Source: Tubulanus polymorphus
Lineage: Eukaryota; Nemertea; Palaeonemertea; Tubulaniformes; Tubulanidae
Direction of reading: 5' to 3'
NCBI RefSeq assembly: GCF_964204645.1
Contig: NC_134035.1
Coordinates: forward strand, 11,885,951 to 11,949,950
Length of the DNA: 64,000 nucleotides
The notes beneath the pieces were generated by a model that was not told the origin of the DNA, searched no databases, and was given only the letters and a program-made list of their open reading frames with translations. Below are positions 1 through 64,000 of the stretch, one piece after another. Each line of letters starts with the position of its first letter. Position 1 is the stretch's first letter. Made by a program: the position numbers and the translations under genes.

Positions 1-686
1 ACACGGCGTCGTCATCTCCGCAGAAAGATCATTACCGTTAATAGAAGACTGATCGTCGAATAAATCGGCAGCTATTCCTCAAAGGTTCGGTCTAACGGTC
101 AACGCAGATAATTTGAGTATACGGACGTTGTTTCGAAGATTAAAATTTCGGTGTTATTTTCGACTAAATCTGTGGTATTTTATTTAGAAAAATAACATGA
201 CTGCGGAACATACCGGTATAACGCTATATCGCATAAAACCACATTCTTGTCTCAGCAGTCCGGAGTAGTAGATGTATCGTTTAATGCGTCAGCTTTCGTT
301 GAACTCGTCGACGATGAATCAATTGAATTCCTTTTTTACAAATCGGCCTTTCGGTCGTTCTGTCATCGGTTAAGTCCAGGAGATTTTAATGGTCCAACTC
401 TTATATATATGAAAAAGTTGTAATACGCAGTAGGCAATAGGCACAACGATATAGATACAGCATTATAACTCCGATCTGAGCGAGAGGTTCCCGCGCGTGT
501 TCCGCCGGTTGTGGAAAATCCAATCAGTGAGAAACTACAACTAGTTATTTATGAGAAATATTCGATTATCAACGATATTGATTCATGTACTGAGATAAAT
601 CTAAATGACTGACGTTATTTATTGTCGTCGCGTTGTTGCCGTGAGTTTTGAGTAAGAGGAGCCTCCTGCGAATGGCCACCGCAACT
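1..686. other. No gene seen
   Basis: A/T-rich sequence without a convincing open frame, splice-bounded coding segment or recognisable repeat. Confidence 0.5.
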
Positions 687-738
687 CGAATGACATTGGC
701 GAATGACATTGGCGAATGACATTGGCGAATGACATTGG
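687..738. repeat. 13-bp tandem repeat, 4 copies
   Basis: Four perfect head-to-tail copies of cgaatgacattgg. Confidence 0.95.
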
Positions 739-871
739 CGCGTTGAAATCGTAACTTGCGGTGTGTTAATAGTTACCTGCGTGGTGAAATGTCGAATCAG
801 TTGACTTCATTTCTTGACACCACAACGCTAAGCTCTGCTAAGACTTACGCGTCAGACACTAAGGCGAGCGG

Positions 872-1035
872 CGTGGGCGAGCGGTTAGAGAGTTTGACTC
901 CGGGAAGCCAGGTCGTGGGTTCGAACCGGTAAATCCCTCCACCAAGGAGCGAATGGGAATCTGGCCTGATAGATGACGAAAGAGTTCCTAGCTCGGATGA
1001 TATGCCTCTCCCCTGGGAGAGATGACTGTTGCGGA
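872..1035 (+). mobile_element. tRNA-derived SINE-like copy
   Basis: The 5' part looks like a tRNA body: an A-box-like GTGGGCGAGCGGTTAGAG near 879 and a B-box GGTTCGAACC at about 929-938, the spacing of a tRNA with a longer variable arm. The sequence continues into a non-tRNA body ending near the CTCTCCCCTGGGAGAG hairpin at about 1007-1022. It does not close as an intact tRNA, so I call it a SINE rather than a tRNA gene. Confidence 0.55.
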
Positions 1036-3470
<2,435 letters not shown>

Positions 3471-3579
3471 GGGCCCAGTTTCACAAAAAGGTTTATCTCT
3501 TAAATCGATTTAATTTCTTCATTAATTCAGTTTATCCTAAATCGATTTAGGCCTTAATCATTTTTGTGAAACTGGGTCC
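3471..3579. mobile_element. Foldback MITE, family GGGCCCAGTTTCAC, copy 1
   Basis: Termini GGGCCCAGTTTCACAAAAAG and its near-complement (TTTTTGTGAAACTGGGTCC) enclose a partly self-complementary centre. A second copy lies at 42323-42427. Confidence 0.75.
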
Positions 3580-5477
3580 TGAATATTAGTTACTTATTGG
3601 GCATAATTTGGTCATAGGAACCGAAACTATCTTTCACTGGATTTGCTAAAAATCCAATATACCGTGGCAAAATAAGTGAATGCTTTTTCGTGAACCAGAA
3701 ATAGAGCGCAGTTTGTCCGTAATCTGCACCAGAGAGCTAAAAATCTTTAAAACGTCGTATAGAAAAAAGTATCACGTTCGACGCGCGTTTGATTTATTCT
3801 ATTGCGGAAAATATCTTTGAACGGAATCCCACACAGCTCCACCGAGTCAAGCGCTGCGCGGCGTTGATACGATCACACAGAAAGTGAACAACGAACTGTA
3901 AACTCAATAGCGAAAGCGATACACAATGTACGTATCGGTTGCACATTACGTATACATCAAACATTTGTATGTACGTACACAATCTCTTTAAAGATATCTG
4001 CCTCCTCAAATCCCACATGAGATTTGATCGATAGAAGATCTGGTAGTGAAAAGACCCAATCATTAGCAGGCGATTAGGTGGCGTAAGGCTATAATTAGGT
4101 TAGTAGCTTCAAGATGCGTAAGACAGGACCTAAAAATAATACCTACAATGAAAAAGAGGTCCCCCAAATGTTGTCATAGTTCTGCAAATAGGATGGGTTA
4201 TGAATTCTGGTTATTTGCGTGAAATCCAAGGGTCCAACAACCAAAAAGAAAAACATTTTAAGACCAAACCGCGAGATTTTGCTCAAGCGTTCGCTGGGAT
4301 TGATGTTTGACGGATGAAAATATTTATGATAATTTCTCCTCGCTAGGAAGATATTCTTCACCTCAGTGGAATTTACCTCAGACGATAGCTATACTATTTA
4401 GAATACGTACCGGGCTGAAGGGTACAGCGCCAATATAAAGGTTACAGGTCTAACTTATAGAATATAAACCTTCACGAAAAAAAATGAGATTTTATATCAG
4501 TAACGTGGGAACAGAGGAATAACGAAACTTAATAATGAAATATCTATTTCACACGATAGTTGGAATCTCAAAAAGTTTCATTTTTTAAATAGGACCACAG
4601 TCTCAAGTGACTGCCAAAATGAAGAGCTGTCTTTCTAATCTTTGATCTAATTAAATCAAGTGCATATCGTGGTGATGATTCCCATTTTCTGCGTCAAATC
4701 GAGTTTTTATGTTTTGTCGCGATGAAGAAATGATTTCAACTTTTTCCTAGCTGGATACGAATCTGCTATCAAAGAAAACTTAAGAATAAATCGTCGACTT
4801 ATTTCATATTGTATACTGAGTTATACCGTGGCGCTGGTGTACGGGGGAGGATGAATGGCTGCTCGGATGATCGGCCGGTGGTGCGCGTCAAGGCGACAAG
4901 ACTGTAACTGCCGTACTAGTTCCGTTCATGACAAACATCACGAACATTCCATCTACAGGAGATTGAAAAACGAAAATGATTCTACGTATCTGTGACCGAT
5001 TCATCGTGGTGACCGATTCGGACCATACTAAAAAGTTACCAAATGCCAGCACAGCAAGTTACATTTCGCAGTCGAGGAATCCGAATGTTTGGCTAATATA
5101 AAACGTTTGTGGTTTTGTTACGCGATTAATAAAGATAATTTGGTTTTCTCGCGCATTTGTGTTTATGTGAATTTTCTGCGCAGAAATTTGGCCAAATCAG
5201 CCTCAATTATGAGTGCGCCATCATAATTTTTAACAAGTAAAGAATCTCGAATTTTGATTATTGATTCTGAAACTACGTTATCACGTTTCTATAGTCAATA
5301 CTCAATACTCAGACGTTTCGCAGCCGATAAAGCAATCTGATAGCGAAAATTGCATTTTGAGAAAAAAAAAACGATGCGAATTCTAATCTTCGTCACAGAA
5401 ATCTAAACGAAAACACGAGATGCGTCGAAAATAACGATTGAAATTGTCGAATAAATCACTTTAATATCCGTTTCACA
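3580..5477. other. No gene seen
   Basis: Short open frames only (up to 89 residues, 3794-4063 minus), none with recognisable features. A/T-rich. Confidence 0.5.
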
Positions 5478-5803
5478 CTGAAGATAAATGTGAGAGAATG
5501 AAAATGAAGAAAAAATGATCGTCGACAGCCGAAACGTAGTGGTTTCATTTCAATGAATGGATACTAATACATTTCATCGTGGGATTCATTCACCAACGGT
5601 TGAAATATTCTAAAACAAATCCTTAACGGACAGCTGAAGATAAATGTGAAAAATCAAAATGAGGAAAAAATGATCGCTGTTTGTCAACAGCCAAAACGTA
5701 TAGTGGTTTCATTTATCAATACATTTCATCGGATATACGATACTAACAAATTTCATCGTGGGATATATTCATTGACCAACGATTGAAATGTTCTTAACGG
5801 GCA
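5478..5803. repeat. Tandem duplication of about 160 bp
   Basis: The block from ctgaagataaatgtga at about 5478 through the ttcaccaacggttgaaat segment recurs from about 5634 with scattered differences and a small insertion (gaagataaatgtgaaaaatc ... ttgaccaacgattgaaat). Confidence 0.75.
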
Positions 5804-5804
5804 C

Positions 5805-5864
5805 GTTGAGTCGGAGCAGGTTGAGTCGGAGCAAGTTGAGTCGGAGCAGGTTGAGTCGGAGCAG
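5805..5864. repeat. 15-bp tandem repeat, 4 copies
   Basis: gttgagtcggagcag repeated four times. It gives the SDSTC repeat in a 140-residue minus-strand open frame (5753-6175), which otherwise resembles nothing I know. Confidence 0.9.
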
Positions 5865-7995
5865 GACGCGAATGGTACATATAATTTTACCGTTAACGAA
5901 ATTGCCAATTTCGATTTCAAATGAGAGAACAATTCGCATTGCGTAACGAGTGATCTAACAGTAGTGAAAAAAAACTGGCCAGTTTTTTCCACGAAATGAA
6001 TACCGGTACCGCATCTAAAGCCTCCGGTTATTTCGTGTGCACCGTCTAATGAATAATGATGGCCGCTTTTTCCGAGAACACAGAAATCGGAAAAGAGCCC
6101 ATTTAGATGCCCGATTAAACCGTGCTCTCGTTGATGGGTCGTGTGTGTGCTTGCAATGATAGGCGCAATAAACAACGTATCTTTGGAAATACCGAAGCTT
6201 GAAGTTATTATTACCGGAGATTACCTGATGATTACGACCGCGGTAACACCACTAGAATTTGTATCTCCGATCGTTAACCTTGAAATCCTCGTTTAAGGCA
6301 TTGTTTTTATCAACGGCAGCTTATCAACGCACGGCCGCGAATTGCATCGCGTTAGTTACATAATGTCGGGCCCTCACGCGTTGAATGACCACACAAATAA
6401 TAGCCATATACTCTCGCTCAATAAAAAGCACGAAAAAAATATGATAGGATTTAGATCTATTGTTTTTTTTCTGATTAACTCGATCTGTCGTGCATAATAT
6501 AGCGCAATACTCGTATAGAAGAATAGGCTCAAATAACAACGAGGGGATGAGAGAACAGTTGTATACACACAGAATGGTAAAAGTACCTGGAAAAATGAAC
6601 CGTTTATATCCTAATAAATCCACTGAGTTCTATATGTTCCAGACGCTCGCTCGCACACGTACAAAATCTCCCTACAGCGATTGATATAATAGTAAATTAT
6701 TTATTGTAATAACAATCTACTTGCTGCGGGGAAATCTATCTATCCCTCTCTCGTCAAGGTGAGCGGCTCGGGTTGTGAGTAACGTACGATCTTATTTTTG
6801 CAGTCCTTCTGACAAGCAGCGGAGATCAGCGGTGAACAACCGGCCGCGTGAAGAACACCGGCGCTTCGAGAGTCGACTTACCGAAACCAAGGGAAAAATC
6901 TAAGGGTCTTACCGTGCTTTACGGGGCAAAATGATTACAAAGGGCATTTTGGTGAGCGCGGGGAAATATGAGTTTTTAAATGACCTTGATCTAGGGCCAC
7001 CATCATCATTCTCAGTATTTTTCGACTAAAAATGGAAACCTATGTATGAAAGGGGTGTTGGAATTTTAGAAGGCGATTGCGCCACCGAAGGTGAGAGACG
7101 CGTATCATTTCGACGTTGATGCCACGGTTAAGACTTTTGGCACTTTTAAGAGTCTAATTTTGTTGGCTTAATCAGGGAAGTGTCACACTTCCCTGGCTTA
7201 ATGAAGCGCCAGTGGATTAATATGAACCAATCGCGATCAACACCTGATGCTAAGTGCAAGTACTCCATAGCACGGACTGTTGAGGACAGGCCGAAGTTTA
7301 ATAATGACGTCTTTGAAAAGAAAACTTCTAATTTGTTGTGTATATATTCAATGCTGATCACTAGTAATACTATGAATTAGAAATACATTTGAGATTCAGC
7401 CCAAGATACGCGTGGCGAATAACGATTAAAACTGAACGATAACGTTTCGTTCCCCTACGAGCGACCATAGATCGAGACGTGTCCATTTCCAATACATGCA
7501 GATTAAGATTTCGTTTCATTCGTGGTTTTAGGATTGTTGTGAGTACTCCTTCAAGTTTCAAATTTCCCGATAGAGCACGTTACGTTCTGATCAAGCGAAC
7601 ACACTGATTCAAAAGGCAATTTTTCCAACGGCTCGGGAATAATTTCGATTGCTTTCGGTGCCTTAAATGTGATGAGTTACAAAAAGTAACTATGACATTT
7701 TCACGTGGCAACGATAGAAAATACAATTTGCGAATCGTTCTGTGGAGAGTGCCGATTTAATCTTTGATGAATAAAATCACCGGAATCGTCGCCGTCGATC
7801 TTGCGATTTGTTTGTCATGAAAACCATGAATTTTATATTAAATCCTAGCATCGTCGCTTGCCACAGGAAGTTCCATATCGGAATATAAAGCAAAAAGCGC
7901 GTATGCGCTGCGCAAATCATATTTTCCGTGAAAATTTCTTGCAAACAAGATTTTCTTTTCGGCTCGAGAACAAAATGTCATACTCAATCGTGTAA
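5865..7995. other. No gene seen; small perfect hairpin at 7173-7195
   Basis: The hairpin has 11-bp arms (cagggaagtgt / acacttccctg) around one base. A segment after TTTTTGCAG at about 6803, with an open frame to 6903, could be a terminal exon but has no recognisable product. Confidence 0.4.
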
Positions 7996-7997
7996 AC

Positions 7998-8130
7998 CAA
8001 ACGCACACGTTGCAGGGAAACACGGAAACTTCAAACATGTACTTGATCTCGGAGATATTGTTTCCTAAAACCTTGTTTCTTGTTTCTCGTAAACGCAGGG
8101 CAAACGCTCGGAAACATGTTCTGTTTCCCT
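7998..8130. mobile_element. Foldback element, family CGCACAC..GGAAACA, copy 1
   Basis: Inverted ends (cgcacacgttgcagggaaac and tgtttccctgtgcg) with the shared internal words gaaacatgt and tttcctaaaac. Related copies at about 9010 and 15540. Confidence 0.6.
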
Positions 8131-9009
8131 GTGCGCCTTGTGCTTGGTATGGGCTTAGCGACTAAAATGTTGTATAAACTCGACGACGGAAACCTGACAG
8201 AACTAGGCCTCTCAAAATCAGGTATATCCGTATATCATAATTCAACTGGGCTCTCTTGGGCTACGGGTCTTTTTGCACATTTCAAGAAAAACGGGGCAGT
8301 TACAGCATTATATCACACAGGTTAATCTCGTTGGCGCTCGAAATGAATTCTGACAATCACGAATAGTGCAGAATTTCTAGAAATTGATTGCAGGTAATCG
8401 TTTTTTCGCCGTGCGCGACAAGTACGACAGAGCGCATCGTCAGAATTGATGGATTAAGTGCCGGGTATTATTGGTGGCAGACGCAGCTGGTTTCGCGTGT
8501 GATTTTGAAATAAGAATCGTAAAATTTGAATATCCGTTTGAAATTTCACGATAAGTAATGAATTGGTCTTCGTAATCTGGCAAAAGTATAATCATTGTTT
8601 GTACGGATTTCAATGAAATAACTCTGATGTAATTTGAAAAAGAAATCATTGGGACGTAGTGTATATTATACATTGGGGAATTAAATGCAGCGTTGAATTA
8701 CAGTAGGCCACTGCCGTCTCGTAGACTGGTTGCCTGTCCCATTCAATACAGACCGGTAACCCGTCTATGCCACCTCCAATAAAAACCGAATTAAACTGTT
8801 AAGCTGAAGCAGCGCAGTTTCTCACTGCGCGTCGCGTATATTGATTGTTATGTATCTAGCGAAAAACCTGAGGAAAATAACGTCGTTTTTCACTCAGACT
8901 TTTCGGTTCATCGCTCGTGAATTCAGTAATTTATACGTTTTCGAGTGTATAAATATCGTGTGGTATGCGGTGCCCGCTTCTCCGTGTGGACCTTGACATC
9001 TTGGAAACC
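8131..9009. other. No gene seen
   Basis: No coherent coding segment; open frames under 85 residues. Confidence 0.5.
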
Positions 9010-9145
9010 TGGATCAACGCACACGAAACAGTGAAATTGGAAACATGTTTGCGAGCATTTCCCTGTGTCGTTAGCATTTGACACAATGTTTCCGAGATCA
9101 AGCATGATTCCGTGTTCCCCTGCATCGTGTGCTTTGGGCTTAGCT
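9010..9145. mobile_element. Foldback element, family CGCACAC..GGAAACA, copy 2
   Basis: Left end caacgcacacgaaacagtg, internal ggaaacatgtttgcgagc, right end ccgtgttcccctgcatcgtg. Diverged from the copies at 7998 and 15540. Confidence 0.55.
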
Positions 9146-9941
9146 TAGTGCCCGCGGATACCGGGTGCTTCAGCCGTTGAAGGCGTAAACAGAACTATAC
9201 GTAGGAAGCAAACAAATGAAGCAAAAAATATATTCGCCACACGGGAATCTCTGGTTGTATCAAATGAGCCACTGAGCGTGTATGATCGTAACGTGACATA
9301 CATAGCTACGGGGCACACCTACATCTCGAATGAGGTACCGCGCACCGGTACAGCTGTGAAAAGAGAGGATTCCGTGATGACCCAACAAGTGCGATAAGGT
9401 TACTGGCTTCTATTCCTTCTATATTTCAAATCAAATATCAGTGATATCTTTTTTATCGATGAATCGTTTGACCATATTCGGAAGCCTAGAAATCCATTCA
9501 AATTTCATTGGCATTTGTTGTGTGTCGGTCCTTAATCTTATTTTCAAAAACCGACGCAGGTTTTGCATACGGATCTGTGCGCGCATCAATATGGTGGACA
9601 TCGTGAAGATGTTTTGAAAAAAAGAAACTACTCCGATGAATAGAGGAGCGTCGAGCGACGAGCAGTTGTGTATCATATGAATATAACTATTCTCGTATCT
9701 AGATCGCTATGTAATTAATTCCGTTAGACCATGAATGTTACATACGATCGCACGAGTCATGTCGTTCACGGGCTGTAGTTCTTAGCCAAAGCTGCATGGT
9801 GTAAAAACACGAAAAGCCGCTTCGGTTTCCGAGCTTGGAAATAGGACAAAATGCTGCGATGGAAATATCTCGTTCGGGAACCGGTTTCAAACTTCTTGGC
9901 TTCATTTGCAATATTTCAACTATTTGAGTAAACGTCTAACC
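9146..9941. other. No gene seen
   Basis: No coding segment or repeat that I can support. Confidence 0.5.
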
Positions 9942-10279
9942 CATCCTCCCTCTGCAGGGACTCGAACCTGATGGCATCGCTACACTCAGCCACGGCACGA
10001 ACCCCTGCATCAGTAAACCGGGTGCGCAGGTACATGCGCAGCTTTCCGAACGAAAACTGGCGGCACCAATCAGATTGCTCGTTGTATAATCGTTGAGGCA
10101 AATTTCAAGGAAGAACTATAAATGGGAAAACCCGGGCTAAAATAAAACTGAATTTCTGATTGGCTAAAAATCACATCATCTGAACTGCGCATGTATCTGC
10201 GCACACGGTCGATTATGGCAGGGTTTCGTGCCGTGGCAATCTCGATGCCATCAGGTTCGAATCCCTGCCGGGGGAGGAT
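9942..10279. mobile_element. Long-TIR element with tRNA-like (B-box) termini
   Basis: About 130-bp imperfect inverted repeats face each other (9942 inward and 10279 inward). Each end carries a tRNA-like segment ending in a Pol III B-box-like GGTTCGAATCCCTGC (left copy in reverse, slightly altered). Both arms also share gcgcagNtacatgcgcag and a CCAATCAGA-type box. A partial relative occurs at about 55178-55298. Confidence 0.7.
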
Positions 10280-13215
10280 GCGTCCAACCGCGCGTGAAAC
10301 CGACTTCAATTTGCTTGAACTAACACGTCAAAATGCGTGGCAACTATTTACCGTTTTGACCTTTTGAAAGGGGATAGTAGCAAAATATAGTAATTTACAA
10401 TGACTCTAAATGTTACTGTTATCATTAGCATTTTTTCGCACTACACATTTTGTAGCATAGTTTTTTTCTCTTCGCTCTTTGTAAATTCTAAATAAGCTAT
10501 TAATGTTTTACTTTCTTGAAAGCTATAACTTATCGCGACCAGTAGGATTTCTTCGGCCAGCATCGATTGTATTGTCTCTATTATTTTCTATATGCAAATA
10601 TAAACTAAATTGAGTTGAATACGAAAAGACGAAAAAAAGTTGACCAAAGCATCATTTTTGTTTGTCGATTTTAAATTCTCGCCATGTCGATAAAAATGAG
10701 GCTTATTACGGCTCGTTTAAGAAACGGGTAATTTATTCCTTTTAAGAAGATGATGGATGCGATGCGTTTAAAACCAATTAGCATTTAATTAGAATACCTT
10801 TCGTCGAGATTCTTTTTGATCGTCGCACGCGCTCTATGTTTCTTAACAGCACTCGGAGTGAAAATAGACTCTCGAAATGTGCGAGCTAAACTTGAATTGA
10901 TGAATCGTTGACTTCACAAATTTATACGATCGTCAAATTGCTTATACGAGCTCTTTTATCAGGTCGTAACGTATAGCAGATGAAGAGCGATTTCGGATTG
11001 AGTCGAACGCCGAAATCTGTGTCACACCAATTACCGAAATTTGGAAAAAGTTTTGCGAAAAAGATAAAATGTAAAGGGTCAAATTGTAATAAATCACTCC
11101 ATAAAAGTGTTCAATTACTTTTAAATGTGTTATTTTTAAATATTGGAGATAAATATATATAGCTTAAATTCTACGTCATATAATGAGATATTGTTTAAGT
11201 TTGTTATCGAAAAAAATCATATATTTAAGATCTGTCCTCTCAATAGGAAAGTGTCCCTTTTCACGGTGCAAAAGTGCCATTTTTCTTGAAATATGTAGAA
11301 CTTCCCCTCAGAAAAGCTCGGCACGGGCCTGCCACTCACGACAAGAAACACAAAGTTCCGTTTCGAGGAAACCGCGGAATGCCTTGGCAAGTTAAAAAAC
11401 CCGGTACTCTCTTGACAGCGGCAGAACTCGCGCGTGTCATTATTAGCGCGTTGATGAGCGAAAATACATAAGGCGATTTGTAGAAAATTGATTGGATGCA
11501 TGACATCGACTGACAAATAAAGATCCTGTAAACCGAGATGAAACGATTCAAGACATAATCAAAAAAAATGCATTTATACGTAAGGATATGCAAGTAAAGT
11601 ACACATACCTCTTCGGTTGATGCGTTTATAGTATCCAATAGCAACGAATCTTCCGCAACAGCGCAACAGCGCCTCGTCGTCACTTCTCCCAACAACAACT
11701 ACATCTCGAAGAACGAAGCTTTCCCGGTGTCGGTTTATACACGGAGGAGAAAAGAGTGCGCCGAACATCAGGAAATGACTCCGAGAGAAACATGACAAGC
11801 CGAATTAACCGTAACGGACTGGTTACGTTTACCTTCTCTAATTCGCAGACGGCGTCATTGAATTCATATTGTTGTTTGCGCGCACACGTGTCACCTGTAT
11901 TCCTCTTCCTCTAAAAACTACGCGTGAATGTTATATTTCGAAACAGAGAATATTCTTATGAAGAAAAAACGTTTTGCCGATGGCCTAATCCATATTGTTT
12001 GAACTACGTAGTAAGGCTTAAGCAAAAGGAAGTACGTTTTGTGTGGAAAGGTGACACTTTTTAGTGAATTGCACCCACCACGATAAACATTGTAACTGCT
12101 CATCATCATGATTTGCCGAACCATAATAATCACACATGTTATTCGTGCACCAGGACCATGTCACTATTCCACAGTGCTTGGCTTTTGATTATTTGACCAA
12201 TATTTATTAGTTAATGCAGTGACAAGACATTTTTTAGATGACTTGTAAGTTTAAGACAAAAAGAAGCACATTTCCAGCACTTTTTGATATAAAAGTAAGC
12301 ACCAGGATCTTGACTAATCGGGATCTTCCTAAAAGTAACACTAAGTAGCACTTATTAGACTTGCAATGCAAACCATGTAATCATTTTGATGTAATCGCGA
12401 CGCGGCAGCGTGTAATACTATCCAATACAACCTGAACGTAAATTGAAGATTTGGAATTATTTACCGGTTTTAAAGGGCAAAGAATGAAGACCTATATCCG
12501 CTTAACGCTCGTGTCCTTCGCCCGGAGCAACATTCAATAACTCCATCATGTACATAACATTACAACAAATGTTATTGGACGCAGTTTTTTAGGCGAGTTG
12601 TATTTATATAGCTGTTTAAAATGTTTATACGGGAAGCGTAAAGCAGGAGGCGTATTCTTACAATCTTCTAATTGTGTAAATATTTCTCTGATCACACGCC
12701 ATTGAATAAACCAATTCCTGATAAATGAAAGAGAAACGTGCACTTAATTGATATAAAGAATAAATAGTAGGGTGGCTTATCGACAGAGTCATATAGATGA
12801 TGTTTAAACATCGCTATAATAGCCGCGACCACACGACCACTTTTTGCCCGGAACAACATTGTTAACACGGTTGCTCAATGGACCCATGCCTGTTTGGCCG
12901 ACCAAAACCGTTGGACCACGTCCGAGTCAAATTTTTAACACGGGTCAAATCATTGCGTGTGGTTCCGGACGTGACTTGCTTCGCTTAAAGTATCGTTTAG
13001 TATCGAGTGAGTGGTTTACGCGTGACTGACTCTCTGTGGGCCAAATTTGACTCGGGCATAATCTCCGCCGATTCGTCTCCCGAGATCGCGACCATCGAGT
13101 GCGTGGGGTAGGGTTCTTTCCTCGTCGCCTGTTAATATTGGCCGACTGGAACCAGTGCTTTTCAGTGGTGCCTTGTATCATAAATGTTATTTGTTTCATT
13201 GAAACGAATGCGAGA
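10280..13215. other. No gene seen
   Basis: Short open frames (at most 120 residues, 11336-11698 minus) with no recognisable domain or splice support. 12,840-13,170 is less A/T-rich but still unassigned. Confidence 0.45.
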
Positions 13216-13218
13216 TAA

Positions 13219-13438
13219 GGCTAAAAAATATTGATACCTTGTTTCTCCGCTCTGCTGAGCTTAAATGTAGACCCGGCCGGCCGCCTATCTACCCTATACA
13301 TTACTTTTTTTAAAATCGTGATCAATTTTACCATAACAGACCCGGCCGCTATAGAAATGAACTGTTTATAAATTTTATCATATTTTACAAAAATGACCCG
13401 GCCGCTGCGGAGAAACAAGGTATCATTTTTGTTTAGCC
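13219..13438. mobile_element. PIF/Harbinger-type MITE, copy 1
   Basis: 220 bp. The termini GGCTAAAAAATATTGATACC and GGTATCATTTTTGTTTAGCC are inverted repeats extended by TTGTTTCTCCGC / GCGGAGAAACAA. Flanked by direct TAA (13216-13218 and 13439-13441). The internal GACCCGGCCG word occurs three times. A 3-bp TWA duplication is the hallmark of PIF/Harbinger elements. Confidence 0.85.
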
Positions 13439-13441
13439 TAA

Positions 13442-14229
13442 TCATAGTTGATGTTGTACACGAGCGCATCGAAAAGATATTTCTAGCTGATTGCACTTTA
13501 ACTGTAGTATTCCGAAATGAAAACCGAGAACGAAACGAAATACAAATACTTTTAATAAAAATTTTATTGGGGAAGCGATATACATATATACATCATGATT
13601 CTAAAAATAACATGACAGTAATGTATTTTCTTACGACACAATAGTACACAGAATGAAAATGTATATTCAGATACCTTAAAGGAGTATGATCATTACGTAA
13701 ACATGTATAATATATAGTGTAAAGCTTTCCTGAGCTGAGGTCAGCGTACTAGTAGCTAGTAGTTGTACAGATTTTCACGCGTACTTATTTGTACAATGAC
13801 GTCGTTTTTTGCATGTTTATCAACTGTTTTACACTTTCCGTCGACAACATTTAAGGAGATTTCGTTGTTAGAGCGGACGCGATTCTACACACAGAGTCAT
13901 CACAACAAATTTGGACATAATAACATTCGTGGAACTAACGAAGATGCATTCGTGAATCTGCTGCCTGGAAATACCCCTTATAAACTTAGTGTTGTGCATC
14001 GTCTTGAAAGTGTGGCGCTGATAAAATTTCTGATGTATGGCGATTTTGTCAACTGGCTCAGGTGAAGCGAAGCCTGTATGATGAAAATGAGAATGGTGAT
14101 AAAGTATCGAGTATCAATGAAAGGGGCGGGTTCAGGCTGCAGATTGATAGCTGTATCGGGGATAAATGGGATACGAGTTAGGTCTGTGGCGCATCTGGTC
14201 TTTAGCGCACAAAGTTTGCGAGACAGTCC
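13442..14229. other. No gene seen between two MITE copies
   Basis: A 100-residue plus open frame (13763-14065) has no recognisable feature. Confidence 0.45.
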
Positions 14230-14232
14230 TTA

Positions 14233-14453
14233 GGCTAAAAAAAATTGATACCTTGTTTCTTTGCTCTGCTGAGCTTAAATGTTGACCCGGCCGGCCGCCT
14301 ATCTACCCTATACATTACTTTTTTTTTAAATCGTGATCAATTTTACCTTAACAGACCCGGCCGCTATAGAAATGAACTGTTTACAAATTTTATCATATTT
14401 TAGAAAAATGACCCGGCCGCTGCGGAGAAACAAGGTATCATTTTTGTTTAGCC
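14233..14453. mobile_element. PIF/Harbinger-type MITE, copy 2
   Basis: Nearly identical to copy 1 and in the same orientation, with direct TTA at 14230-14232 and 14454-14456. The different duplication base shows an independent insertion rather than a local duplication. Confidence 0.85.
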
Positions 14454-14456
14454 TTA

Positions 14457-15534
14457 CTTATATCCTGGTTATTATGTAGCGAGGTTACAACTCAGAAGAG
14501 TATCAAATTTTGAATTCAATAGCGCTGATCTGATATTCTTCTTTCAACTGTAATGTCCAAATCTAAATACAATAGGCTACAATACGCAAGAAGAAATGAC
14601 AAAATGAGTCGATTCAGCTTCGACCTGACAATTATTTCAGTAAACCTCGCCTTACTCCCACAAACTGAGACCTTCAAAATTGAGCTGAAGTAAGCAAAGT
14701 TAAGGATAGGAATATAAGTTATGAAGTCACAAAAATTATTTTCGGCAATGTTCGAGTAAGGCAAGATTGACTGTAATTAATTTGTGTAAATTACTAATTC
14801 CGATTAGACTAAGCAGTAGATTTCGATGTCTGTTTCACAACACAGTTCAGTTACGACAAAGTTTGCCAAATGTTATCGGAATTTCAAAAGAAGCTTTTCA
14901 AATAAACATCTAATAATCGGTTAATTGCAATTACATAGAAAAACTTTTTCAGAATTTTTTTCAGATTTTCCGGCTGTTGTTCACGAATGAAAAAAATCAT
15001 TCGTTACCCTACTCCCTAATGTTCAAATTACATAGCTAATTTACGAGAACAATTATTACAGTAGAACCCCAAGTCATTGTGAAATTGGACACAACAATTC
15101 ATCAAATGCAGTAACAGGCCAGGAGCGGGTCAGGAGGCAAGGTCACTTAGATGGTCACACAGGCAATAATAGGTGTACTCCTGTACTGAAATGCGCACAA
15201 ATTTTCTTTATTGACAAAATGAAAATTTTATGGGCTTGTACCAGCGTCGTAAGTCCCCCTGGATCCGCTCCTGGGCAAATTCTGTTCTAACACCATCCTT
15301 TCTAATGACAGTGCTCACCTTAATCACACCTCTAATAGCATTTCTGTTTTATGTTTGCCGTGTTTCTCGATGTATGCGCTAGGCTTTAATTTAAGTCTAC
15401 ATTTTTCTAAGAGCAAACAACTCCACAAAATAACTCCACAAACCCTCTATTACCCAAAATCCGATTATCCACCACCCTCAGGTTTTCTACCCGAATTTCG
15501 AATCCCTGATCACAAAAAAATTTAGTTCATCGTC
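14457..15534. other. No gene seen
   Basis: A/T-rich sequence without coding or repeat structure that I can support. Confidence 0.5.
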
Positions 15535-15725
15535 GATTCAAATGGTGTTTTGTAAAGTCCGACACAAACGACGCGGGGAAACACGGAGACAGAAACATGT
15601 TTTCGAGCGTTTCCTCGCACCATTTGCGAGAAACACGGTTTCGGGAAACAATTTTCCCCGTGAGATCAAACATGTTTGATTCTGCGTTTCTCGTGTTTTC
15701 CCACGTAGTGTGCGCCATTGAGCTT
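15535..15725. mobile_element. Foldback element, family CGCACAC..GGAAACA, copy 3
   Basis: Contains gcggggaaacacggag, gaaacatgttttcgagcg and, inverted, cgtttctcgtgttttcccacg and tgtgcgcc. Best preserved of the three copies. Confidence 0.65.
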
Positions 15726-16048
15726 TAAATCCGCCACCGAGACAACCCTCGATTATCCACCCATTATCCTGTAGCACCGTTGATTACACGCCACCGAGAC
15801 ATCGCCACATCAACAGCGGAAGATAACTGAGAGTTGAACGCACCATTCTTAACCGAATTCATTACAACGTCGTGTTTTTCTTGGTCCCAGTGTTTTCACA
15901 GAAGGCAGTGGGTAACAGGGACTACCACTTGACTTGACCTCTTTCACAAGTCACTTAATACAGACATTATTTGCTCAGTGCCTTACTTCATTTACTGAGA
16001 ATTCATTTAAAATTTTTCTTTTGTTCTTCGGTGATCAAATATAAATAG

Positions 16049-16274
16049 CAGGATCCGATCTAAGCACTTGTCCGATTGCCTGGGACAAGTATATTATCAT
16101 TTGGGCAAGTCGGTTATCATAATCACTTGTCCACCGGGCTAGTGCATTTTAATGTCTCAAAGCTTTTTCCCAATCGATACAACAGTTGGACTGCTTGTGT
16201 AGGGCAAGAATATCTTTGAGGGGGCAAGTAAAATCTCAGATATGTGTGATTTTTATTCCTTACATCGGACCCTG
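16049..16274. mobile_element. MITE-like element, family CAGGGTCTGAT, copy 1
   Basis: Ends caggatccgatctaagcac and ttccttacatcggaccctg are inverted. Internal words cacttgtcc, gggacaagtatatt, gtctcaaagcttt and gagggggcaag are shared with the copy at 21568-21824. Confidence 0.75.
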
Positions 16275-16788
16275 AATAGTGGCTCCAGACCGATACCTAC
16301 CGAATACAACCATTAATATAACAAGCTAGTTTAATCAGAGGAGCAAAGATAATTACTTAAACCTTGTCTTCGATGGCCAAAACCGGAAACTCATCGAAAC
16401 TCGATCGATCCAAATCATCGTCGATACGTTAAAATCATCATGAGCACATTTTAATCATTACTGCAGTAAACTCGGCCTTACTCGTGAAAACGATAGGACT
16501 GAGATCTGAGAAAAAGAGTAGACTCCGCTTGCCTCGGACCTACTGGGATAAAAAGAATATCTCTAAGGCTAACAAATTCAACGACAGCCTAAACAACGAA
16601 ATAATACGTGAACAGTAGCATAGTAGAGGAAATTTATTTTTTAGATTTTGTCCGGGGCACGCGATAATCCGAGACAATTGGCTCCATTGCAAGCGGAAGC
16701 TACCGACAAAGGATTTTTAGAAGAATTTCTACAGTGAAACTTTGTAAAATTCCCATCTGGAAATAGGATTACTGAATTTATCAGGTAC

Positions 16789-17002
16789 CCACAGCTGTCA
16801 ACCTGTGAAAAGTGCTAAAAATATAAAGTTGATTTTCTTCAGAACATTTCATTGAGACATGAAAGAATATATTTGAAATTAATACCAACAGGACCCTTTT
16901 TCACATATCTGTACACACCACACAAAATAAATCAGTATTTTCGAAAACAAAGTAGTAACAAAACACGGAAAATCAGGAAAAGTGTTGACAGCTCCGGATA
17001 CC
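16789..17002. mobile_element. MITE-like element, family CAGRGCTGNCAAC, copy 1
   Basis: Ends acagctgtcaacctgtgaaa and ggaaaagtgttgacagctcc are inverted. The interior holds the family words gacatgaaagaa, gaaattaat and cacatatctgta. Confidence 0.6.
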
Positions 17003-17149
17003 GAGTTGAGAATTAGGCAAAATAGACGGTTTAGCCGAATCAAAAACCTTAAGGGATCATCAACTTATTACATACGCATAAAATTTGACTTTTTCCCTTG
17101 ACTTTGAGAGTTGAAATTTACCTAAATACCAGAAATATTTCAGACAGTC

Positions 17150-17211
17150 CCTACCACCCTGCTTCAGTGTAAACAATTTTCAACTTTTTTACACTGAGGA
17201 TAGGTGGTAGG
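17150..17211. repeat. Imperfect hairpin downstream of TIPRL
   Basis: Arms cctaccaccctgcttcagtg and cactgaggataggtggtagg pair with few mismatches around a short A/T loop. Confidence 0.6.
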
Positions 17212-17424
17212 AACCAAAAATAGTAACCGAAATAGTTCCGGTATTTTAAATAAACTTTTTAATCTTTCAACAATTGCCCGATTTTACATTCTTCGTTTCA
17301 TCAGTTGCGTATCAGTATTGTGATCTTACTGATCCATTGAAAATCTTGAAGAGTTGAACAGTACCGAGTAAGGCGCAGTTTAGTGTATGTCGTACTATTG
17401 GAATAAACGGGAGATTGACTCGAG
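17212..17424. other. TIPRL 3' flank
   Basis: Likely 3' UTR of TIPRL, with a possible ATTAAA at 17258-17263 on the minus strand. No other feature. Confidence 0.35.
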
Positions 17425-18288
17425 TTATTCGACCATGTTCTCGGTGGCCATCGAAACCGGCAAATCGAGAATGATCGGCAGGTCCATGCGTTCTATGCGT
17501 TCGTGCTTCAGTTTCAAATACGCCGATATCTCGTTCGGATCGGTGTACAAATGCGGCGGCACCATCAACTCGGCGAACGTGCTCTCGCGACTCGCGTACT
17601 CGCGCAGACAGAACGTGTTGCCGAACTCGTGATAAACGCGCGTGTCGTTGACGCGTATGATCACGTCGTCGACGCGCATGTAGAAACGCTGCAGCACGAA
17701 AAACCCCGACGGCATCACGCGTATTTTCACGTTCAGCGACGAGCAGCCGTTATCGGCGAGTTCGTCCTCGTAGAGCAACACGTCCGCGTAGAACAGAATC
17801 TTCTCTTTGACTTTCAGTTTTTCGATGTCGATACGTTCGGCGTTCTCCGAAACGAGAATCGGTACGGCGTCCGAGCCCAACAACGTGCCCGTGTAGTCCG
17901 TCGAGAACGTCCAGTCGAACGGCCGCACGACGTGGTGTATGTGCTCGCTGTCCGAGCGCGCTTTCAGCCACGCGTCCGAGCCGGCGACCTTCATCAGGTC
18001 GTGTTCGGCGTCGACGCGTTTCAACGCGTCTAACGGATTGAACTCGAAACCGAAGCCGTGTTCGTGCTGTACGCGCAGCACGTTGTCGGCGAACACCATT
18101 TCGGGAACCTGCGGCAACGCGAGCGATGACTCGAATTGTTGCCGATCGGCGCCTTCCGATTTGAGTATGTGGCCTTTGACGGCCGTGAAAGTCCACGGAC
18201 CGAACTGATACTGATCGGTTTTCGGTTGAGCTCGTAACGCTGCTGCCATTCTGTTACTGCTGACACTTTTACCGCTCGTTTTGTACAT
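17425..18288 (-). CDS. TIPRL: TIP41-like protein (TIPRL), intronless
   Basis: A single open frame of 287 residues, close to the usual ~270 of animal TIPRL. It shows the family's signature stretches in order: FGPWTF and HILKSE near residue 30; LPQVPEMVFADNVLR and HGFGFEFN; RPFDWTFSTDYTGTLLG; LLYEDELADNGCSSLNVKIRVMP; FFVLQRFYMRVDDVIIRVNDTR; LREYASRES; PNEISAYL. TIP41/TIPRL binds the PP2A-family catalytic subunit and modulates TOR and stress signalling (family knowledge). The start at 18288 follows an in-frame TAA at 18298-18300; a second Met at 18249-18251 is possible. A TTTTCAG at about 18368 could be the acceptor of a 5'-UTR intron. Codon use is CpG-rich, as in the giant MALRD1-like exons. 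A possible ATTAAA signal lies at 17258-17263. I see no frame breaks, so it is likely functional. Confidence 0.95.
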   Translation of the reverse strand: MYKTSGKSVSSNRMAAALRAQPKTDQYQFGPWTFTAVKGHILKSEGADRQQFESSLALPQVPEMVFADNVLRVQHEHGFGFEFNPLDALKRVDAEHDLMKVAGSDAWLKARSDSEHIHHVVRPFDWTFSTDYTGTLLGSDAVPILVSENAERIDIEKLKVKEKILFYADVLLYEDELADNGCSSLNVKIRVMPSGFFVLQRFYMRVDDVIIRVNDTRVYHEFGNTFCLREYASRESTFAELMVPPHLYTDPNEISAYLKLKHERIERMDLPIILDLPVSMATENMVE

Positions 18289-18405
18289 GTCACTCGTTTA
18301 ATGTGGAATGTGGTCGCTATTTCATTTCAACTCGCCGTCAGCCTCCGCCGCCGACACAGGACGTTTCTGAAAATAATCAATCGCGTAGAAATGTAAACGT
18401 TTTCA

Positions 18406-18610
18406 GTGCATCTACATCGCAGTGCGGTGTATAAATCAGCGATGGTGTTTGCTCGTATACAGTATTAACGATTTTAGTAATTAGTTTTTATCTCGATTGA
18501 AAGATGGCAGCACCTGTCAACCATAAGTGAAATCTATAGTTGTAACATGGCGTAGCTAGCATTATGTGTACCAATGATATATAGGCCTACCGCACTGTGG
18601 AGTAGACAGT
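18406..18610. mobile_element. MITE-like element, family GTGCATCTACACCGC, copy 1
   Basis: Left end gtgcatctacatcgcagtgc, right end ccgcactgtggagtagacag (inverted). Interior ttgaaagatggcagcacctg. It starts about 120 bases upstream of the TIPRL start codon, so it may overlap the promoter. A second copy is at 39850-40073. Confidence 0.7.
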
Positions 18611-18726
18611 AATTACTATGCCGAGTTGTGTAAGCATCGAAGTAGGTCTAAGCATCCTATAACATGCTAGGGCAACGTATTCTAATCAGAATCCTAATCT
18701 AGGCTTTGTCATATGGCTCATGACAT

Positions 18727-19059
18727 CCCATCTTCACCCGTCAAGGGATTCGAACCCACTACGCTAAAGCTGTTCGTCGAACCCCTTGACCTCACGAGTC
18801 GTTGGAGTCGTTACTAGCCGACCAGAATCCGGTCGTACCAATCACAGCGCTTGTAACAAACGACTTTAGGCTTCTATTGGTTTTCCCGTTAAATGGACCA
18901 ATCAGCGAACGTTTTATTGAACAAGGAAGTATTTCACAAATCGATATATGATGTCATGCGCAACAGCGCCAGTAATGAAATCACGCTTCGTGAGGCCAGG
19001 GGGCTGGTGGAAGTGAGTTCGGGAGTGATACCGGACCCCTGGCAAACGAGGATGATGAG
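18727..19059. mobile_element. Palindromic element with tRNA-like ends, family CTCATCYTC, copy 1
   Basis: Left end reads, in reverse, as a tRNA-like segment with B-box GGGTTCGAATCCC. The right end (gtgaggccagggggctgg...gagttcggga) is a diverged inverted partner. It matches the copy at 56911-57235 in opposite orientation over its full length, including a central CCAATCAGCGAACGTTTT. Confidence 0.75.
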
Positions 19060-19746
19060 CTAGGCCACCCGGAATGCTCTCAAGTCAGGTTGAAATAGAC
19101 ATTTTATTAGGCTCTATGCTATTTGTTATGTACATTAGTTTTTTAACTACAGAAATTATTTTCATTTTCTCCTTGAGGGAGATTTCTTTTTCTTCTATTA
19201 TTCTAACACAGACGTGCACCTGCACATGATAATCCTCTCACGGGGGTTAAGCAGTAACCAGGTAACTGATAGATAAAACGGGTAACCCGTCCCGGTGTAT
19301 TCCGCGCTTACATAGGGGCCTACGTAAATTGAGGCCTCTAAATTTCCCCCAGACCAACTCTGAGATGGTGCATACTGACCTTTTTATTTTTCACACCGAG
19401 TTGTGGATCTACAGAACTTTACTAACGAATGGGATTGGAAACAATGAAACATCATTCGGATATTAACAACAGTATGGGCGCCGCCATTTTCCTTTATTGA
19501 CAGGTGGCAGCACTAGACGGTATTTAGTTTTTTATCAAACAAAAGTATGCGATTCTTAAAAAAATACGACTGTTCAAATGCAGATTTCCACTACATACTC
19601 GAGTCGATACGTTTGTAAAGCAGTAATAATACGGAATTATTCTTTAATAGATACAGGGTAAAACAAACTTGATTAGATTTTTCATGAGGATGAAGGGTGG
19701 CTCCGAAATCCTACAACGATCGAAATGTGCAGTGCATGTAACTGCG
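19060..19746. other. No gene seen
   Basis: No coding segment. The stretch ends where the 33-bp minisatellite begins. Confidence 0.45.
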
Positions 19747-19749
19747 TTA

Positions 19750-20331
19750 TTAACCAGGCCAACACTAGGGTAACTACGTTTATTCACCAGGCCAACACTA
19801 GGGTTACTACGTTTATTCACCAGGCCAACACTAGGGTTACTACGTTTATTCACCAGGCCAGCACTAGGGTAACTACGTTTATTCACCAGGCCAACACTAG
19901 GGTTACTACGTTTATTCACCAGGCCAACACTAGGGTAACTACGTTTATTCACCAGGCCAACACTAGGGTAACTACGTTTATTCACCAGGTCAACACTAGG
20001 GTTACTACGTTTATTCACCAGGCCAACACTAGGGTTACTACGTTTATTCACCAGGCCAACACTAGGGTTACTACGTTTATTCACAAGGTCAACACTAGGG
20101 TTACTACGTTTATTCACAAGGTCAACACTAGGGTTACTACGTTTATTCACCAGGCCAACACTAGGGTAACTACGTTTATTCACCAGGCCAACACTAGGGT
20201 AACTACGTTTATTCACCAGGCCAACACTAGGGTTACTACGTTTATTCACCAGGCCAACACTAGGGTTACTACGTTTATTCACAAGGTCAACACTAGGGTT
20301 ACTACGTTTATTCACCAGGCCAACACTAGAT
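19750..20331. repeat. 33-bp minisatellite, about 18 copies
   Basis: Unit approximately caccaggccaacactagggt plus aactacgtttatt, with a few variant positions (gtaact/gttact, ccaggc/caaggt). Because 33 is a multiple of three and no frame has a stop, it stays open on both strands (HQANTRVTTFI and NKRSNPSVGLV). I see no start context or splice signals to make either a real protein. Confidence 0.95.
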
Positions 20332-21567
20332 GATTGCGGCTCACACTGTTACTTCACAACTTTTGAATTGCACGGCTTCCCATTACCAGGGTTGTAGTTC
20401 GTAAATGATTGACGGACCGGCCGCGAAAAAGCTGTGAATGGGCAGTGAAATGGGGATGTTACTAAAACTATGCACTACTAAAACCAAGATACCTATGCAC
20501 TTTGCGATATTAGAACTATGCATTACTAAAACGAAGACCGAAGACCTATGTACTCAATAGAAATCCTCACCCGGAGCGCTCTCTGTGTATTCAACCACTT
20601 CTCTGCCAATGAGTGTAGTCAATACCAAGATATAAACAAACGCATATGAAACGTAAATTGGTCGGTTTTTTCTGGTGCATATAGTCTTCGTTTCTAGTAG
20701 TGCATTGTTTTAGTGACACTTGTTGTAACGTTTTATAACTAAACGAATGACGAATTTCAAAATCAATCATATTTATTGTCATACAACGAGTGCACAAAAT
20801 GCCAGGAGTGCTCGAAGAATTATAATGCAAGCTCCTCAAACACGTGGACTTTCAAAAACAACTAGTCCAACCACCATATGCGTATAAACTATAAACGAGA
20901 GTTTATGCGCCCATGGTCCAACCATAGACTCTGAAACAAAAAAGTATATGGCCAAACCATGGACTCAATTGTCCTTAGCCCCGCACTAAAACCAGAGATA
21001 AACCTGGCCAAATACTCTGGAAAGCGTAGGATTAATCAATCTGATTTACATTCTTTACATCATTTTATTTTCACATATCAAATTATTAACTTTTTTTCTC
21101 AAATTTTACTATGTATGAAATTGTACTAACTTTAAAATCACAAACGTTACATGTCTTTATATATGATACATTTCCACTACAGCTGATTCATACAATTTAC
21201 ATCAATGGGAAAATAACAAAAATACACAGAGTTGTAAACTTTGATCCATAAAACACCGGAAAAAGGACTAGTCTGAAAGTCAAATTTGACAATTCATGAG
21301 GTCAATATAACCGACACTTTGTTATATTTCATGAAATATGAATCTATCATCGTCAACTTTTCAAATGACATCGAGATTGAGGACATTTTAATTATCGAGA
21401 AAAAACATTAAACCTACAAATTCACTCACTCTGGAAAGCGTAAGGTTAACTAATTAATCTTGATTATTACTGGAAAACTAAAAACATTGCCAAATTTTCC
21501 TCGTCTTTAAGAGATTTCTTCAAACATTATCAACTACTTTTTCACAAATTTTACATTTGAAACAAAG
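20332..21567. other. No gene; degenerate dispersed repeats
   Basis: Repeated words tatgcac[tt]actaaaac (20466-20535), ccaaccat and ctctggaaagcgta[ag]g (21018 and 21430) show decayed repeats. 20860-20990 has partly inverted ends (tggtccaacca / ggccaaacca). Confidence 0.5.
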
Positions 21568-21824
21568 CAGGGTCTGATTTAAGCACTAGTCCAATTGCCC
21601 GGGACAAGTATATTTTCATTAGGGCATGAAGGTTATCATAATCACTCATCCACCGGGCTTGTGTAATTTTATGTCTCAAAGCTTTTATCCCACTCGATGC
21701 AAGGGATTATTGTGTCACAATCGGACTATTCATGTAGAGCAAGTTGATTTTTGAGGGGGCAAGTGATATTACATATATGCTTGCCCCAAGGTCAAGTGGC
21801 ATTTATTCCTCAGATCAAACCCTG
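21568..21824. mobile_element. MITE-like element, family CAGGGTCTGAT, copy 2
   Basis: Same order of words as the copy at 16049, with ends cagggtctgatttaagcac and ttcctcagatcaaaccctg. Confidence 0.75.
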
Positions 21825-22640
21825 CAAACTATTATAAAGGTTTTTCTTCGTGATAATTTAAGATAAATCAAGTATTTTCAAATAAATATGGTTTGACTGA
21901 TGAAGCTACGGTAACTTCTTAATTGTTTTATTCAACTTGATAGTAGATATAAATACAACTCTATATAAAGATCAGAAATTCTTGTCCAGATATTACAGGC
22001 CACACACAGACGCGGTTAAACTGATAATCAAAACAAAGCTAAGACAATTATTCTATGCTCTCGCTATTTTCGACAGGGCCTTGATTAAATCAGTATTTTA
22101 TGAACCACTGAAAAGCACCAAAGAGAAATTTTTGCTATAAAACTTAACAACTGAAAAGTTTTAACATGAATGATGAAAATGTACATCGTTTTATTCACGC
22201 AACAATAATATCTTAACCGATGAATCATCATGCAAGTTCCTAATATACAAACACGCGAACTGTGTTACAATAATAGTCTCCAACATAAAAGCATTAAAAC
22301 TAGAGATGAGAAACTCAGATTCACTCGGGAACTCTTAGTATCACTTAATCAGTACTTTCACTAGAAAACTATAATTTTGCCAACTTTGCCTTGTCTTAAG
22401 GATTTCCAAACACCTTGACATTACATACTAAGTATTCTGACGTTTTTCCTGGCGGCTTCAATATAATTAAACAACCGGTAACTAATCAATAACATCAATA
22501 ACTTAAGTTTATAGCTGTTTTAAATTCTTTCTAAAAAGTAAAATGTATGTACCAGATTTTAGACAGTAAGTCTACCCATGTATAACAATAAACAGTCACA
22601 GCAGTGATTGAGCGCGGCTAGTTGAAAGGACGGGTCGATC
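21825..22640. other. No gene seen
   Basis: A 67-residue open frame at 21937-22140 has no recognisable feature; the rest is A/T-rich. Confidence 0.45.
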
Positions 22641-22644
22641 TTTC

Positions 22645-22775
22645 ATCACAGTTATTCACAGCATTCTATCATATCAGTTATTTTTTTAAATGTTTTCGAT
22701 TTAGTTAAGGTTTATGGTTATTTGTTTTGTTCATTACAATAACTGAGTTGATAGAATGCTTTGAATAACAAAAGA
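22645..22775. repeat. Foldback (about 31-bp arms)
   Basis: ttattcacagcattctatca at about 22652 pairs with tgatagaatgctttgaataa near 22750, continuing into cagttatt / aataactg. The outer gatctttc / gaaaagatc may extend the arms. Confidence 0.7.
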
Positions 22776-24940
22776 AAAGATCTCGGGTTTTCGCTATACT
22801 TAGGGAAGGTTGTTCGATAAATGAAGAACCTTGTTGATAAATATTTGAAAAAATGCCTTTTCATGTAAATAGAATATTAATTTTTGTTTGTTTGTATTGT
22901 TGTTTATTCTATTTATTATTTATTGGTTTTTTTTATTTTTTAGAATTAATTTATGTACTTGTAGTTTGTAGTTATGTATTATTTATACTCCTCTATTTAC
23001 AACTGCAGGCATTTTTTCACTGTAAAGTTCTGGGCCCATTTTAAGAAAGCGCTACTGATTCACCGCCACTCCTTAATAATCATTATACACCCGATTTGAA
23101 GCTAAGTGATTATTCACGAGAGCCATCTCGTGATATGGATTTACCCATTACAATAAAAGAAGTTCAATCAGCTATAAACAATGTTAAAACGTTACAAATT
23201 AGTCCTAGCCATAACTTTATGCCTTGTTATTCCTAGCTTTACCTCTCAAATGTAAATAATGGTCTCCTTTCAGAAGCTTTAGTTTTCAAATACGTAGGTA
23301 TGATCATCAAACAGATTGATGGAGGCTTTAATCGAAATCTTTGTTTCAAATTTTTCAAAATTGGTTACCTTCGAAAATATCAATGCCATCAAATTTGTAC
23401 ATCTACAATTCAGCAAATAGTTAATATTTGTACATCAACACTGGTCTAACGTTATGTTCTATGTTTCCTAACTAAGTGATATCTACACGGACAAATAGCC
23501 ACAGCTGACTATGTTTAACTATGGTAAGTTGGAAGATTAAACTCACAATTCATGTTGAAACTATATCTCAGTTTAGGAGTTAACTCAAGAGACCTACAAG
23601 TCAAAACTAGGCACTCAACACGACCATTTACCCCTAGTGACTAACTTGACTTATCTATTGACCAAGGATCAAAGACCAAAATTGTGCATTAATGGAGCTT
23701 AGCTTTTATTAGACTCACATTGCATAAACATTATCAAATAGTTTCCTCGAAAACACTATATTATCCATCAGACTGGTTTGAAAAAGGTGATAAGCAAAAA
23801 AATCAATACTTTACTACAGAAGTGCGCTATTGTTTATCGTGAATCAGTGTTTATGAGATAATCCATTAACTTTGTTGCTTGAATCAGTGTTTATAAGATT
23901 CACTATTGTCTCTGCTGCTCCTGATAAAATGTTTTATAGAAATCACCGATTGTAGAAGAATCCATCATTCAGTGATTAATCCGTCGCTGGCTCCTAAACT
24001 TCTCATTTGGGCTTCTGCAGTTTTCATCAGCAATGGGTCAATCAGTAATCGTTGTGGGTGTCTTCTTCAGACCATTATTTCCGGGATGTAGTTTGACTGA
24101 AACAAAGTGAAGAAAGCAAAACATTTTAGACAGATTTATCATAACTTACATGTCATTTCAAATTACAAGCCACCGTGTTTTTCACATAGTTAATATAGTT
24201 ATTTCCAAAATCAGAATTAGGTTCATTGACGTCAATTGCCGATTTAAACCCCAATAAATAATTGCAGTAGTAGGACTATTTCATCAATGTTTAAGCTTGG
24301 AGTATTCGTTTGAAAAATTTAAGGTGTAAGTAAAGATAAAAGTTCTAAGATCAGCCATGTGGACAGGTAAATAGATTTCGATGATAATCAAATGATATTC
24401 ATATGAGGCCTGAAATTTCTATATACCGGTAATTTCCATCTAATGAGTTTGATTCTTCTGTGGGTTGTTCAAATCCGTAGATTTCAGATGAGTAGTTGAT
24501 TTTAAGCTGGTTTCTTTCTTATAGTTGAAACTTAGCTGCAATGAGTAAAGAAATATATCCTGTAATCACGACATTTAGAAATCATCGTAATAACTCCATG
24601 TACCGTATATCAAGTTACCTTTTATGATTGCTGGTTTCATCATCGACGAGGATCTCCTAAGTCGGTTGGTTTCTGTGCACTGTTCTCTAATCGGCAGATC
24701 TTTGATGAGTTGTTGACCTCAAGCTCTCGTTTGACTTTTCGAGTTGGTGTCCCTTACAAACCTACCACACCTGCCGGGAGCGAAACGGTGGTTTTTTTCA
24801 AAATCGGAAGTCGAAGTACAGATATAGTTGCGTGATCGGCGGTCGTTTTTACAGATCTTTTTTTCCTAAGTCCAAGAACATAATTGGTAATTCGGGGTTC
24901 CGGTTCATTCAAACAATCTTTTATTATGCCTAATTCTGAT
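22776..24940. other. No gene recognised; decayed repeats
   Basis: Apart from the possible RT remnant at 23087, I see no coding segment. Short related segments with gttg[gt]tt..c..g..agat[ct]t..gatgag occur near 24470 and 24690, and more distantly near 28930 and 24040. On the minus strand each lies near an AG acceptor-like site, so decayed duplicate exons or an unknown repeat are both possible. Confidence 0.35.
23087..23238 (+). pseudogene. Possible LINE reverse-transcriptase remnant
   Basis: The plus strand reads DLPITIKEVQSAINNVKT, which resembles the IT..EV..AI..LK start of non-LTR reverse transcriptase palms. The expected K-PG-D that should follow is not there, and a stop closes the frame at once. 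Weak evidence, given only because nothing else explains this open stretch in a gene-free region. Confidence 0.25.
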
Positions 24941-25870
24941 TTTGGAAATAACTATATTACACGGTTGAAGATAATTTTACAATATTTGGTCTTTTTTTAT
25001 GTAACTAGTCCGAAAGTTTACAACGTTTAATAATTTTGTCTAACTTCAATTTTTTTGGTCGTTTTCACCGTTTAAATAGTCGAAGCACATATTAAGTGAC
25101 TGATTGGGGTTAACTTTTTTTCTGCCTTATTTAATACATCAAGATTTTGGAAATAACTATATATTACAATATTTGGTCTTTTTTTCATATAACTAGTCCG
25201 AAAGTTTACAAGGTTGAATAATTTTATCTATTTTTTTTCTGCCTAATTTAATACATCGAGATTTTGGAAATAACTATATTTTACAATATTTGGTCTTTTT
25301 TTCATGTAACTAGTCCGAAAGTTTACAAGGTTGAATAATTTTATCTATTTTTTTCTGGCTTATTTAATACATCGAGATTTTGGAAATAACTATATTTTAC
25401 AATATTTGGTCTTTTTCATGTAACTAGTCCGAAAGTTTACAAGGTTGAATAATTTTATCTATTTTTTTCTGCCTAATTTAAAACATCGAGATTTTGGAAA
25501 TAACTATATTTTACAATATTTGGTCTTTTTTTCATGTAACTAGTCCGAAAGTTTACAAGGTTAAATAATTTTATCTATTTTTTTCTGCCTAATTTAAAAC
25601 ATCGAGATTTTGGAAATAACTATATTTTACAATATTTGGTCTTTTTTTCATGTAACTAGTCCGAAAGTTTACAAGGTTGAATAATTTTATCTATTTTTTT
25701 CTGCCTAATTTAAAACATCGAGATTTTGGAAATAACTATATTTTACAATATTTGGTCTTTTTTTCATGTAACTAGTCCGAAAGTTTACAAGGTGGGAGAA
25801 TTTTGTCTAACTTTAATTTTTTTTGTCGTTTTCACCGTTTAAATTTGTCTAATTTTTCAAAGTTTATTGT
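24941..25870. repeat. About 116-bp tandem array
   Basis: The anchor ttttggaaataactata recurs at 25145, 25262, 25378, 25492, 25608 and 25724 (spacing 117, 116, 114, 116, 116) with an earlier partial copy at 24940. Units share acaatatttggtctttttt, gtaactagtccgaaagttta and caaggttgaataattttatc. Six near-identical core units are followed by a degenerate edge. Confidence 0.95.
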
Positions 25871-28750
25871 AGTTTTTCTCGAGTATGTCTGAAATCGAAG
25901 TACATAATTGGGAAATTCGATTCCGGTTCATTCAAACTATCTTCCAATCAGTCTGAAACGGCAAGCTGAAGAAAAGAGCAGAACCTTTTGAGCAGAAAAT
26001 CCTTTCGAATATCACTGATCATAATTATCATGTCAATTCATATATAAGATCAGCAATGTGGATCGTTATGTAGATTTTTATAATAGTCTTAAATGATATT
26101 TATAAAATTCAACTCATATAGTAATTCATCTATATTCTAAATATCTAAGCAATGGTTGATTATTTTTAGTTTAACAACAATTCAACTAAAGCATCTATAG
26201 TCATCTCTAGGAATACCAGAGTTACAACAAATTTAGTAATGCATAATCAATCTTATCAAATCGTTTTTGAACTGTTTTCTCTTCTATCTTCTTGAAATTC
26301 TTGATGTGTCTTTTATTGAAACCCAGGCCCATCATACAGTGCAAACCTGCTAGTAATATTGGCATATATATATTTCGATTGTCAGCTAAACCATGTTCGA
26401 ATTAGCAAATTTACTTCATCGTCAGTTAATAAACTTAAGAGATGTTTTCTACCCACAGATGGTGACATCTGTACCCAGTAAATGGTATTCTAATCCATTT
26501 CATTAATTCTAAATATTGCTCCTAATATATACAATGATCTTGTAATTATGATAATGTAACTAACGGAAGAGTGAGTGCGCTGCCAGCATTGAGCACACTG
26601 ATCCTATAAGTAACATGGTTCTACAGATTTAAGAAACCTTGAATCATTCCCACACCTCAACAAATCCAGAATTCTGCAAAGCCTTAAAGATTCAATAAAT
26701 CCCACGCACAAGAGTCAGAGTTAAAACAGTTAAGCAGTACTCTTTATATATCAATACAGTTGTCTTATCAACCCCTATGGTTTAGATTTGAGCACTTTCA
26801 CCATATATGAAGATGCTGAATTAGATACCTAATCAATTAGTTAATTGATAATGTCCTAGCTATAATTGAAATTGTCTCGGACAATATTTTATATGGGGCT
26901 TGAAATTTCTACACGAGAAGAATTTCAGATCCGGTACGAATTTGAATTAATCACTATTAGAACTGCTGATTTTGCATCAGAGCTTTTGATACCTAGCTTA
27001 ACTAACCCAGAATTCCCCAAAACCTTACTGATTCAACAGATCCAACACACATGTGGCCCAGTTAGACGCAGATGACATTGCACGATACAGTCGTCTCATC
27101 CACTGCGCAATTTTGAATAAGTTTCACTTATATTCATTATATTGAATTGATTTTAATTGAATTCTAGGTATCTAAGCGAACCATTAATTAGTAATCATAC
27201 TAGCTATATTTTAATAGTCAGTTGAACAATATTTATATGGAGCCTGAAAATCTACATGAGTAGAATTTCAGATGTGGTGAATTCGTCACTATTTGAATTC
27301 ATCAGAAATTAAAGATAAAAAAGCATATTTTTAGTGGTAAATTAGAAATTCCCTTAGCCGAATGGCTATATAATCTTTATTTCCCTTATATAGTACACTG
27401 TGTATAAGGACCGAAAGACCTTGTTATGACCGGACCTCCCTGGTGCGGTGCGAGTCATGATGCTAGAAAATAGTTTGAAGGAGAGGGGTTAGTAAAAGAG
27501 AGCTATTAGCAAGAGGAATAAGACCTAAGTTTAGGATATCCTGTCAGAATAAGGCTTTCAATCTGACATACACAGTGAAATTGAAATATTCCCCCTTCCA
27601 AATCTAGGAATGTATTTGTGCACAGATTCGATCGGAAGTAAATCTGCGTTAAATGATTTTGGCAATATGTACCAAAACTAATACAGCTGTGTGAAGACAC
27701 CATAGGTTCACTTAGATACAGATAAATAAATGTGCTTAGATACACATGTATCAGCTACATTTTAAATGTCCATGGAATTAGAAATAATTTCACATAACAA
27801 TTGAATTAACCTTAATCGATCTAAGTAATACGTTAATGAGTAATTCATCTTAGATTCTAATTTTCAGTTAAACTATATCTAATATGCGTCACTTGACACA
27901 CAGTATGGCTTTTAGATATTAATTGAATCAGTTAGGTTTGAGTAAATTTTGCCAATAATGAAAAGCATGGCTAGTCGTCGTAAGCGCGGCAGTTGGCGAT
28001 ACAGAACTGATCAGTCAATGAGACCGATTTACTTATAGATGTGCTCAAATATATTATATATTTCAGCTATATTTCTGATCAATAAATACTTGTGATATAA
28101 AAAGTTTTTGATCTAACATCAAATATTGAATTCATCTTAATTGTGAATATCTAAGCCATTTTTCCTGGCTGTATGCTAATTGTCAGTCAAACAACAATTA
28201 TCATGCGTCGCCCAAAGCAAGACGCAGTGTTTCAGGAATGAATTAAATCAATTAAAGCTTTGGTTTATTCTGGATTTATCGAAGTGTTGCGACCAAATCA
28301 CTGTTTCATAAAGACCTGTAGTCCATAGTTTTCCCCATATAACACCAGACCTCGATAGAGCCCTAGACACTATCTTATGAAATTCATAACTGTTATGTGT
28401 GAGGCAGCACACAGTATATATTGTAAAGTATGGCCTCAATCTCAATCTTAATAAATTTATCAATATATTATTTGTAAAGAAAAATCTATCAACCAACGAT
28501 AAAGTTTAATTGATATATCTTTTAGTAAAAATTGTCCTATCTAGATCTTGATTGTCAGTTAAACAATAGTCATATGAGGCCTGAAATACCTACGGTATCT
28601 ACTGACCAATCTACATTTTAATTATCAGACCAAAGAATATTTAAAGGACCTCACTCAATCATTTCGTCTAATATTGTAAATATTCAAGCAATCATTGCCT
28701 AGCTATATTTCAATTTACTACCGGCCATAGAGCCTCAATAAAGTAGTGCG
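25871..28750. repeat. Degenerate long-period repeat region
   Basis: A consensus of the form tatctaagcaa ... tagctatattttaattgtca ... gttaaacaatatt ... atatgaggcctgaaatttct recurs in whole or part near 26145, 26870, 27170-27290, 28150-28200, 28550-28600 and 28680, and once near 24395. Open frames here are under 85 residues. I see no gene. Confidence 0.55.
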
Positions 28751-29077
28751 GAGATGGTGAGCTTGACCAGCGCCTATGCATTCTACCCCAGATATGAAAA
28801 ATCAACTTAGCTTTATGTATGTATGTTTTCCTGTTGCCATGCAGGATGAGCCATGCAAGACTGCCAGGTTCGGTTGCGACAGGTCTTTGCGACAGGTGTT
28901 TGGTGGTACTTCAAGGTGGAGTCTTTTGTGGGCACTTCTGGTGGGCAGATTTTAGATGGGCCTTTCCGGATTAACCTGAAATGAGTAAAAGAACGATATT
29001 CTGTAGTTACACAATCCTTTCCGTATCACGCATCGTAATTTACATGTGTATCAACTTAACTTTCAATATTGCTGAGT
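28751..29077. other. No gene seen
   Basis: On the minus strand an acceptor-like ACTCATTTCAG (about 28970-28980) is followed by VNPERPI and a stop. This is too short to call. Confidence 0.35.
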
Positions 29078-29145
29078 TCAGTGTTCTTTTTTGGCATCGT
29101 CTTCGTTGTAGTCACCTTCAGCATCTTCTTCAACTTCTTGGGAGT
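29078..29145 (-). CDS. Candidate acidic terminal coding exon
   Basis: On the minus strand a long pyrimidine tract ending in TTTCAG (just above 29145) is followed by an open stretch encoding DSQEVEEDAEGDYNEDDAKKEH and then TGA. The strong acceptor and the acidic, repeat-free composition look like a genuine last exon. No upstream partner is visible nearer than the MALRD1-like gene, whose exons 46 and 47 end in phase 0 and would join it in frame. It may therefore be an alternative last exon of that gene, or belong to a gene I cannot see. I do not recognise the peptide. Confidence 0.35.
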
Positions 29146-29169
29146 CCTGAAATGAAAAAAAAGAAAAGA

Positions 29170-29455
29170 GCGATGAAAACCTGGTACGGAACAAAACTAA
29201 TGTTCGAAAGCTTTTCAGCTCTCCATCGCTGGTCACATGCCGAGAACACCAGACAATGAGCCAGCCAGGAATATACTGCCCTCTACACGCCCTCACACAG
29301 AACGCGAAAACCAGAATGACAACGCCTCACATTCCCCATCTAACTGCAGGATGTACTGGGCGACGTCAGTAACTGACAAACCTGTAAAATTGCACGAAAC
29401 ACAAATAGCACAGTACAACCAGCTTGACCGGGTTGAGATTCAGGATCTCAACTAG
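29170..29455 (+). pseudogene. LINE reverse-transcriptase C-terminal fragment (plus-strand copy)
   Basis: The plus strand encodes a decayed version of the post-polymerase tail of a non-LTR retrotransposon: QLSIAGHMPR, then EPARNIL and a Lys/Arg/Asn-rich stretch. This resembles the L-FAGH--R-----P---L segment of CR1-like LINEs. It is an inverted partner of the copy at 29598-29970 (about 150 bases shared). There is no upstream polymerase domain, so it is a 5'-truncated remnant. Confidence 0.45.
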
Positions 29456-29725
29456 CACTCAAAAGCGTGACAAGAGACTTCATCCACTGACCGAGGTTGT
29501 CACAAGGACACAATGAAACTAGCACTCACAAGCCGACGAGAGACTTCATCCACTGACCGGGGTTGTCACAAGGACACAATGAAAACTAGCACTCAAACTA
29601 GAAATCAAAGAGCGTGACAGTAGAATCATCCCTCAGCCGACTCAGAATACCAGAAACAAAGAGCGTGACAGTAGAATCATCCCTCATCCGGGTGGTCACA
29701 AGGACACAATGAATGCTAGTAGCGT
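29450..29725. repeat. Short imperfect tandem repeats between two LINE fragments
   Basis: Blocks of roughly 60-70 bases recur (actagcactc, gcgtgaca, ttcatcc..tga, ggtcacaaggacacaatga), two to five times with degeneration. They lie between the inverted LINE 3'-end fragments and may be the tandem tails such elements often carry. Confidence 0.6.
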
Positions 29726-29975
29726 GACAATCCAGTATAACCGCTCCATTTGTATCCCGCGCAATCCCGCAGATAAGCCCGTCATTGACATCACTCAGCA
29801 CACTTTGTAGATAGATGGGGGCAGTGAGGCCTCATCATCCTGGTTTTCGTGTTCCGTATGAGGGCGTGTAGAGGGCAGAATTTCCTGACCGACTCTTTGT
29901 CTGACATCCTCGACACATGACCGGCGAAGGAGAGCTGATGCTTTCGGACATTAGTTTTGTTCCAGCAAACGTTGA
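29598..29975 (-). pseudogene. LINE reverse-transcriptase C-terminal fragment (minus-strand copy)
   Basis: Across two minus-strand frames the sequence reads HQLSFAGHVSRMSDKESVR, then ALYTPSYGTRKPG, then YLQSVLSDVND and ARDTNGAVILDCHATS. These match the order of the GH.R, TPTHG.RK.GRP, TYLD.L..D and RD...W conserved segments at the end of CR1-like LINE proteins. Frame shifts and the lack of any polymerase motif mark it as a dead 3' fragment. It faces the plus-strand copy at 29170. Confidence 0.5.
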
Positions 29976-30397
29976 AATTCGACAGAGAAATCGACCCTGA
30001 AAAATAGAACGGATTAGACCCTGAAAAATAGAACGGATTAATAAACACGGAACAGTACAGGACAGTACGGAGACAAACAGTAACACATAAAACATAAAGA
30101 CGTCGTTCCTCAGGAAGCAGGAACAGGAGCGGGAGCGCAGCAAAAATCGCCAGGAGAATCCACGGTAGCATGTTCACAGTGTGAGTGTGCAGAGGTGAAT
30201 GGCCTATACTCGTGTACACCGTGGTCAGCCGGTGACGTATTCAATAGCGCGTACGAATGATATCAACAACTCTGAAAAGCCGCAATTGTGTCTCTATTGT
30301 TGAATGGATTTACATTGAGAGCTTATAGAAGTTGAATACACGCCTGTAGCCAGCTGAACAATTTCGTGGAAGTAGATCTTGGGTAGAGTCTAGATAA

Positions 30398-30528
30398 TTA
30401 AAAATCCATAGCAGCAGAAACAGTACAATGAGTAACATATATTTATTATAGCGAACGTTCGCTATAATAAATATATGTTACTCATTAGAAATGAGATTTG
30501 TACTGTTTTTGCTGCTATGGATTTTTAA
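30398..30528. repeat. Long foldback with a perfect 58-bp palindrome
   Basis: 30428-30485 is a perfect palindrome centred on GAAC|GTTC (29-bp arms, atgagtaacatatatttatt...). Outside it, ttaaaaatccatagcagcag and ctgctatggatttttaa pair again, interrupted by a 14-base insertion on the right arm. Confidence 0.95.
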
Positions 30529-30730
30529 TATCGTGGAACTTTAATAAGGCCATAAAAATAAATTTCTTTGATTCCCAACAGCTCCCCTCCTAATTTAGCC
30601 GCCGCCTGTTTTTTTTTTCTGAAATTTTAATTAGGCATTGGCTCGGGCCTGATCTGTGACCCGTGTGATCGCGGCTATACACAGGGAAACAAGAAAAAAA
30701 TCATAACACCGAAATTTACGTCAAAAATAA
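30529..30730. other. No gene seen
   Basis: Sequence between the palindrome and the presumed 3' UTR of the MALRD1-like gene. Confidence 0.4.
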
Positions 30731-30965
30731 TTTATTTAACATTCATTAAAATCATCTACCTATTTTTCATGTTTGCACGTAATTAAATTCTTTTAGAAAC
30801 TATAAAAACATTCATAACAAAATTTATTCATTTAATGACTAGAATAAATATTTCAATTGCATAAAATTATTACGTATTTAAATCTATTGATGCTGTATCA
30901 CAGTTATTTTAAGTAATATACTTTTAAAAATATATGGTACATTCTCTACATCACGATTTTTTATT
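30731..30965 (-). terminator. Candidate 3' UTR with poly(A) signals of the MALRD1-like gene
   Basis: Reading the minus strand after the stop, AATAAA hexamers occur at 30960-30965, 30823-30828 and 30731-30736. The first is only about 10 bases past the stop, so one of the other two is more plausible. The stretch is very A/T-rich, so chance hexamers are expected; only 3'-end reads would settle it. Confidence 0.35.
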
Positions 30966-30974
30966 CATTACAAA

Positions 30975-32143
30975 TCAGCAGTCAGAGTACAAAGGATTTT
31001 CTATCGACGTTGGACCAGTTTTATCAGTAGTCTGAAAAAAGAAGGAACACTGATATGATTAAACTGAATAGTTTTATGTAGTTTTAACAAAATTCCGATG
31101 ATTGAATTATTCTAGACTGGATCTGCGACATAAATCAGGGGGCAGTTGTTCAACAGTTGGTTAGAGAATGGACTCTAACACTCGTTGAAAGTCGACTGAC
31201 TAGAGTTAAATGATGGACAGATACTTTTGTTAGAATTCAATTTCAATTGTCAGTATGTCATCATTCATTATCCACCGGTTAACTCTCAGCAACTTTTAAG
31301 GAACTGACCCCTTTATGTTTCATACTGAAATGAAATTCATCTTCATTCCGAAGAGAGGAAATTCTTAGTTTTTAATGATGCAGAACGAAAGCTACTATCT
31401 CCTACGTACCGTGATTGGTCCTGGTTCTGAAGATTCGCCACCAAACATTGTTGCATCTAATTCCGACATTGAAAACTGAAATACGAGAAATGAAAACGAT
31501 TTCAATTAAGTAACGCATCGTAACGATGTAATTATAGAAGCAATAAAGCATTTAAGACTAAACTGTTCCCTAAAGACTCTGCATGTCACTTGAATCTATC
31601 GCATTGAAATAAATAATCAAATACTGAACTAATTATGACTCTCACTAAAATCAACTACTTCAATTATAACAAGATCCGATATTAACACATGAAACTAGAT
31701 GCTTTTATCATGAGCAAAAATATTTTGGACGTCACCCTTTACTGAATGGTTTGTTCACAATGCGTTTACCAGATTTCAATACTTACATCATTTAACTGCA
31801 TGTCGTACGCTGGATTCTCTACTCCAACTCCCATCCTCGAATTCACAACTAGCCTGATTAATAAAGAGAGAAAAACCGAATGAGCTTTTAATACAAATCG
31901 AACCCCCCAATGACATGGCTGGCAACGAGCCTGCTGTAACATCTGAGGCAAACAGAGTCTATTGCATATTGCTTTTTAATCGAAATTCCAATTTAAATCA
32001 ATGGGAAGATTATCAATGATGAATTACTCACTCTCTGGTCACTGCTGTGTTGCGGCGTTTCACGTAATAAGAAGCCAGAACTATCAGTAACACAACTAAC
32101 ATCAAAGCTGCTAGAACACTAATCACTGGAACCAACGCTTTCG
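30975..32143 (-). CDS. MALRD1-like gene, exons 45-48: transmembrane helix and ENPxY cytoplasmic tail
   Basis: Exons 32032-32143, 31787-31853, 31410-31475 and 30975-31031, joined in consistent phase and ending in TGA at 30975-30977. Exon 45 encodes a hydrophobic run starting [13 protein letters not shown], followed by the stop-transfer YYVKRR, so the tail is cytoplasmic. The tail of about 65 residues contains ENPAYD in exon 46 and ENPLYSDC as its very end in exon 48. Both are NPxY motifs, which in LDL-receptor relatives bind PTB-domain adaptors and drive clathrin uptake. Lengths of 67, 66 and 57 bases make each tail exon a separate cassette, and exons 46 and 47 both end in phase 0, so skipping of exon 47 would keep frame. 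Confidence 0.82.
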
Positions 32144-35100
32144 CTGAAACGCAGAAACAAAATAAAATCATAATATATCATAGAAATAATATAAGATTCT
32201 CTTCTCAGCGTTTGAGGTAAAAAATTTCATTCTAGATTCAAAGAGACTTGGATATAAGCTGATGATTTTTGGAGCATGTTCAATCTAAAGAAAGATCTAA
32301 TGGACTCCGTTATTAGTTAAAATTTAACTTTTACGAAGAACCAAACCTTACTCAGCTGTGGAACTACAGTAAAAGTCCTTCATAACGCCACCATTTGGAC
32401 TGATGAAATTAAGAAGAATGGTATTTTTCGTGGAATTTGAGTAAATTTCTTCTCTGAAATATGTTTGCGTCAGGTGGGCCGGCCAGCGGCATTAAAAAGG
32501 ATGGCGTTATAACGAACTTTGACTGTTGCGCAATATGTAGAACTTACATGCTCCATTCTGTGTGCTGGGAGCTGAGGTGCCCTCAGTAGCGAATGCACAT
32601 CTGTATGTCGTACAGTTACATAGGAATTTCGAAGCAAATCCTTCATCGGCCAAACAGCTTTCTCCATTCACACAGAAATCTTTAGGACACTCTGAAACGA
32701 TTAAACAAAAACATTATATTTCACCATCCATTATAACTACTTAAGCGATGAAACATTTTTCCGACTGTTTTCCTACCGTTGCTGGAGCAGAGTTTTTCGT
32801 CTTGTCTATTGTCACAATCGGGATGGCCGTCACATTTCGGAACGCAAGAATCGGTCTTTCTGCAGTAGTACAGCTGCGGTGGGCAGAGTTTCACTAAAAT
32901 GATAATGACAGTTGTCAGTCAGACGTGGTACAAGATCAAACTTGTATCACTAGAACTACGAGGGATTCATTTTCGGTCTCTACTTACTGCATCCAAATTC
33001 ATCATCACCATTCGGACAGTCGATGACCCCATCACATGAATATATACCGGGAATACACATGCCTCCGACGCACATAAATTCACTTGGATCAGCGCAATTT
33101 TGAGGCGCGATTGTTGCTCCCTGAATGAGGAAAATAAATGTTTGAAAATTCTCTTCACCGTAACCAGTAATTTCTCATAGCGTTTTGGATACAGTAGACT
33201 TTGCCCGAGTCGGATCCAATCAGAAATAACTGTTCAACTCAGATATTCGTTAAAATATTTTTGATACTATGTACAAGAGCACAGATCCAGAAGGGGTGTT
33301 TCCGGTGCTAAATTTCCTTTGTATTGTTCATTTCCAGTTTTTTAACGCTGCATTTCAAAGTACATATTAAATTTGAAGATGATCAAGCAGTGCCTAGTTA
33401 TGTTCAGAATACAGGGAAACTTTACTACATGGAATCTACTGTAATTGCTATTTACCTGTTTTGGATCAGTAGTCGTTAACGGCGGTCGTGTCGATTTGCA
33501 GTTGAGTTCGTCGAAACCATCGGGACAATCGACAGTTCCATCGCATTTAAACGAGTTCGGGTAACATTGATTACGCGGTTTACAGTAGAAATGATCGGCG
33601 TAACACATTTCATCAATATCTGTAACGAATAAACAAAGCTGATATCGTATTCTCGCATCAAAGCGCATACGGTATACTGGCCGTCAGTTAGGCTGAAAAA
33701 ATTGATACTTTTTTTTTCATTTCTGCCAAGCTTTAAAGTTGACCCAGCCAACCGCCTATCTACCCTGTACATTACTATTTTCTAAAATCATGATCAAGTT
33801 AACAATAATAACAGACCTGGAAACTATGGAAATGAACTAATTACAAATTCTTTACAAATTTCACTTGGTTGATTAGAAGAAACAAGGTATCATTTCAGTT
33901 TAGCCTTAGGCAACTTAAGTCTCGGATGACTTCATTAATAGCCTTGCGATTTCTTTTTCTCCTTCAACTTGCTGAGCGATGATACTCATCGCAATATTTG
34001 CCAATTCGAGATTTCGTTTTCAATCTTATGGAAGAATGAAGCTTAAGAACCATTTACCAGCCACCAGAATTTGGACCCGAACTTGATCTATGGGACGCTT
34101 ACCGATGGCTTAAACCAGCCGGCAATTGAACTAATGTAACGACTGATGGCCTATATGGCGCTAATGTGAACAACAATTGATAATGATCTCGATGAATAAA
34201 TTCTATACCTGTCAAACACGATTTAGTGAATGAAGCGATGTCAATAGCGATGTTCGATTGGGCTCCGTTACCGCGAATTGCTCTGAATACGAGTTTAAAA
34301 TCTTGCGTCTGATGTAACAGAATATTTGCATTTTTCCACTGGTTTCCTTGATTGCCGCGTATGAACAGTAACGGCGTTTCCAATTCAGTCTTATCATCTT
34401 TAGCAGTCTTGGCAACGACCTGATTGTATAATACATACATATCATTCATTAAAGCAAAGTTTCGATTTCATAGAAAATATAATATCAATCTGCGGCCTAT
34501 TCAGACATTCACCATGATTGTAGCGTTAGAAGTCGATTTTCAAAAAAAGTTCTGAACACTTGTTAAGAATGATGATAATGTATCGAATGTCTATATGGCA
34601 TACAGGCTCCAGGCAATTGACTCACCTCAATTGATCCCATATTATCCGTACTGTAAAGAGCATCATCTGCTGCCCACATATGATACCAAAATCGCAAGTA
34701 ACACATCTTCATATTACCGCGCAATGGAGGAGTTTGAATTTCTGCCACGGCTCCGACATCGGCATTTTGAGCGTCGATGACCAGGAATTGAGAACCTGAA
34801 AAAATACGCAACAATAATGACAATGAAAAATTTCTTCATTATTTATTGTTTGTTTGTTTTTGCTTTTACGTCGCCCGGATCTTGGTTTCTCATGACTAAC
34901 CCAATCGGATTAATCATTTAACCTCACAACGGGACCACAGCCTTTGAAGTGTTGCCAACAGGCATTACATCAACGAACCTGGTTTGCCTTCTTTTCCTTG
35001 TGTAGGCCCGGTTTCCTTGGATAGCGGCTTGCTAGCGACTTGCCACTTGAAGCCACTGTGTTCGTCTTGGATCCATGATGGACACATTCCATTTTCAAAG

Positions 35101-38100
35101 TCGCAATAACCGCGAATTGCTTTATCTTCAGAAGTGAAATCATACAAGTTCGGTTAATTTGCAATCACGCACAGATTTTCCAAAAAATGTATTTTTGAAT
35201 TGAAACTCGCAGTTTAACTTACAGCTTTCACAATTTTTCTGAGATTGATCCGATCGATCGGTGCACCTAGATTGTCCACCATCGCAAACGTATTTTCTAT
35301 CTTTACACCCTTTACCATCATCGCAAGCAAATTGATTTCGACTACACGTTCCGTTCCCTGAAATCGTTCGAATTCATTTTATTTAAAAACATTATCTTTT
35401 GTTCCAGTTGCGGGTCGTTTAAAGTGTTTCTAGAGTTATCACCGGTAAGTGAAAACTGCCCCCTCGTTTTAGCAATAGATTCCAACTTCGAACAAAGAAA
35501 TATCTGTGAATATACATTCAAAATCAAGATCCAGCACTCTATGGATTTTTACAGGGTGGCTACGTTCTGCCAATTTAGAAATTCCCTAAGTTTTCCCTGA
35601 TTTTTTTCTAGATTCTTCTGATTCCCATGTATTTACCAGGGATTCTTCCGATTCCCATGTATTTACCAGGGATTCTTCTGATTCCCATGTATTTACCAGG
35701 GATTCTTACGATTCCCATGTATTTACCAGGGATTCTTCCGATTCCCATGTATTTACCAGGGATTCTTACGATTCCCATGTATTTACCAGGGATTCTTACG
35801 ATTCCCATGTATTTACCAGGGATTCTTACGATTCCCATGTATTTACCAGGGATTCTTCTGATTCCCATGTATTTACCAGGGATTCTTCTGATTCCCATGT
35901 ATTCACCAGGGTTTCCAAGTTAGTATCCACCCTTGAAAACTAACTTTCAACAGGTTTTTTAACTAATCGTTGATTTGAGAATCCATCGACGTGTAATCTA
36001 GTTTACATCCACCGATGAAAGGGACTATAGTTACCTGTGTGTTGACAATCACTGAAGACGATATTATCGACAGCTATATCACCCAGATAACTACTGCTGC
36101 GCGAACCTTCGATCATAATCGTGAATTCGTTCCTCGACCCGATCTTTACGCTTCCCCGTTGCCACTTATAACTTCGGAATCCGCTCCGTTGCCAGATTTG
36201 CTTGTACGCTTTATCAGCAGACGTCTTCGAGTAAACGGTAAGATTTCCGACCCTTGACGACCATCGGTTGTACATGTGATAGGAAAACGACATCGTACAC
36301 AGCGGCGCCGAATCATACAACAAACGACTGACTATACGAGCTTTGTGGCCCTGTCTAACACCGGCATTTCGCACTTTCAAATAAGCATAGTAGCCTACAA
36401 CAAATTCATACAAGAATTACCTTTTGATTTACTGTATGGTCTATATACTCTTATTCCACAGGATCCAGTTCCACAGTTTGAGTTTGTTGAAATGAGTTTA
36501 TTTCCAAGAATTTGAGTGGGTGGGGACTACGTTTGCTCACGTAATCAGGATCCAATTCCACAGTTTTGAGTTGGAGTTGAATCAGTTAATTTCCAAGAAT
36601 TTGAGCGGGTGGGGACTACGTTTGCTCACGTAATCAGGATCCACTTCCACAGTTTTGAGTTGGAGTTGTATCAGTTAATTTCCAAGAATTTGAGCGGGTG
36701 GGGACTACGTTTGCTCACGTAATCAGGAGCCAGTTCCAGTCGTTAAGATTAGTTAATTTGTGATGAGTTAACTCTTGAGTTTTAAATCAAATCTCAGAAC
36801 TGTGATCTAGTTAACTCTAAGACACTACTTAAACTTGTGTAAATGAATTCAGCTTCAAAATCTTGAGGCAAAGTGTTTTGCGTGTACGAATTTACCTTTT
36901 CTACTGCCATGTTCATCGGCAGATGGACCGGCGCCGTAATCTATGCCTCTCTTTCTTCCCCATGCGAAATCTGCAATGACGGAATTATTCCAACCGCACA
37001 TTCCATTTTCGAAATCACAATCCAAACCTGTCATAAGAAATAGATAAATATTGAACCAGTTATCATTAGGAAAACATCAGGAAAACAACCAAGGCTCGAT
37101 TGATGCTATTCTAGAGATTCTCGGGATACGAAATCCTCCATTCTCAGTATCATCCCGCATGAAAGTTAGCTATTCCAGTTTGCCTTTCAATGAGTCAAGA
37201 AAGAACTCGATTAAAAATTTTCCGGCGGTGAAATCAGTAACTCTTGTACAGTGTTTTCAGTAAGAAATCAACAAGCCATGTCCCTTTGAAAAACAGGAAG
37301 GTCCCATAATATGGTACGGTCCCTGAAACGATAGCTGGTTTGTAGAAAAAGATAGGTTCTTTACAAACAACAGACGGGTCTGGGACCTGGGACCTGGCTC
37401 TTATTGAAAACGTTGTTTGTATCCTGTCGGGATAATTTCATAACAATTTTTACCATGCCACCAAAGAATCTAGATAACCTCGAGATACCGGGATACTGGA
37501 AAAATCGAACCCCGCCATGAAATAAAGACGTACCGCAGTTTTCTTCGTCGCTGCCATCGTCGCAATTAGCGATGAAATTACAGCGTTCAGTTGTACTGTA
37601 ACATTGCGTAGTGTTCGCACACTGTATGAACCCGACGCCGCACGGAGTGACTGGAGGAATAACCGTCTGATTGCTGCCTGGCAACGCAACTGAAATAGAA
37701 ATCATACATACACATCAGCGAATTTCAAAACCATTACGTCGTACTACAACTACTAACATTACTTTAAAGCCACTTAAGAATCACAAATGAAACAAATTCA
37801 TCCTTGAAAATAGAATATATATTATGATTGATTTCGTTGAGTCACTTCAGCCTCATCAGGTATAACGTATGAAATAAACTATGTACTGAAGGACAAGGTT
37901 CTTTTTATGCCATTCTGTACATAGTTTATTTCATACATTATGTGACTCCGCGAAATCAAATATGCTCTAATTTACTATTTTTAAGGATGAGTTTTGTTTT
38001 AGTAGTGATTTTGTTGTGGCCAATCTATCATTCAACTCTACCAAAGTCTAACATTGCTCTTTGTATACTACATGATATGAAGATATGTCTTAATCTACTT

Positions 38101-41100
38101 TTCGAAGGCATCCCCTTCGATTGGTACAGCCTTCAGGCTCGGGTATGTCTCAACTATGTAGGACTGTTGGTATAAATCTACATATATGCATACTGTTGTT
38201 TTGATAAATACTGGTTAAATCATTATTATTATCATTACCATCTACACTAAATCTTCTTATATGCATTGAGCAGATTTTGCACAAACACATTTAAAAAAAA
38301 AAATCACTTCTTAAGATTTTTCACATATTGTGAAAGCGCAGAACTTACTAGCTTTTCATAACTTACTTTGAGATTCGGCGCATTCTGGGGTAAATGTGAC
38401 ATCATCAATAGCGATGTTTCCTCTCTTACCACTCCCGACTAGCCCTTCAATAACCACCTATAGAGTATAAATAAAGCATTACATCATTTTCAACCAATCA
38501 GACGATACTTCTCATCTTGAAATTGTTTTACTTAAAGTTTAACAAACCTCAAAATCTTCGCTACCGTTTGGAGTGAGTTCTAACTCGGCGCGAGACCAAT
38601 AATCTCCGTATACGTTACTGTTGAAGTCCTTGATTACCGACAGTTTTTTATCTTTGTATGAAAAACGCTTCGATATTCGTAGAACATTCTCGTCATCTCC
38701 GTACATGTGAAACCAGAATCGCAGCTATAATTACAACAAATACGACCGTTATAGTGTAGTCACTAGATCACAGTGAAGGGAAGCAACTAACAACTACGAT
38801 ATCCTGCACATCAGAGAATTAATATCACAGCGTGATGAACACGTTGATCATTTTCATCCTAACAATTGCCTTTTTTTTCATAAAAAATATCAGGATTTTT
38901 TACATGATTTTTCACATATGCTTTTCAGGGCTGGCAACCTCTGAAAAGTGCCAACCAAGTAACAAATTGAGTTTTTTCAGTAACATCAAATTGAAACATG
39001 AAAGAAAATGTTGAAATTAATCAGTAATCAACAGTAACATCTTTCATATGTCTACGCATCAAACAAATCAAATCATTTTTTCTTGTTATAAAAGAGTACC
39101 GGTAACTGAAAATCAGTAACAGTTGACAGCTCTGCATTTTATGCGTCAGCGTACAATAACCGAAGTAGATTACAGACACCCATTTTTCACATTGTATCAC
39201 TTTTTTCAATCTGACCCCTTTCATACGGTCCCTTAGACCTTTATCATAAGAGTAAAGCCTAATGCTCACATTTTGAGTCCTACATTACTCATAAAACTAA
39301 TTCAAACATGGTCCATAGATTGTACTATTAGCAGTACCTACATTTTGATGAAATCGAAGTTAATCCCTTATCTTTTAACAACATTTCCGGTTAGAACTCT
39401 GCAGGCAACATGTCTTACCTTGCATCCAGTTTTTGAACCAACTATCACAAATGATTTCAGCCTGGCGTTTGTTCCCGCTTTCCGAATTGTTTGTATGTGC
39501 ATGTAACTTCCTGAAATGAGAAGAATGCAGTGACGCAATCCTCGAAATTCTTTATGTAGAGAATAGAGTTCGGCTATGAATACAATAACGAGCCAAGCTT
39601 TAATTTCAAAGTTCATAATAGTTCGGTTGAATGCCTGAAAATGATTGATTTACCGGTTTGAGTTTTAGTTGTATGATCAACACTCGGTCCCGAGAGCCAG
39701 GAATTTTGTTTACTGAGCTGCCATGAGAAGTCACCCGTTCGATCATTGTTCAAATACTGACAACCCCATGCTTCCTCAAAGTCGCATCGTTTGTAATTCG
39801 CGTCACAATATACCTGGAATATTACCACAATAATCATATTACTCTTTCAGTGCATCTACACCGCAGTGCGGTGTTTGAATCAGTGATGGACTTTGTTAGT
39901 ACATCGCATTGTGGTGAATTGATGTAATCGGTGATTTAATTGGTGTTGGACTTTGCTAGTACATCGCATTGCGGTGTATCAACGTTTTTATCCCTATTGA
40001 AAGATGGTAGCACCTGTCACACATAGTGAATTATGAGTAACATTTAATACACCGCGCCGTGGTGTAGACGCACTTTAGCGGTATGGCAATTATTCAACAC
40101 AGTTGTGGTGGAATTTTCAGAAATTTTCAAATTATCTCCAGGACTTTTGGGTATTGATTAGTCAACACTGAAAGGGATTACTCTTGTCATAATTATGATA
40201 AACAATTGAATGAATGTAAAACATTTGATTGAAACCTACGTCATTTTCATCTGAACCATCGAGACAGTGTCGAGCGAAGTCACATCGTAGATTTGACGGT
40301 ATACAACTCTGACGATCATCGCATTTAAAGTCATTAATAGTATTACACGAGGTATGCGGCTGACAATTGAGGAACTTTATGTCGTCAATTGTGATATCAC
40401 CTGTAAGATAATTTCATTGATTCCTTAATAATGATAATAATAATAGTAATATACATTTTCTTATAAAGTGCAGTTATAATAATTTAACCATCGGGCTATA
40501 CACTCTATAATGAAGATCCAGCACCGGGTTCAGAACTGTAGAACTGGATCCGGAACCGGGTTCAGAACTGTAGAACTGGATCCAGAACCGGGTTCAGAAC
40601 TGTAGAACTGGATCCAGAACCGGGTTCAGAACTGTAGAACTGGATCCAGAACCGGGTTCAGAACTGTAGAACTGAATCCAGAACTGCAGAACTGAATCCA
40701 AAACTTTAGAACTGATCCAGAACTGTAGAACTGGATCCAGAACTGCAGAACTGAATTCAGAACAGTAGAAATGGATCCAGAACTGTAGAACTGATCCAGA
40801 ACTGTAGAACTGGATCCAGAACTGAAGAACTGATCCAGAACTGTAGAACTGGATCCAGAACTGCAGAACTGAATTCAGAACAGTAGAAATGGATCCAGAA
40901 CTCTAGAACTGATCCAGAACTGTAGAACTGGATCCAGAACTGAAGAACTGATCCAGAACTGCAGAACTGAATCCAAAACTGTAGAACTGGATCCAGAACT
41001 GCAGAACTGAATCCAGAACTGCAGAACTGAATCCAAAACTGTAGAACTGAATCCAGAACTGTAGAACTGAATCCAGAACTCTAGAACTGATCCAGAACTG

Positions 41101-44100
41101 TAGAACTGAATCCAAAACTGTAGAACTGATCCAGAACTCTAGAACTGATCCAGAACTGTAGAACTGAATCCAAAACTGTAGAACTGATCCAGAACTGTAG
41201 AACTGATCCAGAACTGCAGAACTGAATCCAAAACTGTAGAACTGAATCCAGAACTGTAGAACTGAATCCAGAACTCTAGAACTGATCCAGAACTGTAGAA
41301 CTGAATCCAAAACTGTAGAACTGATCCAGAACTCTAGAACTGATCCAGAACTGTAGAACTGATCCAGAACTCTAGAACTGATCCAGAACTGTAGAACTGA
41401 ATCCAAAACTGTAGAACTGATCCAGAACTGTAGAACTGATCCAGAACTGTAGAACTGATCCAGAACTGTAGAACTGATCCAGAACTGTAGAACTGAATCC
41501 AAAACTGTAGAACTGATCCAGAACTGTAGAACTGATCCAGAACTGTAGAACTGATCCAGAACTGTAGAACTGAACCCTGAACTCTAGAACTGATCCAGAA
41601 CTGTAGAACTGAATCCAAAACTGTAGAACTGATCCAGAACTGTAGAACTGATCCAGAACTGTAGAACTGATCCAGAACTGTAGAACTGATCCAGAACTGT
41701 AGAACTGAATCCAAAACTGTAGAACTGATCCAGAACTCTAGAACTGATCCAGAACTGTAGAACTGATCCAGAACTCTAGAACTGATCCAGAACTGTAGAA
41801 CTGAATCCAGAACTGTAGAACTGATCCAGAACTGAGATATATCTACAAGTAAAGAGCATAACATTCAGGATTTTGATGACGAACCTCTGAAATTATATCC
41901 ACGTCGAGCTTGTATAACGAGTCCCGCATGTTGAATCGGTCCGATGTCGACTAATCCGCGTCGCCAAACGGCACCCTGGTTTCCGATCATCATGAATAAT
42001 TGCGTCGTTTTTATCGAGGGATCCGTAAAATCGCGCTTTAAAACTTGTAATTCATCGTTACTCGACACTTGCATGAAGTAGTAGAATTCTAGCGTGCATT
42101 GTGGACCAGTTTTGCCGATTGATGGAGTTGAGAAATTTGTTTTCGCTTTATTCTGTCCGTGAGAATTATCTGCTGTCAAGAACCAACCATCTCCAGAATT
42201 ATCTTTAGCTAAAATGGAATGAAATTTGTTACGTTTGACTTGTACTTTGACGTCCAAAAAGGCAGTATTAGTCAAATTCCAAGAATTTTCCCTAAATATT
42301 CTAGATTTTTTTGATTCCCTGAGGGCCCAGTTTCACAAAAAGGATTAAGGGTTAAATCGATTGAAGATAAACTGAATTAATGAAGAAATTGGATTGAGGC
42401 CTTAATCCTTTTAGTGAAACTGGGCCCTGAGTTTTCCAGGTTAGTGGCCACGCTGCAGCAGATACAATATAATAAACATTCAATTAGATTTATGTTTGTA
42501 CTCACGAGGTCTGAATAGATCATTGGGATCCGGTTGAGCGCGTTCCCACATGTAATCTCTAGGGCCAGCTCTCGTGTCGCGTTTCAGCCGCTTCAATGTT
42601 GACTGTCCTTCGATTTCCCATCCGCAAAGATCGTTCTTAAACGTACAGGCTTTAGCTGAATACAAAAATTTAATGAATAAATAGACATTGTCATCAATGG
42701 TGATGAACAGTTCATAATATAACCATAGGAGACATAAAAATCCCATGCTAAGAATAACCATTGATGAAACACTGTCCTCACAGTGTGAATATATAGAGAG
42801 TCCCACATTAATACAATGAGAAAGATGAAGTCTGAAAAGTTTCCTTTAAGCTAATCATTTATTGATTCAACGTTTCAACTACATCTTAATAGTCATCGTC
42901 AGGAATACTGTAGTTCAGCATTCAGTATTCTTGAAGATGACTATCAGGTTATAGTCGAAATGTCGAATTAATAAACTATGAGTATAAATGAAATTTTTTG
43001 GACTTTATCATTTTTGTTATATTAACGAAGGATTCTATATCCATGCTAAGAAACAAAGCGGTTTCCTTGGCTTTATGAATTATTTCTTCATATTTCTCTC
43101 CTTGAGTTTATGGTCTAAAGAGCTACATTAAAACACTATTAGGATATAGTTGAGACGTTGAATAAACTACAATAGCTCAAGGAATGCTTTTTCTATCTTA
43201 TTATGGGATCTTTTTCTGTTTGCAACACTGAGTGTTTCATCATTAGTTAACTTCGGGAAACACATTTCCTTAGAAATCATCATTACCGCATGCTAATTCA
43301 TCCGAACCATCATTACAGTCATTTACAAAATCACACACTTGCAGCACGTCGATACACATTCCGTTATCACGGCAGCTGAATTGACCGGACGTACAGTCGT
43401 TCGGAACGGTAGACGTCGGAACTATCGTTACTGGAGTTGTCGCCGGAGCTGGGGGTAAATCCGTGCTGGATTTCTGACAACCCGGCGTGAATGATACATC
43501 GTCTATAGCGATATCACTCTGCGAATTATCACCGGCCAATCCTTCGATGATTACCTGAAATAAACGAAAAATCAATCGGTTCATTCATGGTAATAAATTG
43601 CAGGGCTGCCCACATCTTCAAAATGTGATCAGTCATTTGCTATCAGTCATGAAATGAATTTGTTCACAAACATCTCATCGAAATATGAAAAAAAATGTTC
43701 AGATTAATCAGTAATCAACAGTATAATCCCCAGTAACATCTTTCATATTTCTGTATGCATCAAACAAATCAAATCGGTATTTCTCGTTATAGAATAGTAA
43801 CAAATACTGAAAAACAGGAACAGTTGGCAGCTCTGGTTAGAATTGAGCCATTGTCCAGTTAACTGCAGCAGGTTCACTGGCACTGGCAGTTCTATATCAA
43901 TCAAAATTCAATGAACTTTTCTCTTAACTAAATTGATTACCAATGAAAGCGATGCCAAACACTGAGTAGAAAAGTCAATTTCATAAAAAATCCTAAAAGG
44001 TCGATCGAAAATGAAGTTACTCGTATTGAAATAAAGAGAATGCAAAGAAACAATAACCGAACATCACGATTGATAGAACACTATATCCGTGTTGACGCGA

Positions 44101-47100
44101 TGTAGAAAGAATCCCACAATGATAAGGAAAAAGTCCGAAAATGTACCTTTGAGATAGTAGTTTATTCAACGTTTCACCATCTCGAAGTTACATTTTCGGA
44201 CTTTTTCCTTATCATTGTGGGATTCTCTCTACAATAACCGAACATAATCCAACACTTACTTGGAAGTTACTGTTTGAATTGATAGGTACGTCCAGACGCT
44301 CCCAGTAATCTCCTAACGAGCCGACATTCGACCAAACGCGTGAAGTTGGAGCTCCATCGCGATATATACGCAGATAAACCGATAACCGATTGACGTGTAA
44401 TCCGAACATGTGATAATACAGACGAATTCTACACGACGAATCAGTCGTGGCTACCATCGGACGCGTCAGTAACCACGCACGACTGTCTTTCCTTTGACCT
44501 ATCAAAAATATTATTGAAAATATCGATCAGTATTTTGTTATGATGATCGCACAGTTTTAATCAGAACGTAATTTTCAACGGTGGATTTCAGCCAGCAATC
44601 CGGCAGTGTTCTCTATATGCTGGTATTTTAAAGGGGCTGCATTCATTGTTAAGTGGCTGCTGGCTTTCAGTCCAGAAAAAAATTCATAAAAATTGAGCTG
44701 GATTTTGGCGATATCTTCTATTTTTCACATTAGCTCATTTCAAAGAAATCATCAGCATTAATAGAATTTTGACATCTACTGTAGTTATGCATGCATCTGC
44801 AACGTAGTACTGATTTATCTGCTATTGCTCATTAAGAATATACACTTGTGACCATCACACATCGAAGGAATGGTTATAAAGTGTTAAATGTTTGAACCTA
44901 GGTGCTAGTCCCATAGTCATGGCTTGGACTTAAGACCCACCAAAGACCATCATAGCTCAAAAGACAATCATAGATCATAGTTCTATAGCCAAACAATCAT
45001 ATATAGCCAAACTAACAACTTAAGACCAATCTCAAGTTCACTTTTGAACTAAAGCCTCGACTTTGGAACTGGAGCCAGAGATAGCTACACTGCTTTCCAC
45101 CTAACAAAGATACTATCGAAATAAAAATGTTACAGTACCTGTAGTTTCGATATACATGTAATGTCCGTCAGGAGTTCCTGTAGTGTGATCCGTCGATGGC
45201 CCCGTTCCGTAGCTCGGAGTCGAACCGTTCTTACGAGTCCAATCGAATTCATCGTCCGACGTCGTTTGGTAGAAACTGCCGACGCCGTTTTCGAAATCGA
45301 TTCGTTCGTACGCGTTACAATTCATCTCGTCGGAACCGTCTCCGCAATGATCGGCGAGATCGCAGAGGAAATTCTTCGGTACGCAAGCTTTATTGAAGCA
45401 CCAGAAATTGACGGTCGCGTCGCACGTCGGTTTCGGCAGCGGAGGCTCGCAGCCGCTGAACAGGATATCGTCTATAGCCGTCGTTCCGTTGTACGTGTAG
45501 GTTCCGCCGCTGAAGAACAGTCTGTACGGCTTCTTCTGTAAACCGATACCGACTTTAACGGTGTTCCACGTATTCCCCGTATCGACGAACGTCCACCAGG
45601 AATTGATACGCCGGCTGCTGGAATACTGTATACCGAATACCAATCGACCGACACGTCCCGTGTGCTGATAGTAGAACTGTACTCGACAATCTAACCCGTT
45701 CGATTTCAGTAACGGACTGACGAGTTTCGCCGGCATTTTACCGTTTTTGTAGTATATAAACGCGTAGTGTCCGTCTTTAGATCCGGTCGTGCGATCGACG
45801 GCTGGCGCCATCTGTCTGATAGACATCGTACCAGCTCCGCTTCCGCGCTTCCAATCGAAATTCGTCTCCTTCTCCTCGAACCAGCCGCACATGTCCTTTT
45901 CGAAATCGCAGTTGTCGGTTTGTATCGGCGGGGTAACGGTCGGCGGCGCGATCGTCGGACCGCCGGCCACGCAGCCGGGAGTGAACGAGATATCGTCAAC
46001 GGCGATATCGCCCGAATACCCGTTACCGGTGACGCCTTCGATCACGACCTGGAATCGATCGGCGCTCGCGATATCAATCACCGCGCGTTTCCATTCGTCG
46101 TCTTGCGATTTTTTCATCGACCAGACGGGCGTCGATGACGTTCCTTTATCCGTGCGTAAATACACGTTTAACGCGTTTATATGTCGACCGTACATGTGAT
46201 AGAAAAATCTAAACGAGCATTTCGTCGTCGCGGCGATCGTCGGTTTGAAAACGGCGCTGATTAAACGAGCCGTTTCGTCGTTTTGTCGATTGCTCGCTTC
46301 GATGTAGACGTAATAACCGGTCGAATTACCGTACGTATGATCCAGTGACGGACCCGTGCCGTACGACATCGTGCGACCGCTTTGACGTTGCCACTGAAAG
46401 TTGGCCGTCGCGTCGTGTTTCCAGTTGCAGAAATCGTTCTCGAAGTCGCAGCGTTCGACGTAGGCGTCGCAGTTCGCCTCGTCCGAGTTGTCGCCGCAGT
46501 CGTCCTCGTAATCGCACACCGACGTTTTGTTGACGCATTGTCCGTTTTTACACCGGAATTTATCGGCTCCGTCACACGATTCCGGTTTCGCGTAACCGCA
46601 GTTAACGTACGAGACGTCGTCGAGCGCGTAATGTCCGTTGTTGTGGTAGAGCGAACCTTCGAATCGTAGTCTGAACGGTTCGCGACGCCGTCCGACGCCG
46701 ACCGTTACTCCGATCCAATCGTTGGACACCGTGCGACCGACCGACCACAGAGTTAATTTATACGGAACGGGTTTCGTCAAGCCGTAAATGAGAGTGAGTT
46801 TCAGGTCATTCGAAATGAAATACGTGTTGTTGACGTTGTAGAAGAATTTAACGGCACAGCTGGCCTTCGACGTCTGTAGAATCGGTGTTTGTAGCAGCGC
46901 AGTGCCGTAGAATGAACCGGCGTTTTGTTCGTCGATGTATACGAAATATCCGCCAGTCGTTCCCGATGTATGATCCTTGCCCGGTTTCGTTAAGATACTC
47001 GGCGTCGACGCCAGTCCGCGTATCCAGTTATACCGCGATTTACTCATATCCGACCAGCCGCAGAGTCCCTTTTCGAAAGTACACTGTCCGCAACTGCTTT

Positions 47101-50100
47101 CGTCTGAACCATCCGAACAGTCTTGATTGAAATCGCATTTTTGCGTTACGTTGACGCAGCCATTTCCGTCCGCGCATTGCCACATATTTACGCAAGGATT
47201 CGGCGTAGTTATAGGTGGCGCTATAGTTGTTAGCGCCGGTGGTAAAACGCCGTCAAAAACTTTACATTTGTACGTAAACGAAATATCGTCGATGGCGATA
47301 TCGCCGAAGAATCCCGTTCCTACCGTGGCTTCAAATATGATACGGAACGGACCTTTTCTCAGTTTACTCAGAGAAATACTCGCTCTTTCGTAATAATTTC
47401 CGACTTCTCCGCTGACGGTGAACAACGACGTCAAAGGACCGTTCTCCTCCTTCTGCGAATAAACCGTCAAATCGCCGGTCGTCTTTCCGAACATGTGATA
47501 ATAGAAACGCAAATCGCAATCGAAAGAATTACCGGCAGTCATCACCGGCGAAATCAAACGCGCTTTATCGCCTTTTTGTCGGAAACTCGATTCGATGTAG
47601 AGATAATATCCGTACTTCGTATTCGTCGTATGATCGCGAGTCGGTCCGGTAGTTTGCGAAAGCGTGCTGCCCTTATTGCGAGTCCAATCGAAATCGTCGG
47701 TTTTACGATCCTGCGTCCAGCCGCACATATCATTCTCGAAATCGCATCTCACGTTATCGGCGCACGTTGCATTGTGCTCGTCGGACATGTCGCCGCAATC
47801 ATCCGTAAAATCGCATTGACGACTGTTGCTGTAACACGAACCACGGTTGCATTTGATTAGAAAAGAATATTCACACTTGTCAACGATTTCTGGCAAACCG
47901 CATCCGACGAACGAGATATCGTCGATCGCTATATCGCCCATAGTGAGATATTTTCTTTGCGCGTGGATGACAATTCTAAACGGCGATCTCAATCTTCCGA
48001 TCTGCACGGTGCCCATTATCCATTTGTTGCCTTGTTCTCCTTTGACGTGCCACATCTCCGTTTCGATGTCGCCCTCCTGATGGTAAACTCGAAGGCGACC
48101 GATGTTTTTGCCGTACATGTGGTAGAAGAAGGTCATCTGACAAGTCGAACTGGCCTGTTGAAACTCGGGACTCGTGAATCGCGCTACCGGCGCTCCTAAT
48201 CCTTTCCTGGCGTCGACGTACATATAGTGTCCGGCCGGGGACGTCGTCGTGTGGTCAAACGTTGGCCCTGAAAAAATTTGAGAAGTTGTAGAATATTTCA
48301 GTTTCATTCAAACGAAATTATTTGTGACTGAGAAAAGTCACAATTAAAACTTTCAGTTAGAAAGAAATCTCAGTCCAAACAGTAATGATACCGTATCAAC
48401 TTCCACACTAATAATGAAAAATAATGTTCGAAATATTTCCTTGAATTAATAGTTTATCCAACATTTATTCAATTTTCTTAATTTTTAAGTTCTTAATATG
48501 TCCTTTAATTCTATAAATCTCACAATTTCAATTGAACTTCACTTTTCAAATTCAGTATTCCTGAAGATGACATTCAATAAACCATTACTTCGAAATGTGA
48601 TTTTGGTCATAATTTTTGATCGTTTCATCGGTTCATAGATTTTATACATTAAACCAAAAATACACGTTACGTATTTTTGAGTCGTTCAGTGCTCAGTTTT
48701 TGAGTCTTCAGCAGACATTTTCCCACTATACAGAACTACTGAATCAAAGATGAACTAAACTGAATTTCCAGATACTGAATAACCATATATCCTACTACAA
48801 TGACTTACCTGTATTGATATTAGCCGTACTTCCTTGATTGATGCTCCATTTGAATGGTCCGCTGCTTGTATCGTTCCATTTACAATGACCTTTACCTTCG
48901 AACGTACAATCGTATCCGCATTGCACTTCGTCGGCGCCGTCCACGCAATCTTTCGTGAAATCGCAAACTTTATCCCTCGTCAACCACGAACCGTCGGAAC
49001 ACTGGAAGTATCTCGGGGGCGGCGACGTCGGCGGCGGCGGACAGATTCCGTTGCGTATGAAATTGACGTCGTCGATCGCGATGTCGCCGCGATGTCCCAC
49101 ACCGACGGTCCCTTCGAATATCATCACGTAATCGCCGACGCCGGATTTCATTGGCGCTCCGTGCGACTGCCATCCGTCGACTTGTTGATCGCCGGTCAAC
49201 GTCCAGCTTTCGATCTCTTTCACGGAGGTATTCAGCGATTTTTGAATCACTCGTAATGTGCCGACGTCGGCGCCTTTCATGTGATACCAGAACTCTAGAC
49301 AACCGTACGTATCGTTATTAAAAGTCGTCGATACCAGACGCGCTTTGTCGTTCTCTTTCTGAGGTGGCGACGCCTCTATAAACATGTACGCGCCGTATTT
49401 GGTTCCGAGGGTATGATCGGCGGCCGGACCGGTGCCCCACGATAGCGTGCTACCGCGAACCCGTTCCCAGTTGAACATGTCGTAACGTTCCTCGTTAACC
49501 CACGTGCACGTGCCGTCTTCAAAATTACAGCTTCCAGGCGATTGGCATTTCTTGTCCAACATTCGAATATCGTCGATGGCGATATCTCCGAAAGCGCTGT
49601 GTCCGCGTACGCCTTCGAATACGACTTGGAAGTCGAGCGAGCTGTCGATGTTGACTTCGGCTCCGTACCAGCGATCGCCCTGCTGTCCGCTGCGCGACCA
49701 AATCGGTTTTCCGACGTTGCCCCGATGCTTGTGATAGACGTTCAACGTGCCGATATGCCAACCCTTCATGTGATACCAAAACTGTAAGCATTGTCCGGAT
49801 CTCCGCTTGAACATCGGACTGTCGAGTCGCGCCGTAGCTCCGCGCGTCTGTCCGGTCATCTCCGTATACATATAGTGACCTAGATGAGTACCGTACGTAT
49901 GATCGAATGCCGGACCTGTGAAGCCGCTCGGCGTCGTTCCGCTGTTTAGTGTCCACTCGAAGATCGCCGTCGGATCGTGCGTATATCCGCATAGACCGTT
50001 TTCGAAATCGCACAGTCGACTCGGCGGACACGCCTGACGGTTAAACTTGATGTCGTCGATCGCGATGTCGCCGTAAAACGACTTCCCGGCTAAACCTTCG

Positions 50101-53100
50101 AATACGACATCCCACGAGTTCGATTCCTGTACGTGTATCTGCGCGTAACGCCAGTCGGGGCCGTGCGAGCCGTGTAGAGTCCACAGCAGAACGTCGGGTC
50201 GTTGCGGGTTCACCGCGTCGCGAACGTACACGTTCAGACGATTCACCGTGCTGCCGTACATGTGATACCAGAACTTGATACACGCGCCGCCCTGCGGAAC
50301 GTGATATGGGTATCCGGTGATCAGTCGAGCCGTGTCGTTTACGTTCGTACGCGACGTCTCGATGAACATGTAATGACCGTTTATCGAACCGGTCGTGTGG
50401 TCGGCGAGCGGACCGGTACCGGCGCTCGGACTCGGACCGGATCGTCTCGTCCAGTTGAATACACCGGTCGGGTCTAATTGCCAACTGCATAAATCGCTCT
50501 CGAATGTGCAGTCGTTGATCGTCGGCGGGTACGTCGGCGGGAACGTGATCGGCGCTTGAGTAGTCGTCGGTATTTTCGCGCATCGTCCGTATCTCGAATA
50601 CGATATATCGTCGATGGCTATGTCGCCGGTGTAGTTACCGCCGTTCGTGCCCTCGATGACGATCGCGAACGTCACCGGCGACGAGATATCCACGCGACCT
50701 TCGTTCCAGAACCGTCCTAAATTACCCGTCTGCCGCCAGTGACGTACGTCGCTGTTCGGTTGATCGGGTACGTGCGTATACACGGATAGATTACCGGTTC
50801 CCGCTCCATACATGTGATACCAGAATTTCAAACAGCCCGCCTTCGTCGGTTGTATCGTTTCGCTGACCAGTCGAGCTTTTTCCTTCTCGCCCGAATGCGT
50901 CGTCGATGATTCGATATAAGCGTAGAAACCGGCGGCCGTGCCGGTCGTGTGATCGATATCGGGTCCCGTGAAATAACTCGGCGTCGCGCCGCTATTTCGC
51001 AACCAATCGAAATCAGCCGTCGGGCTGTTCGCCCAGCCGCAGAAATCTTCCTCGAAGTCGCAGAATCCTTGCGGCGGACAGGCGTTGTCGACGATCTCGA
51101 CGTCGTCGATCGCGATGTCGCCGCGGTAATTCTTACCGACGGCGCCCGCGATCAATATCTTGTAATCGGACGAAAACTTTTTCATCGTCACCTTCGCGTG
51201 GCGCCACTGGTTGCCCTCGTTACCGACGCGCGTCCACGGTATTCCGCTCGGGAAGTACTGATCGGTGCGCACCTGATACACGGACAACGAGCCGATATCT
51301 TTGCCGTACATGTGATACCAGAACGTGAAACATCGGTCTTGTTTTCCGTCGTACGGTCGACTCTCGATGATCGCCTGGTCGTGTTCTTTACGCGGAAATG
51401 ACGTCTCGATGTACGCGTAATAACCGGCGTCCGTACCGGTCGTGTGATCGATCGACGGTCCCGTACCGGTCGTCCACGTACCGCCGCGACCGCGCGACCA
51501 GTCGAACTGATCGTACTTAGCCTGTTTCCAGTCGCAGAAATCGTCTTCGAAGTCGCAGATCGGCGATTTCGGGCATTCTCCGTCCAAAATAAATACGTCG
51601 TCGACGGCGATATCGCCGCGGAAACTCTTCCCGGCGATTCCCTCGATCGTTATACGGTAATCGAAATCCGACTGGAACGATTTCATCGCCTGTTTCCACG
51701 AGTTGCCTTGAGTTTTACGACGTTCGAACAGCGTCTGTCGGGTTTGGTTGTTGTTCTCGAGGTATACGCGTAACGTATCGACGTCCGGTCCGTACATGTG
51801 ATACCAGAACGTGAAACAATAACCTTTATTGTGCGTCGGCGGTTGAACGGGCGAATCTAACCGGAACACGTCGCCCGGTTTCGTCGGCCACGACGTCTCG
51901 ATATAGATGTAATATCCGTTACCCGTGTGATCGGCGGTCGGTCCCGTAAATTCCGAACTCGTACTACCATCCGTGCGGCGCCACGTACGCCGACTAGCCG
52001 CCTTCCAGTTACACATATCGGCGTCGAAATTACAGTCGAGTTTCGGAGGTTGTTTATTCGGATTACAATTACTGAACGATATATCGTCGATCGCGATGTC
52101 GCCGCTGTTCTTCGGATGGATCAACATATCGCGATTCGGAAGCGCTTCGAATTGAACGCGGAAGCCCTTATCGACGGCGCCTCCGTGTTTATGCCCGATG
52201 TAAGCGGTTCCTTTCAGCCAGTCGTCGACGCCCGTGCTGCCGTATTTCGTTAAAAGCGTCGTCACGGTTCCGTTGATTTCGAGATTGACGTTCAACGAAC
52301 CGACGCGTCTGCCGTACATGTGATACCAGAAGTACATTTCGCAATTTTCCGACGCGGCCGGTAAATCGGGACTGCGCAACACGGCGCTCGAGAAGTACTC
52401 GCCGTTTCCGCCTTCGACCCACGCATACCATCCTTTATCCGATTGTAACGTGTGATCGACGTCCGGTCCCGTATAGTAGCTATCGGTCGGCCCTTGTCGT
52501 AGACCCCATACGTATTTTCCTCCGGTGCTCTGATCGCTCCAACCGCAGAAGTCGTTCGATTCGAACGTACACGGTCCGCAGTTCGTCTCGTCCGACCCGT
52601 CGTCGCAGTCGGCGAAGAAGTCGCAGACGTGACGCCGATCGACGCACTGCGGCGCCGTCGACGAACTGTTCCGACAACGGAATTTCGTTCCGCACGGATC
52701 GGGCGTCGTTACGGGCGGCGGTAGAGTCGTGGCTGCGGTCGGTAAACCTCCGTTAAACGGCTTACACCCGGACGTAAACGATACGTCGTCTAAAGCCATA
52801 TCGCCGCGGTAACCTTTACCGACGGTTCCTTCGAGGACGATTTGGAATACGTCGTCGTTAGTCAACGTTAACTGACGTCGGATCCAGAAATCTCCGCCGC
52901 TCGTCCATCGTCGATACAGAACTCTCAACGGTCCGTCGGTCGTCGTCCTCATATACACCGTCAGATTACCCATCTGCGTACCGTACATGTGGAAGTGGAA
53001 GCGGAACTGACATTTATCCGCTTTCGTAGCTTTCGCCCAAATTCGACTGGACAATCGCGCGCGTTCGTCCTTGTTCTTTAGAGACACCTCGGTGTAGACG

Positions 53101-56100
53101 TAATAACCGCTGGCGAGTCCGGTCGTGTGATCGCGCGACGGTCCCGTTTGACTCGACGGCGTGTTCTTATTGCGACGAATCCAGTTGAAGTCGTTATCGG
53201 CGTCGTGCGTCCAGTCGCAAAGACCGTGCTCGAAATTACACCGCGACGACGTATACTTGGCGCAAACCTGCGCCGATTCGTCAGTCCAGTCGCCGCAGTC
53301 GTCCGTATAATCGCATAGTCTGTCGTACGCGACGCAGTTCTTTATCTTCGTACAGGTGAATAGTTGAGTCGGACACGAGCCGACGATCGGATCCGGAAGA
53401 TCGCAGTCAGTATAACTGATATCGTCGATGGCGATATCTCCTTTATAGCTGTATGAACGTTCGGCTTTGATTTGAATCGCGAATTCGCCGTTGAATCGGC
53501 CGATATTGATCGTCGCGCGATTCCACGAATTACCCTGATTCCCGCTGCGCGACCAGAGCAACGTCGTGCGCTTCGACGGCAGCAACAGGTAAACACTCAG
53601 ATCGCCGAGACCGTAATCGCCGTACATGTGCCACCAGAACCGCATTTGACAAGTCGAGAACGACTGCTTGAAGAAGGCGCTTTCTAGATCCGCGTAATCG
53701 AACATCGTTCCGTGACTGGCGTCGACGAACATATACCTACCGAGAGCCGTTCCGAGAGTATGATCGACCGTCGGTCCCGTATTCGGCGTCGACGTCTGCC
53801 CGATACCGATCGACCATTTAAACGAACCTTGACCTTTATTTTTCCAGCCGCAGTCCGTATCTTCGAATGTGCAGTTACCGCCGCAGTTTTTCTCGTCGAA
53901 GCCATTATCGCAGTCGCGTTTGAAATCGCACACCAGCGACGACGATATGTGTTGACCGTCGGTACAATCGAATTTCTCCGGCGGTAATTTCGGACAAGCG
54001 CCGGGCGTAATCGACACGTCGTCGACGGCGATGTCTCCGCGGAACGAATCGCCGATTACACCTTCGAAAACGATTGTGTAATCCTCGGTGGCTTTCAGCG
54101 GTACTTTTCGATTCAACCAGACGTCTCCCTGTTCGCTGGATATTTTGACGATCGTTTTATTCGAGGTGGCCATTTTCTGGTAGACATTCAGTTCACCGAT
54201 GTGAACGCCTTTCATGTGATACCAGAAGTCGAGACATCGTTCTTGTGAAGGGCTGAGTCTCTCCGAACTGATCCACGCTTTATCTCCCTTCTTACGACCG
54301 GACGCTTCGATATAAACGTAATATCCTGCAAAACGAAACCATAAATTCTTGAAATCAAAATTGGCAGGCGGCTTTCATGAAGTTGGAGGCAGGAACCAGG
54401 GGCCAGTTGCACAGTTGTGACTTAAGTCCAAAAGTGGTCTTAAATCCTAAGACTTGTCTTAAGTTGTTAGATTGGCTATAGAACTGAGTTGGTCTTAGAC
54501 TGGTCTTAAGTCTAAGCCGTGACTATGCAACCGGCCACAGGAGTAGCATAAGAGGCGTGTGTCCTGAAATGAAGTGCCTTTGAAAATTTCTCTTGGTCGG
54601 GGTTCAATTATTCAGTGGGCTCTTTCTATTTGTAACGGTCCATTTCATTGGATGTATCCTTCAGTGATTTAAGATATGATTCATGGATCAATATGAGATC
54701 AAGCATTTACAGGTTTCAACGATCTTTGTGTCGACAAAAAGGGAAACCTCAACGGTAAGTCAGGGTTCTGGACCCCAGAGACCACCCCCTAAATCTGCCC
54801 CTGTTAAGAAGAAGATTGAATTTTTGTTTTCAGAAGCATGATATAAGCAATTTGAGAAGCAATTTTTTTTCATTACCGTCTTGTGTTCCCAGAGTGTGGT
54901 CACTGCTAGGCCCCGTGCCGTAACTTCCAGTAGATCCTTGACGACGAATCCATTCGAAATCTTGGGTTAAAATACTTTCGTAAGTGCACATATCGTCTTC
55001 GAAATCGCAACTTCCCGGAGGTGGGCAAACTCCATCTTTCAGTTCCACGTCGTCGATAGCTATATCACCACGGTAACTAGTACCGGCAACACCTTCGAAC
55101 ACCACCTACAAATTTAAGGTATTTTAGCCCATTCAGTTTATTTGTAAAATTTGCCTTAGCGATTATACAACAGGCAATCTGATTGGCGCTGCAAGTTTTC
55201 GTGGGGCAAACCTGCGCGCCCGGTCAAGTGTGGGAGGGTTTTGTGCCGTGGCTGAGTGTAGCGATGTCATCAGGTCCGAATCCCTGCCGTGGGAGATTCG
55301 ACACCAGAACCCAGTTCCACAGTTGTGAGTTAAGAACTGACTTGATTTCATCGAAAATGAACTAATTTCAACTCAGAGTTAACTCTAACTCTCACTGTAC
55401 CCTGGTAGACTCTACAACTCACAAGGGAGGATGTATCAGAACATTTCAATCGAGTTTATTCATTACTCACTTCGTAAGAACTGGCGCTGTTTATCGTCAC
55501 CTGGGTGACGTGCCATTTGTTGCCTTGGTTTCCGAATTCGCTCCAGATGGAATAGCCGAGTTTGCCGTTCTGACGCGTGTATACGTTCAGCGTACCGATA
55601 TGATCTCCGTACATGTGGAACCAGAATCGTAAACATTTACCCGTCGTTGCGAGATACGACGCAGAAATCAATCTCGCTTCATCGTTATTGTTTTTACCAG
55701 TTGTTTCGATATACATGTAGTGACCTATACGAATAGCGAGTAAAAATATCAACAGGTTGGCGCCACTTTTATCAGACTTTTGCATTCCCCCCGACTATCC
55801 CCTGTTTTCCCTGACTCGATCTGCTAAGAATCCAATCAATCAACACAGTCGAATACATAATTATGTAGACAGAAACTGTTCGATTTTAAGCGTTAATGCA
55901 AAAACGTTCGAAGTTAATTACCGAATGATGTCCCATAGGTATGATCGTTCACGGGTCCAGTGCCCCAGGAACCGGTTCCGCCTGATTTTCGCGTCCAAGT
56001 GAAATCTGCCTGTGCGTCGTCCTTATAACCACACTTATCCGCAGCTTCAAAATCACAATAAACTGAAATAGAAAATAATGCGGGTTTTTTCATCATTTTA

Positions 56101-59100
56101 GTTACGAATCTTTCATGTAGCGCTCAAATTTGTGAACATTTTAATATTATGAATTTCACTGTCAAGTATGCATGATTTTGCAGTTTATCGAATAGGTCGA
56201 TTAGTAATCTCGAGTAAGAAAGCGCTCTTTTTGAAAACTTACGCTGCGCAGGACATGGGCCGACATTTGACGAAAGATCATCTAAAGCGATGTCACCTTC
56301 CCAACCGTCGCTGACAATACCTTCCAGACCGAGCTGAAAAAAAAAACGCAATTCATATTAGACAAAAGATACATCAAAACATCTATGCAGAATCTTGACA
56401 CTAATCAACAGATACATACGCTCGTAATTTTCTTGTTGGTCAGATAAATTTGGCCATATTTCCATTCATCTCCCTGGTTACCTTCTTTCTGCCATATTGC
56501 TTTCGAATTTTTGTAGTCGGCTGAAATTTCATGAAGAAACAACATCTTCATCGTGAAGCTTTGTCGGTTTTCTCCACAAAAACATTTGGCATATTTGAAA
56601 CGTTCTCATAAACTTGACCAAAAGTTAACTTGAAATCGAATGACTTTACCTGTCTCATACGCGTGAACGTTGAGTCTGTATATGTGTGATCCGTACATAT
56701 GATACCAAAACTTGAAGCATAAACCTTGATCAGCAATCGTAACGGGGGAACTGATCAATCGAGCTGTAGCACCCTTCTGTTGACCAGACGCTTCGATATA
56801 TACATAATAACCTATATACAAAATACAGAACCACGTGTAAAATAAAGCAGTAGTTTTCTACATGCACAGAGCTTAAGATATCTAATGAATTGACACGTTA
56901 ATCAGGTTAACTCATCCTCGCTTGCCAGGGGTCCAGTATCACTCCCGAACTCGCTTCCACCAGCCCCCTGGCCTCACGAAGCGTGATTTCATTACTGTTG
57001 CGCATGACGTCATATATCGATTTGCGAAATACTTCCATGTTCGGTAAAACGTTCGCTGATTGGTCCATTTAACGGGAAAACCAACAGAAGTCTACTGTCG
57101 GTTTGTTACAAGCGCTGTGATTGGTACGACCGGATTCTGGTCGGCTAGTAACGACTCCAACGACTCGTGAGGTCAAGGGGTTCGGGGAACAGCTTTAGCG
57201 TAGTGGGTTCGAATCCCTTGACGGGTGAAGATGAGGTTAACTAGGACTATAACAGCCAAAAGAAGTAATTGGCTTGAATTTTTCAATCAGTTGCGTAATG
57301 TACGTTATGTTAGAAACAATCAGCTAAGACTGTAGACTGATCGAATGACACGACTGATCCTGAACGTATCTTACCTGTGGCTGTTTGAGTAGTGTGATCA
57401 CCGGAGGGTCCTGTATGCAACGAGCCCGTGCTATTGCTTTCAATCGTCCATTGGAAGGCCGTATTTTGATCGTGTTTCCAATTGCAAAGACTCGCCTTTT
57501 CGAAGTCGCAATCAAGAACAGACGGACCTGAAATATACCCCACAAAACATCTTGATACTAGTAATGCAACCATTTACTATTCCAGGATCCGGTTCTGCAG
57601 TTCTGAGTAAACTAATTCACGATGACAATGAGCTGATATTCAGAGTTAACTCACAACTGTTGAACTGGATCAAGGACCACAGCAGCAGGCGGAAATGATT
57701 TGATAGGATATCTATCTAACAGTAGTAATAGTTTAATTTTTTTAACAATGGACATATCGTGACAGATTCTGTTCTCCCACATGTCTACTGTTCTTGAAAT
57801 GAAATCAAGCTTTTCGATTTATCTTGGATTTTTAAGGGCACCTGTAACCCGGACATCACCATTATTTAGTAACAGTAATTACCAAAAGTAGGACGAGGAG
57901 TGATGACAGTTGTCGATGTTGTCGTTTGACTCGCGCAGCTTCCAACAGCTATTGATATATCATCTAAAGCTATATCACCGTAGAATGTTTTTCCAATTTC
58001 GGCTTCAAAAACCAACTGAGAAAAAGAGAAACCACTTTGTTTATCAAAACTGCTTTTAAAATCAACATTCACGTGTGTCATTCAGCCACGACTGACTTAT
58101 GAATTGAATAGGTAAAATCTTTAAAATTCAGGTTACATATTTACCTGGTAGTACGTGGTGGATCTTAAATCAACTGTTCCTTCATGCCACAAACTTCCTT
58201 GATCGCCATTCAATGTCCAGACAATTACGGATTTAGTTTGATTTACCGCCCAAACATTCAGCGTTCCAATACCTGAAATTTACAGAACATTATTGACTCA
58301 ATAACCATCGATGATATAATCTAGATCCAGTGCTACAGTTATAATTAAAGATTGAAAGTGAACTATTTCTGAATCAGAGTTTACTCTAACTCATAACTAT
58401 GAAATTGACACTTGATCAATGCTACAAATTCAAACACGACGATCTTATCGAAAAGATGAATTACCTGAGCCGTACATGTGGTACCAAAACCGGGCACAAG
58501 AAACTTTGGTGCCCGGTAAGAATTCGCTGTATAACCAGGCTTTTTCTCCCTGTTTACGAGTGCTTGCTTCGACATATACGTAAAAACCTACAACAGATCA
58601 TCAATATTTCAGTTTTCAAATCAACGCTGAACCAAGAAAGAAATCTTGCATTTTCTCAAAATTCTTAGTCACATCTCTAAAGGAGATAAAATAAAATCGC
58701 ACACTCAGAATAAATAGGAGGCTCTAGTATTCCTGAAGATGATCATCAGGGGCCAGTTGCACAGTCGTGACTGGAAGTCCAAAAGTGGTCTTAAATTTTA
58801 AGACTGGTCTTAAGTTGTTAGATTAACCATAGAACTTAGTTGGTCTTAGACTGATGCCTCACACCTAGACTTAGTCTCACACCTGATGATGATCTCTAGG
58901 GTGAGATCGAAACATCGTGTTCTTATATTTGAGATTGTTTCAATGAATAAATTCTCGATTTTAGATTTCTTTTAATTTGTAAATAGAGGGGTTTTATCTT
59001 ATGGTCTTAGACTGGTCTTAAGTCTAAGCCATGACTATGCAACCGGGGCCTGGATATAGTCGAAACAGATTTATTCTTAGTGTGGGATTTCAAATCATCT

Positions 59101-62100
59101 TTCGACGCGGACATGTTGCTCAATGGTTACCTAAAGAAGACCCAGTCGTGTGGTCACCGTTTGGACCGGTTCCCGCTGATGGTGTTACTCCCGCTGTGCG
59201 TAACCAGTCGAAATCACCGCCCATATTCGCGTATCCGCACCAACCTTTTTCGAAATCGCACCAACCGGCACTCGGACATTTACCCGGAACTAGCTGGATA
59301 TCGTCGAGAGCGATATCGCCGCGGAAACCATATCCACGCTTTCCTTCAAATATCACCTAAATCGGACAAACAAAATTTACAATTTTACACGAGCGCGGCT
59401 ACCAACCCCCAAAAACTGCCATTAGTAACAAATTGAATTTTTCAGTCACATTTCTTCTTTAAGATATCAAAGAAAATATTCCAAATTAATCAGTTATAAA
59501 TTTCAAGACCCTCAGTAACATCTTTCACATTTCAGTACACACCTAACAATCAATCAGTATATTTCAGGACAAAATCAGGGTGGCCACTTTCCGCCCATTT
59601 ACAAACTGCCCCAAGTTTCCCTGACTTTTCTGAATTTCTACACAAATTCCCCGAGGGAATCAGGGAAGATATCTAGGTTTAGAATGTTATGATTTATTTA
59701 TTTTTCGTGAATCGCGAATTGAAAAAAACATTTTCTAGATTCTTCCGATTCCGATTCTTCCGAGTTTTCCAGGTTTTTCAGGTCAGCGACTGCTCTAAAA
59801 ATAGCTTTTTAAAATACTGGAAATTGCTCGCTCACCTGGAATGAATCCCCCTTATCGATCGTAGCTTGCCCGTAAAACCAGTACGCTCCGTTGTTTCCGT
59901 ACGCTTGCCAAATATTCTTCAAACTCGCGTCCGATTTACGTCGCAATTTCACGGTCAACGAACCCGTATCGCGTCCGTACATGTGATAGTAAAACTGTAA
60001 ACATTCGGAATCAGAGTTCGCCGCGTAGTATTTACTTTCCAACCACGCGAAATCGCCGTATTTACTCGGCGCCGACGTCTCTATGTAAACGTAGTAACCG
60101 TACTGAGTACTGGTCGTGTGATCGACGGCTGGACCCGTTTTCGATGAATCCGTTCCGTTACGTCCGCGTAACCACTCGAAACCGGCCGTGTCCGAATCAC
60201 TTTTCGTGTTGAAATCACAGAATCCGGCTTCGAAGTTGCAAATTCCTGAAAAGATAAGTAGGTTTAATGAAGTGAGATCCCACAAATAGGAGTCGGAAAT
60301 TCGATGCTATGTTTTGGTTGCTGCCTAACAGCCATCAGCAGGTAGAAGCAGATTATTTGTAGTAAATAAGTAGATGAATGATTCTACAATGACCCATAAC
60401 ACGAAGAGAACCCATAATCTCCATAAAATGATAGGTTAAAAGAACTTCAGCGCTGCACTGGAAACCCACAAATAGGAGTTTTGATGCTAAATTTTGGTTG
60501 TTGCCTACCAGCCATCAGCAGGTAGCAGATTATTTGTCGTAAATAAGTAGATTCTACTGTCCCATAACACGAAGAGAACCCATAATCTCCAAAAAATGAT
60601 AGGTTACAAGAACTTCAGCGCTGCACTAGAAACCAAACCTTAGTCTTCAGGACCCAGTTCCCGAGTTCCAGAGTCAAGATTTCATTCAAGAGTTAACACA
60701 TTGAGAATGAACTGATTTGTACAACTGGTTCCAGGTGCTGGTTTAATACATGATCAGTCTTTACTTTAACCCGAGGTGATATGAACTGAATTCAGGGTCA
60801 AATTAATTCAACGAATCTTAGTTATTCTCGTATTCATCATAGAAAGAGAAGTATTTAGAGCAAGAAGAGTTATACAGTAGACTGCTCCTAACTCGAATCA
60901 AGTCATTTTTGTTCATGTCAAGCGATATTCATGGTTCCCACAGTTATATGAATTCAAAATTCCCAAGTTTTTCCCAAGTATTTCAAGGGTGATTTTTCAA
61001 TTTTCCCAAATGGGAATGAACAGATATCATCATGCTACAGCCAACATTTTAGCGGTGACTGGTTGATAAATGTGATTTTCAAGGGAAATTGCGGAAGAAA
61101 GTTGCCCTTGACAAATACAATATGTGAAATATAATGAATTTCCAAAATATTTCCCTGATTTGAGGAAAAATTTTAAATTTCCAAATATTTCCAAACCGGG
61201 AATTATCATTTCAAAATTCCCAAGTTATTCCCAATTTCCATGTTCTGTGGGAACCATGGGAATTTATTCGTATATTCTGTTGAAATGGTTTTAAGATTTG
61301 TGTTCGGAGAGTCTACTGTTTATCGGCTGTGCAAGCATGAAGCAAAAACGACTCACGTGAAGGTGGACATTCTCCATCTGTTACTGAAATATCGTCTAAT
61401 GCGATATCGCCATAAACAGGTTCACCAACAACTCCTTCAAATACAATCTGCAAAATGAAAACACTTCAGTATGTCTCATCGAGTCAACCTTAAACATTAT
61501 CTTCAGTTTGTTTAGTTTCTTGTCGGTTCATTACCTTCCACGCGTCTGCACTTGTGAACGACGTTTGTCCTTTCCTCCAAACGTTCGCCTGGTTCTGAAT
61601 TTGCGTCCAAATCAACGACTGATTTTTCGTATGCGACAAATAAACGTTCAACGTTTCGACGTTCGCGCCGTACATGTGATACCAGAACGTCAGACATTTC
61701 GAACCGGTGAACTTTCGCTGAAGGCCGGAGAATATTCTCGCTTCGTCGCCCTTTTGTTGAGGGTAAGACGTTTCGATATAAACGTAAAATCCTGAAAGTA
61801 ATCAAACATTTTGGTAAGAGATAATAGAAATTATTGTGCTCTTAAGGAGAAGGATCCTCCAGGATATTTGCCTCCGAGGTAGATTGTAATCCAAGGCAAT
61901 TAGCTTGCCATACCTTTTCCAGTTGTATGATCGAATCCAGGTCCGGTATGTTTGGAATTGGTCGACGTGTTCGTACGCGACCAACTGAAATCCCCTGATC
62001 TATCGTGGAACCAATCGCACATACCATTTTCAAATGTACAATTCATACCTAGAAAAAAAAAATTGACGCAAAAATTTAATAATCATTCATTGGAAGTGGG

Positions 62101-63948
62101 GGATAAATGTTTGTTCAAAGTATTCATTATCGAACTGGGGTGATATTTTCTGAAGCTGGGTAGCATAGTCAGTTGCAGCACTTGCTACCAACTGGGCCTT
62201 AGATAACGAACGAGTTAGCCAGTTTTAGCAGGAAATTTGGTCCTAGATAATTACCAACGACCCCCACCCCGAGACGTGCATGGATCAAACATGAAGCCGA
62301 AAATAGAACTCACTCTTATCTGAATAGATCTTAGTCGGGTCACAATCAATGAACTCAACATTATCGATAGCGATGTCACTGCCAGTGGCGAAGAAGCTTT
62401 TACCAGCTTTAGCCGTGAATATCATCTAGAAATCAAAAATATTCCTTTAACATCGATATCAATGTAAATAATGTTAAAACGAAATGCAACGCTTTTTAAA
62501 AAAATGTTGGACCTTATCTTGAATGTATGTATGTATATACCTTAAACGGAGCATTTTGTTGTCCAATATCGACGGTTTTTACGTTCCAGCGTTTTCCCTG
62601 ACTTCCACGATATTTCAAAACGGTCGACGGAATTGAATTGCCGACTTTAATCTGTAGTGATAGTTCACCTGTAATATATACACAACATTAGATATCTTTT
62701 GCAATCGATCCTCGAATAAAGAGTTGACTAATAATACGTACTTTGCGTGCCACCATACATGAAATAGAAGAATTTCACTTGACAACTCGGAGCTGTTTTG
62801 TACAAAGTTGGTGTTTCCATCATAGCTTGCGTATAATAAGTACCGGTCGCCTTGTCGACCATCATGAAATTTCCTGAAAAAAGGACACATCGAGCTCGAT
62901 GACTATTTGTGACTCTATGATGATTTACACCCATTTTGAAATAAGGTTTGCTGCTGAACGCGAACCTGTTTTAGAAATTGAAGCGTCCGTCTGCGGTGCG
63001 TTACTGGTTACACCAGCTTTCACTAGCTCCCACTGGTAAACACCAGAACTAATATCCTTCCATCCGCACTGTCCATTTTCAAATGTACATTGACCTGCAT
63101 TAGAACACGATAACATACATTATCACTTTAAATTAGAAGTTTATATTTCAGAGGCCAGAACCGCTGATGAAAGAAACTCTGTCAACGCCAAGATTCAAAC
63201 GATAGATTGTGGATGGGTTGAATACATGACCAAGAAAGTTGATTTAAACCAATTCTGAAGACACTACGCCTAGCGTACATACCACAGTTCATCTCATCAG
63301 TATCGCACTGCGACTGGAAATCACACACTTGAGTTCGCGGAATACAAGATCCATCTCCGCACATGAAGTCCTGACCACAGGCACTGGGAGTTGTTAGCGG
63401 CATCGCCGTAGCATTGGGCAGCAGAACTGAAAATACAATTCAAATTACAAACGTTTGGGAAATTCAGTCAAAATTTCGATCATCAATTACAGCCTAAGAA
63501 AAAAAACCTAAAGACTTTCCTCGTATTCAATCATTAACTGATTTTGTAAAAAAAATGTTTGTAATACATGGTACATACCATTCATAGTAGAACATTCATC
63601 ACTGAATGTGATGTCGTCCAAAGCAAATCTTGTCTTTCTGAAATTACTGGAACTGTCACTGCCTCCTACGTCTGCTTCCAGCAATACCTGAACATACACA
63701 ATAGACATGCTGCAAATACATTATCCGACTTCTATTCGAAATTGTACTAGTAAAGATAAAGTATCAAATCTCACTTCGAAATTATCAACTTCCAGATTCA
63801 AAGGAACTTCCGCACGTTCGAAGAACGTTAGATCGTAACCGTCTGAATTAGATTTGGTCCATTTCTTCGTCAGTGCTCCACCGACTTCGTTTCTAGTATA
63901 TACGTTAATGCTTCCGGTATCACCGGCCATATAGTAGTAGAAACGCAG
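30975..63948 (-). CDS. MALRD1-like: Giant MAM/LDLa/EGF single-pass membrane protein (MALRD1/Diet1-like), 3' part, 48 exons
   Basis: A predicted very long type I surface protein; the N-terminus and any signal peptide lie beyond the right edge. I traced 48 exons, each bounded by AG and GT, with compatible phase at every junction. Together they give 16,041 bases (5,346 codons plus TGA). Domain order: partial MAM, LDLa, MAM x7, LDLa, MAM, LDLa, MAM, LDLa, MAM x7, LDLa, MAM, LDLa, MAM, LDLa, MAM, LDLa, MAM x2, LDLa, MAM, LDLa, MAM, LDLa, MAM, LDLa, MAM, LDLa, MAM, LDLa x3, EGF-like, transmembrane helix, tail. MAM repeats show CDFE, YYVYIE, FWYHMYG and GDIAIDD; LDLa repeats show CDF..DC.DGSDE..C. 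Vertebrate MALRD1 (Diet1), a MAM/LDLa/EGF/TM protein of gut epithelium, has the same plan but is roughly 2,100-2,200 residues. Ligand and role here are inferred only. Two adjacent genes joined by my chaining is possible, but no stop or TM segment interrupts the series. Confidence 0.85.
32548..44498 (-). CDS. MALRD1-like gene, exons 25-44 (small-exon C-proximal block: MAM23-27, LDLa10-16, EGF-like)
   Basis: Exons in transcript order: 44260-44498, 43287-43554, 42506-42655, 41885-42208, 40240-40400, 39654-39813, 39419-39510, 38548-38724, 38367-38457, 37534-37689, 36896-37027, 36035-36394, 35223-35357, 34979-35125, 34626-34795, 34209-34419, 33456-33619, 32988-33120, 32777-32893, 32548-32691. They encode the rest of MAM23, LDLa10 after a Thr/Pro linker, MAM24, LDLa11, MAM25, LDLa12, MAM26, LDLa13, MAM27, then LDLa14, 15 and 16, one exon each, and a six-cysteine EGF-like module (exon 44). 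MAM24 and MAM27 are divergent. LDLa13 (DRSDQ) and LDLa16 (DNRQDE) deviate from the DGSDE calcium-binding consensus, so their folding or calcium binding is doubtful. The window's largest intron (40401-41884) is mostly minisatellite. Confidence 0.85.
33691..33905. mobile_element. PIF/Harbinger-type MITE, copy 3 (diverged)
   Basis: Same termini (GGCTGAAAAAATTGATAC ... GGTATCATTTCAGTTTAGCC) with TTA at 33688-33690 and 33906-33908. The interior has lost most GACCCGGCCG words, so it is an older copy. It lies in the intron between exons 40 and 41 of the MALRD1-like gene. Confidence 0.8.
35552..35935. mobile_element. MITE-like element (CAGGGTGGCYAC ends) carrying an internal minisatellite
   Basis: Left end acagggtggctacgttctgc and right end gttagtatccaccctt are inverted. 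The body ttccctaagttttccctgat is shared with related copies at about 59577 (cagggtggccactttccgcc) and 42265-42450. The interior has been expanded into the 30-bp array at 35611-35910. In the intron between exons 36 and 37. Confidence 0.65.
35611..35910. repeat. 30-bp minisatellite, 10 copies
   Basis: Unit gattcttctgattcccatgt plus atttaccagg, ten exact-length copies with a variable position (ctg/ccg/acg). Open on both strands because 30 is a multiple of three; the frames are not genes. Confidence 0.98.
36461..36740. repeat. About 89-bp tandem repeat, 3 copies
   Basis: ggatccaNttccacagtttt starts at 36461, 36548, 36637 and, partially, at 36726. Units share gaatttgagcgggtggggac and tacgtttgctcacgtaatca. 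In the intron between exons 35 and 36. Confidence 0.9.
37826..37960. repeat. Intronic foldback hairpin
   Basis: gtatgaaataaactatgtac pairs exactly with gtacatagtttatttcatac, and gatttcgttgagtcac pairs with gtgactccgcgaaatc outside a 14-base insertion on the left arm. That insertion, read on the minus strand, adds CTGATGAGGC. In the intron between exons 33 and 34. Confidence 0.85.
38927..39135. mobile_element. MITE-like element, family CAGRGCTGNCAAC, copy 2
   Basis: Ends cagggctggcaacctctgaa and aacagttgacagctctg. Interior aaacatgaaagaaaatgttg, attaatcagtaatcaacag and acatctttcatatgtct. In the intron between exons 31 and 32. The terminal CAGGGCTGGCAA resembles hAT elements, but I see no clean 8-bp duplication. 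Confidence 0.65.
39850..40073. mobile_element. MITE-like element, family GTGCATCTACACCGC, copy 2
   Basis: Inverted ends gtgcatctacaccgcagtgc and cgcgccgtggtgtagacgca, with two further internal copies of acatcgcattg[tc]ggtg. In the intron between exons 29 and 30. Confidence 0.75.
40505..41836. repeat. 1.3-kb minisatellite of 19/20-bp units in the largest intron
   Basis: Mixed units gaactgtagaactgatcca (19) and gaactgtagaactgaatcca (20), preceded by about five 32-bp units with gaaccgggttca (40515-40680). Variants tctaga, tgcaga and tgaaga are interspersed. It nearly fills the 1,484-bp intron between exons 28 and 29 and stops about 49 bases from exon 28. The long minus frames through it (FWISSTVLD) are artefacts. 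Confidence 0.97.
42323..42427. mobile_element. Foldback MITE, family GGGCCCAGTTTCAC, copy 2 (nested)
   Basis: Ends GGGCCCAGTTTCACAAAAAG and CTTTTAGTGAAACTGGGCCC. Flanking ctgag occurs on both sides, an apparent 3-5 base duplication (ambiguous because the ends share bases). It sits inside a copy of the CAGGGTGGCCAC family (ttccctgag ... gagttttccaggttagtggccac). Confidence 0.75.
42860..42985. repeat. Intronic foldback hairpin (CTGANGA..GAAA family)
   Basis: Inverted arms: attgattcaacgtttcaact ... cgtcaggaatactg against cagtattcttgaagatgact ... gtcgaaatgtcgaattaat. In the intron between exons 26 and 27. Confidence 0.7.
43601..43835. mobile_element. MITE-like element, family CAGRGCTGNCAAC, copy 3
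   Basis: Ends cagggctgcccac and aacagttggcagctctg, interior as in copy 2 (attaatcagtaatcaacag). In the intron between exons 25 and 26. Confidence 0.65.
44102..44232. repeat. Intronic foldback hairpin, 54-bp near-perfect arms
   Basis: gtagaaagaatcccacaatg...gtacctttgagat pairs with its complement ending gtgggattctctctac; only about four of 54 positions differ. The loop carries tttattcaacgtttcacc. On the minus strand it begins about 27 bases after the exon 25 donor. Confidence 0.95.
44880..45085. repeat. Degraded inverted-repeat sequence
   Basis: Words such as agtcatggcttggacttaag, atagttctatagcc and cttaagaccaatctcaag are diverged complements of the GGCCAGTTGCACAG family, so this may be an old reversed copy. 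Confidence 0.4.
45139..48267 (-). CDS. MALRD1-like gene, giant exon 24 (MAM18 to MAM23, LDLa6-9)
   Basis: A 3,129-bp exon with acceptor at 48268 and donor at 45138. Domain positions (high to low): MAM18 remainder to 47900; LDLa6 47875-47762; MAM19 47746-47264; LDLa7 47194-47090; MAM20 47083-46598; LDLa8 46576-46469; MAM21 46450-45971; MAM22 45910-45449; LDLa9 45424-45317; MAM23 from 45301. MAM20 and MAM22 are atypical: their GDIAIDD strand reads GHYALDD and GTTAIDD, and both share a basic [12 protein letters not shown] / [12 protein letters not shown] strand. MAM23 lacks both N-terminal cysteines ([10 protein letters not shown] where others have [10 protein letters not shown]). It has the same CpG-rich codon use as exon 23. 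Confidence 0.93.
48809..54325 (-). CDS. MALRD1-like gene, giant exon 23 (MAM8 to MAM18, LDLa2-5)
   Basis: One 5,517-bp exon with acceptor at 54326 and donor at 48808. It begins with GYYVYIEAS of MAM8 and ends at NTG inside MAM18. Domain positions on the genome (high to low): MAM8 end 53994; LDLa2 53966-53883; MAM9 53873-53403; LDLa3 53375-53262; MAM10 53240-52764; LDLa4 52694-52578; MAM11 52571-52065; MAM12 52034-51573; MAM13 51557-51078; MAM14 51062-50580; MAM15 50510-50028; MAM16 50012-49545; MAM17 49529-49041; LDLa5 49004-48918; MAM18 from 48908. Thr/Pro linkers follow MAM10 and MAM14. The exon is rich in CpG-containing codons (tcg, acg, gcg, cga), so it also shows long open frames on the other strand, which I treat as shadows. 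Confidence 0.93.
54399..54537. mobile_element. Foldback element, family GGCCAGTTGCACAG, copy 1
   Basis: Ends ggccagttgcacagttgtga and gtgactatgcaaccggcc are inverted, as are the inner cttaagtc / gacttaag words. In the intron between exons 22 and 23. Confidence 0.8.
54877..63948 (-). CDS. MALRD1-like gene, exons 1-22 of the window (small-exon N-proximal block: MAM1 to start of MAM8)
   Basis: Exons in transcript order: 63775-63948, 63579-63687, 63283-63426, 62966-63094, 62742-62873, 62541-62668, 62314-62425, 61914-62048, 61535-61791, 61357-61447, 59836-60245, 59131-59356, 58465-58587, 58145-58272, 57883-58015, 57375-57527, 56650-56811, 56420-56520, 56243-56333, 55922-56062, 55471-55724, 54877-55105. 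The first two exons give the C-terminal half of MAM1; exon 3 is LDLa1, with a shortened calcium loop (QCDTDEMNC). MAM2 uses exons 4-7, MAM3 8-10, MAM4 11-12, MAM5 12-15, MAM6 16-19, MAM7 20-22, and MAM8 starts in exon 22. Introns recur at two sites within MAM: phase 1 just before the YYVYIE strand, and phase 0 just before the VIFEG strand. A Thr/Ser/Pro-rich linker follows MAM5. Codon use is more A/T-rich than in exons 23-24. Confidence 0.82.
55178..55300. mobile_element. Partial relative of the 9942-10279 element
   Basis: Shares ttttgtgccgtgg, gatgNcatcaggt and CCGAATCCCTGCCG with the right arm of that element, and caatctgattggcg with its arm interior. In the intron between exons 21 and 22. 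Confidence 0.55.
56911..57235. mobile_element. Palindromic element with tRNA-like ends, family CTCATCYTC, copy 2
   Basis: 325 bp, beginning CTCATCCTCG and ending AAGATGAG, flanked by direct GTTAA at 56906-56910 and 57236-57240. The B-box GGGTTCGAATCCC is near the right end. Lies in the intron between exons 16 and 17. The clean 5-bp duplication points to DNA-transposon-like insertion, although the ends look tRNA-derived. Confidence 0.8.
58749..59050. mobile_element. Foldback element, family GGCCAGTTGCACAG, copy 2, interrupted
   Basis: The same element as at 54399, split at about 58854-59000 by an unrelated insert; the halves resume exactly (tggtcttagactg | atggtcttagactggtctta). The insert carries CTGATGATGATCTCTAGGGT and GAGATCGAAAC. 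In the intron between exons 12 and 13. Confidence 0.8.
59392..59575. mobile_element. MITE-like element, family CAGRGCTGNCAAC, copy 4 (degraded)
   Basis: Interior words (taacaaattgaatttttcag, aaattaatcagtta, cagtaacatctttcac) match copies 2 and 3; the ends are eroded. In the intron between exons 11 and 12. Confidence 0.5.
60280..60640. repeat. Tandem duplication of about 185 bp
   Basis: cccacaaataggagt ... gccatcagcaggtag ... aacttcagcgctgcactgga (to about 60464) repeats with small indels to about 60640. In the intron between exons 10 and 11 (1,110 bp). Confidence 0.9.
60905..61260. repeat. Internally repetitive intron segment
   Basis: ggttcccaca ... gaattcaaaattcccaagtt ... recurs later as catttcaaaattcccaagtt ... 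gtgggaaccatggg, partly in inverted order. The unit is unclear. Confidence 0.45.
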
Positions 63949-64000
63949 CTACAAATATTAAACGAATAAACATATTATTCTCCTTTTGAACTCTTACTTC

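Follow-up and report, generated by a model that had tools for sequence, protein, structure and literature searches.

We identified an array of MAM and LDLa modules that extends over approximately 103 kb of the minus strand of contig C11 (C11:12,019,826-11,916,925), and the whole of this array very probably belongs to one gene. The spliced, hand-corrected gene model comprises 166 exons and 36,996 coding nucleotides and encodes 12,331 amino acids (1.373 MDa). Its predicted product would consist of a signal peptide, 67 MAM domains, three membrane-proximal LDLa modules, an EGF-like stretch, one transmembrane segment and a tail of 72 residues that carries two NPxY motifs. The first 39 MAM domains would follow one another directly or across short linkers, some of them Pro/Thr-rich, and the rest would be interleaved with 15 LDLa modules. 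The kind of protein is already known from the MAM/LDLa type I proteins MALRD1/Diet1, endotubin and coral MLRP1/2; the size and the block order are new.

The window, meaning the whole 64,000-nucleotide stretch of DNA that was analysed (C11:11,885,951-11,949,950), holds the 3′ 48 of the 166 exons and 16,041 of the 36,996 coding nucleotides (30975..63948, minus strand; first exon 63948-63775, last exon 31031-30975). To the right of the window edge, the gene continues to C11:12,019,826, as indicated by the gene model and by MAM profile matches past the edge. Positions marked ‘ext’ continue the window numbering rightward (C11 = 11,885,950 + ext). The genome assembly totals 267.8 Mb in 77 contigs, 12 of them chromosome-sized (32.1 to 11.5 Mb, from the lengths of contigs 1-18 and 75-77), and N bases are absent from the 184-kb stretch that contains the gene. 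The first-pass annotation of the window had described an in-frame chain of 48 exons and 16,041 coding bases whose 5′ end lay outside the window. Our separately built, hand-corrected model matches this chain, and a signal-peptide exon 1 was found 70 kb past the window edge.

The model was obtained with a custom-built gene finder that combines a codon model, a domain bonus and splice matrices. For the detailed model, the gene-break penalty was -1000, and exon 1 and the last exons, the transmembrane exon included, received a bonus after being read by eye. Five manual corrections were made: exon 123281-123174 was added, a minisatellite exon was removed, and splice sites were shifted in MAM38, MAM29 and MAM31, the MAM29 and MAM31 donors being swapped for higher-scoring ones. 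Raw gene-finder output in the window had 49 exons, from which the 216-nucleotide minisatellite exon was dropped on splice grounds; the agreement in exon count is partly non-blind, as this exon was removed with the earlier count of 48 already known. A 499-exon model from the initial gene-finder settings was overfitted and was discarded. Introns of the final model fall in phases 1, 0 and 2 in 113, 51 and 1 cases, respectively. In the model preceding the last two donor changes, donors were 164 GT and 1 GC, all 165 acceptors were AG, and introns measured 73-2,762 nucleotides (median 371).

Two intronic minisatellites are open in several frames and form a trap for gene finders. The larger (40515..41834, units of 19, 39 and 58, and also 32, bp) reads open and lies in the MAM64 intron, between exons 42208-41885 and 40400-40240; we rejected it as coding sequence, as the two MAM64 exons on either side remain in phase when it is left out. 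The other (35611..35915, 30-bp units) is noncoding though open and lies in the intron between exons 36394-36035 and 35357-35223. Further minisatellites of the window have 33-bp units (19747-20329) and 116-bp units (25115-25809).

A MAM profile built from two large open frames matched in succession along the minus strand between ext 131,033 and 34,216. With a refined profile, trained on this gene, the minus strand of the 184-kb stretch had 167 matches scoring over 12 bits and the plus strand had none. Among the matches listed, every Pfam MAM match in this part of C11 is on the minus strand. None of the 67 MAM domains scores below 92 bits or aligns over fewer than 150 positions of a profile trained on these same domains. 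A profile of 13 MAM domains matches 18 distinct solved chains, which include an SR-C-like protein, MDGA1, enteropeptidase, neuropilins, meprins, and RPTP kappa and mu. Pairwise MAM identity averages 34% and reaches at most 55%, which argues that the array is neither a recent duplication nor a product of assembly.

LDLa modules number 18 in the protein, 16 of them in the window. MAM1-39 are without them; they occur ahead of MAM40, 41, 42, 49, 50, 51, 58, 59, 60, 61, 63, 64, 65, 66 and 67, and three more lie past MAM67. The longest linker between MAM domains is 66 residues, and the 288 residues past MAM67 are filled by the three LDLa modules, the EGF-like stretch, the transmembrane segment and the tail. 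The product also contains 57 N-glycosylation sequons and Pro/Thr-rich linkers.

The earlier count of at least 27 MAM and 16 LDLa modules in the window is borne out by the gene model, our own HMM and Pfam. Counting 26 starts and one domain cut by the edge, the window holds 27 MAM domains, and both of the families proposed for checking (Pfam accessions PF00629 and PF00057) gave matches among the window exons tested. At the right edge, 54877..63948 (minus strand) contains the exons from the 3′ part of MAM41 to the 5′ part of MAM48, mostly in a three-exon pattern, with one LDLa exon (63426-63283), the only LDLa in this segment. Next come two intronless exons with modules supported by Pfam matches: one of 5.5 kb (48809..54325, minus strand) with the remainder of MAM48, MAM49-57 whole, the start of MAM58 and four LDLa modules, and one of 3.1 kb (45139..48267, minus strand) with the remainder of MAM58, MAM59-62 whole, the start of MAM63 and another four. 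PF00629 matches ten stretches in the first and six in the second, and PF00057 matches four in each. The remainder of MAM63 and MAM64-67, with an LDLa module preceding each of MAM64-67, occupy 34209..44498 (minus strand, gene model). Six of six further single exons tested had an LDLa Pfam match, two of them scoring 23.8-23.9 bits, just under the cut-off of 24.1; the remaining 2 of the 16 LDLa modules in the window were called by our own HMM only.

The two large exons (5,517 and 3,129 nucleotides; 45139-54325, minus strand) are adjacent and hold 13 whole MAM domains (49-57 and 59-62) together with parts of MAM48, 58 and 63, while most other MAM domains have two or three introns each. GC3 is 0.64 in these exons versus 0.47 elsewhere. 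This arrangement suggests that dozens of introns were lost as one block in the MAM48-63 stretch, perhaps by cDNA recombination. The introns of MAM58 and MAM63, at unusual places, look like later gains.

Both ends of the predicted product could be located. Exon 1 (ext 133,876-133,822) encodes MGMSVKVLILLAVHLASS, has a phase-1 donor with a score of 7.2 and is in phase with the first MAM exon. The transmembrane segment and the signal peptide, which were called by hydropathy and splice phase, are the top two hydrophobic stretches of the product. At the other end, three membrane-proximal LDLa exons (33619-33456, 33120-32988 and 32893-32777, minus strand) match PF00057, the last at 23.8 bits against the cut-off of 24.1. 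They are followed by an EGF-like exon (32548..32691, minus strand) with six spaced cysteines and without a Pfam match at E<=1, by the transmembrane exon (32032..32143, minus strand) and by three tail exons (31853-31787, 31475-31410 and 31031-30975, minus strand). The C-terminal order previously read from the window, an LDLa run, an EGF module, a transmembrane segment and a short tail, is seen in our model with an EGF-like exon, so called by cysteine spacing and not by Pfam, in the place of the EGF module. The 72-residue cytoplasmic tail starts within the transmembrane exon, and the tail exons hold NPAY (residue 12282) and NPLY (residue 12325). A TGA stop codon (30977-30975) is followed, nine bases on, by AATAAA (30965-30960). 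A search of the same genome with the tail matched only the giant gene's own exons.

Several observations bear on whether the array is one gene. When breaks were allowed at a penalty of -10, the optimal parse was one gene at exon penalties of -8, -10 and -12, with the gene ends overshot. A signal peptide in an intron had been named beforehand as a sign of separate genes; neither a second signal-peptide-like phase-1 first exon nor a second internal transmembrane exon turned up in a scan of 100 kb (ext 31,000-131,000). Signal-peptide-like phase-1 first exons other than exon 1 (hydropathy of at least 2.4 over ten residues, phase-1 donor above 4.5) numbered zero on the minus strand and zero on the plus strand. 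Transmembrane-like internal exons (hydropathy of at least 2.3 over 19 residues, acceptor and donor above 4) numbered one on the minus strand, the known exon, and zero on the plus strand. The scan covers phase-1 first exons and transmembrane exons flanked by both an acceptor and a donor; a first exon in another phase, or a transmembrane exon ending in a stop codon, would escape it.

One junction departs from this picture. Between MAM24 and MAM25 (C11:11,976,189-11,975,164; ext 90239-89214, beyond the window), the plain join of exon 90323-90239 to the acceptor at 89354 creates a split TAA, and the frame is kept only via a 47-nucleotide exon (89530-89484) and an acceptor of ordinary score at 89373, with introns of 708 and 110 nucleotides. 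This junction could be spliced as modelled, carry a variant particular to the individual, be misassembled, or mark the actual end of a gene. Use of the stronger splice sites would give a possible soluble short form.

The stop codon from the canonical MAM24-MAM25 join is also the first of several points in favour of two or more tandem MALRD1-like genes joined in error, for example a secreted MAM1-24 protein and a downstream MAM/LDLa receptor, an alternative that we consider unlikely. The composition of the array shifts at MAM40, where the LDLa modules start, and one of three retraining rounds favoured a two-gene parse, with a split at 69.5-69.7 kb that falls within a MAM domain and that we judge to be an artefact. 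Against such a division, there is no second signal-peptide-like phase-1 first exon or second internal transmembrane exon in between, the introns at MAM24/25 measure 708 and 110 nucleotides, and the lag-9 similarity signal described below spans the whole array. A coral relative from A. digitifera offers precedent on both sides: it is described as initially annotated as two tandem models, and the pair as judged from a cDNA to be a single gene (PMC4890752).

The in-frame stop given by the stronger sites at MAM24/25 would also fit a decaying gene, or one with short splice forms only, so that the full-length product does not exist. We regard this as highly improbable: the remaining junctions of the 166-exon model are open and its single stop codon is at its end, four cysteines are kept in 59 of the 67 MAM domains, and GC is 0.48 in exons versus 0.35 in introns.

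Within the single gene that we favour, MAM domains are related to one another at regular spacings. We compared the similarity of MAM domains at lags 1-40 with that in 20,000 shuffles of their order. Lag 9 was strongest (z 6.38), a value reached in none of the 20,000 shuffles, for which the top z was 4.81; lag 18 was next (z 3.84), followed by the weaker lags 6 and 15, and BLOSUM scoring on an earlier model gave the same lag pattern. The peak is at lag 6 in MAM1-18 (z 3.9) and at lag 9 in MAM19-63 (z 5.5), and MAM1-36 have signal at lags 3, 6, 9, 12, 15 and 18. Multiples of three without multiples of nine give a z of 4.7, a signal that comes entirely from MAM1-36 (z 6.5; MAM37-67, z -1.1).

The nine-domain block is clearest in MAM37-63, where all three pairs among blocks 37-45, 46-54 and 55-63 have their best match in register. 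By similarity it is unclear in MAM19-36, for which lag 6 (z 2.7) exceeds lag 9 (z 2.0), and the best matches among blocks 19-27, 28-36 and 37-45 are out of register. With the array divided into eight blocks (MAM1-6, 7-12 and 13-18, then nines up to MAM63), the best shift among the 28 pairs was zero in 7, three in 13 and another value in 8. A tree of the 67 MAM domains is poorly resolved, with 4 of 64 inner branches well supported. Mapped on this tree, classes modulo 9 require 38 changes versus 48.6 when shuffled, a value as low being found in 0 of 200 shuffles; individually, only 2 modulo 9 (0 of 500) and 4 modulo 9 (15 of 500) stand out of the nine classes.

Further sequence-based support for a block periodicity comes from the linkers, the LDLa positions and introns shared between domains. 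Pro/Thr-rich linkers precede MAM7, 13, 19, 28, 37, 46, 55 and 64 (the best class gives p 0.0007 modulo 9 and p 0.005 modulo 3, with seven moduli examined), and Pro/Thr richness is also found in several LDLa-bearing linkers and in the linker ahead of MAM62. LDLa modules recur at MAM40-42, 49-51 and 58-60, and additionally at 61, 63 and 64-67. An intron usually lies directly before the G-Y-Y motif. In ten MAM domains it lies 1-3 codons earlier and all ten are 1 modulo 3, compared with 5 of the 34 domains in which it is placed as usual (Fisher p 1.2e-6, leaving aside six MAM domains with other positions). Rare extra introns are common to MAM24/33/42, MAM36/45, MAM5/14 and MAM8/17, and 6 of 9 same-site pairs are spaced by a multiple of nine (p 2e-4); these sites were grouped by eye, and those of MAM5 and MAM14 are two alignment columns apart. 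The indicators are in partial conflict in the N-terminal region, where the first linkers are six-spaced and the shared introns nine-spaced. On the simplest reading, duplication of MAM blocks would have built the array up from a unit of three MAM domains, with a spacing of six or nine in the N-terminal region and clean copies of nine toward the C-terminus, in MAM37-63.

Among the closest known proteins is MALRD1/Diet1, whose C-terminus has an EGF module and a transmembrane segment. The shared feature is MAM domains interleaved with LDLa modules, here in the MAM39-MAM67 region, and the likeness is one of module set; the giant protein differs in its 12,331 residues and 67 MAM domains, its LDLa-free first 39 MAM domains and its three- and nine-MAM periodicity. 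The MALRD1-like label of the first-pass annotation stands for the module set, the N-terminal 39 MAM domains being without interleaved LDLa modules. Mouse Diet1, a protein of the intestinal epithelium, is reported to have a mass of 236 kDa with nine MAM and nine LDLa modules (PMC8804323). The description as more than twice the length of vertebrate MALRD1 was right in direction and understated in degree, the product being approximately 5.8 times mouse Diet1 by mass.

MAMDC4 measures approximately 1,100-1,200 residues. MAMDC4/endotubin (AEGP) shares with the giant protein a single-pass type I topology, a large ectodomain and a short tail; the giant protein is about ten times longer, and its tail has NPxY motifs. 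Endotubin is described as a single-pass endosomal protein whose 40-residue tail steers it to endosomes, apical ones in particular, and whose loss removes the apical endocytic complex (PMC11125477, PMC12746077). NPxY motifs, here NPAY and NPLY, are also shared with LDLR-type endocytic receptors. The giant protein has no room, judged by space, for a YWTD beta-propeller with EGF pairs (longest linker 66 residues), and we therefore do not file it in the LDLR family.

Coral MLRP1 (B3EWZ5, 5,145 residues) and MLRP2 (B3EWZ6, 7,311 residues), both listed as fragments, likewise have very long MAM and LDLr repeats and Pro/Thr repeats (PMC4043741, Table 1). Because MLRP1 and MLRP2 reach these lengths, the 5,347 residues encoded in the window, earlier called unusual in length, lie in the known range; it is the whole protein that exceeds all those found. 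Among the published MAM proteins that the consulted parts of the open-licence literature describe, none is longer than 7,311 residues and no MAM super-repeat was found. The A. digitifera MAM/LDLr skeletal organic matrix protein is classed as transmembrane and has EGF, fibronectin and trefoil domains (PMC4890752); the linkers of the giant protein (at most 66 residues) are too short for the fibronectin domain.

The host also differs from that of the coral proteins. On C6 (5318228-5634747), ten strong Antennapedia-homeodomain matches lie on one strand, in an order that we take to be Post-2, Lox4 and Lox2 types, Antp, Lox5, Scr, Dfd, Hox3, pb and lab. Genes of the Lox and Post-2 types are characteristic of lophotrochozoans, and the Hox-like set on C6 thus indicates a lophotrochozoan-type bilaterian host, not a cnidarian. 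Other MAM genes seem to be expanded in the same genome. Among the matches listed, further MAM exon clusters occur on C3 (21.0, 21.8 and 23.6-24.1 Mb) and C10 (0.65-0.70 Mb), and C3:23,760,874-23,769,504 holds two interleaved sets of like-scoring MAM matches, each with a spacing of approximately 2.1 kb. Contig 10 starts with the telomere repeat CCCTAA. Searches for COX1 and STING gave no matches, the STING result being uninformative as its controls were equally blank. In the left half of the window, where two open frames were tested, a 290-residue TIP41-family frame (Pfam accession PF04176, E 3e-64; 17428-18297, minus strand) lies approximately 12.7 kb downstream of the giant gene.

NPxY motifs act as PTB/clathrin-adaptor signals. 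By analogy with its relatives, we tentatively propose, with confidence a little short of even, that the giant protein may serve in surface capture and uptake. It would form a long rod with flexible Pro/Thr hinges on an epithelial surface, extracellular ligand or matrix would be captured by the MAM rod together with the LDLa modules next to the membrane, and uptake would proceed through NPxY adaptors of the Dab2/ARH/Numb type, as in an outsized relative of endotubin/MALRD1. The explanation as a whole, in which one gene encodes a giant type I protein acting as a surface-capture and uptake receptor, has in our estimate an even chance of being right.

A chiefly structural role is a serious possibility, albeit below even: the ectodomain of a matrix or adhesion protein might be shed into mucus, cuticle, shell or skeleton matrix, the tail serving for delivery. 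This role is equally well precedented because the coral relatives MLRP1/2 are reported as skeletal matrix proteins, with cleavage proposed for the membrane proteins of that matrix (PMC4043741). Octopus skin mucus is reported to contain MAM/LDLa class A peptides (PMC10138644), one MAM/LDLa gene is reported 2.01-fold up in the Exaiptasia pedal disc (PMC6626399), and the Pro/Thr-rich linkers and N-glycosylation sequons of the giant protein would also suit a matrix component. We consider surface capture and uptake somewhat likelier than a purely structural matrix role because the short tail carries two NPxY motifs and an LDLa cluster adjoins the membrane.

The super-repeats themselves raise a further idea, speculative and to our minds improbable, in which the 67-MAM ectodomain would be a length-defined extracellular ruler or tether that binds a periodic partner at periodic sites and is renewed by NPxY-dependent uptake. 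Nested three- and then nine-MAM super-repeats and Pro/Thr hinges would give a rod of perhaps a few hundred nanometres, a guessed length, and periodic partner binding would be modelled on titin super-repeats along the thick filament. The A-band of titin is likewise described as a giant chain with domain super-repeats (PMC7427331, PMC10665226), although titin is intracellular, built of Ig/FN3 domains and filament-bound, and the analogy is one of layout only.

Automatic annotation may split 100-kb genes of this sort, since the coral relative is reported to have been split (PMC4890752). If transcribed whole, the gene would encode a product exceeding the longest MAM protein found in the parts of the literature consulted, the MLRP2 fragment, and would provide an extracellular case of domain super-repeats. 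Selection on block size would be open to testing; mouse Diet1, perhaps by coincidence, likewise has nine MAM domains. The role of long MAM arrays would, with a whole transcript, become testable.
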